From positions 186,001-250,000 of the forward strand of contig JAQTUE010000001.1 in NCBI GenBank assembly GCA_028710415.1: a stretch of DNA of 64,000 nucleotides, read 5' to 3'. The position numbers and the translations under genes are program-made. The notes beneath the pieces are model-generated. The model was given only the letters and a program-made list of their open reading frames with translations. It was not told the origin of the DNA and searched no databases. Shown one piece after another: positions 1 to 64,000 of the stretch; the stretch's first letter is position 1, and each line of letters begins with the position of its first letter. This stretch comes from Paludibacter sp. (GTDB lineage Bacteria > Bacteroidota > Bacteroidia > Bacteroidales > Paludibacteraceae).

Positions 1-33
1 CTAAATACATAAATAGAATTAGTCTCAGTATTT

Positions 34-594
34 TTATTCAATCTCAATCCTGTATTTATCCAGCAATCCCACAACCCCCATTCTTGAGAAGCGGGCTTTT
101 GTAATCCTGTTCTGTTCGGGGTCGATGGAATAATTAAAGGAGCTGCGGAAATCAGCTTTCTCAAGTATGGTCTTCTGGAAAATTATCCGTTGCATATCGC
201 AGTTATCGAATACAGCTGCGGTCATATCTGCTTCGGTAAAATCAGTTTCCTGCAGGTTGCAATTTTTAAAGCGGGTCTTTTTCAGTTTCAGTTTATAGAA
301 TACTGCCAGCTTCAGGACGCAGTTCTCAAAATCCAGGGAAAGCAGAAAGGGGTTGCATTCCTCGAATTGAACTCCCAATAGCTTGCAGCCAATGAAATGA
401 ATGTCGTTCAGGGCTGTATTCTTCATTTTGGCAAGGCTGAAATCGCAGCTGTCAAAAGTGCACTCCCGGAAGGTGATGTGTGATATGTCCCCGTTGTGAA
501 AATTACAATTCACAAACCTGCAGTTCTCGTATTCTCCCCTGGGCAGATTGTCAACAGTATAATCAACGCGCTCAAAAAGTATGTTCTCAGTCAA
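34..594 (-). CDS. Pentapeptide-repeat protein
   Basis: A 186-residue protein made almost wholly of degenerate five-residue repeats (pattern A/C-D/N-F/L-x-x), for example the blocks ENCRFVNCNF, RFKNCNLQETDF and LEKADF, which predict a right-handed quadrilateral beta helix. There is no signal peptide or membrane segment, so it is probably cytoplasmic. The C-terminal stretch SIDPEQNRITKARFS resembles the end of chromosomal Qnr/McbG-like pentapeptide proteins, which mimic DNA and protect gyrase, but similarity at this level does not establish quinolone protection. The repeats are rich in Cys at the inward position. It lies alone, about 120 bp downstream of the next leftward gene, and the start chosen is the ATG at the 5' end of the open frame. 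Role unknown; family assignment firm. Confidence 0.85.
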   Translation of the reverse strand: MTENILFERVDYTVDNLPRGEYENCRFVNCNFHNGDISHITFRECTFDSCDFSLAKMKNTALNDIHFIGCKLLGVQFEECNPFLLSLDFENCVLKLAVFYKLKLKKTRFKNCNLQETDFTEADMTAAVFDNCDMQRIIFQKTILEKADFRSSFNYSIDPEQNRITKARFSRMGVVGLLDKYRIEIE

Positions 595-655
595 TTTTAG
601 GAGTATTTAATGTGTCTGCAAAAATAGTCATTTGATTTTATAAACCCGGATAAGT

Positions 656-692
656 ATATAAAAAAAGAGAATCACTATCCGTAATCCCCGCG
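656..692 (-). terminator. Possible intrinsic terminator
   Basis: Read on the minus strand, a weak hairpin (gggattac / tgattctc, with G-U pairs) is followed by seven T residues just downstream of the gene ending at 715. A similar T-tail (tataaaaaaagagaat on the plus strand) follows the hairpin near 1465, suggesting that the two ends share a terminator design. Confidence 0.4.
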
Positions 693-714
693 TTTAATTG
701 ATTTCTAATACTGA

Positions 715-1347
715 TTATTCAAATAGCCAGACCCCTTTTTGATGATAGGTGGCGTCATTGAGCTGCTGAATCATGAATGAAGCAACATTAGCCCTCGATA
801 TGGTAGGGCTTCCTTTGATCTTTATTTTTTCATACCCATGTTTTATTTCCCCTGTCAGCATGCCGTCGGTCAGGCTTCCGGGTCGTACTAATGTCCATTG
901 AAGCTTGCTGCTTTTAATGATGTTCTCATTGGTGTTGTGATCCGCCAGGGTAACCCGTAACAGCATTTTTAGTAATATAAACCTCATGGGTTGGGCAATC
1001 ATATCGCCACTCTCGTTTGCGCCCAGGCTTGATAAATATATAAACCGGTGCACTTTTGTAATCTCCATGATAGACACAATATTCCGAATGCCCACCATTA
1101 CTTCGGTTGCATGCTTTGATAACGATCCTCCACCCAGAGCTGAAATACATGCATCGGCACCGGTAATAGCATCTTTCATTTTCAGGGTTTCATTCAGGTT
1201 CCCCACCACAATTTTCAACTTCGGGTTCTCAATCCGTATCGTACCCGCCCGGCGTATATAGGCTACAACCTGGTATCCTTTGGCTAACGCTTGTTCAACC
1301 AACAGGATTCCCGTTTTGCCATTCGCACCGAAAATAACTACTTTCAT
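715..1347 (-). CDS. NAD(P)H-binding SDR/NmrA-like protein
   Basis: About 210 residues starting MKVVIFGANGKTG, a classical GxxGxxG Rossmann dinucleotide site at residues 7-13. Later motifs RFIYLSSLGANESGD and LQWTLVRPGSLTDG match atypical short-chain dehydrogenases of the NAD(P)-binding (PF13460) family; the catalytic YxxxK is not obvious, as is usual there. The frame is open upstream to 1401, but the ATG at 1345-1347 sits directly before the Rossmann strand, so I take it as the start. The substrate cannot be told from sequence; relatives include quinone reductases, flavin reductases and redox sensors. The next leftward gene upstream also encodes an NmrA-type protein, but a terminator lies between them, so they are probably not co-transcribed. 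Confidence 0.82.
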   Translation of the reverse strand: MKVVIFGANGKTGILLVEQALAKGYQVVAYIRRAGTIRIENPKLKIVVGNLNETLKMKDAITGADACISALGGGSLSKHATEVMVGIRNIVSIMEITKVHRFIYLSSLGANESGDMIAQPMRFILLKMLLRVTLADHNTNENIIKSSKLQWTLVRPGSLTDGMLTGEIKHGYEKIKIKGSPTISRANVASFMIQQLNDATYHQKGVWLFE

Positions 1348-1459
1348 ATTGTAATTTTTTAAATATAGAGAATGATTCAATTTGAAATGAATTGAGTTCA
1401 TTTATATATTCAACACATTCACTATCTAAAAGTTTCGAGCTACTGAAAAATATATTTAT

Positions 1460-1491
1460 AAAAAAAGAGAATTACTTGAAGTAACTCTCTT
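1460..1491 (-). terminator. Intrinsic terminator after the NmrA-like gene
   Basis: On the minus strand a 12-bp stem (aagagagttact / agtaattctctt, one G-U pair, 3-nt loop) is followed by a run of seven T. It lies about 50 nt beyond the stop codon at 1542. Confidence 0.75.
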
Positions 1492-1541
1492 AATCAAAAA
1501 CCTTACAGTAGTTCAAAATACATTGCATGCAATAGAATAAA

Positions 1542-2426
1542 TTAAACCGTTTTGAAAGGTCTAAATTTTGTTTTCTCTCTAAAAATAAATTCTCTCAGTG
1601 TGCCTGGCTTTTTTCCTGTTATTCTTTCAAATGAATCGGAAATACGTGGTTCTTTTTGGAAACGTGGTATGAAATGAAGCAGGATCATCACAATGATCAT
1701 TCCGGTAGGAACACTTTCTTTCTTTTTAATCTGATAGAATTTAAAAGGATTGATGTTGATATATTCAATATTTTCTCCGGTAATTTTATTCAGTAAAGTC
1801 GTTACAGTAGGAAAATTCTCATTTTCTGTTCCTGTAAGTTCGATAGCCTGATTTTTATAGGTGTCAAATGATTCCAACAACTTAGCTGCAACAGCGCCTA
1901 TATCCTCAACATCAATCCAGTTGAATTTGGCATTTCCGGCAGGCAGGATAATCTGACGTTTAAGTTGAATGTCCCTGATCAAGGTTGTTGTCAGGTTTTG
2001 CATAAAATAACCCGGACGCATAAAAATATATTCCAGCCCGTACTCCCTGATGAGTTTTTCAATCTTGTTATGCGGTATAATCTTGCTTGTCTCGGCACCC
2101 TGAACAGAAAGAAATACAACCCTGCGTATGCCTTTCTGACTGATTTTAGCTATCAGAGGTTGGAAGTACCTGGGCACATCCGAAATATGGGGAGGTCTTA
2201 GGAGGAAAATAGTATCGGTATTCTCCAAAGCCTGATCGAAGGTTCCGGAATCTTCGAAATCAAAGGAAACATATTCCAGTTGTGGGTATTTGCTAAATAC
2301 TTTTTTTGCTTTTGAGATATCCCGTACCCCTGCAATTAGTTGGTTCTCAGTTTTCCCTTCATATAAAAAACGAATTACTTCCATTCCTATATTGCCGGTG
2401 GCACCGGTAATCAATATCCGCCTCAT
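1542..2426 (-). CDS. NmrA-family NAD(P)-binding protein
   Basis: A 294-residue Rossmann protein; residues 1-15 (MRRILITGATGNIG) carry the GxxGxxG nucleotide site, and VRDISKAKK shortly after is typical of the NADP-contacting loop. The central IFLLRPPHISD, VVFLSVQGA and FMRPGYFMQNL motifs match the NmrA/QorB-like branch of atypical SDRs. The C-terminal third (FPTVTTLLNKITGENIEYI) is the usual NmrA substrate-side lobe. It begins one base after the stop of the upstream dipeptidase gene, so both are very likely one transcript. Enzymatic substrate unknown; quinone oxidoreductase or redox sensing are both plausible. Confidence 0.85.
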   Translation of the reverse strand: MRRILITGATGNIGMEVIRFLYEGKTENQLIAGVRDISKAKKVFSKYPQLEYVSFDFEDSGTFDQALENTDTIFLLRPPHISDVPRYFQPLIAKISQKGIRRVVFLSVQGAETSKIIPHNKIEKLIREYGLEYIFMRPGYFMQNLTTTLIRDIQLKRQIILPAGNAKFNWIDVEDIGAVAAKLLESFDTYKNQAIELTGTENENFPTVTTLLNKITGENIEYININPFKFYQIKKKESVPTGMIIVMILLHFIPRFQKEPRISDSFERITGKKPGTLREFIFREKTKFRPFKTV

Positions 2427-2427
2427 C

Positions 2428-4074
2428 CTACTTCCGGTTCTTCATTTCTGTTTCAGTCTTAACGCGTAATCCCGGATTCTCTTTTACCATTTGGCGTAGG
2501 AATTCTTCCGGATAGCCTGCACGGATAATGGTAGGAGGGATCTTATACTGGTTCTGAACAAATTTACCGTTTTTCTCAGCCTTGATATTTCCATCCATGT
2601 ATTTTACAAGCAGGTATTCCCCCAGTTTTTTCCACGCTGCGGTTGAATTCTCTGCCTGTGCAATGCTGAAATCGGACAGGAAGACACGTGCATCAGCTTC
2701 TGTCATTCCTACAGCTACTTTATCGATGGCAGGTACCAGCGCATTGAAGTCAGATTCCCATTTCGACTGAACCTTTTTGATGTCCGGTGCCATGTAGGAG
2801 TATTTGCTGTATGCATAATTGGCTACCTGATTGTAGGTCCAGAAAGCGGAAGTTGATGAAAATTCCAACAGGCTGCCATTATCCGGACGGTAACATTCGG
2901 GTACCCGGTCAATGCCGCAATACATTGGAACATATAACCCTGTAGCAGCATCATCCACCCCAAACCACAGGATGCCCCCGATATAATCGGGAAGCCAGCT
3001 TCGCATTTGGGCTACAAACGTAAAGCCGGTTTGCTGGGTTGCTGTAGGACGTTCATGAACATATTCCACACTGTCCACCTTGAAAGTCAGCGGGCTGCAA
3101 CGTAGTTTACTACCGAAAGGTCCTGCTGCCATTCCTTTGGTCATGTCAAATTCAGTGCCTTCATACTGGTCGCGCATGTATTCTTTCAGTTTCTGGGCAG
3201 TCAGTTTGAAGGTTGGCTTCACCCACAAAGGCATTCTTTCGGCAGTCTCGCCTTTGATGTAGGTAATGTATTTCTCCATGGAAGGATCCACTTTGCGGAA
3301 GAAAGACCATACCCGGGCTTCACAGGCTCTCAAAGCCACATAATCCAGGGGTGCATAAGTGTCGGAAAAACTGAAATCCTTGTTCTTTCCTTTGAAATAT
3401 CCTTTTTCACGTGCAAAAGCAATGACATCTTCGGCATACAGGCAATTATTTTTATCATCGTACGGGAAAGTGGTGATCCTGGCCTGGTTGGCATGAGCTG
3501 ATACACAATCGTCCGGGATACGTTGTGCCACCCACACAGCGCCTTTGTTATTGGCTCCTTTACCTACCATTTCGAGGATCCATACTTCATTTGGATCGGC
3601 TATTGAGAATGATTCCCCTTCACTGTAATAACCATACTCTGCTACCAGGTCGGTCATGGTCTTAATGGCTTCACGGGCTGTCTTCGAGCGTTGCAGCGAT
3701 ATATAAATCAGGCTGCCGTAATCCATGATGGCTGTTGTATCCACTAATTCAGGACGTCCCCCAAAAGTAGTTTCACCAATGCTCACCTGATGCTCGTTAA
3801 TATTGCCAATCACCGAATAGGTCTTTTCAATCTGTTTGATTTTGCCAAGGTACTTGCCCGAGTCCCAGTCATGCACATCCAGCATGGCTCCTGCGGGATA
3901 AGTAGCAGCAGGATAATGGGACAATGCACCGAATAAAAAATAAGAGTCAGCATTGTAGCTGATCAGCGTGGAACCGTCGAGGGTTGCAGCTTTTCCTACT
4001 AAAAAATTGGTACAGGCAAATCCGGCATGGATTGTGAGTAAAAAGGCGGCTGTAAAAATTATTTTCTTAATCAT
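2428..4074 (-). CDS. Secreted C69-family dipeptidase
   Basis: A 548-residue Ntn-hydrolase of peptidase family C69 (PepD type). An N-terminal signal peptide (MIKKIIFTAAFLLTIHAGFA) ends directly before Cys21, which begins CTNFLVGKAAT; in this family removal of the leader exposes this cysteine as the N-terminal nucleophile. DGS at about residue 33 and the conserved NEHQVSIGETTFGGR segment agree. The protein is thus exported and would cleave dipeptides in the periplasm or outside the cell. The final A-C junction also looks lipobox-like, so lipidation is an alternative reading, though it would block the nucleophile. It heads a two-gene transcript with the NmrA-like gene one base downstream. Confidence 0.9.
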   Translation of the reverse strand: MIKKIIFTAAFLLTIHAGFACTNFLVGKAATLDGSTLISYNADSYFLFGALSHYPAATYPAGAMLDVHDWDSGKYLGKIKQIEKTYSVIGNINEHQVSIGETTFGGRPELVDTTAIMDYGSLIYISLQRSKTAREAIKTMTDLVAEYGYYSEGESFSIADPNEVWILEMVGKGANNKGAVWVAQRIPDDCVSAHANQARITTFPYDDKNNCLYAEDVIAFAREKGYFKGKNKDFSFSDTYAPLDYVALRACEARVWSFFRKVDPSMEKYITYIKGETAERMPLWVKPTFKLTAQKLKEYMRDQYEGTEFDMTKGMAAGPFGSKLRCSPLTFKVDSVEYVHERPTATQQTGFTFVAQMRSWLPDYIGGILWFGVDDAATGLYVPMYCGIDRVPECYRPDNGSLLEFSSTSAFWTYNQVANYAYSKYSYMAPDIKKVQSKWESDFNALVPAIDKVAVGMTEADARVFLSDFSIAQAENSTAAWKKLGEYLLVKYMDGNIKAEKNGKFVQNQYKIPPTIIRAGYPEEFLRQMVKENPGLRVKTETEMKNRK

Positions 4075-4103
4075 TCTTCTTTTTAATTTTCAGTTGATGG
4101 CCA

Positions 4104-4111
4104 CAAAGATA
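4104..4111 (-). promoter_or_regulatory. -7 box of the C69 dipeptidase gene
   Basis: On the minus strand the sequence is TATCTTTG, an exact match to the Bacteroidota -7 box TAnnTTTG, about 30 nt upstream of the ATG at 4074. No clear -33 TTTG was found at the usual spacing. Confidence 0.6.
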
Positions 4112-4494
4112 AACATAAAAATGAAATGTAAAAGTGCAACTTTAACAGATAAAGGTCAAAAGTCTTTAAAATCGAGTTGATGGCTTGAATAGATGAAGTA
4201 AAACCAGTCACTTTATAATCTAACAAAATAGGATTAGTATTGATAATGTGTTCATAATCCAAAAATGGTTGATAAGTAGGTTTCAATATGAATATCTTAT
4301 TTTAATTCTCATAGTTAAACTGTTTTGACCTTTACAATTATCTCCAATTGCTGAAAGTCTTAGGGTTGCATTGAACCCGATCGTTCACCTGATTTTAAAT
4401 CACATCTGATTTGGAATCAGGTTTTTTATTTCATGCCACTTTTGTTCATTTTGAATAACAATGCCACTCATTCTTTGTATCCAGGGCTTTCAAA

Positions 4495-4585
4495 GGGGGT
4501 ATCTAGGGCCTTTCGAGGGGGTTTCGAGGGCTGGGGCCCTCGAAACCCCCTCGATACCCCCTCGAAAGGCCCTCGATACCCCCTC
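4495..4585. repeat. Large GC-rich imperfect palindrome
   Basis: The left arm (4495-4530: gggggtatctagggcctt, then tcgagggggtttcgaggg) pairs with the right arm (4537-4585: ccctcgaaaccccctcga ... tcgaaaggccctcgatac). The right arm has an extra 11-bp unit, taccccctcga, which bulges out. The loop is only about 6 nt. It stands out strongly against AT-rich surroundings. It could act as a cruciform, a strong RNA hairpin or a mobile-repeat remnant. Confidence 0.8.
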
Positions 4586-4595
4586 CATACTACAA

Positions 4596-4639
4596 CCAGA
4601 TTCAAACCAGATTCAAAGCGGATTCAGACCGGATTCAGA
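4596..4639. repeat. Four 11-bp tandem repeats
   Basis: Units ccagattcaaa, ccagattcaaa, gcggattcaga and ccggattcaga follow each other without gaps. The first two are identical, the last two differ at three or four sites. The unit length equals that of the bulged unit in the neighbouring palindrome. Confidence 0.8.
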
Positions 4640-4836
4640 AGATGCGCTTTTGAAGATGTACTGCAATTTCATGCCATTTCCCTTCTGTCCGGGAAATTCA
4701 GATATGGTTCCAAACATATGAACAGTGTGCAGGAAAAAGTCGTTTTTGGGACTGGAAAAATAGGTAGGATTATTTTAAATATGGAGGTTGATGGTTTCTG
4801 TTCCTTTTATCTCATAATGTCACTTTAACTCTCAAG

Positions 4837-4953
4837 GCGGAACACGGAACCCTGAATATTGAATACGGAACGCTTCCTTCAACATCAAACTTATCAAACT
4901 TTCAAACCCCAAACGCGGAACACGGAACACGGAACTCGGAACACGGAACGTTG
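4837..4953 (-). repeat. cggaacac and tcaaactt word tract
   Basis: Plus-strand words cggaacacggaac recur at 4837-4872 and 4914-4950, with tcaaacttatcaaactttc between them. The tract ends four bases from the stop codon at 4958, so it lies immediately 3' of the flippase-like gene. The same two families sit side by side again at 52790-52895. Confidence 0.8.
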
Positions 4954-4957
4954 AATT

Positions 4958-6043
4958 TTAATCTTCAGAACAGGTTGGTGTATCGTGATTGGTTCTGGAG
5001 AAAGATTTTGTAATCCAGTTTGGGATCACAATCAGGCCCAGGACCAGGTAGAGGTAGTAACTGATGATTCTCCAGACCAGGGTGACAAAGATGATGGCGC
5101 TGGTGGAATAGAAAATATCACTGTAATACTCCTTGAAGGCATACTCGCTGATGCCGCTGCCCCCGGGGGTTGGGCTGACTACCATAACCATCCAAAGGAT
5201 CAGCTGGCGGGCAAAAATTACCAGGTGATTGCTAATGGGGACGAATGCCATAAAGATAGCATTCACCACTAAAAAACGGGCTGTCCAGGTGAGCATGGTC
5301 ATCCCAAATGCTTTGATCCAAAACCAGTAAGAACGATTGGCAATATCAATCGAGGCCTGAACCAGGTTGTTGGTGAGCAGATCGACATTGCTGTACCAGC
5401 GTTTCAATACGGGTAGTTTGAAGATGGTTAAAAGAATATGCCTGATCCAGTTTGGCCGTTTGAAAGTACCGATAAACAGAGTGCTGATCCAGAAAAGCCG
5501 TATCACATACAGGGTACTGAAAATTACCCCAAAAGTTGAAACTATGACTGATGACGAATTAAACAGTTGGTTGATGGGAATAAATAAAAACACCAACGGA
5601 CAAAACAGCATAAAGAAGAGTTCATCCAGGAATAAATTGACAAACATGATGGTTGTGCTGCGCCCGGCATTGATCCCTTCCTTAATCAGAAAGATGACTA
5701 CCAGGCTTGATCCTCCAACAGCCGGAGGGGTAACAGCGGTGGTAAATTCGCTCAGGATGTTGATGTGAAAGGCTTGCCGCCAGGATAGATTGTTGTCGGT
5801 GAGCAACCTGAAGCGCCACATCATGCCGAAGTCACGAAGCAACATTAGCAGAAAGGCAAGAAGTATAAACAATAAACTCGTAATGGTGAAGTCGAAAGAG
5901 AAAAAAACATCGGGGTTGAATTCATCGAGGAAAAGCCAGCCAATAACCACTAAACCCAGTAATACAGGAATAAGTACCTGATAGGTTTTAAAAGGCTTTG
6001 CTATTTTTTTTGTTTGAAGTATTGGTTGTATTATTTCCTGCAT
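4958..6043 (-). CDS. Flippase-like membrane protein (LPG_synthase_TM)
   Basis: A 361-residue integral membrane protein with about eight hydrophobic segments. It belongs to the lysylphosphatidylglycerol synthase TM-region family (PF03706, UPF0104): the hallmark SPTPGGSGISEYAF lies near residue 295, and the earlier VTPPAVGGSSLVVIF is the matching first signature. It lacks the soluble synthetase domain of MprF, so it is the flippase-like part only. Its start lies inside the last 13 bases of the upstream glycosyltransferase gene, implying translational coupling. Together the pair suggests synthesis and transbilayer movement of a glycosylated lipid, but no substrate can be named. The 3' end runs directly into a repeat tract. 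Confidence 0.85.
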   Translation of the reverse strand: MQEIIQPILQTKKIAKPFKTYQVLIPVLLGLVVIGWLFLDEFNPDVFFSFDFTITSLLFILLAFLLMLLRDFGMMWRFRLLTDNNLSWRQAFHINILSEFTTAVTPPAVGGSSLVVIFLIKEGINAGRSTTIMFVNLFLDELFFMLFCPLVFLFIPINQLFNSSSVIVSTFGVIFSTLYVIRLFWISTLFIGTFKRPNWIRHILLTIFKLPVLKRWYSNVDLLTNNLVQASIDIANRSYWFWIKAFGMTMLTWTARFLVVNAIFMAFVPISNHLVIFARQLILWMVMVVSPTPGGSGISEYAFKEYYSDIFYSTSAIIFVTLVWRIISYYLYLVLGLIVIPNWITKSFSRTNHDTPTCSED

Positions 6044-7212
6044 TTCCGGTCCATTAATTTTTTATATCTGTCGAGTACTTCATCGGTCACACTTTCCCAG
6101 GACCGGGCAATAGTCCGGGAGGCATTTTCCCCGGCTGTACGTACCCTGATGGGTGAATCGATTAATTCCCGTAATTTGGCCTCAAAGGATTCAGTTGTAT
6201 TTTCTATCAGGAAACCATTGAAGTTGTCAATCACATTTTCGGCAGAAGAAGATCCATTTACCAGGATGGAAGGGGTATGCAGGGCCCCCGCCTCACGGAT
6301 AACCAACGGGGCATTGTCGTAAATGGAAGGAAAAAGGAATAGATCGGCAGCCGCATAATACTGTTTGAGTTTGTCCCGGTCGGTAATCATTCCCACAAAT
6401 TCAACTTTGTCGCTTAAACCAAGCTCATCCACCAGTTGTTTCATGTCGGAAGCTGCATAACCAATTCCCACGAAGAACATTTTAAACTTCAGGTCTTTGA
6501 TCCGGGCAAGCGTCTCAATAATCAGCCTGGTGTTTTTTTCCCAGATATGTTGTCCTACAAACAAAAAGACATGTTCCTGTTCCGAAATATCCAGGGATTT
6601 TCGGGCAGAGGAAATGATGGGCTTAATATTCTGGTTTGTTGCAAAATCATTGCCATTGTCTACAATTTCCACTTTCCCCTTAAAACCGTATTCGCGAATG
6701 GTTTCTTCCACCGAAGCCTGTGGGATCCATACTTCATCAGCTTTTTCGAAGAAACGGATGACATCTTTTGTCATTTGACGGGCAATGAATTTATTGTGTA
6801 CCGAATGCTCAAAATCATCCCTGAACTTGGAATGAAAGGTGGCTACAAAAGGGATTTTTTGTTTGCGGGCAATGCTTAAGGCTAAATTACCTGAACTGAA
6901 CGGACAATGGGCATGCACCAACCCGAAAGAGATCTGGTCAATCTCTGCCCTGAACTGGAAATCTATTTCAGGCAACCCCAACCGGTAAGGTTTTCGTCCT
7001 ATAATGGGTATGGAGGTGTAACGGTAAATGGGATAGGGTTCGTTATCACTGTAGTTTGGCGACTTGGGAGTAATAACACAGACCGGTTGATGTTTCTGGT
7101 GTAACCAATAAGCGTAATTCTGGGTAGTAAGCGACACCCCATCCATTATCGGGGGAAAGCTGTCGTTGAAAATGCCGATAGTTTTCAAATTATCGCCCAC
7201 TAAATTGGCCAT
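6031..7212 (-). CDS. GT4-family glycosyltransferase
   Basis: A 393-residue GT-B glycosyltransferase of CAZy family GT4. The N-terminal acceptor domain starts with TIGIFNDSFPPIMDGVS, the loop typical of mannosyl- and diacylglycerol-glucosyltransferases; HAHCPFSSG and ATFHSKFRDD follow. The C-terminal donor domain has FVGQHIWEKN and FPSIYDNAPLVIREAGA, where the conserved E-x7-E position reads as a single clear Glu. No signal peptide or membrane helix, so it acts at the inner face of the cytoplasmic membrane. Overlap with the downstream flippase-like gene supports a shared glycolipid pathway. Closest well-known relatives are alpha-monoglucosyldiacylglycerol synthases; the sugar and lipid are inferred only by family. 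Confidence 0.88.
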   Translation of the reverse strand: MANLVGDNLKTIGIFNDSFPPIMDGVSLTTQNYAYWLHQKHQPVCVITPKSPNYSDNEPYPIYRYTSIPIIGRKPYRLGLPEIDFQFRAEIDQISFGLVHAHCPFSSGNLALSIARKQKIPFVATFHSKFRDDFEHSVHNKFIARQMTKDVIRFFEKADEVWIPQASVEETIREYGFKGKVEIVDNGNDFATNQNIKPIISSARKSLDISEQEHVFLFVGQHIWEKNTRLIIETLARIKDLKFKMFFVGIGYAASDMKQLVDELGLSDKVEFVGMITDRDKLKQYYAAADLFLFPSIYDNAPLVIREAGALHTPSILVNGSSSAENVIDNFNGFLIENTTESFEAKLRELIDSPIRVRTAGENASRTIARSWESVTDEVLDRYKKLMDRKCRK

Positions 7213-7708
7213 GGATTTTAGTTTTATAAGTGTTAAAAGAAATTGTAATAATAGATTCGCAATTCCCTATAAGTACGATACAAATTTAGGAATTTCTTTT
7301 CATATTCCCATAGTTGCATTTTGGAAATACTTTTATTCAAAATGATAATACGCAGTATAATAGATAAATAGATTTATGTAAAATGTTTTTATTGTAATTT
7401 GAATGTTTATTTTATAATTGACATATATAAAAAAAATTATCTTAAAAGTAATAGAAATGTAACATAAATGAAATAATAAACATTTTCAATTTGAGATATG
7501 TTATTTTATTAATTATTAAAGTTGTATCTTTGCGTTTCAATTTATTTTCTTAATTAACTAACAAAAGTAATCTTAAGTGTCATACAAGTAGTCGGTTACA
7601 ATTATTTTGTAATTGATTATACCTGATAATTAACGCTTTCTATTGTGGTAATATGATAAGATGCAGGTTGTAAAAATTTGTATATAATAATAACATTGAT
7701 CAACACAA
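7213..7708. promoter_or_regulatory. Divergent AT-rich promoter region
   Basis: A 496-bp spacer between divergent genes with no gene of its own. A TATCTTTG -7 box on the plus strand at 7525-7532 could drive the PAP2 gene with a leader of about 170 nt. On the minus strand TAAATTTG at 7281-7288 fits the -7 pattern for the glycosyltransferase gene. Neither has a convincing -33 box. The remainder is very AT-rich with no clear repeat. Confidence 0.5.
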
Positions 7709-8704
7709 ATGGTTCAAAACAGATCGATACGCTTTATAGCAGTTGAAAAACTGACGTTTATCTATATTTTGATAACTTCTCTGATAATTCTCTTTTTGAA
7801 GCCAGAGATTCCGGTAGTAATCGAATTATTAAGAGTGAGGTTGTTAATGATCATTGTGATCATTGCACTGGCGATTATTAATTCTTTTAAGGACTGGTGG
7901 ATAGTTCGTTTCTCGCGTTATGCTTTTATCGGGGCATTGCTGGTATACTGGTACCCGGAGACTTTTGATATCAACCGGATGATCCCGAACTTCGATCATC
8001 TGCTGGCAGGACTGGAACAGAGCATCTTTGGCTTCCAACCGGCATTGGTATTTATACAGAATTACCCACAGCATTGGCTTGGTGAGATATTGAACATGGG
8101 ATATTTGTCGTATTATCCATTTATCATTGTCACCAGCATGTATTTCTATCTCAAGAATAACAAATCATTCGAGCCATTCTTTTTTACAGTGCTTTTCGCA
8201 TTTTTCGGGTATTACCTCATTTACATCCTTTTCCCTACAGCAGGTCCCCAATACTATTACCAGGCGATCGGGCTGGATCAGGTTCAATCGGGTATTTTCC
8301 CTAACATAGGCCTTTATTTCGACAAGCACCAATCGCTGTTTTGTGTAAGCAATAACTCAGGATTCTTTTCGCAACTGGTACAAAGCACCCAGCAGGTTGG
8401 AGAGAGGCCTACTGCTGCCTTCCCGAGTTCGCATGTGGGAATATCGACATTAATAATTCTTTTGATTATAAAGAACCGCCAGTATTTCCTGTTGGCATTC
8501 TTATTCCCGCTCTATGTAGCCCTGGTTACTTCCACGGTTTATATCCAGGCACATTATGTGATTGATGTCATGGCCGGATTTACAACGGCATTTGCATTCT
8601 TCTTTTTAGGGAATCTGGCTTTCAAGGTGTTTACCCGAAGATTCTTTGGTATACCTGAGTTGACGTCAGTATTATCAAAGAAACCCATTAAAATGCAGAA
8701 CTAA
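7709..8704 (+). CDS. PAP2-superfamily membrane phosphatase/transferase
   Basis: A 331-residue protein with six or more membrane helices and PAP2 catalytic motifs: ERPTAAFPSSHVG near residues 231-243 (motif with first His) and TVYIQAHYVIDVMAG near 275-290 (second His and Asp). This pattern, with Tyr-x-x-x-His in place of the usual Arg motif, is that of the PAP2_3 branch, which contains inositol phosphorylceramide synthases of the AUR1 type and their Bacteroidota counterparts. A phosphosphingolipid head-group transferase is therefore possible, and a serine palmitoyltransferase gene occurs later in this window, but a plain lipid phosphatase is equally compatible. The gene is divergent from the glycolipid pair and has no close downstream partner. 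Confidence 0.8.
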   Translation: MVQNRSIRFIAVEKLTFIYILITSLIILFLKPEIPVVIELLRVRLLMIIVIIALAIINSFKDWWIVRFSRYAFIGALLVYWYPETFDINRMIPNFDHLLAGLEQSIFGFQPALVFIQNYPQHWLGEILNMGYLSYYPFIIVTSMYFYLKNNKSFEPFFFTVLFAFFGYYLIYILFPTAGPQYYYQAIGLDQVQSGIFPNIGLYFDKHQSLFCVSNNSGFFSQLVQSTQQVGERPTAAFPSSHVGISTLIILLIIKNRQYFLLAFLFPLYVALVTSTVYIQAHYVIDVMAGFTTAFAFFFLGNLAFKVFTRRFFGIPELTSVLSKKPIKMQN

Positions 8705-8907
8705 TTACTGCTTGCTCTTGAAAGATACAAATTCAGTATAGACAGAGTTCCCTCCCAGGATAAATTTAAATGAAATCATCTGCAATAACCGTGTATCCAT
8801 GATACACGGCTTTATCTGTCCACGGTATAAAAATCTGACTGCCAAAAGCTTTCCAATAACTTTGATGATTTGACGAAAGATAATTATGGGCGATTTAGAT
8901 AATTTCT

Positions 8908-8915
8908 TATCTTTG
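8908..8915 (+). promoter_or_regulatory. -7 box of the menaquinone cluster
   Basis: TATCTTTG, an exact Bacteroidota -7 box, about 45 nt upstream of the ATG at 8960. A transcription start near 8921 would make the ATG at 8960 the natural first codon. Confidence 0.65.
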
Positions 8916-8959
8916 TATCCTTGTTAAAATGGGGACTAATCAATTTAAATTTAATCAGT

Positions 8960-9388
8960 ATGACTCAACTACTCACGGTGGAAGAGCTTAATAATCTGTG
9001 TAAAAGCACAATGATTGAGCATTTAGGGATTGAATTTACGGAGCTGTCAGCCGGCAGGGTGGTAGCCCGAATGCCCATTGACGGGAGAACAATACAGCCA
9101 ATGAAACGTTTGCATGGTGGAGCTATCATGACTTTAGCCGAATCGGCGGGTAGTGCCGGCTCGCTGGCATTGGTGGATTATTCGAAGTTTCAGGTGCTTG
9201 GTGTTGAAATCAGTGGAAGTCATGTAGGTTCAACGTCCGGGGATTATGTGTTGGCTGAAGCGATTATCGTCCATCAGGGAGCCAGTTCGCATGTCTGGGA
9301 AATCCATGTCAGGGATATCAAAAATACCCTGTTATCTGTCTGCCGTCTTACAAATCGAATCATTCCTATCAAGAACAAAGCTGAATAA
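8960..9388 (+). CDS. menI: Hotdog thioesterase, probable DHNA-CoA hydrolase
   Basis: A 142-residue PaaI/YbdB-type hotdog-fold thioesterase. LHGGAIMTLAESAGSAGS carries the conserved His-Gly-Gly-x5-Glu active site region, and ISGSHVGSTSGDYVLAEA the following strand. Its stop overlaps the menF ATG by one base (TAATG), so it is the first gene of the menaquinone cluster; the missing step in such clusters is hydrolysis of 1,4-dihydroxy-2-naphthoyl-CoA, which PaaI-like proteins (MenI) catalyse. The open frame extends to a TTG at 8921, but this would coincide with the predicted transcription start, so I choose the ATG at 8960. The specific substrate is inferred from context. Confidence 0.83.
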   Translation: MTQLLTVEELNNLCKSTMIEHLGIEFTELSAGRVVARMPIDGRTIQPMKRLHGGAIMTLAESAGSAGSLALVDYSKFQVLGVEISGSHVGSTSGDYVLAEAIIVHQGASSHVWEIHVRDIKNTLLSVCRLTNRIIPIKNKAE

Positions 9389-10527
9389 TGAGTCTGGAAC
9401 AATCCTCATATCAATCCCTCATAAAGCTGCAACAGGTTTGTCTGAAACAGAACATTCCCATTGCGTCCTATCGTTTACCCCTGCAGCAGGATATTACAAC
9501 CCTGGTGCAGTATCAATCATCTCCTGTCCGAATTGATTTTACAACCCGGGCAAGTCAGGAACAGGGATTTGTGATTGCCCCCTTTGTTGAAACTGATGCT
9601 TGTAGCACCTATATCCTGAATCCCGATTTTATATTTCATGATGATGCTGTAGATTCTGCAGCAATAGAATTGTTGTCCAAACATAGTGGATACCAGAATG
9701 TAGAGAAACGATCAGTAAAAGATATTATTACAACCACACGTGAAGACTTTATTCGTCAGGTGAATGATGCCAAAGAGGCTATGCAGGCTGGTGAATTCCA
9801 TAAAGTGGTACTGTCGAAAGTCAGGGTGGAAAATCTGAATGAGGACTTTGATGCAAGCACTTTTTTCCTTCAATTATGCAATACTTATCCCCATGCCTTT
9901 GTGTACCTGGTTCAACTTCCTGAAGCAGGTTGCTGGATAGGAGCCACCCCTGAGCCTTTGTTGGTGGTTGAGGAAGGAAAAGTAAAGACCGTATCGCTTG
10001 CCGGAACTCAAATAGCTTCTGATGCTGAGGTTGATTCATATGTTTGGAGCAGTAAGGAACTTGAAGAACAGGGCATTGTCACCGGTTTTGTAGAAAAGAC
10101 ATTGCAATCGCTGAATATCAACAAGTTTTCAAAGAATGGACCTTCAAATTATAAAGCAGCCAACCTGATCCATCTTAGAACAAGCTTTGAATTCGAGTCA
10201 GAAGATTTGGGAGATAGGTTGGGCGATTTTATCAAAGCATTGCACCCCACTCCTTCGGTAGGTGGTTTGCCCAAGGATGCTGCCCGTAAGTTTATCCTGG
10301 GGCATGAAAGCTACCACCGAAGTTATTATACCGGGTTCCTGGGACCTGTCAACATTGAACACAAAAGCAATATCTTTGTTAACTTAAGGTGCCTGCAATT
10401 GTTTCAAAAGCAATTTGTGCTTTACAGTGGGGCAGGTATTACCACTTCGTCCATTGCAGAGCGGGAATGGGAGGAGACAGATAATAAGATGATGACCATG
10501 ATGAATGTCATGAATCGTACAATTTAA
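9388..10527 (+). CDS. menF: Isochorismate synthase
   Basis: A 379-residue chorismate-utilising enzyme converting chorismate to isochorismate, the first committed step to menaquinone. Family motifs are clear in the C-terminal half: KVVLSKVRV, CWIGATPEPLL, TVSLAGTQ, LHPTPSVGGLPK, the Mg/general-base region GHESYHRSYYTGFLGP and LYSGAGITTSSIAEREWEET. The length fits MenF/EntC. Isochorismate could also feed siderophores, but menD directly follows and the whole pathway is around it. It overlaps the thioesterase stop by one base and is followed by a perfect hairpin before menD. Confidence 0.95.
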   Translation: MSLEQSSYQSLIKLQQVCLKQNIPIASYRLPLQQDITTLVQYQSSPVRIDFTTRASQEQGFVIAPFVETDACSTYILNPDFIFHDDAVDSAAIELLSKHSGYQNVEKRSVKDIITTTREDFIRQVNDAKEAMQAGEFHKVVLSKVRVENLNEDFDASTFFLQLCNTYPHAFVYLVQLPEAGCWIGATPEPLLVVEEGKVKTVSLAGTQIASDAEVDSYVWSSKELEEQGIVTGFVEKTLQSLNINKFSKNGPSNYKAANLIHLRTSFEFESEDLGDRLGDFIKALHPTPSVGGLPKDAARKFILGHESYHRSYYTGFLGPVNIEHKSNIFVNLRCLQLFQKQFVLYSGAGITTSSIAEREWEETDNKMMTMMNVMNRTI

Positions 10528-10530
10528 ATC

Positions 10531-10563
10531 AACTTTTCCAAAGTTCCAAACTTTGGAAAAGTT
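10531..10563. repeat. Perfect hairpin between menF and menD
   Basis: Two 14-nt arms (aacttttccaaagt and actttggaaaagtt) with a five-base loop, starting three bases after the menF stop codon. There is no T-run, so it is a poor terminator and more likely a processing site, mRNA-stabilising hairpin or dispersed palindromic repeat. Confidence 0.75.
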
Positions 10564-10581
10564 ACTAAATCGCAAATAGAT

Positions 10582-12258
10582 ATGAATCATTTCCGTCAGG
10601 GAATTAAGAACCTACCCGAAATATGCTTCCAGCAAGGAGTACGCAAAGTAATCATTGCCCCGGGCTCGCGGAATGCACCTTTAATTCTGGCTTTTACTTC
10701 CCATACCGGACTTGAATGTTTAAGCATTACCGACGAGCGTTCGGCTGGCTACTTTGCTGTTGGCATTGCCCAACACAGCAATGAACCGGTGGCATTGATC
10801 TGTACTTCCGGAACTGCGGTACTTAATTTTGCACCTGCCATTTCAGAAGCCTATTATCAAAATCTGCCCTTGTTGGTTTTCACTGCCGACCGTCCTGCTG
10901 AACTGATTGACCAGGCTGATGGACAGACGCTTCGTCAGGAAAATGTGTATGGCAATTATATAAAAGCAAATTTTGTATTGCCTGTTGAGACAGTGCTGGC
11001 TGTTGATTTGCAATTCTCTGATCGTCAGGTCTCACAGGCCATTGATACAGCAGTATCCTATCCGCAAGGGCCGGTACAAATCAATGTGCCTATGCGGGAA
11101 CCGATTTATACTCCTTTACCCGAAACACATTCTTTTCCAAAGATATTTAAAACTCTGGAGAGTGTAATTACCCCAACCAAGGAAAGCCTGAAAAAGTTGC
11201 AGAATTTATGGACTTCTTCCCCAAAGAAAATGGTGGTCTTTGGAGTCTCTTCCAAAAATGAACAGCTTAACGCATTGGCAAACCTGTTGGCTAATGAGCC
11301 TGATGTGGTTGTCATAGCTGAGAATCTGTCGAATATAAGTGGCGAAAAGATTATAACCCGCCCTGAATCATTTTTCTCTTCCCTTACCCCTGAAAGCAAA
11401 GCTTCATTCAAACCCGATTTGCTCATTACGATCGGGCATTCCGTGATTTGCAAACAGCTGAAGTTATTTTTAAGGGAATATCAGGCTGCCGCTCAATGGC
11501 AACTTGAATCTTCGTTGCCATACATTGATACCTACAAATGCCTCAATGTGATTATTCCAGGATCAGCAGGTGATATCCTGATGAAGATGCCTTTTGGTAA
11601 AACAAAAAGCAATTATTCAGACACATTTCAAACTCAAAATCAGATTATAGCAAGACGCCATGATGCTTTTATAGAAAATGCTCCCTTGTCGGATATGAGT
11701 GCTGTCATAAATTTGCTTCATCTGGTGCCTGCAAATACACAACTTCATTTGGCCAACAGTACTTCAGTCCGTTGGACGCAGTTATTCCCGACACGAAGCG
11801 ATTTATCCTACTATTGCAACCGGGGTACTTCGGGCATTGACGGGAGCTTGTCCACGGCAGCAGGATTTGCTTATTCGTCGAAACAACCAACTCTCTTCCT
11901 CACCGGCGATTTATCGTTTATCTATGATTCCAACGGATTGTGGAATAATTATATTGGAACTAATTTTAAAATCGTTGTGCTGAATAACAATGGCGGTAAT
12001 ATCTTCCGGTTTATAGGCGATCCTCAATTAATGAAATCGTGCGAACAGTTCTTTACCACCCCCCATCATGTGAAGATTAAATCCCTGGTGGAAGCTTACG
12101 GGTTGAAATACATTGCATGTAAACAAGACTCTGAACAGGTAGATGCACTGAAAGAATTGTTTGCATCCGATCAGGCTACCGTGCTTGAGATATTTACGGA
12201 TGCTGATTTAAATACAGAGAATTACAAGGGGTATTTTAGGAATATAAAGAAAGCCTAA
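10582..12258 (+). CDS. menD: SEPHCHC synthase
   Basis: A 558-residue thiamine-diphosphate enzyme that joins isochorismate and 2-oxoglutarate to give SEPHCHC. The N-terminal domain has IIAPGSRNAPLILAF, ITDERSAGYFAVGIA with the activating Glu, and LICTSGTAVLNFAPAISEAYY; the C-terminal TDP domain shows GTSGIDGSLSTAAGFAY and TGDLSFIYDSNGL followed by an Asn-rich VVLNNNGGNIF, the metal/TDP site. Length matches the family. It follows menF by 54 bp across a hairpin; its stop is followed immediately by a palindromic repeat and then menB. Confidence 0.96.
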   Translation: MNHFRQGIKNLPEICFQQGVRKVIIAPGSRNAPLILAFTSHTGLECLSITDERSAGYFAVGIAQHSNEPVALICTSGTAVLNFAPAISEAYYQNLPLLVFTADRPAELIDQADGQTLRQENVYGNYIKANFVLPVETVLAVDLQFSDRQVSQAIDTAVSYPQGPVQINVPMREPIYTPLPETHSFPKIFKTLESVITPTKESLKKLQNLWTSSPKKMVVFGVSSKNEQLNALANLLANEPDVVVIAENLSNISGEKIITRPESFFSSLTPESKASFKPDLLITIGHSVICKQLKLFLREYQAAAQWQLESSLPYIDTYKCLNVIIPGSAGDILMKMPFGKTKSNYSDTFQTQNQIIARRHDAFIENAPLSDMSAVINLLHLVPANTQLHLANSTSVRWTQLFPTRSDLSYYCNRGTSGIDGSLSTAAGFAYSSKQPTLFLTGDLSFIYDSNGLWNNYIGTNFKIVVLNNNGGNIFRFIGDPQLMKSCEQFFTTPHHVKIKSLVEAYGLKYIACKQDSEQVDALKELFASDQATVLEIFTDADLNTENYKGYFRNIKKA

Positions 12259-12353
12259 GAACCCCTAACCCCTAAAGGGGAATAAGAAATTGTTTGTTAA
12301 AAACAAATTTAAAATACTAACTGCTCTTTTTCCCCTTTAGGGGTTAGGGGTTC
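12259..12353. repeat. cccctaaagggg palindrome element, copy 1
   Basis: Perfect 23-bp inverted repeat (12259-12281 and 12331-12353) around a 49-bp AT-rich core. Each arm itself contains a palindrome, cccctaaagggg, next to aacccctaacccc. The left arm begins right after the menD stop. A related, larger copy lies at 58799-58993. Confidence 0.85.
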
Positions 12354-12366
12354 TACTTACAAAATT

Positions 12367-13182
12367 ATGAGAAACTGGACAACTATTAAAGAATTTGAAG
12401 AAATAAAGTTTGAGTATTTCGAAGGAATAGGCAAGATTACCATCAACCGTCCGCGGTACCGCAATGCGTTTACACCCGATACCATTAAAGAAATTATTGA
12501 GTGCATGGTGTTTTGCCGGGATAGCCAGGATATCGCCACAGTGATCCTGACCGGTGAAGGCGATAAGGCATTTTGCAGTGGAGGTGACATCAATGTAAAG
12601 CAAATTGGCGGATATATCGGGAAAGATGGCATCCCACGCCTGAATGTGCTTGACCTGCAAAAACTGATACGCAGCCTGCCAAAGCCTGTTGTGGCTATGG
12701 TAAATGGTTTTGCGATTGGTGGCGGTCACGTCTTGCATGTGGTGTGTGACTTGTCCATTGCTTCCGAGAATGCAATCTTTGGACAGACAGGTCCTAAAGT
12801 AGGAAGCTTTGATGCAGGCTTTGGATCTTCATACCTGGCCCGTGTGGTAGGACAGAAGAAAGCCCGTGAGATCTGGTTCCTGTGCAAGCAATACTCTGCT
12901 GCCGAAGCTTATGACATGGGACTGGTCAACAAGGTAGTACCTTTCGACCAGCTGGAAGACGAAACAGTGGACTGGTGCAAGCAAATGATGCAACACAGTC
13001 CGTTGGCATTGCGCATGATCAAGGCAGGCCTGAATGCAGAACTTGATGGACAGGCAGGTATCCAGGAATTAGCCGGGAATGCCACTATGCTCTATTACAT
13101 GACCGAAGAAGCGCATGAAGGGAAGAATGCTTTCCTGGAAAAAAGGAAGCCTGATTTCTCGAAATTCCCTAAAATGCCGTAA
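12367..13182 (+). CDS. menB: 1,4-dihydroxy-2-naphthoyl-CoA synthase
   Basis: A 271-residue crotonase-fold enzyme that closes the second ring of the naphthoquinone from o-succinylbenzoyl-CoA. Diagnostic MenB segments are [38 protein letters not shown] (oxyanion hole) and [17 protein letters not shown] with the catalytic Asp/Ser region, then [21 protein letters not shown]. Length is normal. It sits between menD and menA, separated from menD by the palindromic element and from menA by 160 bp of short repeats. Confidence 0.96.
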
Positions 13183-13187
13183 GTGGT

Positions 13188-13333
13188 GATTGGTTGATTA
13201 AGTTAATTGGTTGATTGGTTAATTAAGTTCATCACTTAAACGGGACGTCTCATTGTTCCGTTGGTTATTTGATAAATGAGTGACACAATCTTTATTCTTT
13301 TGTCTTGATTCTTGAATCTTGATTCTTTGCTCT
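13188..13333 (+). repeat. Short-word repeats between menB and menA
   Basis: Seven bases after the menB stop, ggttgatt/aagttaat words repeat (13190-13222), the reverse complement of the cttaatcaaccaatt family in front of folB. A second group, cttgattcttgaatcttg, fills 13304-13329 in the leader of menA and resembles, in reverse, the caagaatcaag words after queC. Confidence 0.65.
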
Positions 13334-13343
13334 AAAAAATAAT

Positions 13344-14243
13344 ATGAAAATAAAACCCTGGATAGAAGCTTTTAGGCTTCGTACCTTACCTCTGGCATTG
13401 TCGAATACCATTATAGGTTCGTGCCTGGCGGCTGCTGATTATAAGTTTCGCTGGCCGGTATTTGGTTTGGCGGCATTGACCACCATCATGCTGCAGATCA
13501 TGTCGAACATGGCCAATGATTATGGAGATTTTGTAAACGGGAAAGACACTGCCGAGCGTATTGGCCCCAAGCGCATGGTGCAATCGGGTGAAATAACCCC
13601 AGCAATCATGTTGCGGGGAATTATTCTTATTGGAATATTGTGTGCAATTTCTGGAGTATCCCTGATTGTGATTGGTACAGAGGGAATGGATGTTTCTAAA
13701 CTAATAAGTTTTGGAGTCCTGGGACTTGGTGCCATGATAGCAGCTATTAAATATACCATGGGAAAAAATCCGTATGGTTACAGGGGCTTAGGTGATATAT
13801 TTGTGTTTATTTTCTTTGGCCTGGTGGGTGTAATTGGAACCTATTTCCTGCACACCCAAACCTTTCGCTGGGATCTGTTGCTGCCGGCTTCTGCCATTGG
13901 CATGCTAAGTACCGGGGTTCTGAACATGAACAATATGCGGGATTATGAAGCCGATAAGAATGCAGGTAAAAAGACCATCGTGGTTGCTATGGGTACAAAA
14001 AATGCAGCCTTGTACCACTTGTTTTTAGTGGGAGGTGCCATGATGTTAGCCATTGTCTATACCCTGTTGAATTATCATACCCCCTGGCAATATTTATTTG
14101 TGTTATCATTTCCGATCCTGTTCCTGAATCTGAAAAAGGTATTTACCTACAAAAATGCATTGGAGTTGTATCCTGAATTACCAAGGGTATCCATGGCCAG
14201 CCTGGTATTTGCATTGACTTTTGGGATTGGATTATTACTTTAA
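13344..14243 (+). CDS. menA: DHNA polyprenyltransferase
   Basis: A 299-residue UbiA-family prenyltransferase with eight to nine membrane helices that attaches the isoprenoid tail to 1,4-dihydroxy-2-naphthoate at the cytoplasmic membrane. The first Asp-rich motif is NMANDYGDFVNGKD (around residue 55), followed by GPKRMVQSGEIT; the second is NNMRDYEADKNAGKKT near residue 200. N-terminal WIEAFRLRTLPLALSN is typical of MenA. It follows menB in the same direction and appears to end the first part of the cluster; a new promoter follows. Confidence 0.95.
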   Translation: MKIKPWIEAFRLRTLPLALSNTIIGSCLAAADYKFRWPVFGLAALTTIMLQIMSNMANDYGDFVNGKDTAERIGPKRMVQSGEITPAIMLRGIILIGILCAISGVSLIVIGTEGMDVSKLISFGVLGLGAMIAAIKYTMGKNPYGYRGLGDIFVFIFFGLVGVIGTYFLHTQTFRWDLLLPASAIGMLSTGVLNMNNMRDYEADKNAGKKTIVVAMGTKNAALYHLFLVGGAMMLAIVYTLLNYHTPWQYLFVLSFPILFLNLKKVFTYKNALELYPELPRVSMASLVFALTFGIGLLL

Positions 14244-14370
14244 AGTGTTGTATTAATGATATTTAAAACTGCATTTTGTTTGAATAGCTATGCCTGAATG
14301 AAATAAATCGGAGTCATTAAGCGGTTCAAAACAGGCAACCCTAAAAAATGAAATATACCTACATGTAGTG

Positions 14371-14402
14371 ATTGTCTGGCATTATTGAATAGAGTAATTT
14401 TG
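14371..14402 (+). promoter_or_regulatory. Promoter before the beta-barrel-like gene
   Basis: A TTG -33 element at 14372-14374, a 20-bp spacer and a TAATTTTG -7 box at 14395-14402 match the Bacteroidota consensus. The ATG at 14441 lies about 38 nt downstream. This would start a second transcript carrying the barrel, cytochrome, menC and menE genes. Confidence 0.65.
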
Positions 14403-14440
14403 CATTGAAAATTTATTAATCAATAATAAAAAACATTTCA

Positions 14441-15238
14441 ATGAAAAAGATTCTATTTATCGCATCACTATTTTTAGTATTGGCAGTGAACGCACAGGAC
14501 CGTCTGTTTACATATACGTATCAAAGCAATGTCCTGAATAAAGGGCAAAAGGAATTGGAAGTCTGGTCGACAATGAAAACAGGTCATCAGGATTATTTCC
14601 GTGGGTTTGATCATACCCTTGAATTTGAAACAGGGTTAGGCAGTAATCTGCAAACCGCATTTTACCTGAATTCATCGTATTCAAAAGGAATTGTCACCGA
14701 AAATGGCATTCAAAGTGTGGAAGATGATAAAAGCTTTAGCTTTGCCAATGAGTGGAAATTAAAGTTGACTGATCCTGTCAGTAATCCCATTGGTTCTGCC
14801 GTGTATGTTGAATATACATTGAGCCCTGCAGAGGTTGAACTGGAAGGAAAGCTGATCTTCGACAAGCAGATTGGCAAAACGGTACAGGCTTTGAATATCT
14901 CCGGTGAATATGAGTTTGTCAATGAGCTGGTGCCTGTAAATTCGTTGATTGAAGTGCAGAAAGGTCATGAGGTAAAACTTAACCTGAATTACGGTCTTGC
15001 CTGGCAGCTCAATAAACATTTCTCCGTTGGTTTGGAGGCATACAACAACAACCTGTTCCGAAACAATGCGTTTGAGTTTTCTGTTTTATCAGCAGGGCCT
15101 TGTATTTCGTATTATACCGAAGGTTTTTGGGTGAATCTTTCGGTATTGCCTCAGATTACTGACTTAAAATCCGGAAAACTAGATTATACAGAAAATGAAA
15201 AACTCAGGACACGTTTGCTCTTCTCGTTCGCGTTATAA
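14441..15238 (+). CDS. Predicted outer-membrane beta-barrel-like protein
   Basis: A 265-residue exported protein of unknown function. A signal peptide (MKKILFIASLFLVLAVNAQ) is followed by alternating polar/hydrophobic strands such as LQTAFYLNSSYSKG, KHFSVGLEAYNNN and FWVNLSVLPQI, and the chain ends in LLFSFAL with a terminal aromatic-type strand, as in outer-membrane barrels. No catalytic motif is visible. It overlaps the start of the cytochrome c gene by 44 bases and is co-directional with menC and menE, so a link to respiration is possible but unproven. Confidence 0.7.
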   Translation: MKKILFIASLFLVLAVNAQDRLFTYTYQSNVLNKGQKELEVWSTMKTGHQDYFRGFDHTLEFETGLGSNLQTAFYLNSSYSKGIVTENGIQSVEDDKSFSFANEWKLKLTDPVSNPIGSAVYVEYTLSPAEVELEGKLIFDKQIGKTVQALNISGEYEFVNELVPVNSLIEVQKGHEVKLNLNYGLAWQLNKHFSVGLEAYNNNLFRNNAFEFSVLSAGPCISYYTEGFWVNLSVLPQITDLKSGKLDYTENEKLRTRLLFSFAL

Positions 15239-15530
15239 TAAAATTGGCGTTGTATTGATGCTGCTTTGCCTTGTCGGGTGCGTATCCGTTTTGTATATCC
15301 CGACAAGCAACGATGCCGTGAGTCAAAATGTTCCGTTACAAACGTTGACCAAAGGGCGGGATTTGTATGTCAAGAATTGCGGCAGTTGCCATAACCTGTA
15401 CCTGCCATCCCGGTTTACCAAATCAGAATGGAAGAAAATAACTGAGGATATGACCGAACGGGCAAAGATTACTAACTTGCAGGCAGAGCAAATCAGGCAA
15501 TACCTCGGGGTAGCTGCTAAGAAAGAATAA
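15195..15530 (+). CDS. Monohaem cytochrome c lipoprotein
   Basis: A 111-residue small protein with a lipobox (LVGC, Cys29) after a hydrophobic segment, and a haem c site CGSCH at residues 62-66. Met86 in ITEDMTER is a candidate second axial ligand. The fold is that of a minimal class I cytochrome c domain, as in many Bacteroidota DHC-type small cytochromes. It would be anchored to the periplasmic face of a membrane and carry electrons. The start codon lies inside the preceding gene (44-base overlap in another frame); no nearer Met leaves room for a signal. The gene sits between menA and menC. Confidence 0.85.
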   Translation: MKNSGHVCSSRSRYNKIGVVLMLLCLVGCVSVLYIPTSNDAVSQNVPLQTLTKGRDLYVKNCGSCHNLYLPSRFTKSEWKKITEDMTERAKITNLQAEQIRQYLGVAAKKE

Positions 15531-15554
15531 TCCGGTTCCTAAATTGAATAGACT

Positions 15555-16601
15555 ATGTTGAAAGCCCGGTATAAAACCATCGATCTTCACTTTAAATTCC
15601 CTGCAGGTACTTCCCGTGGGGTTTTATTGCATAAACCCTCTTCCTTCCTGATCCTGGAACGTGAAGGGTTTACGGGTATCGGGGAATGCTCCACCATTCC
15701 CGGCCTGAGCATTGATCCTGTTGAATCGTATACTGAAAAGCTTGACCTGCTTTGCAGTCTTTTGAATCAAGGGGCTGACCCTGTCACGATTAACCTGGAA
15801 GGATATCCCTCCATTTCTTTTGGACTGGAGACAGCCTTGTTGGACCTGGCTTCAAAAGGATCCAAATGCCTTTTCCCTGATTCAGCATTTACAAAAGGCC
15901 TGGCGGGGATTCCAATTAACGGTCTGGTGTGGATGGGTGATAAAGAGTTTATGGAAAAACAGATCCGCGAAAAGATTGAAGCCGGCTATAAATGCATTAA
16001 ACTCAAGGTGGGGGCCAATGATTTTGAAACCGAACTTGATATCCTGGCAGCCATCCGTGCCCAGTTCACAGCATCCGAACTGGAAATACGCCTGGATGCC
16101 AACGGCGCTTTCGGACCGCATGATGCCATGGATAAATTAAACCGGCTTTCGTTTTATGATATCCATTCCATCGAGCAGCCCATCCGGCAATACCAGTATG
16201 ATGCCATGGCGGATATTTGCGCATATTCCCCCATTCCCATTGTGTTGGATGAAGAATTGATCGGAATCAATTCGGCAGATAAGGAATTTATGCTGGAAAA
16301 GATAAAACCGGCTTATATTATTCTGAAGCCAAGTTTATTAGGTGGTTTCCATGAATCAGAGGAGTGGATACAGCTGGCTGATAAACATAAGATAGGCTGG
16401 TGGGTTACTTCCGCCCTGGAAGCCAATATCGGGTTGAATGCCATTGCACAATGGACATCTACCCTTGGTTCGCACATGCCGCAGGGTTTGGGTACCGGCC
16501 AATTGTATCATAACAATATCCCATCACCGCTTACCATTGAAAAGGCTAATCTCTATTACCGTCCTGAAAACAAGTGGGATGTAAGTTCAATTTTAATCTA
16601 A
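15555..16601 (+). CDS. menC: o-Succinylbenzoate synthase
   Basis: A 348-residue enolase-superfamily enzyme that dehydrates SHCHC to o-succinylbenzoate. The MLE-like barrel shows CIKLKVGA with the catalytic Lys pair, then metal ligands in IRLDANGAF (Asp), HSIEQPI (Glu) and VLDEELI (Asp), and the second Lys in IILKPSLLGGF. GIPINGLVWMG precedes the barrel. N-acylamino acid racemase or dipeptide epimerase would share this fold, but the position three bases upstream of menE settles the role. Confidence 0.93.
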   Translation: MLKARYKTIDLHFKFPAGTSRGVLLHKPSSFLILEREGFTGIGECSTIPGLSIDPVESYTEKLDLLCSLLNQGADPVTINLEGYPSISFGLETALLDLASKGSKCLFPDSAFTKGLAGIPINGLVWMGDKEFMEKQIREKIEAGYKCIKLKVGANDFETELDILAAIRAQFTASELEIRLDANGAFGPHDAMDKLNRLSFYDIHSIEQPIRQYQYDAMADICAYSPIPIVLDEELIGINSADKEFMLEKIKPAYIILKPSLLGGFHESEEWIQLADKHKIGWWVTSALEANIGLNAIAQWTSTLGSHMPQGLGTGQLYHNNIPSPLTIEKANLYYRPENKWDVSSILI

Positions 16602-16604
16602 GCG

Positions 16605-17678
16605 ATGGAAAGTATACTACTCAACGGCATTCGTTATGACTCTGAGAACCTGGATAAAATCTTTTGTTCCGGTGAATTCCCGGATTCATTCCGGGAGGCG
16701 ATATATGAATTCCTTCAGAACTGGTACGATGATACCGACTTTATTCTGGCAAATACTTCCGGTTCCACGGGTACGCCCAAGAGTATCCATTTGTCAAAGC
16801 AAAGCATGGTCAATTCAGCACGGATGACTAATCGCTACTTTGGACTGACTCCGGAGAGTGTCGGGCTGCTTTGTCTGCCGGCTACCTATATTGCGGGCAA
16901 AATGATGCTGGTGCGGGCTATGGAGGGTAAGTTTAACTTGCTGGCGGTAGAACCTTCGGCTAACCCGTTTAAAACGCTTCATACAGCCATCGACTTTGCT
17001 GCCATTACTCCCTATCAGCTGTTTCATTCTGCCGAAAGTCTGCAACAGTTTCCAGTACGGAAGATTATAGTGGGAGGGGGGCCTGTCACTACTAAACTTG
17101 AAAAACTTGCTGAGAACATCCCTGCTGAATTGTATGAGACCTATGGAATGACCGAGACCTGCTCGCACATTGCACTGCGTCGTTTCAATGGTGAGGAGAA
17201 ATCGGATTATTTTACCATCCTCGATGGGGTCGCTATCCGGCTGGATGAACGTGGATGCCTGGCTATCCGTGCCCCGCATTTGCTTCCCGATGAAATACAA
17301 ACAAACGATATTGTGGAACTCAAAGGGGATACTTCGTTCCGGTGGCTGGGCCGTGCCGATTCAACCATTAATTCCGGCGGCATCAAGATTCATCCCGAGC
17401 TGGTTGAACGAAAGCTCGAAGGTATCATTCCAACTCCCTTTTTTATCGCCTCCCTTTCCGACGAAGTACTAGAGAACAAGGTGGTACTGGTCATAGAATC
17501 GGAAGCATACTCCACAGAACAGGAAGAAGACTTAAAAGCCCGTTTGGAGAATGTCCTCTCAAAATATGAAATGCCAAAACAATTGTTTTATGTTCCAAAT
17601 TTTAGCTATTCAGAAAGCAATAAAGTCCTGCGCAAAGAGTCATTAGAAAAGGCTATCAATCAGATTTTCACAGATTAA
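16605..17678 (+). CDS. menE: o-Succinylbenzoate-CoA ligase
   Basis: A 357-residue AMP-forming acyl-CoA ligase (ANL family), short as MenE proteins of this phylum are. ATP-binding P-loop NTSGSTGTPKSIHLSK lies near residue 50, then KIIVGGGPVT, YETYGMTETCSH (A5 motif) and WLGRADSTINSGGIKIHPE (hinge); the C-terminal catalytic Lys is in NKVLRKES. It activates o-succinylbenzoate for MenB. It begins three bases after menC. The last codons (IFTD and stop) are encoded by the first copies of the cacagatt repeat that continues downstream. Confidence 0.94.
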   Translation: MESILLNGIRYDSENLDKIFCSGEFPDSFREAIYEFLQNWYDDTDFILANTSGSTGTPKSIHLSKQSMVNSARMTNRYFGLTPESVGLLCLPATYIAGKMMLVRAMEGKFNLLAVEPSANPFKTLHTAIDFAAITPYQLFHSAESLQQFPVRKIIVGGGPVTTKLEKLAENIPAELYETYGMTETCSHIALRRFNGEEKSDYFTILDGVAIRLDERGCLAIRAPHLLPDEIQTNDIVELKGDTSFRWLGRADSTINSGGIKIHPELVERKLEGIIPTPFFIASLSDEVLENKVVLVIESEAYSTEQEEDLKARLENVLSKYEMPKQLFYVPNFSYSESNKVLRKESLEKAINQIFTD

Positions 17679-18104
17679 AATACAGATTACCACAGATTAA
17701 AGAACAGATTTACACAGATTTAAGAACAGATTTCCACAGATTAAATATCAGCGTAATCAGCGTAATCAGTGATTAATATTTTTCTCTATGCTGGTATATA
17801 CTGTGTAAATCCTTTTCTTCTACTTAAAAGCCTAAATAATAATTGTCCACAGATTACACAGATTACCACAGATTAATTATCAGTGTAAATCAGTGTAATC
17901 TGTGGACAATAGTTTTAATTTTTCGATATAATCTGCGGACAATTATATTATTTATCTACTCTGATCCGAGGAAACCCCAATCTTCCAACCCCCGAAATCT
18001 GTGTAAATCCTTTCCTTTTATCTGTGTAAATCTGGTATTTGATCTGTGTAAATCAATTATATTATCTGTGTAAATCTGTATTTTTATCTGTGAAAATCTG
18101 TTAT
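17661..18104. repeat. Mirror-symmetric cacagatt repeat array
   Basis: About 440 bp of degenerate words (cacagatt, cagatttacacag, attaccacagatt, cagcgtaatcag). The left part is in one orientation from the end of menE; the right part, from about 17985, is in the opposite orientation up to the stop of the convergent gene at 18107. At the turning point is a perfect 18-bp inverted repeat (17842-17859, attgtccacagattacac; 17893-17910). No gene: an open frame at 17843-18073 is only repeat translation. Confidence 0.85.
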
Positions 18105-18106
18105 CC

Positions 18107-18997
18107 TTATTTAGAGGAAGACAATTTAAAATCAATACTGAAGCTTCTGCGTTCCAACATAAAGTTTCCTCTTTCCTGCATTTCCATAAGCTGGTTTTGA
18201 GCATCCTGTCCGGGCATTTCACCCATTTCGCTGCCTCCGATTCCTCCACCTTCCATGTCCCTGCCACCCATGCTGCCGCCCATTCCTCTGCCACCGCTGT
18301 GCATGCCACCCGGCATGTTTTTATTTCCCTTACGGCCGGTCATTTTCTTGATGTCGTTCTGCGACAGGTCATTGATGCTTACCTGAAGCTGGATAGGCGT
18401 GCTGCTCACATTCTCCATGGTGTACCCATTTCCGAAAATCTCCCTCAGTGGTATGCGTATTTCGTAAGTTGCCAGTTCCCGGCTGGTCTTGCTGCGTGCA
18501 AAATTAATACTCTTATCATCACTGTTTTCCGAAGTTATTTTGCCTTTTGCAAATTGAAAACCATCCAACAGAGCTGTGTCCTTTGGGATAGTCCGGTCTA
18601 CTGATTCCGTTTTGTAATTCAGTTTATCCGTTTTTCCATCCTGGGCAACTATCATAGGTGGCATTTCACCTTTTTTCAATGCCTTGAAATTGATACCTAC
18701 CTTGATTGGGGGAGATGTTTTTACCTTCAATTTCACATAGAATCCTGCAGCCAGCATTTGGGTTTGTGTCATCCGTTCTGCTGCCCTTAAAATGATGTAC
18801 AGATTCTGGTCATCGTTGCGGAATTCATACTTCATGTTCGAATCCACATTAAAAAAACGGGGTAATGTTCCCCAGTCCGAACCGTCACCATCAATAACGA
18901 TCGGTTGAGCCTGCCATTTCGAAGTACTTACCTGTGCCACTGCACCTGAACAAATGCATAAAGCTGCAAGTAACAGGGTCTGAAAAATTCGTTTCAT
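18107..18997 (-). CDS. Secreted CBM9/DOMON-like protein, Gly/Met-rich tail
   Basis: A 296-residue exported protein. Signal peptide MKRIFQTLLLAALCICSGAVAQ; then WQAQPIVIDGDGSDWGTLPRF, MKYEFRNDDQNLYIILRA, the typical opening of carbohydrate-binding family 9-like/DOMON sandwich domains (IDG.. DW, then a strand with N-D-x-x-LY). ATYEIRIPLREIF closes the domain near residue 185. After it is a low-complexity stretch of about 55 residues very rich in Gly and Met (GGMHSGGRGMGGSMGG), possibly flexible or metal-binding. A ligand cannot be named; members bind haem, sugars or act in electron transfer. It is a single gene convergent with menE. Confidence 0.75.
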   Translation of the reverse strand: MKRIFQTLLLAALCICSGAVAQVSTSKWQAQPIVIDGDGSDWGTLPRFFNVDSNMKYEFRNDDQNLYIILRAAERMTQTQMLAAGFYVKLKVKTSPPIKVGINFKALKKGEMPPMIVAQDGKTDKLNYKTESVDRTIPKDTALLDGFQFAKGKITSENSDDKSINFARSKTSRELATYEIRIPLREIFGNGYTMENVSSTPIQLQVSINDLSQNDIKKMTGRKGNKNMPGGMHSGGRGMGGSMGGRDMEGGGIGGSEMGEMPGQDAQNQLMEMQERGNFMLERRSFSIDFKLSSSK

Positions 18998-19106
18998 GTG
19001 ATGAATTTATAAATTAGTGAATATATTTCTTTTGAATTTATGTTTTTGAAATCCTTACAATTTGTTTTTAAGTCATGCTCCGCTTAATTCCTGAATGGCT
19101 TATTGT

Positions 19107-19240
19107 CCAATACTCTATGCTCAACGCTCAACGCTTGATGCTCAACTTTCCCAATACTCTATGCTCAAAGCTCAACGCTTGATGCTCAACTTTCCCAATA
19201 CTCTATGCTTAATTCTCAACGCTTGATGCTCAACGCTCAT
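19107..19240 (-). repeat. Three 44-bp tandem repeats into the photolyase 3' end
   Basis: Three copies of a 44-bp unit begin ccaatactctatgctcaa at 19107, 19151 and 19195; inside each unit the shorter word gctcaacgctt is itself repeated. The last copy runs through the stop codon (19230-19232) and the final Asn-Glu-Arg codons of the leftward photolyase gene. Confidence 0.85.
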
Positions 19241-20546
19241 TGATCCCTGCCTTGTATGTTTCCAGCGCCCGTTGCCTTGCAAAAGTATGTTCCACAACAG
19301 GTTGAGGGTATTCAAATGTATCCAGTTCCTTAACCCAGCGGCGTATGTATTTCAGCTCCGGGTCAAAGCGTTTTGCCTGTTCCATGGGGTTGAATATCCT
19401 GAAATAAGGGGCAGCATCACATCCGCATCCTGCAGCCCATTGCCAGTTCCCGTTATTGGCCGCTAAGTCGTAATCCATTAACTTGCCTGCAAAATAGGCT
19501 TCTCCCCATCGCCAGTCAATCAGTAGATGCTTGGTCAGAAAGCTGGCTGTCACCATTCGTACCCGGTTGTGCATCCAGCCTGTTTCGTTCAGTTGCCGCA
19601 TGCCAGCATCGACCATTGGGTAGCCCGTTTTACCTTCACACCAGCGTTCAAAATCCTGTTCATTGTTTCGCCAGGCAATATTCTCATAGTGTTTCCTGAA
19701 CGAATGTTTTTCCACTCCCGGGAAATGGAACAGGATACTCATGAAAAACTCCCTCCAGATCAATTCATTCAGCCAGGTTTCGTTCAATTCAGTTGCCAAA
19801 GATACTAATTTTCGGATACTCACGGTGCCAAACCGGATATGAACACTTAACCGGGTACTTCCATCAAGTGCCGGAAAGTCGCGGGTCTTGTCGTAGTTAC
19901 TGATCACATTTTTATCCAACGCAGGAGGTGAATAAGTAAATCCTGTGGTGTGATAACCCAGTTCTTCCAGTTCAGTGATTTTCTGTTTGTCAATGTGTAT
20001 CAGCTGATCCAGTGATTTTTCGGAAGGGTAGGGGCTGTAGCTTTCGGTGGTTAGTTTTTGTTTCCAGATCCTTGAAAAGGGCGTAAAAACAGTGTAGGGT
20101 TCCCCGTTGCTTTTCTTTATTTCGTCTGCTTCAAAAATTACCTGGTCCTTGAATGACTTAAATTCAATCTGTTTCTTCTCCAATAAATTCCGGATTGCCT
20201 GGTCACGCTCCAGGGCATAAGGCTCGTAATCCCGGTTGCAATACACGGCTTTTACATCCAGGTCAATGACCAGTTGTTTGAAAATATCAAGTGGTTTCCC
20301 TGTTCTTACTATCAGTGAACTTCCCAATGCTTCCAGTTGCCTATTGAGTGCAGTCAAGGCCTGATGAATAAAATCGACCCTTCTGTCCGATTTGTCATCC
20401 AGTTGTGACAGGATATTTGTATCGAAAATAAAAAGAGGAAGCACCTTGCAACCCGATTGTAGGGCATGATACAATCCTGCGTTATCCTCAAGCCGAAGAT
20501 CCCTTCGAAACCAAAAAACTACAACCGCTGAATTTATTTTCATCAT
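19230..20546 (-). CDS. phrB: Deoxyribodipyrimidine photolyase
   Basis: A 438-residue cryptochrome/photolyase-family protein. N-terminal antenna domain starts VVFWFRRDLRLEDNAGLYHAL, and the FAD domain has RLSVHIRFGTVSIRKL, ELIWREFFMSILFHFP, WCEGKTGYPMVDAGMRQLNETGWMHNR (cut here in the usual order), TKHLLIDWRWGEAYF and DYDLAANNGNWQWAAGCGCDAAPYFRIFNP. The Trp-rich motifs for electron transfer and the N-x-x-W-x-W region point to a class I CPD photolyase using light to split pyrimidine dimers. Start is one of two adjacent ATGs (MMKINS). It is divergent from ogt, making a small DNA repair pair. Confidence 0.93.
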   Translation of the reverse strand: MMKINSAVVVFWFRRDLRLEDNAGLYHALQSGCKVLPLFIFDTNILSQLDDKSDRRVDFIHQALTALNRQLEALGSSLIVRTGKPLDIFKQLVIDLDVKAVYCNRDYEPYALERDQAIRNLLEKKQIEFKSFKDQVIFEADEIKKSNGEPYTVFTPFSRIWKQKLTTESYSPYPSEKSLDQLIHIDKQKITELEELGYHTTGFTYSPPALDKNVISNYDKTRDFPALDGSTRLSVHIRFGTVSIRKLVSLATELNETWLNELIWREFFMSILFHFPGVEKHSFRKHYENIAWRNNEQDFERWCEGKTGYPMVDAGMRQLNETGWMHNRVRMVTASFLTKHLLIDWRWGEAYFAGKLMDYDLAANNGNWQWAAGCGCDAAPYFRIFNPMEQAKRFDPELKYIRRWVKELDTFEYPQPVVEHTFARQRALETYKAGINER

Positions 20547-20554
20547 AGGGTGAA

Positions 20555-20589
20555 CAAAGTTAGGATATTATGCGTAATTTTGTCACAAA
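20555..20589. promoter_or_regulatory. Back-to-back promoters for phrB and ogt
   Basis: Minus-strand TAACTTTG (20555-20562) is a -7 box for the photolyase gene, leaving an almost leaderless message. Plus-strand TAATTTTG (20575-20582) fits a -7 box for ogt. The two overlap closely enough that simultaneous use is unlikely. Confidence 0.5.
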
Positions 20590-20690
20590 TGTAGTGGAGT
20601 TTTCGATACCATTTAACATCGGTGGCAGTTTTTACGGAAAATTATCCAAAACATGCCTGCTTTTATTTTTCTATACCAAATTCAACCCTT

Positions 20691-21188
20691 ATGAGACAAT
20701 TACCTCCCCATTCAAATCCTTCGTATGGCTTCTCTGCCACGCCCTTTGGTGAATGTTGCATTGCTTTCTCTAACGATGGTATTTGCGCTTTGACCTTTCC
20801 CGAAACCCGTGAAAGCGCCTATTCCGACCTGGATAACCGTTTTCCTGATGTCGATTTCAAACTCAATGAAGACAAGGCGGACCGCCTGGTACGCCAGATC
20901 TTTGAAAAAGGGTCCAAGCCCGTATTAAACCTGATCGGTACTGATTTCCAGCTTTCCATTTGGGATGCCCTGAAACAGGTTCCTGCCGGAAAAACAACTA
21001 CCTATGCCCAGATTGCCGAGCAGATCGGACGCCCAAAAGCAGTACGTGCCGTTGGAACTGCCATTGGTGCCAATCCAATCGCCTACCTCATCCCCTGCCA
21101 CCGCGTGATCCGCACCGACGGCACCCTGGGTGGTTTCCGCTGGGGACTGGAATGCAAAATGAAGATGCTGGAATACGAAAAGAAGTAA
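20691..21188 (+). CDS. ogt: Methylated-DNA-cysteine S-methyltransferase
   Basis: A 165-residue suicide repair enzyme that transfers the O6-alkyl group of guanine to its own cysteine. The active site IPCHRVI (Cys136) lies in AYLIPCHRVIRTDGTLGGF, preceded by the helix-turn-helix region TTTYAQIAEQIGRPKAVRAVG with the arginine finger, and followed by WGLECKMKMLEYEK. The N-terminal half is the short ribonuclease-H-like domain, as in Ogt/AdaB. The frame extends upstream to a GTG at 20622, closer to the predicted promoter, so a start 23 codons earlier cannot be excluded; ATG at 20691 matches the usual family length. Confidence 0.92.
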   Translation: MRQLPPHSNPSYGFSATPFGECCIAFSNDGICALTFPETRESAYSDLDNRFPDVDFKLNEDKADRLVRQIFEKGSKPVLNLIGTDFQLSIWDALKQVPAGKTTTYAQIAEQIGRPKAVRAVGTAIGANPIAYLIPCHRVIRTDGTLGGFRWGLECKMKMLEYEKK

Positions 21189-21564
21189 ACTTACGTTCAT
21201 AGTACTATGAACGAATCCTGTCAGTCACAATAACCCCGGTTTTAATTTTTAACTGTTTTAAGTTATTCATTCCATTCAGGATGAAACACTCCTTTTATGC
21301 TTCTTTCTCTTTCCTGAATAATTATACAGCAACCCGGAGAACCCCTCAGGCTTTCCAATATTGCTTCTAAGTACTTGCTTTTCCATTTAAGAATCTAATT
21401 TTTTTATATTTGTCTATCCTAATAAATGGCGTACATTCCCGAAATGCATGTGATTTAACTATCCGGTGTTTAATATATTCTCACTGAATTTCATTCTTTC
21501 CTTATTCTCTAAAGCCCGAATACGCTACGATTTTTGTTTTTTTTATTCGTGATCTATTCTTCAT

Positions 21565-21660
21565 GATGTCTTCACGATGTTTTAGTTATCCCTTAGATGT
21601 CTCTTAGATATCCCATAGATATCCCATATCATTAATGGTATAGGATATCTAAGGGATATC
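21565..21660 (-). repeat. Dispersed atctaag repeat, copy A
   Basis: On the minus strand it reads attaatgatatgggatatc, then atctaag units, then gataactaaaacatcgtgaa. Copy B at 50470-50565 has the same order of blocks with one extra 11-bp unit (atacatctaag). The plus strand also folds on itself (ggatatctaagggatatcc). Confidence 0.8.
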
Positions 21661-21954
21661 CATGATAAAATTAAGAAAAAGACCAGTTATTGAAGAAATA
21701 GGATGAAAATATGAAGGTTACATTATTTCAAAATAATTTGAAAAGAAAGAATGAATAGTGAATGAATATGCGTATTAATATGTGGTATATTCTGTTTTAT
21801 CCAACAAAAAACAGAAAATCCCAGCTAACGCATAGCAATGACTGACGTGATGATGTTATTTTACTAATCGCAGGTGTTAATCGTTATCTTTATGAAGTAA
21901 AACTAGTTAGTGATAATTTCCATATATTATATATAGTTAATAGACTAATTGTAT

Positions 21955-21962
21955 TATCTTTG
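21955..21962 (+). promoter_or_regulatory. -7 box of the Septu-like operon
   Basis: TATCTTTG, 32 nt upstream of the ATG at 21995. No clear -33 box at standard spacing. Confidence 0.6.
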
Positions 21963-21994
21963 AACCTTATTTATTAAATAATTAGAACAATAAA

Positions 21995-23851
21995 ATGAAA
22001 ATCAAATCTATTAAAATTGAAAATTACAGAGGCATTAAGGATATTTCAATTGAATTAATGGATAATCTCAATGTTTTTGTAGGTATTAATGGTTCTGGAA
22101 AAACTACAATTCTTGACGCAATTTCTATTTCACTTTCATGGTTAGTGAATAGGATTCAGCGTCAAGGTGCAGCAGGAAAAAATATATTGGACGCTGATAT
22201 TAGAAATAATACTGCTTTTTCGGCAATAGAAATAAGTGTTAAAGAAAGAGAAGCAGAATATGACTGGAAACTTTATAAAGCAGCTAAAGGAACGAACGCA
22301 TTAGAAAAATCGGAATTGAATGAAGTTTCAGAATTAGCGTCTAAATATCAGGAATCATTAGTAAAAGAATCGCGATTACCAATAATAGCATATTACCCTG
22401 TGGCCAGAGTTGTTGATCGAACTATGCCTGAAATAAGAGGAAAAGAAAATCTTTATATTCTAGATGTTTACGATAATGCGTTGGGAGGAAAAATAAACTA
22501 TCAATCATTTTTTGAATGGTTTAGATTACAGGATGATATTGTGAATGAAGAAGCTGTGTCCCGTACAAAATGGATGCAACAAAATAAAGGTTGGATTCAA
22601 CGTCGGGTTAAAGGACTTCTTGATTTAATGAATGAGATAACAACCAATGGTGAAAATAAATTAGATAGAAATGAATATGCTTATTTAATAAGACGTTTTG
22701 AAAAAGATGAAATGATTTATGAAGAACCTCGTTTTCTTTTTCATGAATTATCAAACTTAATAGAAAGAGTGGGTATACATTCATCTGCTCATTTTAAATA
22801 TGAAAAGATATTCCACGAACTTGAGTATATGTTTCACAAAATGGAAATGTTTAGTCGTGAATATAGTGACGACTTAATTGATGAGGGTGGACGCTATGGA
22901 GAAGTCATTGATCGGATCATAAAAAATTTCAGAAATGGATTTCAAGAAAAAGAGATTGATAAAAATGTAATGCAGTTTACTTGGGAAGCATTCATATTGG
23001 CAAACATTCTTAGTCTTTGGTGGATGAGTGATAAAGCCAAGCGAGATATGGAAAGAGAACTTAGAAAATACTCGCTTGTTATTAAGCAAATCAATCAAAC
23101 TTTTGATCCACAAACAGATGAATTATCAACTACTCTCACCCAAATAATAAGAAGAGAAATTCAACAAAAAAAGAATGCGTTTAGTAGCGAAGGTCAAGAG
23201 CTAAAAGCTGTAATTAAGGCAATTGAACAATTTGTGCCTGAATATTCATCACTTCGAGTAACAAGAGTTCCTCGACCCATCATGTTGATTAATAAAAATG
23301 GTGAGACATTTAATATTGATCAACTCTCTGATGGCGAAAAAAATTTAATTACTCTTGTTGGGGATATCGCACGTAGATTGGCAATTGCAAATCCTACTAG
23401 CAATCATCCATTACATGGAGAAGGTATTATACTTATTGATGAAATCGATTTACATTTACATCCAAGCTGGCAAAGGTTAATCATCTCACAACTTACTAAA
23501 GTTTTTCCAAATTGTCAGTTCATTATAACTACTCATTCTCCACAAGTTATTAGCCAGGTTCAATCTGAAAGTTTATTTCTGCTTAAAAATAAGAATAATG
23601 AATTGTCTTATTCAAAGGCTTTGGAATCTTATGGAATGAATACAGATAGAATTCTTGAGGATTTATTAGATGTTGATGCAAGACCTAGCAAAGAGAAAAA
23701 AGAACTTCACAAGATATTTCAATTAATTCAAGAGAATAAAATTGAAGAAGCAAAATCTAAAATCATTACGTTGAAAAATTTAATTGGAGAAGATCCAGAG
23801 TTGGTAAAAGCAAGTGTACTAATAAAGCGTAAAGAAATTATTGGAAAATGA
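21995..23851 (+). CDS. Septu-like defence ATPase (PtuA type)
   Basis: A 618-residue SMC/RecF-like AAA ATPase. MKIKSIKIENYRGIKD is the usual first strand; Walker A GINGSGKT is at residues 30-37; the ABC-type signature LSDGEKN near 444; Walker B IILIDEIDLHLHPSWQ near 477; and the H-loop ITTHSP near 512. The long middle part (about 90-430) is helical and rich in charged residues, fitting the coiled-coil insert. The next gene, overlapping by ATGA, encodes an HNH nuclease of the PtuB/TIGR02646 type, so the pair is best read as a Septu anti-phage system. Base composition is clearly AT-richer than the flanks, as expected for acquired DNA. Other OLD-like ATPases share the fold; the partner makes the call. 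Confidence 0.8.
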   Translation: MKIKSIKIENYRGIKDISIELMDNLNVFVGINGSGKTTILDAISISLSWLVNRIQRQGAAGKNILDADIRNNTAFSAIEISVKEREAEYDWKLYKAAKGTNALEKSELNEVSELASKYQESLVKESRLPIIAYYPVARVVDRTMPEIRGKENLYILDVYDNALGGKINYQSFFEWFRLQDDIVNEEAVSRTKWMQQNKGWIQRRVKGLLDLMNEITTNGENKLDRNEYAYLIRRFEKDEMIYEEPRFLFHELSNLIERVGIHSSAHFKYEKIFHELEYMFHKMEMFSREYSDDLIDEGGRYGEVIDRIIKNFRNGFQEKEIDKNVMQFTWEAFILANILSLWWMSDKAKRDMERELRKYSLVIKQINQTFDPQTDELSTTLTQIIRREIQQKKNAFSSEGQELKAVIKAIEQFVPEYSSLRVTRVPRPIMLINKNGETFNIDQLSDGEKNLITLVGDIARRLAIANPTSNHPLHGEGIILIDEIDLHLHPSWQRLIISQLTKVFPNCQFIITTHSPQVISQVQSESLFLLKNKNNELSYSKALESYGMNTDRILEDLLDVDARPSKEKKELHKIFQLIQENKIEEAKSKIITLKNLIGEDPELVKASVLIKRKEIIGK

Positions 23852-24477
23852 AGTATATCATTAAGAGTGAAGAGCCAATTGAATTTACAGAATGGAAGAA
23901 TCAGGCAAATGCTGAATGGACTCCAAGTTATGATAAACTTTCGGGAAATATAAAAAATGCAGTTTATGAAGCATTAAAGAAAGAGCAAGGATTTATTTGC
24001 TGCTATTGTGAAAGGGAATTAATGGAGGATGATTATCATATTGAACATCTGAATCCACAGGAAAAAGGAATTGTTGATCCATTAGAATATTCAAATATGT
24101 TATGCTCTTGCCAAAGGCAACTTAAAAAAGGAGAGCCTCGTCATTGCGGGAATAGCAAAGGTAAATGGTTCAAAGAAGAAAGTTTTATTTCGCCTTTAAG
24201 TCCCGAATGCGAAAGGAAATTTAAATACACTTTCGATGGGCATGTTGAATCAGCAAATGAAATGGATTATGCAGCAAGTATTACCATTGACAAACTAAGG
24301 TTGGGGATTGATAAACTAAACAAAATGAGAGAAAAAGCAATTGAACCATTTATTGATTATGTTTTATCAGATCAAGAATTAATTGATTTTGTGAGTGGAT
24401 ATTTAATTGAAAAGGTGGATAATGATGGAAAGTATAACCCTTTTTATACAACAATTAAGTATTTGTTTGTTGGCTAA
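23848..24477 (+). CDS. HNH endonuclease, Septu/retron effector type (PtuB)
   Basis: A 209-residue protein with an HNH/McrA-like site: CCYCERELMEDDYHIEHLNP at residues 51-70 gives the zinc-binding Cys pair and the His-x-x-His catalytic part, followed by SNMLCSCQRQ and HCGNSKGKW, which supply the Asn and the second Cys pair. This matches the TIGR02646 family, named for retron Ec78 and Septu effectors (PtuB). It begins four bases before the end of the ATPase gene, so the two are translationally coupled and probably form one complex that cuts nucleic acid on phage attack. No reverse transcriptase is nearby, so a stand-alone Septu is favoured over a retron. Confidence 0.82.
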   Translation: MKYIIKSEEPIEFTEWKNQANAEWTPSYDKLSGNIKNAVYEALKKEQGFICCYCERELMEDDYHIEHLNPQEKGIVDPLEYSNMLCSCQRQLKKGEPRHCGNSKGKWFKEESFISPLSPECERKFKYTFDGHVESANEMDYAASITIDKLRLGIDKLNKMREKAIEPFIDYVLSDQELIDFVSGYLIEKVDNDGKYNPFYTTIKYLFVG

Positions 24478-24540
24478 TTAAATTGCAACTTTTTTAATAA
24501 GAAAAATTATTTAAATAAGAAATTTAGAAACTAAAATTTT

Positions 24541-25038
24541 ATGGAAACCAATCAACAATCGACAAAAGAATTTTTTAAACTGGCTTCATTCATTCATCTT
24601 GGATTGATACTGGGTGTAGTTTTGTTTGGTATGATAGTCTACTTTTTTCTGGCTGACTTTCAACATGTCGATACAACTACCGAATTTCCAAAACTGCTGG
24701 TTTACCTGGTACCGGGATTGGTTGTTGTTGGAATTGTAGCCAGCAACATGATGTACCGGATCAGATTGAATGAGGTAAAAGAAAGAGGGGATTTGAAAAC
24801 GAAGATGCAAGGTTACCGGGAATCACTGATTATCCGCTATATGTTGCTCGAAGGGCCTGCTTTGTTTGCCCTGGTAGCTGTATTTAGAACCAACAATTCC
24901 AGTTTTATGGTATACGCAGGATTAATGGTGGTGTTGATGGCATTAAAAAGACCAACCCTGAAATCGGCTATTGCAGACCTGGACCTGGATCAACAGGAAA
25001 TCGCCCTGTTGGAAGATCCGGATGCCAGAGTGTTGTAG
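24541..25038 (+). CDS. Four-helix membrane protein, function unknown
   Basis: A 165-residue protein with four predicted membrane segments: LGLILGVVLFGMIVYFFLA (about 26-45), LVYLVPGLVVVGIVAS, MLLEGPALFALVAVF and FMVYAGLMVVLMAL. The C-terminal tail LDLDQQEIALLEDPDARVL is acidic and cytoplasmic or periplasmic. I know this as a recurrent uncharacterised Bacteroidota membrane protein but no function. It lies 63 bp after the HNH gene, has normal base composition for the region and precedes the SPFH gene, so it probably belongs to the host background rather than to the defence pair. Confidence 0.7.
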   Translation: METNQQSTKEFFKLASFIHLGLILGVVLFGMIVYFFLADFQHVDTTTEFPKLLVYLVPGLVVVGIVASNMMYRIRLNEVKERGDLKTKMQGYRESLIIRYMLLEGPALFALVAVFRTNNSSFMVYAGLMVVLMALKRPTLKSAIADLDLDQQEIALLEDPDARVL

Positions 25039-25125
25039 AAATGTTAGTCCGTATATGAAATTACAATTCAATTTAGTATAAGTTTTCTTAGTATTAACCA
25101 AATTAATCATTAAACAAAACATCAC

Positions 25126-26055
25126 ATGGAATCAGTTCCTTTTATTGTTATTGGAGTTCTTGCTCTGATAGTTATTGCCTCCGGTTTTGTGACCGTGAAT
25201 CAGGGCAATGTGGCAGTTATTACCGTATTCGGGAAGTACCGGCGGATTATGGCACCGGGTCTTAACTTTAAGATCCCGTTAATCGAGATGGTGTACAAAC
25301 GCATCAGCATTCAGAACCGTTCGGCGGAATTGGAATTTCAGGCTGTATCGCAGGATCAGGCCAATGTGTATTTTAAGGCCATGTTGCTGTACGCGGTCTT
25401 TAACCAGACGGACGAAACGATTAAAAACGTAGCCTTTAAATTTGTGGACGAACGCAGCTTTATGCAGGCTTTGATCCGCACCATCGAAGGTACAATCCGT
25501 AGTTTTGTGGCCACCAAGAAGCAAGCTGAGATCCTTGGACTTCGTACCGAGATTATCCAGGAAGTGAAGAAACACCTGGATGATACGTTGGAGCAATGGG
25601 GCTTCCACATGATTGACATCCAGTTGAACGACATCACGTTTGATGATGAAATCATTAAGTCGATGTCACGCGTGGTGGCATCGAATAACCTGAAGGCAGC
25701 TGCTGAAAATGAAGGACAGGCCTTGTTAATAACCCGTACCAAAGCGGCAGAGGCAGAAGGAAATGCTATTAAAATATCGGCCCTGGCAGAGAAAGAAGCT
25801 GCACAGCAACGTGGACAGGGGATCGCATTGTTCCGCGAGGAAGTGGCCAAAGGGATGGCAATGGCAGCAAAAGAAATGACCGAAGCGGATTTGGATGCCT
25901 CCTTCCTGCTGTTCAGTATGTGGACTGAAACCATCAAACATTTTGGCGAAACAGGCAAAGGGAATATGATCTTCCTGGATGGATCGACCGACGGCATGCA
26001 AAAAACCGTGAACCAAATGATGGGGCTGATGAAAATGAACGAAAAGGCAAAATAA
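25126..26055 (+). CDS. SPFH/Band 7 membrane protein
   Basis: A 309-residue stomatin-like protein: one N-terminal membrane segment (FIVIGVLALIVIASGFVTV) followed by a complete SPFH domain from VNQGNVAVITVFGKYRRIMAPGLNFKIP to QLNDITFDDEI, then an Ala/Glu-rich coiled coil (AAAENEGQALLITRTKAAEAEGNAIKI). Such proteins scaffold membrane microdomains and often regulate membrane proteases; no NfeD or protease partner is next to it here. An intrinsic terminator follows about 20 nt after the stop. Confidence 0.9.
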   Translation: MESVPFIVIGVLALIVIASGFVTVNQGNVAVITVFGKYRRIMAPGLNFKIPLIEMVYKRISIQNRSAELEFQAVSQDQANVYFKAMLLYAVFNQTDETIKNVAFKFVDERSFMQALIRTIEGTIRSFVATKKQAEILGLRTEIIQEVKKHLDDTLEQWGFHMIDIQLNDITFDDEIIKSMSRVVASNNLKAAAENEGQALLITRTKAAEAEGNAIKISALAEKEAAQQRGQGIALFREEVAKGMAMAAKEMTEADLDASFLLFSMWTETIKHFGETGKGNMIFLDGSTDGMQKTVNQMMGLMKMNEKAK

Positions 26056-26073
26056 CGCCAGCAATTTTAAAAT

Positions 26074-26112
26074 AAACCACTCTTGGAATGAACAATCCGG
26101 GAGTGGTTTTTG
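26074..26112 (+). terminator. Intrinsic terminator after the SPFH gene
   Basis: Arms aaaccactc (26074-26082) and gagtggttt (26101-26109) with an 18-nt loop, then a T-run. Confidence 0.7.
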
Positions 26113-26233
26113 TAATACAGGGTATTAAAATACTAAGTTGTTGATTCACTAAACTTAGATACCCTCCCTTCAATTTTTGCACAATATATGAAATTTTATT
26201 TAAACACTATAAACTTATAAAACGATTTATAAA

Positions 26234-27142
26234 ATGAAAACATTTATCTCAACTATTTTTTTAGCACTTTTATGTGTTTCGTTATCAGCCCAAACACCTG
26301 TTACTTTTAAATTACATCTTGAAAAGGGGAAAGTGTACACAGTAAAAAGTACCACTAAACAAGCCATTCAGCAAACAGCCAACGGGCAACAGTATAAAGT
26401 GGATGTGAACTCCACCATGGTCATCAGTTATCAAGTATTGAAACAGGAAAATGAGGTAATGGATATTGAATTTAAATTTGATACCATTGCTACAAAGATC
26501 AGTTCGGTGATGTATAATAAGGAAACCAATTCGGCAAAGCCAGCAGGTAAGGACCCCATAGAAAAAATCATGAACAGGATGAGTTCGAATAAACTGATCG
26601 CAAAGATATCGACAGGCGGTAAGTTTATTGACTTTGTAAATTACGGGAAGTTTAAGGATAATGTAATGACAGCCCTGGATTCAGTACCAGCCGCAAAAAA
26701 GGATCAGGCGAAAGCACAGGCTGAAGGCGTCATAAAGGAATCGGCTGTGAAAAGCATGATAGAACCTTTGTTTGCCTATCTGCCGGAAACAGCTGTAAAG
26801 ACCGGCGACACCTGGGAAACCTCCTACTTCCGGATAGCAAGCAGTGTGTCTTTATTAACGCAAAATTCATTTACCTTGAAAGGAATTGATTCTAATATTG
26901 CCACTGTATCGGGCAAAACAGAAGTAGAATCCATGCCTTCAAACGAACCGACACCTCAAATGACACAGGAATTAAAAGGTTCTATGACTTTTGACGGAAC
27001 CATGGATGTTGTAACAGGACTGATGTTGAAAAACAACTCGAAAGGACATCTGGAAGGAATTACCACCATGAAAAATAATGGCAACGAGATGAAAATGCCT
27101 GTTGTGGTAGATTCACAGACTGAAACATTCATGTTGAAATAA
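26234..27142 (+). CDS. Secreted DUF6263-like protein
   Basis: A 302-residue exported protein. Signal peptide MKTFISTIFLALLCVSLSAQ, then VTFKLHLEKGKVYTVKSTTKQ, the opening of the DUF6263 family common in Bacteroidota. The rest alternates strands and helices with no catalytic signature (VKTGDTWETSYF and ELKGSMTFDGTMDVVTGLMLKN are family-like). Function unknown; it may be periplasmic or surface-associated. It precedes a large outer-membrane barrel gene by 33 bp in the same direction, suggesting co-transcription. Confidence 0.75.
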   Translation: MKTFISTIFLALLCVSLSAQTPVTFKLHLEKGKVYTVKSTTKQAIQQTANGQQYKVDVNSTMVISYQVLKQENEVMDIEFKFDTIATKISSVMYNKETNSAKPAGKDPIEKIMNRMSSNKLIAKISTGGKFIDFVNYGKFKDNVMTALDSVPAAKKDQAKAQAEGVIKESAVKSMIEPLFAYLPETAVKTGDTWETSYFRIASSVSLLTQNSFTLKGIDSNIATVSGKTEVESMPSNEPTPQMTQELKGSMTFDGTMDVVTGLMLKNNSKGHLEGITTMKNNGNEMKMPVVVDSQTETFMLK

Positions 27143-27175
27143 TACCGGGATTAACTGAAATTAAATAAGAAGTTT

Positions 27176-29572
27176 ATGAATAAAATTCTCATGGTATTGT
27201 TCTGCTTTGTAGCCCTGAATATGCAAGCCCGCCAGGTCATCACAGGGAACCTTACCGATAAAGAGACCACGAAGCCTGTGGAAGGTGCCAATGTGGAGCT
27301 GTTGCAGTTGCCGGACAGCAGCACGGTGGAACAGTCGAAGACAAACTCCGAAGGTTTTTTTGCCTTTTATAAAGGGGATACGATAAAAACCTATTGTGTC
27401 CGGATAAAACATATGGTCTATAAGACCCGGGTGAGTGCTGTTCCCAAAAAGAAGAGCATGATCAATAACCTGGGTGCGATAGCCCTGGATCCGAACACCT
27501 ATAATTTTAAGGAAATCGTAGTGAACGGGTCGAAAGTAAAAGTCACCGAACTGGGTGACCGGACTGTTTACGGAATACCCGATGGCATTAAAAAGACCTC
27601 TACTGATGGACTCGATGTCCTTCGGAAAGTACCCTCAGTCCAGGTAGACTATTTAAACGAGGACATCACGGTGAACGGAAAAACGAACATTAAGATTGAA
27701 GTGGACGGGATCACCCGCGATAAGGAATACCTGAAAAGGCTGCATCCCACGCAGGTGGATAAGATGGAAGTTATTACAAGTCCTTCGGGTAAATACGATG
27801 CCGATGTGGATGCTGTGATCAATATTGTGACGAATCCAGCCATGAAGTTTGGACTGAAAGGGATGGTAAGTGCCATGGGATTTCCCATTAGCGGGGAATC
27901 CTATATGGGACGTGTCAATGGAAGCCTGGATTACGGGATGGAAAAGATATCCTATTATGTTGCAGGCAATGGCATGCTCAACCACTTTGATATTAATTCG
28001 AATATGTCCAGGATTTCAGGAACTAATGATTTAGAACGGATCAGTAACCAGATGAATAAGGGGAATAATGAAAATGTGAATGTTGGCCTTATTTACGATC
28101 CGAACGAATTAAACAACCTGAACGTGAATGTCTCGCTGAACAACATCTCATCGAATGTAAACGGGGATACGTGGAATTACAATCGTTCAAATAATTTGAT
28201 GAACAGCATCTTCAAGACGGAAACAAATTCAAGCAGCATACGAAATGGCCTGACTTCATCGTTGTTCTACAAGCATAAGTTTGATAAGAAAACCCAGCAC
28301 GGATTTGAAGTGGAATTGAAATACAACAAGAGCCTGAATAATACATCGGGAAACGATTACCGGAATATTGATTTCAATCCGATCGATACCATTGCTCGTT
28401 TCGCAGGACTTTGGCAAAATGAAAAAAGCAAGACCAATACCCAGACTCTTACAGGCCAGACCAACTATACCCTGCCTTTCGACAGTGTTTATTCCTTCAA
28501 TGCAGGGATCAGTGGCAATTATAACAAATACAACATTGACAATACGAGTACGCTTATCCAGGCCCCGAACCTGGATTATACCGATTTGAGGCTGGGAGGA
28601 TATGCTGAATTATCCAGGAATTTCAAGAAGGGGAGTGTTAAGGTTGGTTCGAGATTTGAAACTTCATGGGTAACCATCAACACGGTGGAAGGAGGCCACT
28701 ATTTTTCACCACTGCCTTATGCGAATGGTTCGCTTAAGTTTAATGACAATCACAGCATTAAACTATCCTATTCACGAAGGGTGATCAGGCCAGGCGTCGG
28801 CCAACTAAACCCGTTGGAGAGTTATGTTGACAGCCTGACGATCAGTCGTGGAAACATAAATCTAAAACCTGCATACAGGGATAATTTTCAGTTTACCTAC
28901 AATGTGAAGGTCACACTTGGGAAAGTAACCCTAAACCTGGCTCCCCAATTGTTTTATGAGTATAAAACCGGGTTAATTCAAACAATAGTCATTCAGAAGG
29001 ATTCTTCCAAAATATTTGAAAGTGTGCCCTATAATGTTTCCAATGGCTATGAAGCAGGAAGCGGGTTGTCGGTAAATTCGCAAATCGGCAAGGTTATGTT
29101 TAATTCTAATTTCAGGTATTCATTCAATCATATCGACAGGTATGTGGATCTGAATAACATCACTCAAATTGATGCCAGAAACCAACGAAGCTGGAACTGG
29201 AATTCATTTATGATGTTCCCTATACCGTGGGATCTGAAGGTTATTGCCATGCTGAATTTAAACGGACCGGTATTGGACGGACAAACAGAAACTAAGATGT
29301 CACCGTTTTATTTTGTAGGGCTCGTGAAACAGTTTAAGAACAATAGTACACTGAATATTATTGCATTCAATCCGTTTGCCAGCAGGTTTTTCGATAGCAC
29401 GTCAGCACTCAGGAGCAATTCAATATTTCAACAGACAAATACGTATATGAAAACGACAGCAGCTTTTGCCGTCATGTACAGCTATAATTTTAAAGTTGGA
29501 AAGAGCATTGAGAAACAAAAACGAAATCTGGAACAACCGGTAGAAGACAGTAATTTCAAATTGCCATTCTAA
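27176..29572 (+). CDS. Outer-membrane beta-barrel family protein with CarboxypepD-like domain
   Basis: A 798-residue TonB-dependent-receptor-like protein. Signal peptide MNKILMVLFCFVALNMQA; residues about 20-105 form a carboxypeptidase-regulatory-like (Ig-type) domain (ITGNLTDKETTKPVEGANVEL); a plug-like segment follows (TSTDGLDVLRKVPSVQVDYL, VNGKTNIKIEVDG, MEVITSPSGKYDADVDAVINI); residues from about 215 on form a barrel of many amphipathic strands (outer-membrane family OMP_b-brl_3). It probably transports or signals across the outer membrane; no SusD partner is present, so it is not a standard glycan-uptake pair. A hairpin terminator follows. Confidence 0.88.
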   Translation: MNKILMVLFCFVALNMQARQVITGNLTDKETTKPVEGANVELLQLPDSSTVEQSKTNSEGFFAFYKGDTIKTYCVRIKHMVYKTRVSAVPKKKSMINNLGAIALDPNTYNFKEIVVNGSKVKVTELGDRTVYGIPDGIKKTSTDGLDVLRKVPSVQVDYLNEDITVNGKTNIKIEVDGITRDKEYLKRLHPTQVDKMEVITSPSGKYDADVDAVINIVTNPAMKFGLKGMVSAMGFPISGESYMGRVNGSLDYGMEKISYYVAGNGMLNHFDINSNMSRISGTNDLERISNQMNKGNNENVNVGLIYDPNELNNLNVNVSLNNISSNVNGDTWNYNRSNNLMNSIFKTETNSSSIRNGLTSSLFYKHKFDKKTQHGFEVELKYNKSLNNTSGNDYRNIDFNPIDTIARFAGLWQNEKSKTNTQTLTGQTNYTLPFDSVYSFNAGISGNYNKYNIDNTSTLIQAPNLDYTDLRLGGYAELSRNFKKGSVKVGSRFETSWVTINTVEGGHYFSPLPYANGSLKFNDNHSIKLSYSRRVIRPGVGQLNPLESYVDSLTISRGNINLKPAYRDNFQFTYNVKVTLGKVTLNLAPQLFYEYKTGLIQTIVIQKDSSKIFESVPYNVSNGYEAGSGLSVNSQIGKVMFNSNFRYSFNHIDRYVDLNNITQIDARNQRSWNWNSFMMFPIPWDLKVIAMLNLNGPVLDGQTETKMSPFYFVGLVKQFKNNSTLNIIAFNPFASRFFDSTSALRSNSIFQQTNTYMKTTAAFAVMYSYNFKVGKSIEKQKRNLEQPVEDSNFKLPF

Positions 29573-29598
29573 ACTAAGTTGAATTTTGATTTATACCG

Positions 29599-29641
29599 AT
29601 ACGGGTTTCTGAAGGTTTTGAACTTCAGGAGCCCGTATTTT
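29599..29641 (+). terminator. Intrinsic terminator after the barrel gene
   Basis: Arms atacgggtttctgaag and cttcaggagcccgtat (two mismatches), 8-nt loop, followed by a short T-rich stretch, 27 nt beyond the stop. Confidence 0.7.
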
Positions 29642-30017
29642 AGTCTAACAAGTTCTTTCCCAGGATTTGAAAGAACTATTGGGTTTGTAATTGTTGTGGA
29701 AAGTTTTCAATTTAAAGAAGCGGTATAATAAGTTTCACTAGACCTAATCTGGACAAGCCAGAATTAAGATTGGAACGCGGATTCACGCTGATTTGGCGGA
29801 TTAAAAACGGATCAGAAAAATACTGCGTATTTTGATTTTAAGACCTTACATAGACTCTTCAGAATAAAATAGGTAGAAGTGAATTATGCAATATTGTACC
29901 AAAACAAGTACGAAATTGAGAGTTAAGTGACTACATATTACTATAGTTAAATAATCCTTATAGAGTTGCTATTTACCTCCAAATATAATATGTTTGCACG
30001 TATAAAAAAGTGATAGT
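29642..30017. other. Spacer without gene
   Basis: No coding signal. Contains the words gcggattcacgctgatttgg (near 29777), related to the cagatt/cagcgtaatcag family at 17661-18104, and the promoter of the following small gene at its right end. Confidence 0.6.
29966..29996 (+). promoter_or_regulatory. Promoter of the antitoxin-like gene
   Basis: TTG at 29966-29968, 20-bp spacer, TATGTTTG at 29989-29996: a good match to the Bacteroidota -33/-7 pattern, 21 nt upstream of the ATG at 30018. Confidence 0.65.
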
Positions 30018-30278
30018 ATGGATGCTAAGTTAACAGTGAAATTGAATAAAGAAGTGATTGAGAAGGCCAAAGTGTATGCTACTAATCATAAAATCAGTCT
30101 TTCACGCATTGTAGAAAACTATTTACAATTCTTATTGAGTCAGGAAAGTGCTGAAAAAGATAATGAGGAAATTGAAATATCAGCCTTTGTAAAAAGTATG
30201 TGCACAGGCGTTCATATCCCGGCAGATATTGATACTAAAAATGAATATTCTTCTTATCTTTCTAAAAAATACAAGTAA
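30018..30278 (+). CDS. DUF6364-like antitoxin, apparently orphan
   Basis: An 86-residue protein starting MDAKLTVKLNKEVIEKAKVYATNHKISLSRIVENYL: a beta strand followed by two helices, the ribbon-helix-helix pattern of the DUF6364 antitoxin family. The C-terminal half (DIDTKNEYSSYLSKKYK) is the part that normally wraps the toxin. In this family a PIN-domain (VapC-like) toxin gene usually starts within a few bases of the stop codon; here no such frame is present in the 140 bp before the convergent gene ends. It is therefore probably a solitary or degraded antitoxin. Confidence 0.75.
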   Translation: MDAKLTVKLNKEVIEKAKVYATNHKISLSRIVENYLQFLLSQESAEKDNEEIEISAFVKSMCTGVHIPADIDTKNEYSSYLSKKYK

Positions 30279-30420
30279 TTTACTCCTGTCTACTATATTA
30301 GTTGTCAATATTGTTTTATTAGGGATTTTAATTATACTCCAATAGATAAATGCTAAAATACGATTTGATAAATACTCCTGATGGCTTATGAATTTATCAT
30401 TACATCATTCCAATATCACA

Positions 30421-33051
30421 TCATTGATTCTTTGACTGGATCAATTTGGCAATCAACCCGGTCCAGCCTGTCTGATGGGAAGCACCTACACCCCTGCCGT
30501 TATTCCCATGGAAATACTCATAAAACAGGATGTAATCCTTAAAGTGGATGTCATCATGATACAATGGATTCTCACCAAAGACAGGCCGCCGTCCATTCCG
30601 GTCCTTTAAGAATATCTTTATCAACCTGGACGACAGTTCGTCGGAAATCTCCTTTAATGTCAGGAACCGGCCAGAATTGGTAGGACATTCCACTTTAAAA
30701 TCATCCCCGAAGTAATGGTGGAACCGTTGGAGCGATTCAATGATCAGGAAGTTAACCGGAAACCAGACAGGGCCACGCCAGTTGGAATTGCCCCCAAACA
30801 TGGAGGTACTCGATTCTCCTGGCTGGTAATCGACTGTGTGGTTATGAAATTCGGTGACATAGATATATGGGTGTTGCTCGTGTACCCTGGATAATGCGCG
30901 AACCCCATAGTCGGACAGGAACTCTGTTTCATCCAACATGCGGGTTAATATCCGTTTCAGGCGGTGCCCCCTGAGCAAGGAGAAAAGGTGGGTTTCACCT
31001 GTACCTTCATCGTTCCATCTGGATACCAGGCTGGCAAGATCCGTGCGATAGCTTAAAAACCAGCTCATGCGGGAGGCAAACTGCGGACACGATTTGAGCG
31101 TTTCTTCGTCAATGACTTCGACAGCAAACAAAGGAATCAACCCAACCATCGACCTCACCTTGAGTTTTGTACGCCCATTTTCGGTATGAAGCACGTCATA
31201 AAAGAACTTATCCTCATCATCCCACAGATCCACTCCTTCACCACTAATATTAGCCATAGCACCGGCAATATACAGGAAATGCTCCAGAAATTTGGTGGCC
31301 AGGTCCTCATACACCGGATTTGTTTTTGCCAGTTCAAGGGAAATACGCATCAGGTTTAACGAGTACATGGCCATCCAGGCAGTGCCATCAGCCTGCTCGA
31401 TATGGCCTCCACCGGGTATTTCAGAACTGCGGTCGAAGACTCCGATATTGTCCAGTCCTAAGAAACCACCCTGGAAGATATTCCTGTTTTCTTCATCTTT
31501 CCGGTTGACCCACCAGGTGAAATTCAACAACAGTTTATGGAGGATTGACTCCAGGAATTCCGTATCCCCTTTGCCATGGTTCAGTTTCTTGTCTATTTTG
31601 TAGACCCGCCAGGTTGCCCAACCATGAACAGGGGGATTACTATCCGAGAAATTCCATTCATAAGCCGGGAATTGACCGTTAGGATGCAGGTACCATTCCC
31701 TGGTTAGTAATTTTAGCTGGTCCTTGGCAAACCGAGGGTCGACCATGGCCAGAGTAACGCAATGGAAAGCCAGATCCCAGGCTGCAAACCAGGGGTATTC
31801 CCATTTATCGGGCATGGAAATGATATCTGCATTGTTAAGGTGGAGCCATTCTTTGTTCCGGCCGCTCAATCTTTCTTTTGGAGGAACAGGCTGGGATGGA
31901 TCGCCTTTCAGCCACTGGGATATATTAAAGTAATAGAATTGTTTGCTCCAAAGCATTCCTGCAAGTGCCTGCCGCTGGATATCCCTGGTCTCAGGGTTAT
32001 TGTTTTCTGCCTGAAGTTCCTCGTAAAACTCATTGGCTTCGGCAATCCGCTCAGTAACGATACGGTTGAAGTTACTAAATGGTTTCTTTAATTGGATGGC
32101 GGTAAGACGCAGGCAAACGGTTTCAGACTTGCCCGGCAGGATATTAAGCTGATATCTGGCAGCTGCTTTTGTGCCTGTTTGATTGGGGTTGATGGCATTC
32201 TTATCCCTGTTGACTATATAATCGTTAATGCCATCTTTGTAGTGATTCAGCGAATTCCTGATGCCATAAAGCTTTTTGACATTTGTTTCATTGTCCGTAA
32301 ACAACAGGTCCGGCTTGCCATCGCAGTAGAGGGTATAATGTCCCAGCTTTTTATGCTCGATGTTGATAGAATTCTGATCGGATTTACTCAACAGGGGTTT
32401 GTCATTATCCAGTCCCCAGCTCCACGTATTCCTAAACCAGATTTGAGGAATCAGGTCAATGGTTGCAATTTTATTCCCACGGTTATGGGCTGTAACTTTA
32501 ATCAGGATATCATTTTCATTGTTTTTAGCGTATTCAATAAAAATATCAAAATACCTGCCCGCATCAAAAATACCGGTATCGATCAACTCATATTCCGGAT
32601 CAAGGCGGCTTTTTCTTTTATTCTCGTCCACCAGCTTTTTGTAAGGAAACTCACTTTGAGGATACTTGTAGAGCATCTTCATGTAGGAGTGGGTGGGATT
32701 ATTGTCCAGGTAATAATAGTTTTCCTTGACATCTTCGCCATGATTTCCTTCATTCTGGGTTAATCCAAAAAAGCGTTCTTTCAGGATCGGGTCTTTCCTG
32801 TTCCAAAAAGAAAGGGCGAAGCACAGGAGTTGGCGGTCATCACTGATTCCGCCGATGCCTTCTTCACCCCAACGATATGCACGGCTACGGGCTGAATCAT
32901 GGGTGATATTTCCCCAAGCATCACCGTTAGCGCTATAATCTTCACGAACAGTTCCCCATTGGCGGTCGGCCAGATAAGGTCCCCATTTCTTCCATTTCTT
33001 TTTAAGAGTATCCGATTCGGACAATCTATGCTTTTCAGAGTGATTCTTCAT
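30421..33051 (-). CDS. GH63-like / MGH1-type glycosidase
   Basis: An 876-residue cytosolic protein (no signal peptide) with the features of large (alpha/alpha)6-barrel glucosidases of the GH63/mannosylglycerate hydrolase-like group. N-terminal beta domain: WGPYLADRQWGTVREDYSANGDAWGNITHDSARSR is cut here to its key parts WGTVREDYS and DAWGNI. The barrel has PDKWEYPWFAAWDLAFHC with the likely catalytic Asp, PPVHGWATWRVYK, EQADGTAWMAMYSLNLM and, near the end, FGGNSNWRGPVWFPVNFLI and the second acid in HQTGWTGL. Substrate unknown; intracellular alpha-glucosides or mannosylglycerate-type solutes are possible. It stands alone, about 150 bp downstream of aguB. Confidence 0.85.
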   Translation of the reverse strand: MKNHSEKHRLSESDTLKKKWKKWGPYLADRQWGTVREDYSANGDAWGNITHDSARSRAYRWGEEGIGGISDDRQLLCFALSFWNRKDPILKERFFGLTQNEGNHGEDVKENYYYLDNNPTHSYMKMLYKYPQSEFPYKKLVDENKRKSRLDPEYELIDTGIFDAGRYFDIFIEYAKNNENDILIKVTAHNRGNKIATIDLIPQIWFRNTWSWGLDNDKPLLSKSDQNSINIEHKKLGHYTLYCDGKPDLLFTDNETNVKKLYGIRNSLNHYKDGINDYIVNRDKNAINPNQTGTKAAARYQLNILPGKSETVCLRLTAIQLKKPFSNFNRIVTERIAEANEFYEELQAENNNPETRDIQRQALAGMLWSKQFYYFNISQWLKGDPSQPVPPKERLSGRNKEWLHLNNADIISMPDKWEYPWFAAWDLAFHCVTLAMVDPRFAKDQLKLLTREWYLHPNGQFPAYEWNFSDSNPPVHGWATWRVYKIDKKLNHGKGDTEFLESILHKLLLNFTWWVNRKDEENRNIFQGGFLGLDNIGVFDRSSEIPGGGHIEQADGTAWMAMYSLNLMRISLELAKTNPVYEDLATKFLEHFLYIAGAMANISGEGVDLWDDEDKFFYDVLHTENGRTKLKVRSMVGLIPLFAVEVIDEETLKSCPQFASRMSWFLSYRTDLASLVSRWNDEGTGETHLFSLLRGHRLKRILTRMLDETEFLSDYGVRALSRVHEQHPYIYVTEFHNHTVDYQPGESSTSMFGGNSNWRGPVWFPVNFLIIESLQRFHHYFGDDFKVECPTNSGRFLTLKEISDELSSRLIKIFLKDRNGRRPVFGENPLYHDDIHFKDYILFYEYFHGNNGRGVGASHQTGWTGLIAKLIQSKNQ

Positions 33052-33208
33052 AGGGTAGAAATTAAAAACAACCTGTTTGTATTCTTATTTCAAAATCCCG
33101 GAACTATTCAAAAAAAACGCTATTTATTTTATAAATATTTATTTCCTGTCAACCTTTATTTCTTTATATCCTCAAATCATTACATCCTCAGACTCTTACA
33201 TTATTTCA

Positions 33209-34087
33209 TTAATCTTCTCTCCACCTTTTCGTTATTTCGCTGAATGCATCCACCCGTCTGTCCCTGAAGAAAGGCCACATGCGGCGAACTGTTTCGGTAC
33301 GCGACAGGTCAATGTCAACCAGCAGGTTCTCCTCTATGTCATTGGTTGCCTGAGAAAGAATTTCACCCTGAGGACCGGCTACAAAACTGTTTCCCCAGAA
33401 CTGGATACCCTTGGTAACACCTGAAGGATCGGCTTCATATCCGGTACGGTTACAAGCCACAACGTGAATGCCATTCGCAATAGCATGAGCACGCTGGGCA
33501 ATTTGCCAGGCAATCATCTGGCGTAGTTTCTCATCTTCCGTATCGGTACTCTCCCAACCAATGGCAGTGGGATAGATGAGTATTTCAGCACCTGTCATGG
33601 CCATTAAACGGGCTGCTTCCGGATACCACTGATCCCAGCACACCATGACACCCAATTTGCCAACAGATGTTTGGATGGGTGCAAAGCCCAGGTCACCGGG
33701 CGTAAAGTAAAACTTTTCGTAGTAGGCCGGATCATCAGGAATATGCATTTTACGGTATTTACCGGCTATGGTTCCGTCTTTTTCAATGACAACGGCAGTA
33801 TTGTGATACAACCCGGCAGTACGTTTTTCGAACAAGGAAAGAACAAGCACCACTTTCAGTTCTTTGGCCAGTTTGCCAAAAGACAAGGTGGAAGGACCTG
33901 GGATAGTTTCAGCCTGTTCGAATACTTCAGGGTTCTCGGTCTGGCAAAAGTAAAGCCCGTTGTGCAGTTCCTGCAAGATGATCAATTCAGCACCATCAGC
34001 AGCACATGCACGAATGTTTTGTTCCAGCCGGGCGATGTTTGCTGTACGGTCTTCCGTATTGGATTGTTGGATTATTCCTATTCTCAT
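33209..34087 (-). CDS. aguB: N-carbamoylputrescine amidase
   Basis: A 292-residue nitrilase-superfamily amidase that hydrolyses N-carbamoylputrescine to putrescine, CO2 and ammonia. The catalytic triad is visible: Glu40 in LIILQELHNGLYF, Lys113 in KYRKMHIPDD and Cys150 in VMVCWDQWYPEAAR. The YFTPGDLGF and NRTGYE stretches are typical of AguB rather than of other nitrilases. It lies downstream of agmatine deiminase in the same direction, giving a two-step agmatine-to-putrescine route. The 186-bp spacer upstream holds two different tandem repeat blocks. Confidence 0.94.
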   Translation of the reverse strand: MRIGIIQQSNTEDRTANIARLEQNIRACAADGAELIILQELHNGLYFCQTENPEVFEQAETIPGPSTLSFGKLAKELKVVLVLSLFEKRTAGLYHNTAVVIEKDGTIAGKYRKMHIPDDPAYYEKFYFTPGDLGFAPIQTSVGKLGVMVCWDQWYPEAARLMAMTGAEILIYPTAIGWESTDTEDEKLRQMIAWQIAQRAHAIANGIHVVACNRTGYEADPSGVTKGIQFWGNSFVAGPQGEILSQATNDIEENLLVDIDLSRTETVRRMWPFFRDRRVDAFSEITKRWRED

Positions 34088-34110
34088 TGTCTTTTAGATT
34101 AGTTGATATT

Positions 34111-34202
34111 AGCCTTTGGCGATATTACTTAATGTGATATTATTTCATTGATATTACTTACAGTGATATTATTACAGCGATATTACTTACAGGGATATTA
34201 AA
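34111..34202 (-). repeat. gatatta tandem repeats in the aguB leader
   Basis: Six imperfect units of about 14-16 bp on the plus strand (gatattacttaatgt, gatattatttcatt, gatattacttacagt, gatattattacagc, gatattacttacagg, gatatta), ending some 25 nt before the aguB start codon. Confidence 0.8.
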
Positions 34203-34216
34203 AGATTGTAAATTGC

Positions 34217-34273
34217 GGTGATTTTCCTTACTACCTACTACTTACTACCTACTCATTTCTCATTCCTCACTCC
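34217..34273 (-). repeat. gaatgag/gtaggta words after aguA
   Basis: On the minus strand, directly after the aguA stop, come ggagtgaggaatgagaaatg and then agtaggtagtaagtagtagg. The junction aatgagtaggtagta is found again at 52681-52695. Confidence 0.8.
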
Positions 34274-35299
34274 TCATTCCTTTCCTTTCGGATATTGCAT
34301 TGTCACACAGTGCAACGACCCATGCTGCTTAATCAACGCCATGCAATTTATACCCACAATGTCACGATCAGGGAAAGCCTTTTGCAATTGTTGCATGGCA
34401 ATCTCATCCTTTGGGGAATTATAGGTTGGTACCAGAACTGCCCCGTTAATGATCAAAAAGTTTGCATAGGTAGCAGGAAGCCGTTCATCGTCAAAGTATA
34501 CTTCATCAGCCATTGGAAGTGCAATAAGCCTGAAATATCTATCATCAGAAGTCTTAAACTTACGAAGTTCCTTCTTCATTTTCTTTAATTCTTCGAAATG
34601 TTCATCTTCACTATCATCACATTTTACGTAGGCAATGGTACTAATATCACAAAGCCGTGCCAGTGTGTCCACATGGCTGTCGGTGTCATCGCCGGCCAGA
34701 TACCCGTGATTCAGCCAAAGTACCTGTTTGAGCCCGAAATACTCTTTTAGCTTCTTCTCGATGTCCTCTTCAGATAGATTGTTGCGGTTATCGGACAGTA
34801 AGCATTCAGCAGTAGTCAGTACTGTCCCTTCACCATCCGATTCAATACTGCCACCTTCCAATACAAAGTCAAAGCAGTTTTTGTGACCGCAATCACCAAA
34901 GATTCCTGCAGAATAAAGTTTCCGTGTAATCAGATTATCATAATTGGCGGCAAACTTCATTCCCCAGCCATTGAAAGTAAAATCATAAACTACCGGTTTG
35001 CCATCTTCCAATACGGTAATCCCGCCATGATCGCGTGCCCAGGTATCATTGGTTGGCATTTCTGCAAAAGTAATCCTGGATAAATCAGCATCACCCAGGA
35101 GCTGTTCCACTTCGTCGGTATCGGTACAAACAATCAGTAAGTCCTCATATTTAATTATTTCGCGGGCAATGTTGACAAAACATTCGTTTACTTCATCGAG
35201 CATATCCGCCCAATCAGTATCTTTATGGGGCCATGTAAGTTGAATGAATTGTTGCTCTGCCCATTCAGCAGGTAATACAATCTGATGATTTGATTCCAT
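34274..35299 (-). CDS. aguA: Agmatine deiminase
   Basis: A 341-residue guanidino-modifying enzyme of the PPAD/agmatine deiminase family, converting agmatine to N-carbamoylputrescine and ammonia. Motifs: LPAEWAEQQFIQLTWPH at the N-terminus, MPTNDTWARDHGG, FVLEGGSIESDGEGT, LAGDDTDSHVDTLAR, and the catalytic Cys331 in HGSLHCVTMQYP. Length slightly below the 350-370 of other members. Its neighbour aguB completes putrescine formation; carboxyspermidine genes lie further right on the other strand. No arginine decarboxylase gene is in the window. Confidence 0.95.
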   Translation of the reverse strand: MESNHQIVLPAEWAEQQFIQLTWPHKDTDWADMLDEVNECFVNIAREIIKYEDLLIVCTDTDEVEQLLGDADLSRITFAEMPTNDTWARDHGGITVLEDGKPVVYDFTFNGWGMKFAANYDNLITRKLYSAGIFGDCGHKNCFDFVLEGGSIESDGEGTVLTTAECLLSDNRNNLSEEDIEKKLKEYFGLKQVLWLNHGYLAGDDTDSHVDTLARLCDISTIAYVKCDDSEDEHFEELKKMKKELRKFKTSDDRYFRLIALPMADEVYFDDERLPATYANFLIINGAVLVPTYNSPKDEIAMQQLQKAFPDRDIVGINCMALIKQHGSLHCVTMQYPKGKE

Positions 35300-35380
35300 T
35301 TTAGTTCAAAGTGATAAAGTTCTATTAGAACCACTTAGTATCTCTAAGTGTTCTCAGTAGAGTAATATATTTTCTAACTG

Positions 35381-35388
35381 CAAAAATA
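35381..35388 (-). promoter_or_regulatory. -7 box of aguA
   Basis: Minus-strand TATTTTTG, about 80 nt upstream of the aguA start codon; a TTG lies about 21 bp further upstream as a possible -33 element. Confidence 0.5.
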
Positions 35389-35457
35389 CAAAAAAACATC
35401 TATTTGCAACAACTAAACAAAATGTCACTAAAATGCCGGGAATTGACATGTTTTGAG

Positions 35458-35465
35458 TACTTTTG
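35458..35465 (+). promoter_or_regulatory. -7 box of queC
   Basis: TACTTTTG, 20 nt before the ATG at 35486. I looked for a preQ1-type riboswitch in the short leader and saw no room for one. Confidence 0.6.
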
Positions 35466-35485
35466 TGCCGCAAAAAATCAAAATA

Positions 35486-36151
35486 ATGAAAGATATAGTA
35501 ATACTTTATTCAGGTGGAATGGATAGTTCGGTGGCCATTTATAAATATGCCGAACGTATCAGCCTGGCCGTGACCTTTAATTACGGATCGAAACATAATC
35601 TGCGTGAGATAGAATATGCCAACAGGAATTGTACGGCACTGGGCATTGAGCATCATGTTATCGATATCGATTTAAATAAAATGGGCTTTGTATCCAATTT
35701 ACTTCAATCAGGGGGAGATATACCGGACGGACATTACGAAGACCAGAATATGATTAAAACAGTGGTGCCTTTCCGGAACGGGATCATGTTGAGCATTGCT
35801 GCCGGCATTGCCGAAAGCATCGGATGCGACAAACTGATGATATCCAATCATGCCGGCGATCATGCCATTTATCCGGATTGCCGTGAGGAATTCATTGAAA
35901 CCATGAGCAAAGCGATCAGCCTGGGAACTTATAACCATTGTCAAATCCTGGCTCCATTTACCAATTTATCCAAACGAGAAATAGCATTGATCGGAAAAGA
36001 AATTGGCGTGCCGTTCGAAGATACTTATTCTTGTTATAACGGCCATGAGATCCATTGCGGTACGTGCGGTACCTGTACGGAACGCAAAGAAGGGCTGGCA
36101 GGGTTTGATCCGACGGTGTATGAGAGCCAAGAACCAAGAGCCAAGACGTAA
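35486..36151 (+). CDS. queC: 7-cyano-7-deazaguanine synthase
   Basis: A 221-residue ATP-pyrophosphatase-type enzyme making preQ0 from carboxydeazaguanine, for queuosine in tRNA. P-loop YSGGMDSSVA is at residues 8-17; FNYGSKHNLRE and VPFRNGIMLSIAAG follow, and the C-terminal zinc site reads CYNGHEIHCGTCGTCTERK (four Cys). The frame is open to a TTG at 35453, but the -7 box lies inside that extension, so the ATG at 35486 is the start. The normal family end is near FDPTVY; the last residues ESQEPRAKT are translated from the gagccaagaaccaag repeat that continues downstream. No other que genes are adjacent. Confidence 0.94.
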   Translation: MKDIVILYSGGMDSSVAIYKYAERISLAVTFNYGSKHNLREIEYANRNCTALGIEHHVIDIDLNKMGFVSNLLQSGGDIPDGHYEDQNMIKTVVPFRNGIMLSIAAGIAESIGCDKLMISNHAGDHAIYPDCREEFIETMSKAISLGTYNHCQILAPFTNLSKREIALIGKEIGVPFEDTYSCYNGHEIHCGTCGTCTERKEGLAGFDPTVYESQEPRAKT

Positions 36152-36188
36152 GAGGCAAGAGGTAAGAGGCAAGAATCAAGAACCAGGA
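36120..36188 (+). repeat. gagccaag/aagaggcaag tract over the queC end
   Basis: Words gagccaag, aaccaag, agaggcaag, aatcaag and aaccagg repeat from within the last queC codons to about 36188. The same words occur at 52663-52680 and 52731-52760. Confidence 0.8.
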
Positions 36189-36259
36189 CAGAAGAAGTTA
36201 GAAAGTCAAGATTTAAAAAGATAGGAAGAATATATTCTTTCAGATTGATAAAAAACAAC

Positions 36260-36267
36260 TATTTTTG
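36260..36267 (+). promoter_or_regulatory. -7 box of the carboxyspermidine dehydrogenase gene
   Basis: TATTTTTG, 48 nt upstream of the ATG at 36315; no clear -33 box. Confidence 0.5.
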
Positions 36268-36314
36268 TATCAACGTATAATTATTCAAAAAATCATCTCA
36301 ATCAGTCAAAGAAA

Positions 36315-37517
36315 ATGGGAAAAGTATTGATTATCGGCGCCGGAGGCGTTGGAACTGTTGTTGTAAACAAGGTGGCTCAAAATCCGGATGTATTTACTGA
36401 AATCATGTTGGCCAGTCGTACCAAGTCAAAATGTGACAAAATAGCGGCAGATATTAAACAACGTTTTGGGATAGAGGTTAAAACAGCTCAGGTTGATGCA
36501 GATAATGTTCCTGAATTGGTAACCCTATTGAATGCCTATAAACCGGAATTGCTGATCAATGTGGCACTTCCTTACCAGGATCTGACCATTATGGACGCTT
36601 GCCTGGAAGCAGGGGTCAATTATCTCGATACTGCTAACTACGAACCAAAAGATGAAGCGCATTTTGAATACAGCTGGCAATGGGCTTACAAAGATAAATT
36701 TGAAAAGGCAGGACTGACCGCCATCTTAGGATGTGGTTTTGATCCGGGTGTGACCAGTATCTATACGGCATATGCTGCCAAACATCATTTTGATGAGATC
36801 CAGTACCTGGATATCGTTGATTGTAACGCAGGGGATCATCACAAGGCATTTGCCACCAACTTTAATCCTGAAATCAATATCCGCGAGGTAACCCAACGAG
36901 GCAAATACTGGGAAAATGGAGCATGGGTTGAAACAGAACCCCATCAGATTCATATGCCATTAAACTACCCGGAAGTAGGACCCAAGGAATCGTATGTAAT
37001 CTACCACGAAGAACTGGAGTCGTTGGTGAAGAATTATCCGACTATCAAGCGTGCCCGTTTCTGGATGACTTTTGGACAGGAATACCTGACTCATTTACGG
37101 GTAATTCAGAATATCGGCATGGCCAGGATTGATGAAGTGGAGTACAACGGACAAAAGATCGTTCCTATCCAGTTCCTGAAAGCCGTGTTACCTGATCCGG
37201 GTGACCTGGGTGAAAACTATACAGGCCAGACTTCCATTGGTTGCCGCATTAAAGGATTAAAAGACGGAAAAGAAGTAACTTATTATGTTTACAATAATTG
37301 CAGCCACGAAGCCGCTTACAAAGAAACCGGTGCACAGGGTGTAAGTTATACCACAGGTGTTCCAGCCATGATTGGTGCCATGATGTTCTTTAAAGGTATC
37401 TGGCGTAAACCGGGTGTATTCAATGTAGAGGAATTTAATCCGGATCCGTTTATGGAACAACTTAATCAACAAGGACTGCCCTGGCATGAATTGCATAATA
37501 TTGATCTGGAATTGTAA
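36315..37517 (+). CDS. Carboxyspermidine (carboxynorspermidine) dehydrogenase
   Basis: A 400-residue saccharopine-dehydrogenase-like enzyme. The Rossmann site is GAGGVGTVV at residues 8-16; LLINVALPYQDLTIMDACLEAGVNYLDTANYE and ILGCGFDPGVTSIYTAYAA are diagnostic of the carboxynorspermidine/carboxyspermidine synthase branch, as are NCSHEAAYKE and PAMIGAMMFFKG. It reductively condenses putrescine (or diaminopropane) with aspartate semialdehyde. The decarboxylase for the next step lies 1.4 kb downstream, and putrescine-forming aguA/aguB are upstream on the other strand, so spermidine synthesis without S-adenosylmethionine decarboxylase is indicated. Confidence 0.93.
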   Translation: MGKVLIIGAGGVGTVVVNKVAQNPDVFTEIMLASRTKSKCDKIAADIKQRFGIEVKTAQVDADNVPELVTLLNAYKPELLINVALPYQDLTIMDACLEAGVNYLDTANYEPKDEAHFEYSWQWAYKDKFEKAGLTAILGCGFDPGVTSIYTAYAAKHHFDEIQYLDIVDCNAGDHHKAFATNFNPEINIREVTQRGKYWENGAWVETEPHQIHMPLNYPEVGPKESYVIYHEELESLVKNYPTIKRARFWMTFGQEYLTHLRVIQNIGMARIDEVEYNGQKIVPIQFLKAVLPDPGDLGENYTGQTSIGCRIKGLKDGKEVTYYVYNNCSHEAAYKETGAQGVSYTTGVPAMIGAMMFFKGIWRKPGVFNVEEFNPDPFMEQLNQQGLPWHELHNIDLEL

Positions 37518-37560
37518 ATTGTTATTTTCGTTGAAACTTTGCATGCAACGTCTCTAATAT

Positions 37561-37661
37561 GCAACTCCACAAAAAGGCGTAATACCTGGACTACAACTCC
37601 ATATATTACGCCTTTATTTGTACTTGTATTCCAAATATTACGCTTTTATTTGGAGTTGATA
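37561..37661. repeat. Imperfect inverted repeat with gcgtaata units
   Basis: caactccacaaaaaggcgta (37562 on) pairs imperfectly with tacgcttttatttggagttg at the right end, and a third tattacgcctttatttg lies between. The right arm includes the TTTG -33 element of the next gene, so this could be an operator, or a terminator for the dehydrogenase gene. Confidence 0.6.
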
Positions 37662-37680
37662 ATTTATTATACTATTTTTG
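37649..37680 (+). promoter_or_regulatory. Promoter of the ATPase/DUF4143 gene
   Basis: TTTG at 37649-37652, 20-bp spacer and TATTTTTG at 37673-37680: a full Bacteroidota consensus promoter, 35 nt upstream of the ATG at 37716. Confidence 0.75.
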
Positions 37681-37715
37681 TGCCATCAATAACAATTAAA
37701 AAACACCTCATTCTG

Positions 37716-38963
37716 ATGAAAAACAGAAAAATGGCACCTAATCTTTTAATAAAAAGCACTTCTAAATTCGGAAGAATTATTGTGCTGACAGGTGCGCGTC
37801 AAACAGGGAAAACAACCTTAGTGCGAAAGCTTTTTCCGAACTATGAGTACATTTCCATTGAAGACCCTGTTTTAAGGAATGTGTATCTTGGATTAAGTGC
37901 TCAACAATGGAAAACTTTATATCCACAGGCAATACTGGATGAGGTTCAAAAGGAGCCAGCAATTATTGAAAGTATAAAAGCAACTTACGATCAATGGGGG
38001 GAACCGCGCTATATCTTGTTAGGCTCAAGTCAACTGCTGCTCATGGAAAAAATACGCGAAACATTGGCTGGCAGATGCACTATCCTGGAATTATTTCCGC
38101 TTACACTACCCGAAATTCGTACAAAAAGCTGGGATGATACTGTCCCTGAATCTATTTTTCAGCACGAATTAAACAATAAAGCTGATTCTGTTTATCTGCC
38201 TTCGTTTTTACTCGATAAAGGCAGAGCAGAAAAAATGCAGGCTTATGATCATTATTTACAATTGGGAGGGTATCCGGCTGTCAGTGAAAATGACATTACT
38301 ATAGATGATAAATTCGAATGGTTGCAAAACTATGTACGCACTTACCTCGAACGCGATGTGAGGGATTTGGCCTCTTTCCGTGATCTGGAACCATTTGTCA
38401 AGTTGCAACAATATCTGGCATTAAACACTGGTAATCTTATAAATGCTTCCTCTATTGCTAAACAATTGGTTATAAGTGTAAAAACTGTTCAGCGTTACAT
38501 TAAGTATTTTGAGATTAGCTATCAGGCTATTGTTTTGCCTCCTTGGACAAAGAATCAGAATAAACGATTAGTTAAGTCATCTAAAATCCATTATTTGGAT
38601 CAAGGTGTTATTCAAGCCATATTAAACAAACGGGGAGGGATGACGGGTAACGAATTTGAAAGTGCAATAATCGCTGAAATGTATAAGCAAGCCAAAAATG
38701 TGCAGTCGCAAGTTCAGTTTTATTTTTTACGAACTTCTGATAATAAAGAAGTAGATTTGCTGTTAGAATTTCCAGATTATTATTATGCTTTTGAAATAAA
38801 GATGGCAGGTAAAGTCAGTCATACAGATGCAAAACATTTATTTAATTTGGAAGAAATCCTCGATAAACCTCTTAAAAAAGCTTTTGTACTTTCAAACGAC
38901 TCCGAAACAAAATACTTTAACCCAAGAATCGTAGCAATACATGCTGCCATGTTCTTGGGATAA
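37716..38963 (+). CDS. ATP-binding protein (AAA_14/DUF4143)
   Basis: A 415-residue protein of the archaeal/bacterial AAA_14-DUF4143 family. Walker A GARQTGKTT is at residues 26-34, Walker B AILDEVQKEP near 73, RYILLGSSQ as sensor 1, and YLQLGGYPAV then YLERDVRDLA mark the family. The C-terminal DUF4143 domain includes FYFLRTSDNKEVDLLLEF and YAFEIKMAG, a PD-(D/E)xK-like nuclease pattern (D-x-E ... E-x-K). The biological role of the family is unsettled. The frame is open upstream to 37539 but the promoter lies inside it, so the ATG at 37716 is chosen. With its own promoter it looks inserted between the two carboxyspermidine genes. Confidence 0.88.
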   Translation: MKNRKMAPNLLIKSTSKFGRIIVLTGARQTGKTTLVRKLFPNYEYISIEDPVLRNVYLGLSAQQWKTLYPQAILDEVQKEPAIIESIKATYDQWGEPRYILLGSSQLLLMEKIRETLAGRCTILELFPLTLPEIRTKSWDDTVPESIFQHELNNKADSVYLPSFLLDKGRAEKMQAYDHYLQLGGYPAVSENDITIDDKFEWLQNYVRTYLERDVRDLASFRDLEPFVKLQQYLALNTGNLINASSIAKQLVISVKTVQRYIKYFEISYQAIVLPPWTKNQNKRLVKSSKIHYLDQGVIQAILNKRGGMTGNEFESAIIAEMYKQAKNVQSQVQFYFLRTSDNKEVDLLLEFPDYYYAFEIKMAGKVSHTDAKHLFNLEEILDKPLKKAFVLSNDSETKYFNPRIVAIHAAMFLG

Positions 38964-38983
38964 ATACAAATCAACTTGTAAGA

Positions 38984-40114
38984 ATGGATTACTCAAAAAT
39001 ACCATCCCCCTGTTACGTACTTGATGAAGTTGCCTTCCGTAAGAACCTGGAACTGATAAAATCAGTAAAGGATCGGGCAGGTGTGGAGATTATACTTGCA
39101 TTCAAAGCATTTGCCATGTGGAGTGTATTCCCGATTGTACGGGAATATATTCCTTATTCAACAGCCAGCTCGTTGGCTGAAGCACGCCTGGCTTTCGAGG
39201 AAATGGGTAGCCCTGCACATACCTACGGACCGGCCTATACCGATAAGGAATTCCCGGCTATCATGAATTGCAGCAGCCACATTACCTTTAATTCATTGAC
39301 CCAGTTCGAAAGGTTTTATCCCCAGACTCAATTTAATAATATATCCTGCGGGTTACGCATTAATCCGGAGTTCTCGGATGTGGAAACCGACCTGTATAAC
39401 CCTTGTGCACCCGGATCGCGATTAGGTGTAGTTGCAGATTTATTAGGAGATAAATTGCCGGAAGGTGTAGAAGGGTTGCATTTTCATACCCTGTGTGAAT
39501 CTTCCTCCTTTGACCTTGAAAAGACATTGAATGTGGTGGAAGAGAAGTTTGGGAAGTATTTTTCTCAGATCAAGTGGCTTAACATGGGTGGTGGCCATTT
39601 AATGACCCGTGAAGGATATGATACGGAACATTTAATCACCCTCCTGAAATCCTTTCAAGCCAAATATCCCCACCTGCAACTGATTCTGGAGCCAGGAAGT
39701 GCTTTTGCATGGAGAACAGGCGTGTTAGTATCCTCTGTTATTGATATTGTTGAAAATAAAGGCATTAAAACAGCCATGCTCGATGTTTCGTTTGCATGCC
39801 ACATGCCCGATTGCTTAGAAATGCCTTATAAGCCAACCATTATTGGTGCTACGGATGCGGTATCCGGCAAACCTACCTATCGTATGGGTGGAAACAGTTG
39901 CCTCTCAGGCGACTTTATTGGAGAATGGTCATTTGATGAAGAATTGAAAATTGGTGACAGGATCGTTTTTGATGATATGATTCATTACACCATGGTCAAA
40001 ACCACCATGTTCAATGGAGTCTCACATCCGGGTATCGGTATGTGGACTAAAGGGAACGAATTTAAAATGATCCGGGAATTTGGATATGAGGATTATAAAA
40101 ACAGAATGTCATAA
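38984..40114 (+). CDS. nspC: Carboxynorspermidine/carboxyspermidine decarboxylase
   Basis: A 376-residue PLP enzyme with the alanine-racemase-like fold (fold III). Lys41 in ILAFKAFAMWSVFP is the PLP lysine; SSLAEARLAFEEMG, LRINPEFSD, GLHFHTLCESSSF, NMGGGHLMTREGYD and LEPGSAFAWRTG are NspC-type motifs; MLDVSFACHMPDCLEMPY contains the conserved Cys/Asp region. It decarboxylates carboxyspermidine to spermidine. It follows the DUF4143 gene by 20 bp and is probably transcribed through it. Confidence 0.94.
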   Translation: MDYSKIPSPCYVLDEVAFRKNLELIKSVKDRAGVEIILAFKAFAMWSVFPIVREYIPYSTASSLAEARLAFEEMGSPAHTYGPAYTDKEFPAIMNCSSHITFNSLTQFERFYPQTQFNNISCGLRINPEFSDVETDLYNPCAPGSRLGVVADLLGDKLPEGVEGLHFHTLCESSSFDLEKTLNVVEEKFGKYFSQIKWLNMGGGHLMTREGYDTEHLITLLKSFQAKYPHLQLILEPGSAFAWRTGVLVSSVIDIVENKGIKTAMLDVSFACHMPDCLEMPYKPTIIGATDAVSGKPTYRMGGNSCLSGDFIGEWSFDEELKIGDRIVFDDMIHYTMVKTTMFNGVSHPGIGMWTKGNEFKMIREFGYEDYKNRMS

Positions 40115-40309
40115 CCTGCAGGTATATTAGAAAGAATGCAAAAATTTAAATCATTTAGAAGGATTTTAAACTAAATACTAATTTTTGTGTTTTATCTGTA
40201 GCTAAATTTGTTTTCATTCTTAATACGATTCCTGTTTAGATAAATTGGTGTATTCTTAGGCTTTAATATTCATACAGCTATATAAATTCAAGCTTTAAAT
40301 TCAATCAAA

Positions 40310-40540
40310 ATGGAAAGTATTCATCATTTAGTAAGCACTTTTGCCTGGTTTATCCCGTTAATTGTTTTTTGTGCAGTGTGGGATGGCACCTGGAAATTGA
40401 TCGGAATGTGGAAAGCGGGACGTAACAACGAACTGGCCTGGTTTATTTGTATTGCCATTTTTAATACAATGGGAATTTTACCGATCATTTACATTCTCTT
40501 GCGTAAAGATCAGGATAAAAAGAAACAGGTTACTGATTAA
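40310..40540 (+). CDS. DUF5652-like small membrane protein
   Basis: A 76-residue protein with two membrane helices: FIPLIVFCAVWDGTWKLIGMW and LAWFICIAIFNTMGILPIIYILL, and a charged tail RKDQDKKKQVTD. The W-D-x-x-W-K ... W-K-A-G-R-N-N pattern is that of the DUF5652 family, seen across Bacteroidota and candidate phyla. Function unknown. It precedes two further small membrane protein genes in the same direction. Confidence 0.8.
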   Translation: MESIHHLVSTFAWFIPLIVFCAVWDGTWKLIGMWKAGRNNELAWFICIAIFNTMGILPIIYILLRKDQDKKKQVTD

Positions 40541-40611
40541 GGAAGCGTAATAATTGCCGGTATCAAGGATTAAATGAAAACTTAATTTATTATATTACTA
40601 AAAAGATTGTT

Positions 40612-41007
40612 ATGAATGTAAAATTGATTTTCCAGTTATCACTTTTTGGATTAGCTATGGGGCTTTCAACAGTATTTTTGATCCCTTCAAGTATTGAGCC
40701 CATTTTATGGTTGGTGATCTTTGTGATCTGCGCGTATTTTATTGCCTTGAAAAGTTCCGGAAAGTACTTTATGTCCGGTTTCTGGGTGAGTATAGCCAAT
40801 AGTTTCTGGATCACTGCTTCCCACATCCTGTTTTTTAATGCCTATATTGCCAGCCACCCTCAGGAAGCGGATATGATGACTAAAATGCCGTTACCTGATT
40901 CTCCCAGGCTTATGATGCTAATGACAGGTCCGGTGGTTGGAATCATTTCAGGGCTGGTACTGGGATTGTTTGCCTTTATTGCTTCCCGTATTTTACAAAA
41001 GAAATAA
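40612..41007 (+). CDS. Four-helix membrane protein, function unknown
   Basis: A 131-residue hydrophobic protein with four predicted membrane segments: LFGLAMGLSTVFLIP, ILWLVIFVICAYFIAL, FWVSIANSFWITASHILFF and PVVGIISGLVLGLFAFIAS. No conserved polar motif suggests an activity. It is seven bases upstream of the YccF gene and likely co-transcribed with it. Confidence 0.65.
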   Translation: MNVKLIFQLSLFGLAMGLSTVFLIPSSIEPILWLVIFVICAYFIALKSSGKYFMSGFWVSIANSFWITASHILFFNAYIASHPQEADMMTKMPLPDSPRLMMLMTGPVVGIISGLVLGLFAFIASRILQKK

Positions 41008-41014
41008 TATCACT

Positions 41015-41383
41015 ATGAAGCTTCTGGGAAATCTAATCTGGCTTATTTTCGGTGGTATTATTATTTCCATCGAATACCTGATTTCAAGCATGCTGTTGAT
41101 GATGACCATTGTCGGCATTCCCTTTGGACTCCAGACCCTCAAACTGGCAGTTCTTGCCTTATGGCCTTTCGGAGCTAGAATACGCCTGAAAGAGTCAAAT
41201 TCAGGCTGTTTGTCCACTCTCATGAACCTAATCTGGATAGTTATCGGAGGATTCTGGATTTCGCTTACCCATGTGTTTTTTGGAATCTTGTTTGCCATTA
41301 CCATTATCGGCATTCCATTTGCCAGGCAACATTTCAAAATGGCAGGTTTGGCTTTAACTCCTTTTGGTAAAGAAATTGTATAA
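41015..41383 (+). CDS. yccF: YccF-domain inner membrane protein
   Basis: A 122-residue membrane protein made of two YccF (DUF307) repeats: TIVGIPFGLQTLKLAVLALWPFG and TIIGIPFARQHFKMAGLALTPFG (shown only as the shared pattern GIPF..Q..K.A..AL.PFG). Each repeat has two membrane helices. The frame is open upstream to 40937 inside the previous gene; the ATG at 41015, seven bases after that gene's stop, gives the family N-terminus MKLLGNLIWLIFGG. Physiological role unknown. Confidence 0.85.
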   Translation: MKLLGNLIWLIFGGIIISIEYLISSMLLMMTIVGIPFGLQTLKLAVLALWPFGARIRLKESNSGCLSTLMNLIWIVIGGFWISLTHVFFGILFAITIIGIPFARQHFKMAGLALTPFGKEIV

Positions 41384-41563
41384 AGCAAACTGATCTTCTC
41401 ACAAGAACGGTATTGTTTAACTCTTTTTCTTCTTTGTCTGTCCAATTTAAGCTAATAATGAAGCTTTTCACTGTCTCATCTACCTCATTTTATATTTCTG
41501 AATTTATTTCCCGTATCTTTATATCCTCTAACAAATCATCAACTTCAATAAATTCCTTCATTT

Positions 41564-42706
41564 ATGTCTTTTTCAACTTTAGGTTTATCTCCCGCTTTAT
41601 TAAAAAAAGTAGCTGAACAAAATTATACACAGCCTTATCCCATTCAACTTGAAGCTATACCAGCCATCCTAAAAAGAAGGGATATATTGGGAATTGCAAG
41701 GACAGGCTCCGGGAAAACCGTTAGTTATGTACTGCCAATTTTAATGAATCTGGTTGGGAATACCGTTACTAAGAACAGGCATGTGAATGTACTGGTGTTG
41801 GTGCCAACCCGTGAACTTGCCATTCAGGTAAGTGAAGTGTTCCTGCTGTTTAGTTCAGGACTCCCTGAACGGATAAAAACAATGGCGGTCTACGGGGGTG
41901 TATCCATTAACCCTCAAATGATGGCGTTGCAGGGTGTCAATATCCTGGTGGCAACTCCCGGCAGATTGCTGGAGTTGGTGGAATCCAAGGCGGTGCATTT
42001 GTCTGAGATTGAAACATTGGTATTGGACGAAGCCGATAAGATGCTGAACCTTGGTTTCAGGGAGGAAATGAGTCTTATTTTTAAGCTGCTGCCTAAGAAA
42101 AGACAAAACTTATTGTTTTCAGCCACTTTAAATGAAGATGTAACCAGGATTAATCAACTGTTGCTTCAGAATCCATTGGTTATTAAAACCGAAGAGGAAG
42201 AAGATTACTTTGAGAAGATTCAACAACTTGGATACTTTGTATCAGAAGAAAAGAAAGGCCCGTTGCTACGTTATTTGCTTAAAACCAATGACATGAAACA
42301 GGTATTGATTTTTGCTTCTTCAGTGTATAAAGCCGATAATGTAGCCGATAAACTTCGCAAGAATGGAATCAATGCTTCCGCCATCCACAGTAAAAAGAGC
42401 CAGGGTGCCCGCAATGAAGCATTATGGAAGTTTAAATCCGGAGAATTGCGTGTGCTGGTAGCAACCGACCTCATATCCCGCGGGATTGATATCCAGTTCC
42501 TGCCATTCGTGATCAACTACGAACTACCCCGCTCTCCAAAAGATTATATACACCGAATAGGTCGTACAGGGCGTGCAGAGTCTTCCGGTGAAGCAATATC
42601 CTTTGTTTCCCCGGAGGAACAACACCATTTTAAGATCATTCAAAAGAAAATGGGCAAGCCTGTTACTATGATTGACAGCGACAACCTGAATCTTCAAGGG
42701 TATTGA
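41564..42706 (+). CDS. DEAD-box RNA helicase (RhlE-like)
   Basis: A 380-residue helicase core with all superfamily 2 motifs: Q motif YTQPYPIQLEAIP, motif I ARTGSGKT, Ia PTRELAIQV, Ib TPGRLLEL, II VLDEADKM, III SATL, V ATDLISRGIDIQ and VI HRIGRTGRAES. There is little C-terminal extension, as in short RhlE-type enzymes, so targeting domains (DbpA-like) are absent. It would remodel rRNA or mRNA structure, often in the cold. Its stop is followed at once by the word ataattcata, which recurs in mirror orientation after the convergent gene. Confidence 0.93.
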   Translation: MSFSTLGLSPALLKKVAEQNYTQPYPIQLEAIPAILKRRDILGIARTGSGKTVSYVLPILMNLVGNTVTKNRHVNVLVLVPTRELAIQVSEVFLLFSSGLPERIKTMAVYGGVSINPQMMALQGVNILVATPGRLLELVESKAVHLSEIETLVLDEADKMLNLGFREEMSLIFKLLPKKRQNLLFSATLNEDVTRINQLLLQNPLVIKTEEEEDYFEKIQQLGYFVSEEKKGPLLRYLLKTNDMKQVLIFASSVYKADNVADKLRKNGINASAIHSKKSQGARNEALWKFKSGELRVLVATDLISRGIDIQFLPFVINYELPRSPKDYIHRIGRTGRAESSGEAISFVSPEEQHHFKIIQKKMGKPVTMIDSDNLNLQGY

Positions 42707-42862
42707 ATAATTCATAATTATTACTTAAGCATCAGGCAGTATTCTGGATAGCTATGATGTATCAGAGGAGATCCCTTAACCAACAAAAGCCTCTCAGACG
42801 GAAGGATTTTGTTGTTATGAGAATCTTAAATTATGCATTATGTATTATGCATTGTGAATTAT
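42704..42862. repeat. Mirror-image attcata/atgcat words between convergent genes
   Basis: Plus strand after the helicase stop: ataattcataattatta. Minus strand from the stop codon of the opposite gene: taattcacaatgcataata and catdaatgcataat-like copies (cataatgcataattt). Both start at the stop codon and run in the direction of the gene they follow. The 100 bp between them are not repetitive. Confidence 0.65.
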
Positions 42863-43770
42863 TTCTTTCTTCTTACTCCTTCATCAATCAACACTTCCTT
42901 TGGTGGATTTAATAAATCAGCAGGATCGGATAGTATCTTTTCGAGCAAACGCATCGAGCGGGCATAATAAAAGCCATCACAGATCCGTTCATCCAATACA
43001 AATTTGAGCAGTATGCTTTTTTGAACGGTCATTGCACCATTTTTATCTGCTACATTTTCCTTGGTCTTTCTTCCCATGGCAACAAACATGCTGCAGGTGC
43101 CGAATTCGTATAAATGGTGGTAAATGGATTCAATGCCGATAGATCCCAGGTTGGTCAGGAAAAAGCTGGTATGGAACGGACTGGCATGATTGAACATCCT
43201 GGGCATTAAACCAACTTTATCTAAAAGGGTTAAGCTGAATACTACGCTTCTCAACAAAAAGTCAGGCAAGTAACCAAATAACTTTGAAAGGCTGTCTGTT
43301 GAATTGTCCTGGGTATTTTTTAAAGTGCCATTTAATTCTGCAGTGGTCTTTTCTACGATTTCCCTTAAGGTATCGGTAGGCAAAAAGTAGGGTTTGATAA
43401 TTGATTCTTCAGCCGTATCGGACATCGATCGCTTGATGGCTATCGAGAAGTTGACATGATTACGCGCGAAGATCTTATGCCACATGACAAAGCGGTTCAG
43501 GTTCGGACGTTGGGACATCAGCCTGACCAGGGAGGCCATTACTACGTGCATGATTGATAAATCCGGAATTTCTTCTTTGTGCGCACGTATAAAGGTTTCT
43601 ATCTTGTCAATCGGGACTTTAATCTCAAAAAGAACCTGTGAATCCACCCGTGACTTAAGAATAAAGGGTGCTACCGAAAACATAGGGTCCACATTTTTCA
43701 ATCTCCATCCGTCGTACCGGTCGCCTAATCTCCACTTAAAATAATTCAGTTTATTATCTTTGTACATCAA
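42859..43770 (-). CDS. CAT-fold acyltransferase-like protein (2-oxoacid dehydrogenase E2 catalytic type)
   Basis: A 303-residue protein resembling the C-terminal catalytic domain of lipoamide acyltransferases, without lipoyl or E1/E3-binding domains. Recognisable parts are FEIKVPIDKIETFI, NLNRFVMWHKIFARNHVNFSIAIKR, FFLTNLGSIGI and the active-site loop FVLDERICDGFYYARSM. In E2 enzymes that loop is D-H-R-x-x-D-G; here the catalytic His position is Glu, while the Asp-Gly is kept. The protein may thus be catalytically different or a non-catalytic homologue. It is not near any dehydrogenase genes. A TATCTTTG box lies 31 nt upstream. Confidence 0.75.
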   Translation of the reverse strand: MMYKDNKLNYFKWRLGDRYDGWRLKNVDPMFSVAPFILKSRVDSQVLFEIKVPIDKIETFIRAHKEEIPDLSIMHVVMASLVRLMSQRPNLNRFVMWHKIFARNHVNFSIAIKRSMSDTAEESIIKPYFLPTDTLREIVEKTTAELNGTLKNTQDNSTDSLSKLFGYLPDFLLRSVVFSLTLLDKVGLMPRMFNHASPFHTSFFLTNLGSIGIESIYHHLYEFGTCSMFVAMGRKTKENVADKNGAMTVQKSILLKFVLDERICDGFYYARSMRLLEKILSDPADLLNPPKEVLIDEGVRRKK

Positions 43771-43800
43771 TATGATCTCTTTTATTCTGTTTTAGGGTTC

Positions 43801-43808
43801 AAAGATAC
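43801..43808 (-). promoter_or_regulatory. -7 box of the acyltransferase-like gene
   Basis: Minus-strand TATCTTTG about 30 nt upstream of the ATG at 43770. Confidence 0.55.
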
Positions 43809-43967
43809 GTTTTCTTTTTATATATTATTTAAATCAAATTGGCTGATAGGTTGATTTTTTCTGACAAATTTGTGCTTTGTGAATTGATTTAATAATAAAT
43901 AAGCTTTATTTTATCCGAATAGTTATGTTCTTATAATAGAAAAACCATCTTCATTGTTTCCTGAATG

Positions 43968-45866
43968 TTATTTTAATTTCAACCGCATAAGTTCGTTTTC
44001 TTCTAGTTGCCCGTTATCCATCATGAATCGTATTACCTGCAGGGCCTTTGGCTCGCTGACAGTCAATTTCCTGATTACAGAATTGACTGTTAGCGGTTCA
44101 AGGGTCAATAATTGAACAATCGACCCGCGTATCGATTCAAAATCATCGTTTGATACCTGTGTTTCTTTTTGTTTCAGGCATATATCGCAACACCCGCAGG
44201 GCTTGATTTCTTTTTCCCCAAAATAGGTAAGCAACATTCTGCATCGGCAGGTATTCTCTTCCTGTGCATAATCCAACACACTTTTGATGCGGGAAATATA
44301 CCGTTCAAGCCTGTTATCATATGCTTCTTTGCCCAGGTACACCCTTTCGGTGGCTTCCCGTTCACGAATAAAAGTCAGGTAAGGGGTTTTCTTTCGGGGA
44401 ATAAACTGAATGATGCTTTCTTTTGCCAGCAGCACCAGTTGGTCGTATACCTTTTTACGATCCCAGTTAAGTCGTTTTCCAATGGTTTCCTCACTGATAG
44501 GAGCAAGGTCGGTAAAAAGCCCGGTATACGAACGGAGAAGTATGTGGATCAGTTTCTCCTGCTCTGCATTTTGTTTGAGTTTATATAAATCATCTTTTCC
44601 TACTGTGAATAAGACTCTTGAGGAGCTGTCTTGTTCGTCAGTTAGCTCGATATACCCGGCTTGTTGCAGTATCTTCAGGCAATTGTATGATATAAGTATA
44701 GGCAGTTTAAATTTGGTGCAGAAGTCCGCTATGTCGAAGGCAAATACCTTGTCCAGTCCGGAGCCAACGCCCATTTGCAGGTAATTCCCCAGGGCCTCGT
44801 AGACTTTTACCACCATTTCTTTCCCGGGAAAGGAGTCCGATACCCGCTTGCGCATTTTTACAGCATCCCCGTTGTTATACAGCAACACCGCATACGCCTT
44901 TTGCTCATCCCTGCCTGCACGGCCTGCTTCCTGAAAATAAGCTTCAAGTGAATCAGGCAAATCCATGTGAACCACGGTACGAACCTCAGCCTTATCAATT
45001 CCCATACCGAAGGCATTGGTGGATACAATCACCCGCGTATCGCCCGACATCCAGCGGGATTGTTTGGCATCCTTGGTTTCATTCTTCAGTCCTGCATGAA
45101 AGTTCTCTGCCGGTATGCCATTCTGGTTCAGGAAATCGGCCACTTCCTTGGTTCTCTTCCGGTTGCGGACATACACCACCGAAGTGCCGGGTACATTGTT
45201 GAGTATTTTTAGCAGGTTCTCATCTTTGTTTTCAACCGTACGCACCACATAAGCCAGGTTGGTGCGGTGAAAACTCTTTTGAAATACATTGGGTTTTTTA
45301 AAAAGCAATTGTTTCTGGATATCATCCACTACTTCCGGGGTGGCGGTAGCAGTCAGTGCCAAGACAGGTACATCAGGAATCAGTTCCCTGATATCGGCAA
45401 TGCGCAGGTATGAAGGCCTGAAATCATATCCCCATTGCGAGATACAATGCGATTCATCCACTGCAATCATGCAAACCGTAGCTTGCTTCATCTTCTCAAT
45501 AAAAATCGGGGTTGAGAGCCTTTCGGGTGAAACATACAGGAATTTATAGGCTCCGAACACTGAATTCTCCAGCGTCATCAGGATACTATTGTGCGACATG
45601 CCCGAATAAATGGCTGCAGCTGCAATACCCCGTTTTTTCAAATTCTCCACCTGGTCTTTCATCAGGGCAATCAGCGGGGTTACCACAATGCAAAGTCCTT
45701 CCATCGCCATGGTAGGTACCTGGAATGTCAACGACTTTCCTCCACCGGTAGGCATTAATCCCAGGGTGTCTTTTCCCGAGGCAATGCTGCGGATAATATC
45801 GCCCTGCAACGAACGGAATTCATCGTAGCCCCAGTATTGCTTGAGTATGTCGAGGTATTTTTGCAT
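43968..45866 (-). CDS. recQ: ATP-dependent DNA helicase RecQ
   Basis: A 632-residue RecQ helicase. Motif 0 YWGYDEFRSLQGDII, motif I MPTGGGKSL, II VDESHCISQWGYDFRPSY (DESH), III LTATAT, V STNAFGMGIDKAEVR, VI QEAGRAGRD; then the RecQ zinc domain with CRCRMLL and CGCCDIC, a winged helix, and a C-terminal segment (FESIRGSIVQLLTLE...VIRKL) in place of a standard HRDC domain. It unwinds DNA in recombination repair. The frame continues upstream to a GTG at 45911, but ATG at 45866 gives the family start MQKYLDILKQYWGYD. Confidence 0.95.
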   Translation of the reverse strand: MQKYLDILKQYWGYDEFRSLQGDIIRSIASGKDTLGLMPTGGGKSLTFQVPTMAMEGLCIVVTPLIALMKDQVENLKKRGIAAAAIYSGMSHNSILMTLENSVFGAYKFLYVSPERLSTPIFIEKMKQATVCMIAVDESHCISQWGYDFRPSYLRIADIRELIPDVPVLALTATATPEVVDDIQKQLLFKKPNVFQKSFHRTNLAYVVRTVENKDENLLKILNNVPGTSVVYVRNRKRTKEVADFLNQNGIPAENFHAGLKNETKDAKQSRWMSGDTRVIVSTNAFGMGIDKAEVRTVVHMDLPDSLEAYFQEAGRAGRDEQKAYAVLLYNNGDAVKMRKRVSDSFPGKEMVVKVYEALGNYLQMGVGSGLDKVFAFDIADFCTKFKLPILISYNCLKILQQAGYIELTDEQDSSSRVLFTVGKDDLYKLKQNAEQEKLIHILLRSYTGLFTDLAPISEETIGKRLNWDRKKVYDQLVLLAKESIIQFIPRKKTPYLTFIREREATERVYLGKEAYDNRLERYISRIKSVLDYAQEENTCRCRMLLTYFGEKEIKPCGCCDICLKQKETQVSNDDFESIRGSIVQLLTLEPLTVNSVIRKLTVSEPKALQVIRFMMDNGQLEENELMRLKLK

Positions 45867-46015
45867 GGAAAACTTATTTTTCTGGAAGTAGTTCAGAAAG
45901 TTGAACTTCACTGAAATCTATTTTCTACAAAAATAATGTTTTTTGAATCAGGAAAGATCAAAAGGGATGTTTATTTTGTAATTTGATTTTCTCATGCAGA
46001 TTCACCATTATCCAT

Positions 46016-46045
46016 AAAAAAAGAGGAAAACGTGTGTCTTCCTCT
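46016..46045 (-). terminator. Intrinsic terminator after the BFD-like gene
   Basis: On the minus strand a 10-bp stem (agaggaagac / gttttcctct, 4-nt loop) is followed by seven T, 10 nt beyond the stop codon. Confidence 0.8.
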
Positions 46046-46055
46046 TCTCCTGTTA

Positions 46056-46238
46056 TTATTTTCCATTGACTTGTGTAAGTATTTCGCGGACGTCTTCTAA
46101 ACATTCCCCGCAGGCACTGCCATGATAGAATTCTTTATTAATCTGATCAGTGGTCTTATAGCCTTTCTCCCTGATTGCAGTTTCCAATGTAGATCTGCGT
46201 ACATCATTGCAATCACAAATGATTGGATCTTCTTTCAT
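46056..46238 (-). CDS. BFD-like [2Fe-2S] protein
   Basis: A 60-residue protein with the four-cysteine BFD pattern C-x-C ... C-x-x-C: Cys8 and Cys10 in IICDCNDVRR and Cys43/Cys46 in GSACGECLEDV. Members bind a [2Fe-2S] cluster; free-standing ones act as bacterioferritin-associated ferredoxins, helping to mobilise stored iron, but no bacterioferritin gene is nearby. The short length is normal. It has its own terminator and no close partners. Confidence 0.85.
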   Translation of the reverse strand: MKEDPIICDCNDVRRSTLETAIREKGYKTTDQINKEFYHGSACGECLEDVREILTQVNGK

Positions 46239-46366
46239 ACTTGTTGGTATTTAGTGAAACTATTCCAAAACCATATTTTGTTTGGTTCTTGAATAACAAA
46301 CCGCATCTGAAATGGTTTTCGTTTTGTGCCTTCTTAATGATTTTAAAAGATAAATTATACTATTCT

Positions 46367-46399
46367 ACTGACGGCTTCACTCCGAGTGAAGCCGTCAGT
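46367..46399. repeat. Perfect 15-bp hairpin after the first TonB_C gene
   Basis: Arms actgacggcttcact and agtgaagccgtcagt with a 3-nt loop (ccg). Partial copies of the right arm (aagccgtcagt, gagccgtcac) recur near 46408, 47293 and 47890 in the spacers of the TonB_C gene array. It can terminate transcription from either side. Confidence 0.8.
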
Positions 46400-46430
46400 A
46401 AAATTAAAGTGAAGCCGCCAACATTTTTTT

Positions 46431-47264
46431 TTATTCCATTTTAAAAGTAACCGGTAAAGTATAATATACTGCCACTTTTTTTCCTTTATGTTCTCCCGGT
46501 ATAAAGTTTGGGAGCATTTTTATAACCCGTACTGCTTCTCTATCACAAAATGGATCAAGGGATCTCAAAATCTCAACACCGGTTACTGATCCTTTTTTGG
46601 TAATGATAAATCGAAGAATTACCTTTCCAACAGGAAATTCATCTAGTCCAGCTACAGGATAATGAATATGACTATTTATAAATGAGAATAACTCACTGTC
46701 TCCTCCTGGAAATTGAGGCATTTTATCTACAACTGTATAAACATTATTTTTTGTATTTGAGCTGATTTTAAAAGGAACAGGTAAAGTGTACTCAATATCA
46801 ACCTTTTTACCTCCTTGTTCTCCGGGAATAAAATCAGGTAAAGAGTTTACTATACGTAAAGCTTCTTCATCTATTGATTTAGAAACACTTCTAACAACCT
46901 TAGCATTTTCAATTTTTCCTGTTTTCCTGACGATAAATCGAACTATAACTCTTCCTTCGATACCTTTCTCTATATCTTCAATTGGATATCTTAAGTTTTT
47001 TGAAATGAATTTAAATAACTCTTTTGAACCACCAGGAAATGTTGGCATTCTTTCATACCGGTCAATAATTAAATTATTTTCGTTAGCATTGATATTCTTG
47101 TTTTGATCAATAGAATCTTTTTTCTGATTCACTGTTTTGTCAACAATATTTGTTCCATAGGTAGGTGTATTTGGTGTTTGTGCATTTCCTAAAAAGCTAC
47201 ATGCAACAATTAAAATAACTGTCATTCCTCCAATTACCCAACATTTTTTGTATTGATTTTTCAT
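46431..47264 (-). CDS. TonB_C-domain protein with two domains
   Basis: A 277-residue exported protein. An N-terminal hydrophobic segment (VIGGMTVILIVACSFLGNAQ) acts as signal or anchor, then a linker and two TonB C-terminal domains in tandem, each opening with a MPxFPGG motif (MPTFPGGSKELFKFISKNLRYP and MPQFPGGDSELFSFI, cut here) and closing with LPDFIPGEQGGKKV or LPNFIPGEHKGKKV. It lacks the proline-rich spanning region and ExbB/D partners, so classical energy coupling is unlikely. First in genome order, last in transcription, of four tandem paralogues. Function of such proteins is unknown; sensing or binding outer-membrane receptors is conceivable. Confidence 0.85.
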   Translation of the reverse strand: MKNQYKKCWVIGGMTVILIVACSFLGNAQTPNTPTYGTNIVDKTVNQKKDSIDQNKNINANENNLIIDRYERMPTFPGGSKELFKFISKNLRYPIEDIEKGIEGRVIVRFIVRKTGKIENAKVVRSVSKSIDEEALRIVNSLPDFIPGEQGGKKVDIEYTLPVPFKISSNTKNNVYTVVDKMPQFPGGDSELFSFINSHIHYPVAGLDEFPVGKVILRFIITKKGSVTGVEILRSLDPFCDREAVRVIKMLPNFIPGEHKGKKVAVYYTLPVTFKME

Positions 47265-47333
47265 GATTATTTTGATTCAGTAAAATTTAATTCAAGCCGT
47301 CAGTATCTAAAAGTAAAGCCCTCAATGATATTT

Positions 47334-47840
47334 TTATTCCAATTTAAAACTAATCGGTAAAGTATAATACACCGAAACATTTACCCCGTTTTGTTTGCCG
47401 GGAATAAAAGCAGGCAATAAATTAACAATACGCAATGCTTCTCTATCACATTCAGGGTCCAGGCTTTTGACTATTTCGCTTTTTCCAATTTTCCCATCAG
47501 AACTAATTACAAATCGAACCTTCACTTTACCTTCTATTCCTTTTTTCTTTGCAAGTTTCGGATACTTTAGGTTGTTTTCAATAAATTGTAATAATTTAAT
47601 TGCACCTCCCGGGTATTCCGGCATCTCTTCAATTATTTGATTTTTTTTATTCCCGATTGAATCTGTTCGTTTTGATATTTCGTTGGGTACCTGTATTTGA
47701 TTTGTTGTTGAATCTGAATTTGAAATTCCTGTTTTCTGATTTGAACCTATTTGTGTTGAATATAATCTGATAGAAAATGCAGAAAAGACTAATAATGAAA
47801 CACAGATAATTTTAAACCTGATAGTTTTTAAATTTTTCAT
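47334..47840 (-). CDS. TonB_C-domain protein with one domain
   Basis: A 168-residue paralogue of its neighbours. N-terminal segment FKIICVSLLVFSAFSIRLYS is a signal or anchor; the single domain runs from EMPEYPGGAIKLLQFIENN to the end, LPAFIPGKQNGVNVSVYYTLP. The DNA around its stop codon closely matches that of the gene to the left (ggtaaagtataata, then similar spacers with gccgtcagt), indicating a recent duplication of gene plus 3' flank. Function unknown. Confidence 0.85.
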   Translation of the reverse strand: MKNLKTIRFKIICVSLLVFSAFSIRLYSTQIGSNQKTGISNSDSTTNQIQVPNEISKRTDSIGNKKNQIIEEMPEYPGGAIKLLQFIENNLKYPKLAKKKGIEGKVKVRFVISSDGKIGKSEIVKSLDPECDREALRIVNLLPAFIPGKQNGVNVSVYYTLPISFKLE

Positions 47841-47955
47841 AGTGTGATTTTATTTTTTTGCTTGTTCAATTGACAGTTTCACATAGAGTGAGCCGTCACT
47901 AATATTTCCGGAACAAATGTACAGTTTTTTCTTTACATTTTAACTTAAACATAAT

Positions 47956-47990
47956 AAAAGCAAGAATGATACTGTATCATTCCTGCTTTT
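47956..47990 (-). terminator. Intrinsic terminator after the third TonB_C gene
   Basis: Stem of gcaggaatgata and tatcattcttgc on the minus strand (one G-U), flanked by aaaa/tttt, 21 nt beyond the stop of the gene at 48012. Confidence 0.75.
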
Positions 47991-48011
47991 ATCCCTTTAA
48001 AGATGGTTTTA

Positions 48012-49319
48012 TTACTTTGTGTCTTCTTTTAATTTTCTGCTTCCAATTAAAATGACTCCATTCTCTGCATCGCGTCCATACTGGCTCTTTAACTTTTTGA
48101 TAGCCTCTTTGGAAGTCGGTTGAAGCACCTGGTACGAGGACAGGTTTTCGTACCGTAGCCATTCCAGGTCAAAGGAGGCAGGCAGTCTTTCTCCGTCCAG
48201 CAATACAATGGTCTTGTCATTCCTCACCCAATCTTTCTTATCAGCGGCAGGTAGGTCCAGTTTAAAGATCACCGGCATGGTCACCATAATATTCATTTTC
48301 TTGCCACACTGTGTTGCCGGAGTCCAGTCAGGTAACGATTTGATAACCCGTACTGCTTCTTTTCCTAAGAAATAATCGATGGACCGGGCTGCGGTTACAT
48401 CGCTTATTTTTCCGTTTACATCCACCATAAAGCGCACATAAACTTTACCTTGTGTCTTGGTACGTTTGGCAACAAAAGGATACTGGATGCTGTCGGCAAT
48501 AGTTCCAAGTAATTTGTCCTCTCCTCCGGGGAATGAAGGCATAATGGCTTCTTCCTTGCAATTTGGGTCTTTAGCTTTCGGGGGATACAGGGTTGAATCG
48601 GGCAATGAGTATTGAATTTCATGCTTGTTGCTGGTAATCAGGAGCACCCCGTTTTCAGCCATTTTGCCGTATTTTGAGATCAGCTTTGATTTCACTTCTT
48701 TTGGAAAGGGTTTCAGAATGCTTACCGTCGCAATTTTATCGAGGTTTAAAATCCCGGTATTGAAATTATTGGGCATTTTCACATCATTAATCACCACGAC
48801 CGTTTTATCATTAATTTGCCACGCGTCTTCCGGTGTGGTACTCTGGAAAAGGATCGGGATGATGCGGTATACGGCTACTTTTTCCCCGTTCTGTTCACCC
48901 GGAGTCCAGTCAGGTAACAGACCCACAACGCGCAGAGCCTCGGCGTCCAGTTCTTTGGAAACACCTCTTAGTACTTTTGCATTTTCGACCTTGCCGGTTT
49001 TGCCAATCACAAACTGAACCACTACTTTGCCGTGTTCATTTTTCTTCATGGCTTCCTCAGGATACACCATGGTTTTACTTAAAAACGCTACGACTTCTTT
49101 TTCTCCTCCCGGAAACTGAGGCATTTTATCTACAAAATTATACACCGAGTCTTTGGCATTGTCCTGACTGGTTTTAGTGTCAGTCTGATCAATAGTAGGG
49201 TGAATGTTTTTAAATTGGGAGGCAGATGCATTGCCTGTAAATGAGAATAGGAGTGCGAAAAGTACAATCACAGCCGGATAGGAAAAAAAGCATTTCATGT
49301 TTTGGGAGTTTTTCATCAA
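48012..49319 (-). CDS. TonB_C-domain protein with two domains and plug-like segments
   Basis: A 435-residue exported paralogue. After a signal peptide (PAVIVLFALLFSFTGNASA) come TonB_C domain 1 (MPQFPGGEKEVVAFL to LPDWTPGEQNGEKV) and domain 2 (MPSFPGGEDKLLGTI to LPDWTPATQCGKKM). Each is followed by a short stretch resembling the end of a TonB-receptor plug: KTVVVINDVKMP ... YGKMAENGVLLIT and KTIVLLDGERLP ... YGRDAENGVILIG. This repeated pair of domains is unusual and shows internal duplication. No ExbB/ExbD or BlaR-type peptidase domain is fused. Confidence 0.85.
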   Translation of the reverse strand: MMKNSQNMKCFFSYPAVIVLFALLFSFTGNASASQFKNIHPTIDQTDTKTSQDNAKDSVYNFVDKMPQFPGGEKEVVAFLSKTMVYPEEAMKKNEHGKVVVQFVIGKTGKVENAKVLRGVSKELDAEALRVVGLLPDWTPGEQNGEKVAVYRIIPILFQSTTPEDAWQINDKTVVVINDVKMPNNFNTGILNLDKIATVSILKPFPKEVKSKLISKYGKMAENGVLLITSNKHEIQYSLPDSTLYPPKAKDPNCKEEAIMPSFPGGEDKLLGTIADSIQYPFVAKRTKTQGKVYVRFMVDVNGKISDVTAARSIDYFLGKEAVRVIKSLPDWTPATQCGKKMNIMVTMPVIFKLDLPAADKKDWVRNDKTIVLLDGERLPASFDLEWLRYENLSSYQVLQPTSKEAIKKLKSQYGRDAENGVILIGSRKLKEDTK

Positions 49320-49432
49320 GGATATTTTATGGATTACAAAAATTAAATTTACAGAACCATAATAACGTGCAGCTATGCCGTTTTTTAATTCGCTAGCAAA
49401 TGTACAACTATATTTTATTTTAGTGAAATATT

Positions 49433-49467
49433 AAAAGCAGGAATAACTGATTTTTACTCCTGCTTTT
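49433..49467 (-). terminator. Intrinsic terminator after the fourth TonB_C gene
   Basis: Arms aaaagcaggaataa and ttactcctgctttt (one mismatch), 7-nt loop, about 50 nt beyond the stop at 49517. The gcaggaat core resembles that of the terminator at 47956-47990. Confidence 0.7.
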
Positions 49468-49516
49468 AGGTTTTTTTTCGAACAGATAAAAAATCAACCC
49501 GTTTCGAGATGAATTT

Positions 49517-50281
49517 TTATTTCTTTTTGGTAATCAGGATCACTCCATTCGCTGCCTGCGGACCATACTTTGCAATCAGTTCAGCTTTTTTTACTTCGGT
49601 ATCCGCTTTTAGAACATCTATATACAGTATGCTGTCTTTCTGAGTGGATGAAAGGTTGTTTCCGATTGGTATTACCTTGCCATCAAATACCTCAAGTAGT
49701 TTTTTCTTTGGGCCAAAGGCTGTAGTTTTTAATTCATCGATGATTTTATAGGCGATAGGCAGGGTATAATAAACCGATACCTTTTCCCCTTTTTGTTCAC
49801 CCGGGATCCAGTCTGGTAATGAATTGACAACCCTCAACCCTTCGGCATCTGCATTTTCTTCCAGTCCTTGTATGATTTTTGCATTTTCCACTTTTCCTGA
49901 TTTATTAACTACAAATCGTACAATTAATTTTCCTTGAATCCCCTTTTTTTGGGTTATAACCGGATATTTTAAATGACGGCCTATGTAGTACATCAATGCT
50001 TTTTCACCGCCCGGATACTGTGGCATTTTGTCTACAATCATATAATTGCCTTCTTTGTCAGGTTGTTGCAACGATGGGTTTGGTCTTTGGATAGAACTTC
50101 CAGTCTGAGTTTGCACGCTTTTAGTTACAGTCGTAACCGAATCCCTGACAGTAGGAGTGACAGCTTTAGTCATCGATTTCAAATCTTGTCCATTGACTGA
50201 TAAAACCAGGGCCAGTGCCATAGGTACGATATGCAGAAACCTGTACTTGGTTGCAGGAGATGTTTTTTTGTGATTTTTCAT
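49517..50281 (-). CDS. TonB_C-domain protein with plug-like tail
   Basis: A 254-residue exported paralogue: signal segment YRFLHIVPMALALVLSVNG, a Ser/Thr/Gln-rich linker, one TonB_C domain (MPQYPGGEKALMYYIGRHLKYP to LPDWIPGEQKGEKV, cut here), then a plug-like tail ending KYGPQAANGVILITKKK. First gene transcribed in the array of four. The YGxxAxNGVILI tail matches the end of TonB-receptor plug domains, so these proteins may interact with receptor or sigma-regulator partners. Function unknown. Confidence 0.85.
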   Translation of the reverse strand: MKNHKKTSPATKYRFLHIVPMALALVLSVNGQDLKSMTKAVTPTVRDSVTTVTKSVQTQTGSSIQRPNPSLQQPDKEGNYMIVDKMPQYPGGEKALMYYIGRHLKYPVITQKKGIQGKLIVRFVVNKSGKVENAKIIQGLEENADAEGLRVVNSLPDWIPGEQKGEKVSVYYTLPIAYKIIDELKTTAFGPKKKLLEVFDGKVIPIGNNLSSTQKDSILYIDVLKADTEVKKAELIAKYGPQAANGVILITKKK

Positions 50282-50469
50282 AGTAAATTTATAGGATTAG
50301 TTTTATGTGAATAACAGGAAACAAAAATACACTTTATTTTTGATTTAACTTAAATCTCATGACTGAATTGTTCGTTTTTTTAGTTCCGTTTTTCAATATA
50401 GTTATCCTTTCTTCATCCTGTTTTTGAATTGTCTTGAATTACTCTTGTTTTTAACTCGGATATAATATA

Positions 50470-50565
50470 GATATCTTAACCTTTTAATGATATGAGATAT
50501 CTAAGTTATATCTAAGATACATCTAAGATACATCTAAGATACAACTAAAACATCATGAAGATATC
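50470..50565 (+). repeat. Dispersed atctaag repeat, copy B
   Basis: Reads ttaatgatatgagatatcta, four atctaag units at 11-bp spacing, then atacaactaaaacatcatga. Same block order as copy A (21565-21660, opposite strand) with one additional 11-bp unit. Confidence 0.8.
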
Positions 50566-50625
50566 GACCAATTCAGATGATCTATCAAAAACTACGTTTT
50601 GGATGGAATAATAAACCTTATTTTA

Positions 50626-50808
50626 ATGAATCTAAAGTTTAATGAACTCGCAGATAAAGGATTAATTGCGAGTAATTTGAGTGTTATTGTCACTGCATGC
50701 AAGAATAGGTTGTGGAAGAAATATGGAGTCAAATTGGTTGATAACCGGTATAAACCCGGAAGTCCCTTTGTCATCGAAAATACTCTTTCACGTACCGATT
50801 CAAATTAA
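50626..50808 (+). CDS. Doubtful small ORF
   Basis: A 60-codon frame from the ATG at 50626, giving a basic, partly helical peptide (FNELADKGLIASNLSVIVTACKN-type start, then GVKLVDNRYKPGSPFVIE). I do not recognise it. The second half could be the wing of a truncated winged-helix DNA-binding protein, but that is a guess. It follows the dispersed repeat by 60 bp and has no clear promoter. Composition is a little more gene-like than the rest of the spacer. Confidence 0.25.
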   Translation: MNLKFNELADKGLIASNLSVIVTACKNRLWKKYGVKLVDNRYKPGSPFVIENTLSRTDSN

Positions 50809-50985
50809 ATAATTAATTAACGGGATTTTCATCGTATTTATTGCTGTAATTTTCCCTAAATCGGGTTCAATTCTTTCAGCTTTAAAACCCTGCATGGTTG
50901 AGTTACACTGCTTATTTTCAAAGAAGGTGTTCTTTTAATTATTTTTAAATGTTGGAAGATAATACAACACAACCATAATTTGTTG

Positions 50986-50993
50986 TATTTTTG
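50986..50993 (+). promoter_or_regulatory. -7 box of the subtilase gene
   Basis: TATTTTTG, 23 nt upstream of the ATG at 51016. Confidence 0.55.
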
Positions 50994-51015
50994 TGGATAT
51001 AAAAAAAACAGATTT

Positions 51016-52662
51016 ATGAAAAAATCTACTTTTCTATCGAATATTTGTGGCTTATTGATCGTTTTTCTGTTTATTGGAACGGGCATTGCTCAGGCACAGA
51101 CCAGTTTTTATTTCTACGTCCAGTTAAAGGATAAAAATAATACACCGTATTCATTGTCACGTCCTGGTGAATTCCTTTCACAACGTGCTATTGCCAGACG
51201 GACTGCCTATGGGATGGTTTGCGATTCAACTGACGTGCCTGTAAATACTTCGTACCTGCAACAAATTAGAAATCTGGGTATCCCGGTTCATAGCTTTAGC
51301 AAATGGATGAACGGGGCAACGGTGTTGCTGACCGACTCAAGCAAGATGTCCCAGGTCAGGGGATTGCCGTTTGTAAAATTTGTAGAATACACCGGAAAAT
51401 TAGTTGGGCCGGTGTTATCTCCCCAAGTGAAATCATCCGTAAAATCAACATTTGATTACGGGATTGCTGCCGGTCAGATCAACCAGCTGAATGGCACAGG
51501 ATTGCATACCGAAGGTTTTCGGGGTAAAGGAATGCAGGTCGGGGTCATTGATGCCGGTTTTATGAATGTAAATGTAAATCCTTGTTTTGACAGCTTGCGC
51601 CTGCAGGGAAGACTGTTGGGAACTAAAGATATTATTTATCCCGCTTCAAATATTTATGCCGAAGATGGTCATGGGGCTATGGTTTTATCCACCATGACCG
51701 GCAACCTGCCCGGACAGTTCCTGGGTACCGCCCCTGATGCATCCTATTGGCTGATCCGTACAGAATATGCTGCAACGGAATATAAAGTTGAAACGGACTT
51801 CTGGTGCACGGGCATTGAGTTCGCGGACAGTGTAGGTGTTGATGTGGCAACTTCGTCACTCGGATATTCTTTATTTGATGATGTATCGATGAACTTTACT
51901 TATGCCGATATGAACGGTAAAGTATCCAGGGCAAGCCGTGCGGCGAACCTGGCAAGTAAAAAAGGAATTGTTGTGTTGGTAGCAGCAGGAAATGAAGGTA
52001 GTGCAAGCTGGCATTATATCAGCTCGCCTTCTGATGCTGATGGCATTATAACCGTCGGGGCAGTCACTTCAACCGGTATTTCAAGCAGTTTCTCATCATT
52101 CGGACCAAGTTCGGACGGTCGCGTAAAACCGGAACTCTGTGCCACAGGATCAGCCTCAGCACTGGTGAATACTGCCGGATCACCAGGTTATGGAAATGGA
52201 ACTTCCTTTGCAACCCCTATTATGGCTGGTATGGTGACCTGTTTATTGCAAAAATACAAAGCCATAGATTCGCTGGTTGACATACCCACACTGCTTAACT
52301 CGGTATTTAAAAGCGGCAGTTTGTACAACAATCCAACGGCACAAATGGGATATGGAATACCCAATTTCTTTCAGGCAGAACAAAATTTAAAGACCTTTGA
52401 TTCGATACGCAGGGTTGTGAAGGATAATGTCAATATCGGATATAACCCAACTTATCATACCCTGGCCATTCGTTTTACGGATGGTAGGAGCCCATTAAAT
52501 GCAACTGTCCGGATCTATTCCATGACAGGCAGCCTGTTAGTCAATTTGCAGTTGAAAGAAGCAACGACAGTTTTGCAGACCAATAATTATCAGCCCGGGA
52601 TTTACGCGGTTAGTATTTCAACGAACGGAAAGGTGGAAACGAAGAAATTGATTATTAGATAG
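51016..52662 (+). CDS. Secreted subtilisin-like serine protease with T9SS tail
   Basis: A 548-residue S8-family peptidase. Signal peptide ICGLLIVFLFIGTGIAQAQ; a propeptide-like region to about residue 150; catalytic Asp near 179 (VGVIDAGF), His near 219 (EDGHGAMVLSTM) and Ser near 397 (GNGTSFATPIMAGM). The C-terminal 80 residues (YNPTYHTLAIRF, ATVRIYSMTGSLLVNLQL, YQPGIYAVSIST, KKLIIR) form a type A Por secretion signal, so the enzyme is exported by the type IX system and anchored or released at the surface. The frame is open upstream to 50980, but the -7 box lies in that part. Its stop is followed without a gap by the aggcaag tract. Confidence 0.93.
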   Translation: MKKSTFLSNICGLLIVFLFIGTGIAQAQTSFYFYVQLKDKNNTPYSLSRPGEFLSQRAIARRTAYGMVCDSTDVPVNTSYLQQIRNLGIPVHSFSKWMNGATVLLTDSSKMSQVRGLPFVKFVEYTGKLVGPVLSPQVKSSVKSTFDYGIAAGQINQLNGTGLHTEGFRGKGMQVGVIDAGFMNVNVNPCFDSLRLQGRLLGTKDIIYPASNIYAEDGHGAMVLSTMTGNLPGQFLGTAPDASYWLIRTEYAATEYKVETDFWCTGIEFADSVGVDVATSSLGYSLFDDVSMNFTYADMNGKVSRASRAANLASKKGIVVLVAAGNEGSASWHYISSPSDADGIITVGAVTSTGISSSFSSFGPSSDGRVKPELCATGSASALVNTAGSPGYGNGTSFATPIMAGMVTCLLQKYKAIDSLVDIPTLLNSVFKSGSLYNNPTAQMGYGIPNFFQAEQNLKTFDSIRRVVKDNVNIGYNPTYHTLAIRFTDGRSPLNATVRIYSMTGSLLVNLQLKEATTVLQTNNYQPGIYAVSISTNGKVETKKLIIR

Positions 52663-52896
52663 AGAGGCAAGAGGCAAGGAATGAGTAGGTAGTAGGTAGT
52701 AGGTAGTAGGTAGTAGGTAGTAGGTAGCATGAACCAAGAAGCAAGAACCAAGAGCCAAGTACAAAGAATAAAGAACAAGGAACTAAACAGAACACGGAAC
52801 GCAAAACGCTGAACGCAAAACACGGAACACGGAACGCAGAACACGGAACACAAAACACGGAACGCAAAACCTTTCAAACATCAAACTTTTCAAACT
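52663..52896 (+). repeat. Mosaic of five short-word repeat families
   Basis: In order: agaggcaagaggcaag (52663-52678), seven copies of gtaggta-type units (52684-52728), gaaccaagaagcaagaacca and more aag words (52731-52785), cggaacac/cgcaaaac words (52790-52870) and ctttcaaacatcaaactttt (52871-52896). It fills nearly the whole spacer between the subtilase stop and the xseA start. Each family occurs elsewhere in the window (36120, 34217, 4837, 56798). Confidence 0.85.
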
Positions 52897-52906
52897 AATT
52901 TAGCCC

Positions 52907-54136
52907 ATGACCTCGATTACCCTATCCGAATTAACCGAACAGATACAGCAAACCATCCGGGCAGGATTTGAAACGCCTGTGTGGATTCGTGCTGAGATCA
53001 GTGAATTGAGGGAGAATCCCGGAGGGCATTGTTACCTGGAGTTGATTGAGAAAGATGCAGACTCAGATACATTGCTGGCAAAATCGAAGGCAACCTGCTG
53101 GGGATCGACCTACCGGATGTTGAAACCTTATTTTGAAAGTAGCACCGGACAAACACTTCGTGCGGGATTGAAAGTACTGGTGGCAGTGACCGTTGAATTT
53201 CACAGCGTCTATGGGTTCAGCCTGAATCTCCGGGATATTGATCCGACCTTTACCATTGGTGAAATGGCAGCACGCAGACTCCAGATCATTCGCCAATTGG
53301 AAGCAGATGGAGTAGTGGATATGAACAAACAACTCGATATGCCCATGTTGGTGCAAAGGCTTGCCATCATATCCTCGGCAACGGCTGCAGGGTATGGCGA
53401 TTTCCTTGATCAGTTAACGAACGATCCTTCTCATTTTGCCTTTTACACCCGGTTATTTCCTGCTGTCATGCAGGGTGACCAGGCAGAAGGATCGATTATT
53501 AAAGCATTGGAAACGATCTATGATCATGTGGATTTGTTTGATGTGGTAGTCATTATCCGTGGGGGAGGGGCAACAACCGACCTGGCATGCTTTGACTCCT
53601 ACGACCTGGCATTAAACTGTGCCCAGTTCCCATTACCCATTATTGCAGGGATTGGCCATCAAAGGGATGTGTCTATACTCGATATGGTTGCCCATACAAG
53701 CGTTAAAACCCCTACGGCGGTAGCTGAATACCTGATCGCGAATTTGCAACAGGCAGAGGATAAAGTATTGGATATTTTTTCAGACATCCGGTATGTCCTT
53801 AAAAACAAGATAGAATCCGAATCCCGGAAAATGGAACAGACAAAGTTGCGCATCAAACAGACCTTACGAAGCTGGGTAGTGCTGAAAACACATTTGTTGG
53901 AACGACAAAAAAGTCGCCTGCAGTCGAATGTGCGCCTTCAACTCCTGAGGCAAAACAACAGGTTGCAAATGCTCGAGAAGAACATTGAAACCCATTCACC
54001 GGTATTCCTGCTAAGGCATGGGTATACCATTACAACTCTAAACGGGAAACGGATTACTTCTGCCGGACAAGTGAAGACAGGACAAAAAATCAGGACGTAT
54101 GTGCATGATGGGGAATTTGGAAGCACTGTGGAATGA
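52907..54136 (+). CDS. xseA: Exodeoxyribonuclease VII large subunit
   Basis: A 409-residue XseA. An N-terminal OB-fold (TLSELTEQIQQTIRAGFETPVWIRAEISEL, cut to its features: the SELT start and the VWxxAEIS strand) is followed by the catalytic domain with LAIISSATAAGYGDFLDQL, VIIRGGGATTDLACFDSYDLA and IAGIGHQRDVSILDMVAHTS, and a long C-terminal coiled coil rich in Arg, Lys and Gln. It degrades single-stranded DNA together with XseB. No xseB is found next to it, where it usually lies; instead a 140-bp repeat leader and folB follow. Confidence 0.95.
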   Translation: MTSITLSELTEQIQQTIRAGFETPVWIRAEISELRENPGGHCYLELIEKDADSDTLLAKSKATCWGSTYRMLKPYFESSTGQTLRAGLKVLVAVTVEFHSVYGFSLNLRDIDPTFTIGEMAARRLQIIRQLEADGVVDMNKQLDMPMLVQRLAIISSATAAGYGDFLDQLTNDPSHFAFYTRLFPAVMQGDQAEGSIIKALETIYDHVDLFDVVVIIRGGGATTDLACFDSYDLALNCAQFPLPIIAGIGHQRDVSILDMVAHTSVKTPTAVAEYLIANLQQAEDKVLDIFSDIRYVLKNKIESESRKMEQTKLRIKQTLRSWVVLKTHLLERQKSRLQSNVRLQLLRQNNRLQMLEKNIETHSPVFLLRHGYTITTLNGKRITSAGQVKTGQKIRTYVHDGEFGSTVE

Positions 54137-54276
54137 TATTTATTTACAATTTACAACTTACAAATTACAATTTCTTATTCTCCTATAACCAATTACCTTA
54201 TTCAACTTAATCAACCAATTACCTTAATCAACTTAATCAACTTAATCAACTTAATCAACCAATCCACTAACCAAAA
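54137..54276 (+). promoter_or_regulatory. G-free 140-nt leader of folB
   Basis: Not one G occurs on the sense strand from 54137 to the A of the folB start codon. It is built from two word sets: ttacaatttacaacttac (to about 54172) and cttaatcaa/ccaattacc copies (54187-54260). It can form almost no RNA structure. No ORF and no promoter box. Confidence 0.8.
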
Positions 54277-54633
54277 ATGAGTAAAATTATTCTTGAAAAT
54301 ATGATGTTCCACGCCTTTCACGGTTGCCTGGAACACGAACAGACGCTTGGCAATTCATTCTTTGTGACCCTAAGCATGGAGCTGGATACTACCTTAGCAG
54401 GAAAAACGGATAAACTGAATAACACAGTGAATTACCAGTTGGTCTATGATGTAGTGAAGAAACAAATGGATATTCCTTCGAAACTGATAGAACATGTCGG
54501 ACAGCGTATCCTGGATCATGTGTTTGCCGAATTCCCACAGATAAAGGAACTTGAAGTGAAGTTGTCGAAACAGAATCCACCCCTTGGGGGCAGGGTCGAT
54601 AGTGTTTTTATTGAACTAACCAAGAAAAGATAA
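54277..54633 (+). CDS. folB: Dihydroneopterin aldolase
   Basis: A 118-residue FolB that cleaves 7,8-dihydroneopterin to 6-hydroxymethyl-dihydropterin and glycolaldehyde for folate. Active-site residues are seen: Glu21 in FHGCLEHEQ, Glu72 in KLIEHVGQRI, and Lys98 in KLSKQNPPLGG; VNYQLVYDVV is the conserved Asn-Tyr region. Length is typical for the octameric tunnel-fold enzyme. No other folate genes are adjacent. A strong bidirectional terminator follows. Confidence 0.95.
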   Translation: MSKIILENMMFHAFHGCLEHEQTLGNSFFVTLSMELDTTLAGKTDKLNNTVNYQLVYDVVKKQMDIPSKLIEHVGQRILDHVFAEFPQIKELEVKLSKQNPPLGGRVDSVFIELTKKR

Positions 54634-54650
54634 GCACAAAGTAAACTCAT

Positions 54651-54687
54651 AAAAAATGCTTTTCCCAATACGGGAAAAGCATTTTTT
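54651..54687. terminator. Bidirectional intrinsic terminator
   Basis: Perfect 16-bp stem (aaaaaatgcttttccc / gggaaaagcatttttt) with a 5-nt loop, between the convergent folB and the small membrane protein gene; A and T runs serve both directions. Confidence 0.9.
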
Positions 54688-54704
54688 ATGAGGCAGCAGG
54701 GTGA

Positions 54705-54917
54705 TCAGGCCCCTAATGCCCGCAAAGCTTCGTAGACCAAAATGGCTGGCCATACAATAGCTTTCAGAAAAGCTAACACTCCAAACCAAAAACTGGTGGC
54801 ATGCGAAATGAAATAAACGGCAGCACCAATTAATCCCAAACCATAAACCGCACCACCGGATGCTGTTTGTTGCTGGTGATGCCTGTTCTTGCAATCATAC
54901 GATTTTTCTTCATTCAT
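54705..54917 (-). CDS. Small membrane protein, function unknown
   Basis: A 70-residue protein: a polar, Cys- and His-containing start (MNEEKSYDCKNRHHQQQTAS), then two hydrophobic stretches GAVYGLGLIGAAVYFI and FWFGVLAFLKAIVWPAILVY. It has a promoter box upstream and shares a terminator with folB, which supports it as a real gene. Similar short proteins occur in other Bacteroidota, without a known role. Confidence 0.7.
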   Translation of the reverse strand: MNEEKSYDCKNRHHQQQTASGGAVYGLGLIGAAVYFISHATSFWFGVLAFLKAIVWPAILVYEALRALGA

Positions 54918-54991
54918 ACATTTGATTTTTTGAAACCGTGAATACTATTCTAAGTTGGATATGCGTACTCTATTGCTTGCTGATTTTTTTA

Positions 54992-54999
54992 CAAAGATA
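54992..54999 (-). promoter_or_regulatory. -7 box of the small membrane protein gene
   Basis: Minus-strand TATCTTTG, about 75 nt upstream of the ATG at 54917. Confidence 0.5.
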
Positions 55000-55126
55000 A
55001 CTGGAATATTTTAATGAGACACATTTACCCTTGACTTTTAATTTCAAAGTGTCACATAAGAACTTGTTAAATTGCATATCGGTATAGGTTGAAAAATGAA
55101 TAATCCGCAGGATACTTTTAGATAAG

Positions 55127-55158
55127 AAAGGCAGATACAAGTGAATGTATCTGCCTTT
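55127..55158 (-). terminator. Terminator hairpin after the ABC-F gene
   Basis: Perfect 13-bp stem (aaaggcagataca / tgtatctgccttt), 6-nt loop, 23 nt beyond the stop codon at 55181. The T-run on the minus strand is short, so efficiency is uncertain. Confidence 0.65.
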
Positions 55159-55180
55159 GAATCAGTATGCCAGAGTGAGA

Positions 55181-56958
<1,778 letters not shown>

Positions 56959-56991
56959 GTTTTTTTCAAGAGTAGTTCTTGTTGAATTCTA

Positions 56992-58179
56992 TTATTGAAT
57001 GATTCCCAGTTTGCGGGCTTCTCTTGAGATCTTCTCGATGGATTCATCAATTTGATCGAAAGTGTGTGTTGCCATCAGGGAATAACGGATTAATGAGTCT
57101 TCTGAACGAACAGCCGGAGAAACAACCGGATTTACAAATACACCATCATCCATTAACATACGGGTGAGTTTAAAGGTGTTGGTATTGTCGCGTACATACA
57201 ATGGAATAATTGGAGTTTCAGTAGGCCCGATTTCAAAGCCTGCTTTCAGAAAACCTTCCTTGGCACGGTTTGTATTCGCCCACAAAGCATCTTTACGCCA
57301 TGTTTCTTCTTCCATAACATCCAGGGCAGCCAATACACAGGCAGTTGAAGCCGGTGTGATAGAAGCACTGAAAATTAATGTGCGGGAATTATGTTTTAAA
57401 TAATTGATAATGCTGTTATCGGAAGCAATGAATCCACCAATGGTTCCCAATGATTTACTAAAGGTACCCATGATCAGGTCCACATCTTTTGAAACACCGA
57501 AGTGTTCGCAGATACCGGCTCCTGTCTTGCCAAACACACCTAATGAATGGGCTTCGTCAACGTATATGGATGCATTGTATTTCTTTGAAAGTTCTACTAT
57601 TTCAGGTAAACGGGCTACGTCACCTTCCATGCTGAAAACTCCATCTGTGACAATCAGTTTAAGTTTGTCAGGTTCACATTTCTTGAGTATTTTTTCAAGG
57701 GCATCCATATCGTTGTGACGATATTTCAGTTGCTTTGAAAATGAAAGCCTTTTACCTTCTACTATTGAAGCATGGTCAAATTCGTCGAAGATAAGATAAT
57801 CTTCACGGCCTGTAACACATGGAACAACTCCTGAATTCACTGTAAAACCTGTAGCATAAACTAAAGCACCCTCCTTATGAACCAGTTTAGCCAATCTATC
57901 TTCCAATTCCAAATGAATATCCAATGTACCATTCAAAAAACGAGATCCTGCACAACCTGTACCGTATTTTTCTATTGCTTTTATGGAAGCTTCTTTTAAC
58001 CTGGGGTGATTTGTTAGTCCCAAATAACTATTTGAACCAAACATTAATACTCGTTTACCATCAATTGTTACAACTGTATCCTGGTCAGATTCGATGGGAC
58101 GAAAATAAGGATATACACCCATTGCTTTTGCCTGTTGGGGCGCATCATATTGTCCCAACACATTACTAAGTTGACTCAT
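56992..58179 (-). CDS. spt: Serine palmitoyltransferase (alpha-oxoamine synthase)
   Basis: A 395-residue PLP enzyme condensing an acyl-CoA with an amino acid; the variant common in Bacteroidota is serine palmitoyltransferase, first step of sphingolipid synthesis. PLP features: Asp208 and His211 in YVDEAHSLG, and Lys242 in GTFSKSLGTIGGF; FGSNSYLGLTNHP, GTGCAGSRFLNGT and DEFDHASIVEG are shared by the family. The related KBL and AONS enzymes have the same motifs, but the N-terminus MGVYPYFRPIESDQ matches bacterial SPT. It is a single gene divergent from the cysteine-cluster gene, with its own terminator. Confidence 0.88.
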   Translation of the reverse strand: MSQLSNVLGQYDAPQQAKAMGVYPYFRPIESDQDTVVTIDGKRVLMFGSNSYLGLTNHPRLKEASIKAIEKYGTGCAGSRFLNGTLDIHLELEDRLAKLVHKEGALVYATGFTVNSGVVPCVTGREDYLIFDEFDHASIVEGKRLSFSKQLKYRHNDMDALEKILKKCEPDKLKLIVTDGVFSMEGDVARLPEIVELSKKYNASIYVDEAHSLGVFGKTGAGICEHFGVSKDVDLIMGTFSKSLGTIGGFIASDNSIINYLKHNSRTLIFSASITPASTACVLAALDVMEEETWRKDALWANTNRAKEGFLKAGFEIGPTETPIIPLYVRDNTNTFKLTRMLMDDGVFVNPVVSPAVRSEDSLIRYSLMATHTFDQIDESIEKISREARKLGIIQ

Positions 58180-58212
58180 AAATTATTATGTGTGTGTAAT
58201 TAAAAACGGCTA

Positions 58213-58220
58213 CAAAGATA
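58213..58220 (-). promoter_or_regulatory. -7 box of spt
   Basis: Minus-strand TATCTTTG about 34 nt upstream of the spt start codon. Confidence 0.6.
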
Positions 58221-58248
58221 CTAATTTTTTCTAGAAAAAAGTATATTT

Positions 58249-58280
58249 TTTGATTCCTATGCTAAATTTGAATACTTTTG
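58249..58280 (+). promoter_or_regulatory. Promoter of the cysteine-cluster gene
   Basis: TTTG at 58249-58252, 20-bp spacer, TACTTTTG at 58273-58280: full consensus, 28 nt upstream of the GTG start at 58309. Confidence 0.75.
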
Positions 58281-58308
58281 TACCTCAAAATATAACACTA
58301 AGTTTCAC

Positions 58309-58806
58309 GTGAACAAACAACTAGATTATAAATTATTGCCCGTTTTAGCTGCTAAATCGGAAGTGGAATGGAAGCGATATTTCCAAAAGAACAAGAAGAA
58401 ACTTGAGGCTATGGACCTGAAGGTTCATGCACTACACGAAGCAATCTCTAAAAAAACCGATTGCCTGCAATGTGCCAATTGTTGCCGTTCATTAGGTCCC
58501 CGAATTACCGATAAAGATGTGGAGCGTATCTCAAAAATGCTAAGGATGAAATCGTCGGATCTGATTGCTAAATACTTCAGGATTGATGAAGACGGGGATA
58601 TGGTATTTCAATCCATGCCTTGTCCATTTCTGGGATCGGATAATTACTGTTCAATTTATGAATCCCGACCAAAAGCCTGTCGTGAATATCCTCATACAGA
58701 CAGGAAGCGCTTTTATCAGATTTATAATCTATCGATAAAAAACGCTTATACCTGTCCGATCGTATATGAAGTGCTGGAAGAAATTACTAAAATGAAGAAC
58801 CCCTAA
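58309..58806 (+). CDS. YkgJ-family cysteine cluster protein
   Basis: A 165-residue protein of the CxxCxxCC family (YkgJ/UPF0153), thought to bind zinc or an iron-sulfur cluster. Cysteines: TDCLQCANCCRSLGPRI near residues 45-60, then CPFLGSDNYCSIYESRPKAC and CPIVYE. The start is GTG; no ATG lies between the promoter and the conserved part except one too far inside. The last codons and the stop (Lys-Asn-Pro, TAA) are formed by the first bases of the cccctaaagggg element that follows. Cellular role unknown. Confidence 0.85.
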   Translation: MNKQLDYKLLPVLAAKSEVEWKRYFQKNKKKLEAMDLKVHALHEAISKKTDCLQCANCCRSLGPRITDKDVERISKMLRMKSSDLIAKYFRIDEDGDMVFQSMPCPFLGSDNYCSIYESRPKACREYPHTDRKRFYQIYNLSIKNAYTCPIVYEVLEEITKMKNP

Positions 58807-58993
58807 CCCCTGAAGGGGGATAAGAGATGTTAGTATTAATTGTTTAATTTTATTTTATAATACAACTCCTTGCCCCTAAAGGGGAGCAAGAAAGTTAGTA
58901 TTGTTTAAAAACATATCAGATCCGAAAGTAACCAAATCCACCTTTAGGGGTTAGGGATCAGTTTCTTATCCCCCTTTAGGGGTCAGGGGTTCT
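58799..58993. repeat. cccctaaagggg palindrome element, copy 2
   Basis: A 195-bp element between convergent genes. The outer arms (aacccctaacccctgaaggg and the matching end near 58966-58992) are inverted; two more internal copies (cccctaaagggg near 58875, cctttaggggttaggg near 58942) make it a multi-palindrome. It provides the stop codon of the left gene and abuts the stop of aroA. Related to 12259-12353, sharing aataagaaa/ttagtattaa-type core words. Confidence 0.85.
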
Positions 58994-60216
58994 TATTCTT
59001 TTGGAATTATCTTTTCAAGGTCTTCCCAATAACCGGGATAAGATTTGCTCACAACTTCGGGGTTTTCAATGGTTAACGGATATACGAGTGCTGCAGGTGC
59101 AAAAGCCATTGCCATGCGATGATCTTCGTAGGTGGCAATACTGATTTTTTCTTCTGGTTCGCAAGTTTGATTCTCCCAGGATAACATACCTTCATCGGGT
59201 TCAGTAAGTATAAACCCAAGTTTACGCAGTTCATTTATCAATGCTGCAATCCGGTCGGTTTCTTTAATCTTCAGGCTGTGCAAGCCAATGAAGAAAAATG
59301 GAATGCCTTTCAAACAACAGGTTACAGCAAATGTTTGTGCCAGATCGGGCTGGTCGGTAAAATCATATTCCAGTCTCTCTGAAATCACATCAACTGTCCT
59401 GAGCAATACTCCCCCCGACATATAGGTGGTTTGAATGCCCAATTGTTCAAAAAGTTCAGCCACCTTACTGTCACCCTGATAACTGTTTTGAAGTAATCCA
59501 TTTAAGAAGACTTCCCCTTTCCCGGCTACCGACAAAATTTCGTACCAATAGGAGGCGGCTGACCAGTCAGATTCCACGATGTACTCAATAGGGCTATATT
59601 CCTGCGGGTCAATTTGAATGATGTTCCCATCAAATTCAACTGTTGCCCCAAATTCCTGCATCATCTGGATGGTCATATCAATATAGGGCCTGGAGATTAT
59701 TTTATCATCAAGGATTATTTTCAGGCCTTTTACCATAAAAGGTGCAATCATCATGAGTGCCGAAATGTATTGGCTGCTTACGCTGCCATTTATGTGAATC
59801 TCACCACCGGTAAGGGCACACCCAAAAATACGCAATGGCGGGTATCCTTCTTTCTCTACGTATTCAATTTTTGCACCCAGAGTATTTAAAGCATCCACCA
59901 ATACTTTTATGGGACGTTTTTTCATTCGCTCGCTGCCGGTAATGATCCATTCACCGACTGTCTTTGCCAGGAATGCAGTCAGAAATCGCATGGCAGTTCC
60001 GGCAGCACCAATATCAAAAGTCGTATTGTTGGAATCCAATGCATCCAGGGTAACGCGCGTATCATCACAATCCGAAAGATTTAAAACATCATACGGGCTG
60101 TACGACAAGGCATTTAAAATCAAGGCCCGGTTGCTGATGCTTTTTGATGCCGGTAAATCAATGCGGACAGTGATTCTGTCGGTTGTTATGTGTAATTCTT
60201 TTTCGTTGCTGTTCAT
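58993..60216 (-). CDS. aroA: EPSP synthase
   Basis: A 407-residue 3-phosphoshikimate 1-carboxyvinyltransferase. N-terminal PASKSISNRALIL carries the substrate Lys25, Ser and Arg; GAAGTAMRFLTAFLA is the PEP loop (the usual G-N-A-G-T-A-x-R-x form here as GAAGTAMRF); GSERMKKRPI follows; the C-terminal side has DFTDQPDLAQTFAV (catalytic Asp), LKIKETDRI and YEDHRMAMAFA. The Ala in GAAGT replaces the Asn of the common G-N-A-G-T. It makes EPSP for chorismate, which menF then uses. No other aro genes are adjacent. Confidence 0.95.
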   Translation of the reverse strand: MNSNEKELHITTDRITVRIDLPASKSISNRALILNALSYSPYDVLNLSDCDDTRVTLDALDSNNTTFDIGAAGTAMRFLTAFLAKTVGEWIITGSERMKKRPIKVLVDALNTLGAKIEYVEKEGYPPLRIFGCALTGGEIHINGSVSSQYISALMMIAPFMVKGLKIILDDKIISRPYIDMTIQMMQEFGATVEFDGNIIQIDPQEYSPIEYIVESDWSAASYWYEILSVAGKGEVFLNGLLQNSYQGDSKVAELFEQLGIQTTYMSGGVLLRTVDVISERLEYDFTDQPDLAQTFAVTCCLKGIPFFFIGLHSLKIKETDRIAALINELRKLGFILTEPDEGMLSWENQTCEPEEKISIATYEDHRMAMAFAPAALVYPLTIENPEVVSKSYPGYWEDLEKIIPKE

Positions 60217-60518
60217 AATCTAAAGGATTAAAAATGATTTGTAAGTTGAAGTTCTCAGATTCTGAAGGTTTTACATTCAATAATCTGACTCATTGACTCT
60301 TCAACGGCATTGCTTTAAGGAAATTATTTTTGTAAACAGAAAATAATTTGAAGCGATAACCTGATTTTTTTTATAAACAAATTATAGCTTGTAATAAACA
60401 ATTTATTACAAGCTATAATGGTTGAAATTCATTATATAATGTGTGATAGAAGTGAGTATTAAATCTGTTGCTTTTTTATTCCAATAAAATAGAACAGTGA
60501 TAATAAACCGGTTGTTTT
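60217..60518. other. Spacer with a perfect AT-rich hairpin
   Basis: No gene. The main feature is a perfect 18-bp inverted repeat (60381-60398, attatagcttgtaataaa; 60402-60419) with a 3-nt loop, about 100 nt downstream of the alcohol dehydrogenase stop. There is no T-run directly after either arm, so it may be an RNA hairpin or a protein-binding palindrome as well as a terminator. Confidence 0.65.
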
Positions 60519-61685
60519 CTAAATTGCCAGCTGATATATTTCTTCTACATTCTTCTCTGTCAGTTTAACGAAACTGCCAAGTGTGCGGCTTCCAAGTCCG
60601 AGTGTTTTAACCAGGGTTGGAATATCTTCTTTTTTGGCATCCATTTCAGCAAAACGAACAGGCATACCAATCGAAATTAGAAATTGTTCAAACTTAGCAA
60701 TCCCCTCAAGGGCAGTCTTCTTTGGATTCTGAAAGTCCAGTTCGCAACCCCAAACACGGACTGCAAATTGAGCGAAACGCATGATATTATGATGCATGAC
60801 AAATTTCATCCAGGCAGGAAACATAACAGCTAATCCGGCCCCGTGTGCAACATCATAAAAGGCCGACAGTTCATGTTCCATTTGGTGTGACGACCAATCC
60901 TGGTCACGGCCAACCCCGCAAATATCATTGTGGGCCACCATACCCGCCCACATCAGGTTAGCCCTTGATTCATAATCATTCGGGTCAGCCAGTGCTATTG
61001 GAGTTTCTTTGATAATAGTCAATAAAATTCCTTCACACAGACGGTCGGTAATCTCAACTTCTTTTGTATTGGAGAAATAACGTTCCATGACGTGTGCCAT
61101 CATATCTGTGGCTCCACAGGCTGTCTGATAGTTAGGCAGTGTGAGGGTAAGCTCAGGATTTAAAATTGAAAACACAGGACGCATGGCATCTCCGCCACAG
61201 GCACGTTTCAACATGCCGTTTTCATGAGTGATAACCGATCCTCCCGAACCTTCACTTCCTGCTGCAGATATTGTTAAGATGGTTGCAACCGGCAATGCCA
61301 CAGCAACCGGTTTTCCTTCATAAAAATCCCAGAAATCACCTTCATACAATGAACCTAAAGCAATTGCTTTTGATGAATCGATGGTACTTCCACCTCCAAC
61401 AGCCAATACAAAGTCAATTTTATCTTTTTTGCAGATGTCAATTCCCTGATAAACCAATCCACTTCGAGGGTTTGGCATGACACCACCCAATTCGGTAAAA
61501 TATATGTTTTCGGCAGCAAGAGAAGCTTTAACCCTGTCCAATAATCCACTCTTAATAACAGATCCTCCACCATAATGGATTAACACTCTTGTCCCACCAA
61601 ATCGTTTCACATATTTTCCTGCCTCATTCTCGCGTTCTTTCCCGAATACAAAAAATGTTGGGCTGTAAAAATTGAAATTGTTCAT
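60519..61685 (-). CDS. Iron-containing alcohol dehydrogenase
   Basis: A 388-residue group III Fe-ADH of the butanol dehydrogenase/YqhD type. The dinucleotide site is VLAVGGGSTIDSSKAIAL near residues 92-110; the metal ligands are the Asp and His of GATDMMAHVMERYF near 195, and two His in SSHQMEHELSAFYDVAHGAGLAV near 268-285. It reduces aldehydes with NADPH or NADH, in fermentation or aldehyde detoxification. It starts nine bases after the stop of the DUF4954 gene, so they share a transcript, possibly with hflX. Confidence 0.93.
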   Translation of the reverse strand: MNNFNFYSPTFFVFGKERENEAGKYVKRFGGTRVLIHYGGGSVIKSGLLDRVKASLAAENIYFTELGGVMPNPRSGLVYQGIDICKKDKIDFVLAVGGGSTIDSSKAIALGSLYEGDFWDFYEGKPVAVALPVATILTISAAGSEGSGGSVITHENGMLKRACGGDAMRPVFSILNPELTLTLPNYQTACGATDMMAHVMERYFSNTKEVEITDRLCEGILLTIIKETPIALADPNDYESRANLMWAGMVAHNDICGVGRDQDWSSHQMEHELSAFYDVAHGAGLAVMFPAWMKFVMHHNIMRFAQFAVRVWGCELDFQNPKKTALEGIAKFEQFLISIGMPVRFAEMDAKKEDIPTLVKTLGLGSRTLGSFVKLTEKNVEEIYQLAI

Positions 61686-61694
61686 ACTTCCTTG

Positions 61695-63680
61695 TTAATT
61701 TATTTTTGATAATCGTTGAATTACTTCGTTTCCTAATTCGGTTTTAATTTTAATATGATTTAGAACTTCCTTTACAAAAGTATTGCTTTCAAAACTGCCA
61801 CGTACCGATTCAAAATCCAGGTGTTTCTGTTCCTCGTTGCCATCGACTCCAAAACCGGTCCTGGAGTTCAGGTCAAATTCTTTCTTGGCATCATTGTAGA
61901 TCAATTGGTCCAGTTTTACAACCGATGTTTTCCACCCTTCTACAAGATTTACAATGTCTTCAATTGTTACGTTTTCAATTGATTTTCTCCAGTGTTCTTC
62001 GAGCTTTTGCATAGCCCATGTCCATTCGTAGTTATAATACTCCTGATGCATGGTTTCAAATTTGCTTTGAATGTCTTCAAAGTTCACAGGTGCCTTTTCA
62101 ATAGCATTTAATAAACTGTCAATTTCATTTTTAGGGGCAATAAGGCCGGAAAGGTCAATCCATTCACCCAATCCTTTCGTTGATTCAGGTTTCAGTTGTT
62201 GCCTTACTTCTTCAATTGTTTTAAAATTAGTTTCTTTCAGCCTGTTTATAAGTGAGTTCCCCAGGAATTTGTTGATTACAATTTTATAAAGGTCAATACC
62301 CTTGGTCAATGATGAATTCCTGATGTTGCAATTCTGATAGGTGTAAACTTCTGTCGTTTCTCCCGAAATCTGTTGCAGATTCTTAAGCACATCCACCCCT
62401 TTCATCATCTTTTGGATGGTGTATGGGCTGAGCAGGTTAAAGTTTATTGGATCCAGCTTCCTGGTATCTTTCCGGTTATCGCGTTTGGGCCATTTCTGGG
62501 CATCCCGGATAGTACCGACACTTCGAAGGTTGACAGCAGGTACCAGGTAACTTTCAGTGGCGTTTTCAATAAGATAGGAGAAAGGTAAATCGGAAGTGTC
62601 CGAATGTTTGATATGACGCCCCATAACCAGGGTAAATGCTCCGATTTTAGCTGGCCATAACAGGTATGAATCGCTGGTAGTTTTGGCACCGCGTTCGCAA
62701 ATACCCTGATGAATCGGACCCAGCTTATACATGTGGTTGCTTTGGTTCGATCCACTGCCTGCATTCAGGAATGAAAACATCCCGGCAATCAGCAAACTTG
62801 ATTTATGATGTGAAACCGTGTATGGACCGGCAAAAATAGCAGTTGCTTCACCGTGCATGCCCTGGCAGTTTGAGAAGAAAAGAGAATCAAGGGCCGAATA
62901 ATGTTTGCCCATAATGCAGCCTTGTCCTACAAAACATCGTGAAACCAGGGTTGAATCAGTAATTGATACTCCGGAACTTAATATAAAGTCATTGCATTTT
63001 ACTCCCGAGCCTACAGTCACCGGTGCCAGTTCATTGCTGTTAATTGATCCGTTTTCAAGCAGGGAAGCCCCTTCCAGGGTAGCAAAATCACCGATCCTGA
63101 CATTTTTAATGCTGCCGCAATTTACAATACGCACGTTTTTTCCAATAGTTCCTCTATCCGATTGCAACGTTTTAGCATACTCGTCAATCATTTTTTGAAG
63201 GTTCTGAATGACGGTTGGCCGGTGGCGGTATAGAGTCAGGATGTAGGCAAGCGGAGCGGAAAGATAATCGAATATCGGAATTTCACGTCCGCCACCTTCG
63301 TTCATTACCGGCACTTTAACGCCATTCCCGAAAGTTGACTGGCCTTCAACAATCAACAAATTGACATTCTCTATGTAAGTCCCTTCCTGAATTCTGTAAT
63401 TTGCAATGTAATTGTGAATTTCATCAATAAATACGTCATTTTCAACAATGCAATTGTGTAAGATACAATTAAAAATGCCGGAATGTTTTTTTAATCCACC
63501 TGCCAGTTCAAATACTTTCTGGTAACTTCCTAATGAAACAGATCCTGAAAAATGTACATTGGAGATAAAAGCCGGTGAAAAACCTTCGGAAACCTGAACT
63601 TCTTTCCAGTTCTCGGCAGAACAGCCATATACGGTTAATGTTGCAATTTCTAAGTCGCTAAGCGCACGATAATTTGTCAT
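61695..63680 (-). CDS. DUF4954 left-handed beta-helix protein
   Basis: A 661-residue cytosolic protein of the DUF4954 family (with DUF6819-like C-terminus), widespread in Bacteroidota and spirochaetes. The first two thirds contain hexapeptide-like strands (FNCILHNCIVENDVFIDE, KNVRIVNCGSIKNVRIGDFATLEGASLL, each quoted only to show the pattern), which predict a left-handed beta helix as in sugar-nucleotide acyl- or nucleotidyltransferases; conserved pieces are MHGEATAIFAGPYTVSHHKSSLLIAG and WPAKIGAFTLVMGRH. The last 200 residues are helical. No activity has been shown to my knowledge. It lies between hflX and the alcohol dehydrogenase gene in one direction. Confidence 0.85.
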   Translation of the reverse strand: MTNYRALSDLEIATLTVYGCSAENWKEVQVSEGFSPAFISNVHFSGSVSLGSYQKVFELAGGLKKHSGIFNCILHNCIVENDVFIDEIHNYIANYRIQEGTYIENVNLLIVEGQSTFGNGVKVPVMNEGGGREIPIFDYLSAPLAYILTLYRHRPTVIQNLQKMIDEYAKTLQSDRGTIGKNVRIVNCGSIKNVRIGDFATLEGASLLENGSINSNELAPVTVGSGVKCNDFILSSGVSITDSTLVSRCFVGQGCIMGKHYSALDSLFFSNCQGMHGEATAIFAGPYTVSHHKSSLLIAGMFSFLNAGSGSNQSNHMYKLGPIHQGICERGAKTTSDSYLLWPAKIGAFTLVMGRHIKHSDTSDLPFSYLIENATESYLVPAVNLRSVGTIRDAQKWPKRDNRKDTRKLDPINFNLLSPYTIQKMMKGVDVLKNLQQISGETTEVYTYQNCNIRNSSLTKGIDLYKIVINKFLGNSLINRLKETNFKTIEEVRQQLKPESTKGLGEWIDLSGLIAPKNEIDSLLNAIEKAPVNFEDIQSKFETMHQEYYNYEWTWAMQKLEEHWRKSIENVTIEDIVNLVEGWKTSVVKLDQLIYNDAKKEFDLNSRTGFGVDGNEEQKHLDFESVRGSFESNTFVKEVLNHIKIKTELGNEVIQRLSKIN

Positions 63681-63698
63681 GGAGTGATAAATTAGTGT

Positions 63699-64000
63699 TT
63701 ATCTTTGAGTTAATTCTTCTGTTTCAGTTTCAATGTCTGTGTAATTCTGGAATAAAAAGTCGTTGTATGGGTAGCGTTCAATATGAATGGCCTTTATTTT
63801 TTCATATAACATTTCTTTCAGGCTGTCAATATTTAGCTTTTCCTTTGCCGAAATAAAGATACAGTTATCATGCATTTTGGCCATCCAGGTATTTTTCAAG
63901 TCATCCAGACTCATGTTTTCACGTTTTATTGGAGCCAGGTCATCTTCTTCTTTCGGGGTATATCCAAATGCATCAATTTTATTGAATATCAGAATCATTG
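63699..64000 (-). CDS. hflX: GTPase HflX, C-terminal part (cut by window edge)
   Basis: About 100 residues visible, running off the right edge. The G4 motif NKID (LIFNKIDAF) is at the start, then an insertion rich in acidic residues, TWMAKMHDNCIFISAKEKLNID with the G5 motif SAK, and the C-terminal YPYNDFLFQNY. This is the end of HflX, a GTPase that splits or protects ribosomes under heat or antibiotic stress. The Met at 63998 is internal. It ends 19 bp before the DUF4954 start, so the three genes are probably one transcript. Confidence 0.88.
   Translation of the reverse strand, partial: MILIFNKIDAFGYTPKEEDDLAPIKRENMSLDDLKNTWMAKMHDNCIFISAKEKLNIDSLKEMLYEKIKAIHIERYPYNDFLFQNYTDIETETEELTQR

Follow-up and report, generated by a model that had tools for sequence, protein, structure and literature searches.

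The window analysed here, a 64-kb stretch of DNA from a Paludibacter-like member of the Bacteroidales, carries arrays of short tandem words at the ends of genes that include queC, an AMP-binding (MenE-like) gene, a photolyase gene and a PAD_porph gene. The arrays were located with TRF and by reading of the sequence, and are listed in Table 1. A preliminary description had placed such tracts at about fifteen gene ends. Clear tandem-word arrays were observed at ten of the 15 listed ends: 4958(-), 13182, 17678, 18107(-), 19230(-), 34274(-), 36151, 42859(-), 52662 and 54136. At 42706 the array amounts to just two units of ATAATTCATAAT that directly abut the stop, and the other four differ in kind, being dispersed palindromes: AACCCCTAAAGGGG-type sequence is present at 12258 (together with 2.3 tandem copies of AACCCCT), 58806 and 58993(-), and a ACTTTTCCAAAGT hairpin is present at 10527. 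No Rfam families or tRNAs were found in the 64-kb window.

Table 1. Word arrays and palindromic elements in the window
Feature	Position	Strand	Context	Basis
GTTCCGT then GTTTGAA array	4884..4949	-	sense, 8 nt past stop of gene 4958-6043(-)	TRF, sequence
Palindromic element GAACCCCTAACCCCTAAAGGGG ... CCCCTTTAGGGGTTAGGGGTTC	12259..12353	.	occupies most of spacer 12258/12367	
GTTGATT array	13180..13229	+	0-4 nt after stop 13182	TRF, sequence
AAGAATC array	13287..13328	-	inward from start of gene 13344	
ACAGATTAC / ATCAGCGTA array	17661..17769	+	contains stop of AMP-binding (MenE-like) gene	
Second block of ACAGATTAC / ATCAGCGTA words	17847..17898	+	middle of convergent spacer	
Mirror array of convergent spacer 17678/18107	17997..18104	-	after stop 18107(-)	
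GTTGAGC / GCATCAA array	19107..19237	-	higher-order unit 44 nt x2.9; spans photolyase stop	
AATGAGG then AGTAGGT array	34227..34281	-	spans stop of PAD_porph gene 34274(-)	
AAGAGCC array	36123..36185	+	starts within queC, spans queC stop 36151	
ATAATTCATAAT, two units	42707..42720	+	after stop 42706	
Mirror ATAATGC array	42829..42862	-	at stop 42859(-)	
Mosaic AAGAGGC - AATGAG - AGTAGGT - AAGAACC array	52663..52783	+	after stop 52662	
GTTCCGT array (GAACACG on +)	52790..52870	-	inward from start of gene 52907	
TTTACAA array	54142..54173	+	after stop 54136	
GTTGATT array (CTTAATCAA on +)	54187..54259	-	inward from start of gene 54277	
GTTTGAA array	56803..56875	+	in the leader of 55181(-), pointing inward on the start side	
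Palindromic CCCCTAAAGGGG-type copies	58800..58992	.	bracket convergent spacer 58806/58993	

Several arrays had been described as extending the reading frame. This holds for queC, in which, by reading, the Pfam match stops at residue 216 of 232 and the array runs from 36123, and for the MenE-like AMP-binding protein, whose C-terminal QIFTD is encoded within an array (TRF start 17661); for the photolyase, it is the stop codon (19230) that lies within the array (19107-19234). The start of gene 55181(-) is called at 56797, and the longest ORF runs through the GTTTGAA array.

The survey beyond the window covered 864 kb with 582 self-called genes, about 14% of the host genome, and tracts were defined as short tandem repeats with a period of 5-15 (mainly 7, 9, 11 and 8, period 7 being the commonest). 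Tracts cover 0.17% of coding sequence, against 7.5% and 14% of codirectional and convergent spacers, respectively; over the two 20-nt bins nearest the gene, coverage is 12.9% and 15.2% after stops, and 3.9% and 6.0% before starts. The suspected enrichment at stop codons is thus present: 65 of 178 arrays start flush with the stop, against a mean of 10.1 under random placement (maximum 20 in 2000 runs), and among the 93 stop-side arrays of spacers 120 nt or longer, 64 begin within 10 nt of the stop or cross it. Moreover, stop codons are in phase with the arrays (match 0.51 versus 0.31 at control lags), and the stop usage (TAA/TGA/TAG) is 34/19/17 in array genes versus 355/87/70 (TAA versus other, Fisher p = 0.001). 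Most stop edges carry no array.

The words belong to a small pool common to many loci, and their reuse at distant sites, claimed from the window, was borne out by recurring families: GAACNCN in three copies gave 77 + 65 matches in the host genome and its reversed control 10 + 1. The longest exact matches between arrays of 7-9-mers reach 62 nt and are runs of one unit. Word presence is patchy among the species of one genus.

We refer to a word in the sense leaving a stop as W and to its reverse complement as rcW. Arrays within 100 nt of a gene edge in the host point inward, into the spacer, in 85 cases against 5 at stop edges and in 28 against 4 at start edges. Since the families and their orientation were picked from the stop-edge counts of this same genome, the family counts at its stops are partly circular; the start-edge counts and the order of words within spacers are free of this. 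Words in both orientations occur in 66 spacers of the host, G008 and the G044/G021 set, and the order is W...rcW in 62, interleaved in 4 and rcW...W in none. Therefore, at stop and start edges alike, the word families point away from the gene and towards the middle of the spacer. Unit pairs within 60 nt of stops are inward in 19:0 for GTTCCGT and 21:0 for AAGAGGC, TTTACNA is inward in 5:0 at the same distance from host stops, and AACCCCTAAAGGGG palindromes are inward in 8:0 at stops (within 60 nt) and 7:0 before starts. Convergent spacers, where there is no start edge, give 26:0. Some families are strongly biased towards stops over starts in the host (unit pairs: AGTAGGT 18 versus 0, AATGAGG 27 versus 0, AAGAGGC 32 versus 3). 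The polarity weakens at 60-150 nt (GTTCCGT 10:5, GTTGATT 41:13), small word clusters vary in strand bias (AAAAGTC 2:1, TCAAACTT 1:1), and TTTACNA is 3:3 at host start edges.

These counts bear on the proposal that arrays are oriented by the gene they follow. Strand bias relative to the preceding gene is indeed present in the 14% of the genome covered, and the larger families show it strongly up to 60 nt from stops, but the same words also run into spacers from the start side, in antisense orientation to the gene that follows (13287-13328, 52790-52870 and 54187-54259). A process acting at 3' gene ends, as suggested at first, is thus too narrow, as start edges and AACCCCTAAAGGGG palindromes obey the same inward rule; the templated or slippage part of that suggestion is possible. 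A rule of base composition, with the G-rich strand as the one leaving the gene, describes the bulk counts (90:11 at host stop edges within 60 nt). Non-array spacer DNA has almost no skew at host stops (-0.02 to 0.06) and a skew of 0.19 in the first 20 nt at starts. Composition is not the cause of the polarity, because C-containing and G-free families show the same polarity near stops. A first cross-validated k-mer test on all tracts gave 83/150 in codirectional (p = 0.11), 29/41 in convergent (p = 0.006) and 20/39 in divergent spacers; limited to 30 nt or less from stops, it gave 41/62 and 17/21. In our opinion the weak result for all tracts arose because start-side arms, stop-side arms and 11-mers were pooled, and the analysis of families and spacer edges was used in its place.

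Comparison with relatives (G008 and the loci L045 and L046; some spacer lengths were taken from tblastn ends) showed that orthologous spacers are empty or hold other words in the same geometry. The convergent spacer 17678/18107 is 428 nt long here versus 10 nt in L045 and 2 nt in G008, by tblastn ends, and the counterpart of spacer 12258/12367 in L045 is 7 nt. At the site of the 13182 array, G008 also has a GTTGATT array and L045 and L046 have other words, while at host spacer C77:38407 GTTTGAA is replaced in G008 by GTTTATA with the geometry kept. Among 44 orthologous spacers compared between the host and G008, whose contigs were partly chosen for word matches, tracts occur in both in 8, in the host only in 3, in G008 only in 5 and in neither in 28 (p = 0.0008); two of the eight shared cases are an 11-mer and an AT-rich tract.

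The inward rule is not uniform among the other genomes. G005, with 77 tracts in 400 kb, has no polarity for the host families (7 inward, 8 outward), and its AGTAGGT type occurs also at starts (3:0; stops 2:2). G003 has nine GAACNCN matches. The G044/G021 set gave a GC-skew of only 12:9 inward at stops and, in 12 spacers read, GTTTGAA in 7:5; the five outward cases all come from codirectional spacers (104-199 nt long), at distances of 32-89 nt from the stop, three of them (L202, L206, L215) being arms that run to near the start and two (L205, L213) real exceptions. AGTAGNT was found at 14 loci in distant Bacteroidota: within 100 nt of a called stop it is sense in five and antisense in one (L193, 91 nt), near called starts, with the same limit, it is inward in two and outward in one (L197), and five more loci are over 100 nt from a called edge or uncalled, the array of L192 following an uncalled ORF by eye. 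In 80 other loci the host words were too few to judge (TTTACNA start 0:2; AACCCCTAAAGGGG start 1:1, stop 0:1).

A function in the 3' untranslated region, one of the initial hypotheses, is possible. Stated more fully, transcribed arrays would insulate neighbouring genes or help to shape the 3' ends of mRNAs, with W kept on the stop side and rcW on the start side by selection; we regard this as rather unlikely. Consistent with it, intrinsic terminators are less frequent where an array is present (pooled Mantel-Haenszel odds ratio 0.48, p = 0.007, with all four strata in the same direction and none significant alone), the array lies between stop and terminator in 20 of the 22 cases where the two co-occur, the geometry is kept in orthologs while the words change, and AGTAGNT is mostly sense after stops in distant Bacteroidota (the 5/6 given above). 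On the other hand, co-adapted pairing of the two arms was not found in 43 two-armed spacers, in which cis arms paired no better than swapped ones (permutation p = 0.157); selection for a hairpin was rejected on this ground and also because rcW...W would fold as well, yet occurs in 0/66 spacers. A functional role would further need a polarity-specific function for each of many unrelated words, and it sits poorly with the many stop edges that lack arrays and with the patchiness within the genus.

An improbable alternative is local slippage with purifying selection, by which arrays would arise anywhere in spacers, coding copies would be purged, and translation would filter orientation (favouring stops in W and, near starts, an rcW free of start codons and structure). 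The nearly tract-free coding sequence, the phasing of stop codons with arrays and, by reading, the sense TGA, TAG or TAA in several W words (GTTGATT, GTTTGAA, AGTAGGT, AATGAGG) agree with it. However, identical words recur at many loci, and the stop-codon content of the words fails as a source of polarity for stop-free words, GTTCCGT and AAGAGGC being equally strict; the convergent spacers, too, remain inward with no start edge to filter them.

REP/BIME-like palindromes mobilised by an IS200/IS605-type (RAYT) transposase are a very improbable source, although gene edges do carry the dispersed palindromes AACCCCTAAAGGGG and ACTTTTCCAAAGT and W...rcW is palindromic in form: many arrays are single-armed, tandem 7-9-mers are unlike REP hairpins, and Y1_Tnp matches (10 in G000, 6 in G008) number 0 in the array-bearing G005 and also in G003, which rejects this transposase as the mover. 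The arrays are not intrinsic terminators, and terminators of intrinsic or Rho type built of repeats are highly improbable, for all that arrays are placed after stops and terminators are depleted beside them, as a hairpin with a T-run was seen in the terminator scan at only 17 of 82 host array stop edges, past the array in 16 of the 17, and an array pair fills the 110-nt spacer at C77:38407 up to the start codon.

That words are shared between loci and turn over at orthologous sites speaks for copying combined with slippage. Our tentative reading, held with somewhat less than even confidence, is that a polar process takes words from a common pool and copies them into short spacers, where slippage then expands them. 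Spacers, at least some of them only a few nucleotides long, would become filled by composite short-word arrays. DNA 3' ends leaving a gene, such as those exposed where the spacer is broken or its synthesis has stalled, may be extended with new sequence, with arrays elsewhere as the template, joined through a few matching bases. Stop codons could be natural priming points (TAG for AGTAGGT, TGA for AATGAGG or GTTTGAA, TAA for AAGAGGC), and slippage would then elongate the array, which may persist because it is outside coding sequence, any role in the mRNA being secondary or absent. A two-ended mobile unit, W...rcW inserted whole, would give the same polarity and is counted within this explanation because the data do not separate the two. 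This reading is supported by the polarity that composition does not explain, the W...rcW order of two-orientation spacers, the recurrence of families at many loci, the edge-flush arrays, some containing the stop, the phased stop codons and shifted stop usage, the near restriction of AGTAGGT, AATGAGG and AAGAGGC to host stop edges, the word replacement at C77:38407 and the spacer of 428 nt against 10 and 2 nt. Against it, neither an enzyme nor a copying event was observed, the unit-run matches could be products of independent growth, array presence shows partial conservation (8/44 in both the host and G008), which is unexpected under pure tolerance, and the fewer terminators beside arrays could mean function; the lack of polarity in G005 and its AGTAGGT type at starts, TTTACNA at host starts, the weaker polarity beyond 60 nt, and the weak skew and two outward exceptions in G044/G021 also count against it.

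It is unlikely, though worth stating, that Bacteroidota have a dedicated or habitual form of DNA synthesis by which 3' ends leaving genes are lengthened with pool words, partly primed by stops. Its trace would be the W...rcW order (62 spacers against 0, with 4 interleaved), which applies to many unrelated words. Such synthesis would build the spacers themselves, perhaps lie behind the Xanthomonas and Nostoc heptamers discussed below, and be a general, unrecognised source of bacterial intergenic DNA. The mirror rule beyond composition, together with word replacement at an orthologous site, makes a process with polarity testable against selection on untranslated RNA. If a process is at work, bacteria would have in it a means of acquiring new spacers, C-terminal residues and stop codons.

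Several known systems resemble the arrays in part. CRISPR arrays alternate unique spacers with identical repeats 25-40 nt long, unlike the units here, which are mostly 7-11 nt and head to tail. REP/BIME palindromes with RAYT transposases are likewise dispersed, extragenic and near gene ends, but have no tandem words, and G005 has no Y1 transposase. The STRR heptanucleotide repeats of cyanobacteria share with our arrays both the short tandem heptamers and the dispersal in intergenic DNA.

In a full-text literature search, two papers described related layouts, and no other description of the layout in Bacteroidota was found in titles and abstract openings. According to MacGregor 2015 (PMC4679880), TAACTGA direct repeats form intergenic arrays with a patchy distribution across phyla, in Beggiatoaceae, cyanobacteria and some Bacteroidetes, some spacers of the latter holding further heptamer arrays; in the Beggiatoaceae genome they lie mostly a few nucleotides upstream of start codons, and a role in translation was proposed. 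That system has one word, TAACTGA; it is absent among the 45 largest clusters printed here, and our tracts favour stops over starts.

The closest precedent is formed by the G-rich heptamers GGGAATC and GGGGA(C/T)T of Xanthomonas and Nostoc, with the same geometry (Rehm et al. 2015, PMC4692102); the introduction of that paper also mentions Calothrix heptanucleotides. These heptamers are mostly intergenic, lie on the coding strand within 50 bp after stops, with some overlapping the stop codon, and on the non-coding strand in the 50 bp that precede starts, are under-represented between divergent genes, and in sister species are mostly found between the same genes with variable length and sequence. 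Our arrays share with them the enrichment of tandem heptamers in non-coding DNA and the strand rule at stops and starts. They differ in that the main words here (GTTGATT, GTTTGAA, GTTCCGT, AGTAGGT, AATGAGG, AAGAGGC) have no GGG run of the kind able to form a G-quadruplex, although some 11-mers have a GGG run; many families of 7, 8, 9 and also 11 nt occur per genome, with mosaics within a spacer; the polarity extends to words that contain C and to words that lack G; and some orthologous sites have one whole word in place of another. The discussion of that paper leaves the role of the heptamers to be elucidated; what the two systems have in common is the layout, with words leaving stops on the coding strand and facing starts on the non-coding strand.

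The genome that holds the window (the host genome, 6.28 Mb; the window is C77:186001-250000) has a menB that shares 96% identity with the menB of a Paludibacter sp. MAG and 94% with those of two Bacteroidales MAGs, which marks the host as a Paludibacter-like bacterium of the Bacteroidales. The sequence examined consisted of the window and 800 kb more, 864 kb in all, in which 582 genes were called with a custom hexamer model. Tracts were defined by a period of 5-15 and at least 2.5 copies. About fifteen gene ends of the window had been listed in the preliminary description as carrying short-word tracts; such arrays were seen at 10 of 15 with Tandem Repeats Finder and by inspection of the sequence. 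Of the other five, 42706 has two units and four carry palindromes (see the table). The proposed enrichment of the words at stop codons was confirmed over the 864 kb. Tracts cover 1174 of 682379 coding bases, and 9115 of 122210, 2094 of 14948 and 1882 of 37713 bases of codirectional, convergent and divergent spacers, respectively, with dominant periods of 7, 9, 11 and 8. Many divergent-spacer tracts are 11-mers distant from both genes, and these are a separate class. Of the 93 nearest stop-edge arrays in spacers measuring 120 nt or more, 64 are flush, beginning at most 10 nt from the stop codon or crossing it. Random re-placement within the same spacers gave a mean of 10.1 flush arrays against 65 of 178 observed, a null that is tilted toward the finding, because today's spacers are largely array and any insert would lie flush with both neighbours if the spacer measured only 10 nt. 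Orthologous spacers include short ones (7, 10, 24, 39 and 65 nt in locus L045 from another genome, 43 and 47 nt in L046, 2 and 37 nt in the related genome G008) and longer ones (76 and 103, 93 and 232, and 102, 116 and 219 nt, respectively).

At 71 arrays that lie at most 10 nt from a stop or cross one, the stop-codon bases equal the base one period downstream at 51% of positions, against 31% at control lags, and the two codons before the stop match at 35-40%, against 27-29%. Array genes use TAA, TGA and TAG 34, 19 and 17 times, compared with 355, 87 and 70 elsewhere (TAA versus other, p = 0.001). From this phase match and shifted usage, the stop codon itself seems to be array-supplied in some cases. 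The earlier claim that tracts extend reading frames is supported for queC and a MenE-like gene of the window, whose stops apparently come from the array.

Repeat units were clustered de novo and their orientation was scored less than 60 nt from stops. The larger families are near-absolute there: GTTGATT types 14:1 and 11:0, GTTTGAA clusters 11:0 and 6:1, GTTCCGT 5:0, GTAGTAG 14:0 and TGAGAAA 6:0. Small clusters are less clear-cut (AAAAGTC 2:1, TCAAACTT 1:1), and polarity is weaker 60-150 nt from stops. At stop edges, 85 arrays within 100 nt point inward, from gene into spacer, and 5 outward (26:0 in convergent spacers), a count that is partly circular as family orientation was taken from these edges; start edges, an independent test, gave 28:4. 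The words had been described as oriented by the gene they follow, which is true at stops, but start edges are inward too, and polarity is therefore a property of the spacer, not of the upstream gene. Nor is it simply G-richness, since AACCCCTAAAGGGG and TTTACNA are 8:0 and 5:0 within 60 nt of stops and GTTCCGT is 19:0 in unit pairs. AACCCCTAAAGGGG is also 7:0 within 60 nt before starts; TTTACNA, 3:3 at start edges, is an exception. AACCCCTAAAGGGG palindromes in a set from genomes G044 and G021 (G044/G021) are inward 4:0 at stops and 4:0 at starts.

Where one host spacer holds segments of opposite orientation, the word in family orientation (W) comes first 99 times and its reverse complement (rcW) 8 times, 25:0 within the same family. 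Two-orientation spacers read W...rcW, reversed or interleaved in 43, 0 and 3 cases (13, 0 and 1 in G008; 6, 0 and 0 in G044/G021). In one-orientation spacers, words occupy the inward versus the outward half in 48/15 (host), 19/3 (G008) and 19/4 (G044/G021); genome G005 gave 7/8, so the mirror rule for the host word families was not found there. By GC skew, a score free of word-family definitions, G005's own tracts lean inward: 13:4 less than 60 nt from stops, 11:1 at 60-150 nt and 8:5 at less than 60 nt from starts. The same score gave 90:11 at stops and 26:11 at starts (both less than 60 nt) in the host, where non-array spacer DNA at stops has near-zero skew; stops and starts gave 28:9 and 23:5 in G008, 12:9 and 20:1 in G044/G021, and 16:4 and 18:0 in 80 other Bacteroidales loci.

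G008, whose contigs were chosen partly for word hits, was compared through 83 reciprocal best hits, at a median amino-acid identity of 76.6%. Of 44 orthologous spacers, 8 have tracts in both genomes (two, at C3:89675 and window 7212, resting on 11-mer and AT-rich tracts), 3 in the host only, 5 in G008 only and 28 in neither (p = 0.0008). Eleven spacers shared with loci L045-L058 comprise 5 with tracts in the host only and 6 with none. The distribution of words is patchy. Counting the host, GAACNCN x3 occurs in 9 of 40 relatives, GTTRATT pairs in 12 of 48 genus genomes (host 523, G008 195, each other at most 6), GTTTGA pairs in 27 of 48 (host 315; reversed control 81) and AGTAGNT x3 in 12 of 247 genomes sampled across the phylum. 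Gene-edge words differ in other lineages: GAGCTAC, GACAAGG, GAAGTTAAAG, AATGAAG and CACGGATTACG (stretches of L069, L085, L089, L096, L098 and G005).

Locations of repeats, palindromes and compared spacers (bare positions, window; C3, C7, C26 and C77, host contigs)
Feature	Location	Observation
Listed ends with AACCCCTAAAGGGG-type palindrome	12258, 58806, 58993	
Listed end with another palindrome	10527	
AACCCCTAAAGGGG palindromes at both spacer edges	12259-12353; 58800-58992; L045 spacer after 8257	
AACTTTTCCAAAG...CTTTGGAAAAGTT palindrome	10531-10563	32-36 nt identical at G008 contigs C237, C232, C2
Short-loop inverted arrays of 11-nt words (GGGTTGAGATA, GAGGGGGTATC, GGGGGTTGCCT, others)	4477-4590; C7:82491; C77:85706; C3:36054	60-nt stretch of the window copy identical at C77:100016
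TCTAAGATAC 11-mer array	50499-50548; C26:38304; C3:58120	Conserved non-repetitive flank; 60-70 nt identical across the three
Tandem 15/29-nt GATATTACTTACAGT array	34121-34200	Between 34087 and 34274, adjoining a heptamer array
Convergent spacer	17678/18107	Host 428 nt; measured between tblastn ends, L045 10 nt and G008 2 nt (between called genes, 4 and -4 nt)
Spacer	10582/12367	Host 108, L045 7, G008 219 nt; L046 93 nt with a palindrome unlike the host's
Spacer	13182/13344	GTTGATT arrays in host and G008; TTTACGAT words in L045 and L046 (by eye, under tract threshold)
Spacer	C77:38407	Arrays of different words in host and G008, W...rcW layout kept

The 11-nt inverted arrays occur in long spacers, mostly at distances of more than 150 nt from any gene, tend to have the G-rich arm first and are possibly dispersed hairpin elements. 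The TCTAAGATAC array with its flank is, judged by sequence, a dispersed element. The AACTTTTCCAAAG...CTTTGGAAAAGTT palindrome has its identical stretches in G008 even though matched DNA of host and G008 is about 68-80% identical.

Two routes may be proposed. In route (a), DNA 3' ends leaving genes would be extended into the spacer, with words templated from other arrays and annealing often at stop codons; in route (b), two-ended W...rcW units would be inserted. Slippage would follow in both, and arrays would be tolerated because spacers are non-coding. Either is consistent with the common word pool and with a mirror rule that does not depend on composition. AGTAGGT, AATGAGG and AAGAGGC, nearly confined to stop edges in the host, fit route (a) better (the AGTAG type is also found at starts in G005 and distant genomes), and the two-sided AACCCCTAAAGGGG element fits route (b). 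No copying enzyme or copying event was observed in this sequence analysis.

The main rival explanation is selection acting on untranslated RNA. Intrinsic terminators were scanned up to 300 nt from stops. They were found in the host at 10/63 codirectional stops with an array and 74/292 without, and at 7/19 and 45/79 convergent stops; in G008, at 3/28 and 20/86, and 2/5 and 13/19. Terminators are thus rarer beside arrays (pooled odds ratio 0.48, p = 0.007; none of the four strata significant singly), and where both are present the terminator lies downstream of the array in 20 of 22. These counts and this order indicate that the arrays are not themselves intrinsic terminators and, when transcribed, are 3' untranslated region; they may take the place of terminators or may simply shift them. 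Arm co-pairing was not supported in 43 two-armed spacers of the host and G008, where duplex energy averaged -24.9 for arms in cis and -22.3 for swapped arms (permutation p = 0.157); some arms share a family and pair well, and others barely pair.

Rehm et al. (2015, PMC4692102) describe G-rich heptamers of Xanthomonas and Nostoc with the same geometry as the host arrays and leave their function open, and MacGregor (2015, PMC4679880) describes TAACTGA arrays, including heptamer clusters in a few Bacteroidetes. What sets the present case apart as a variant are the many simultaneous families, the mosaics, the strong mirror order and the replacement of words at orthologous sites.
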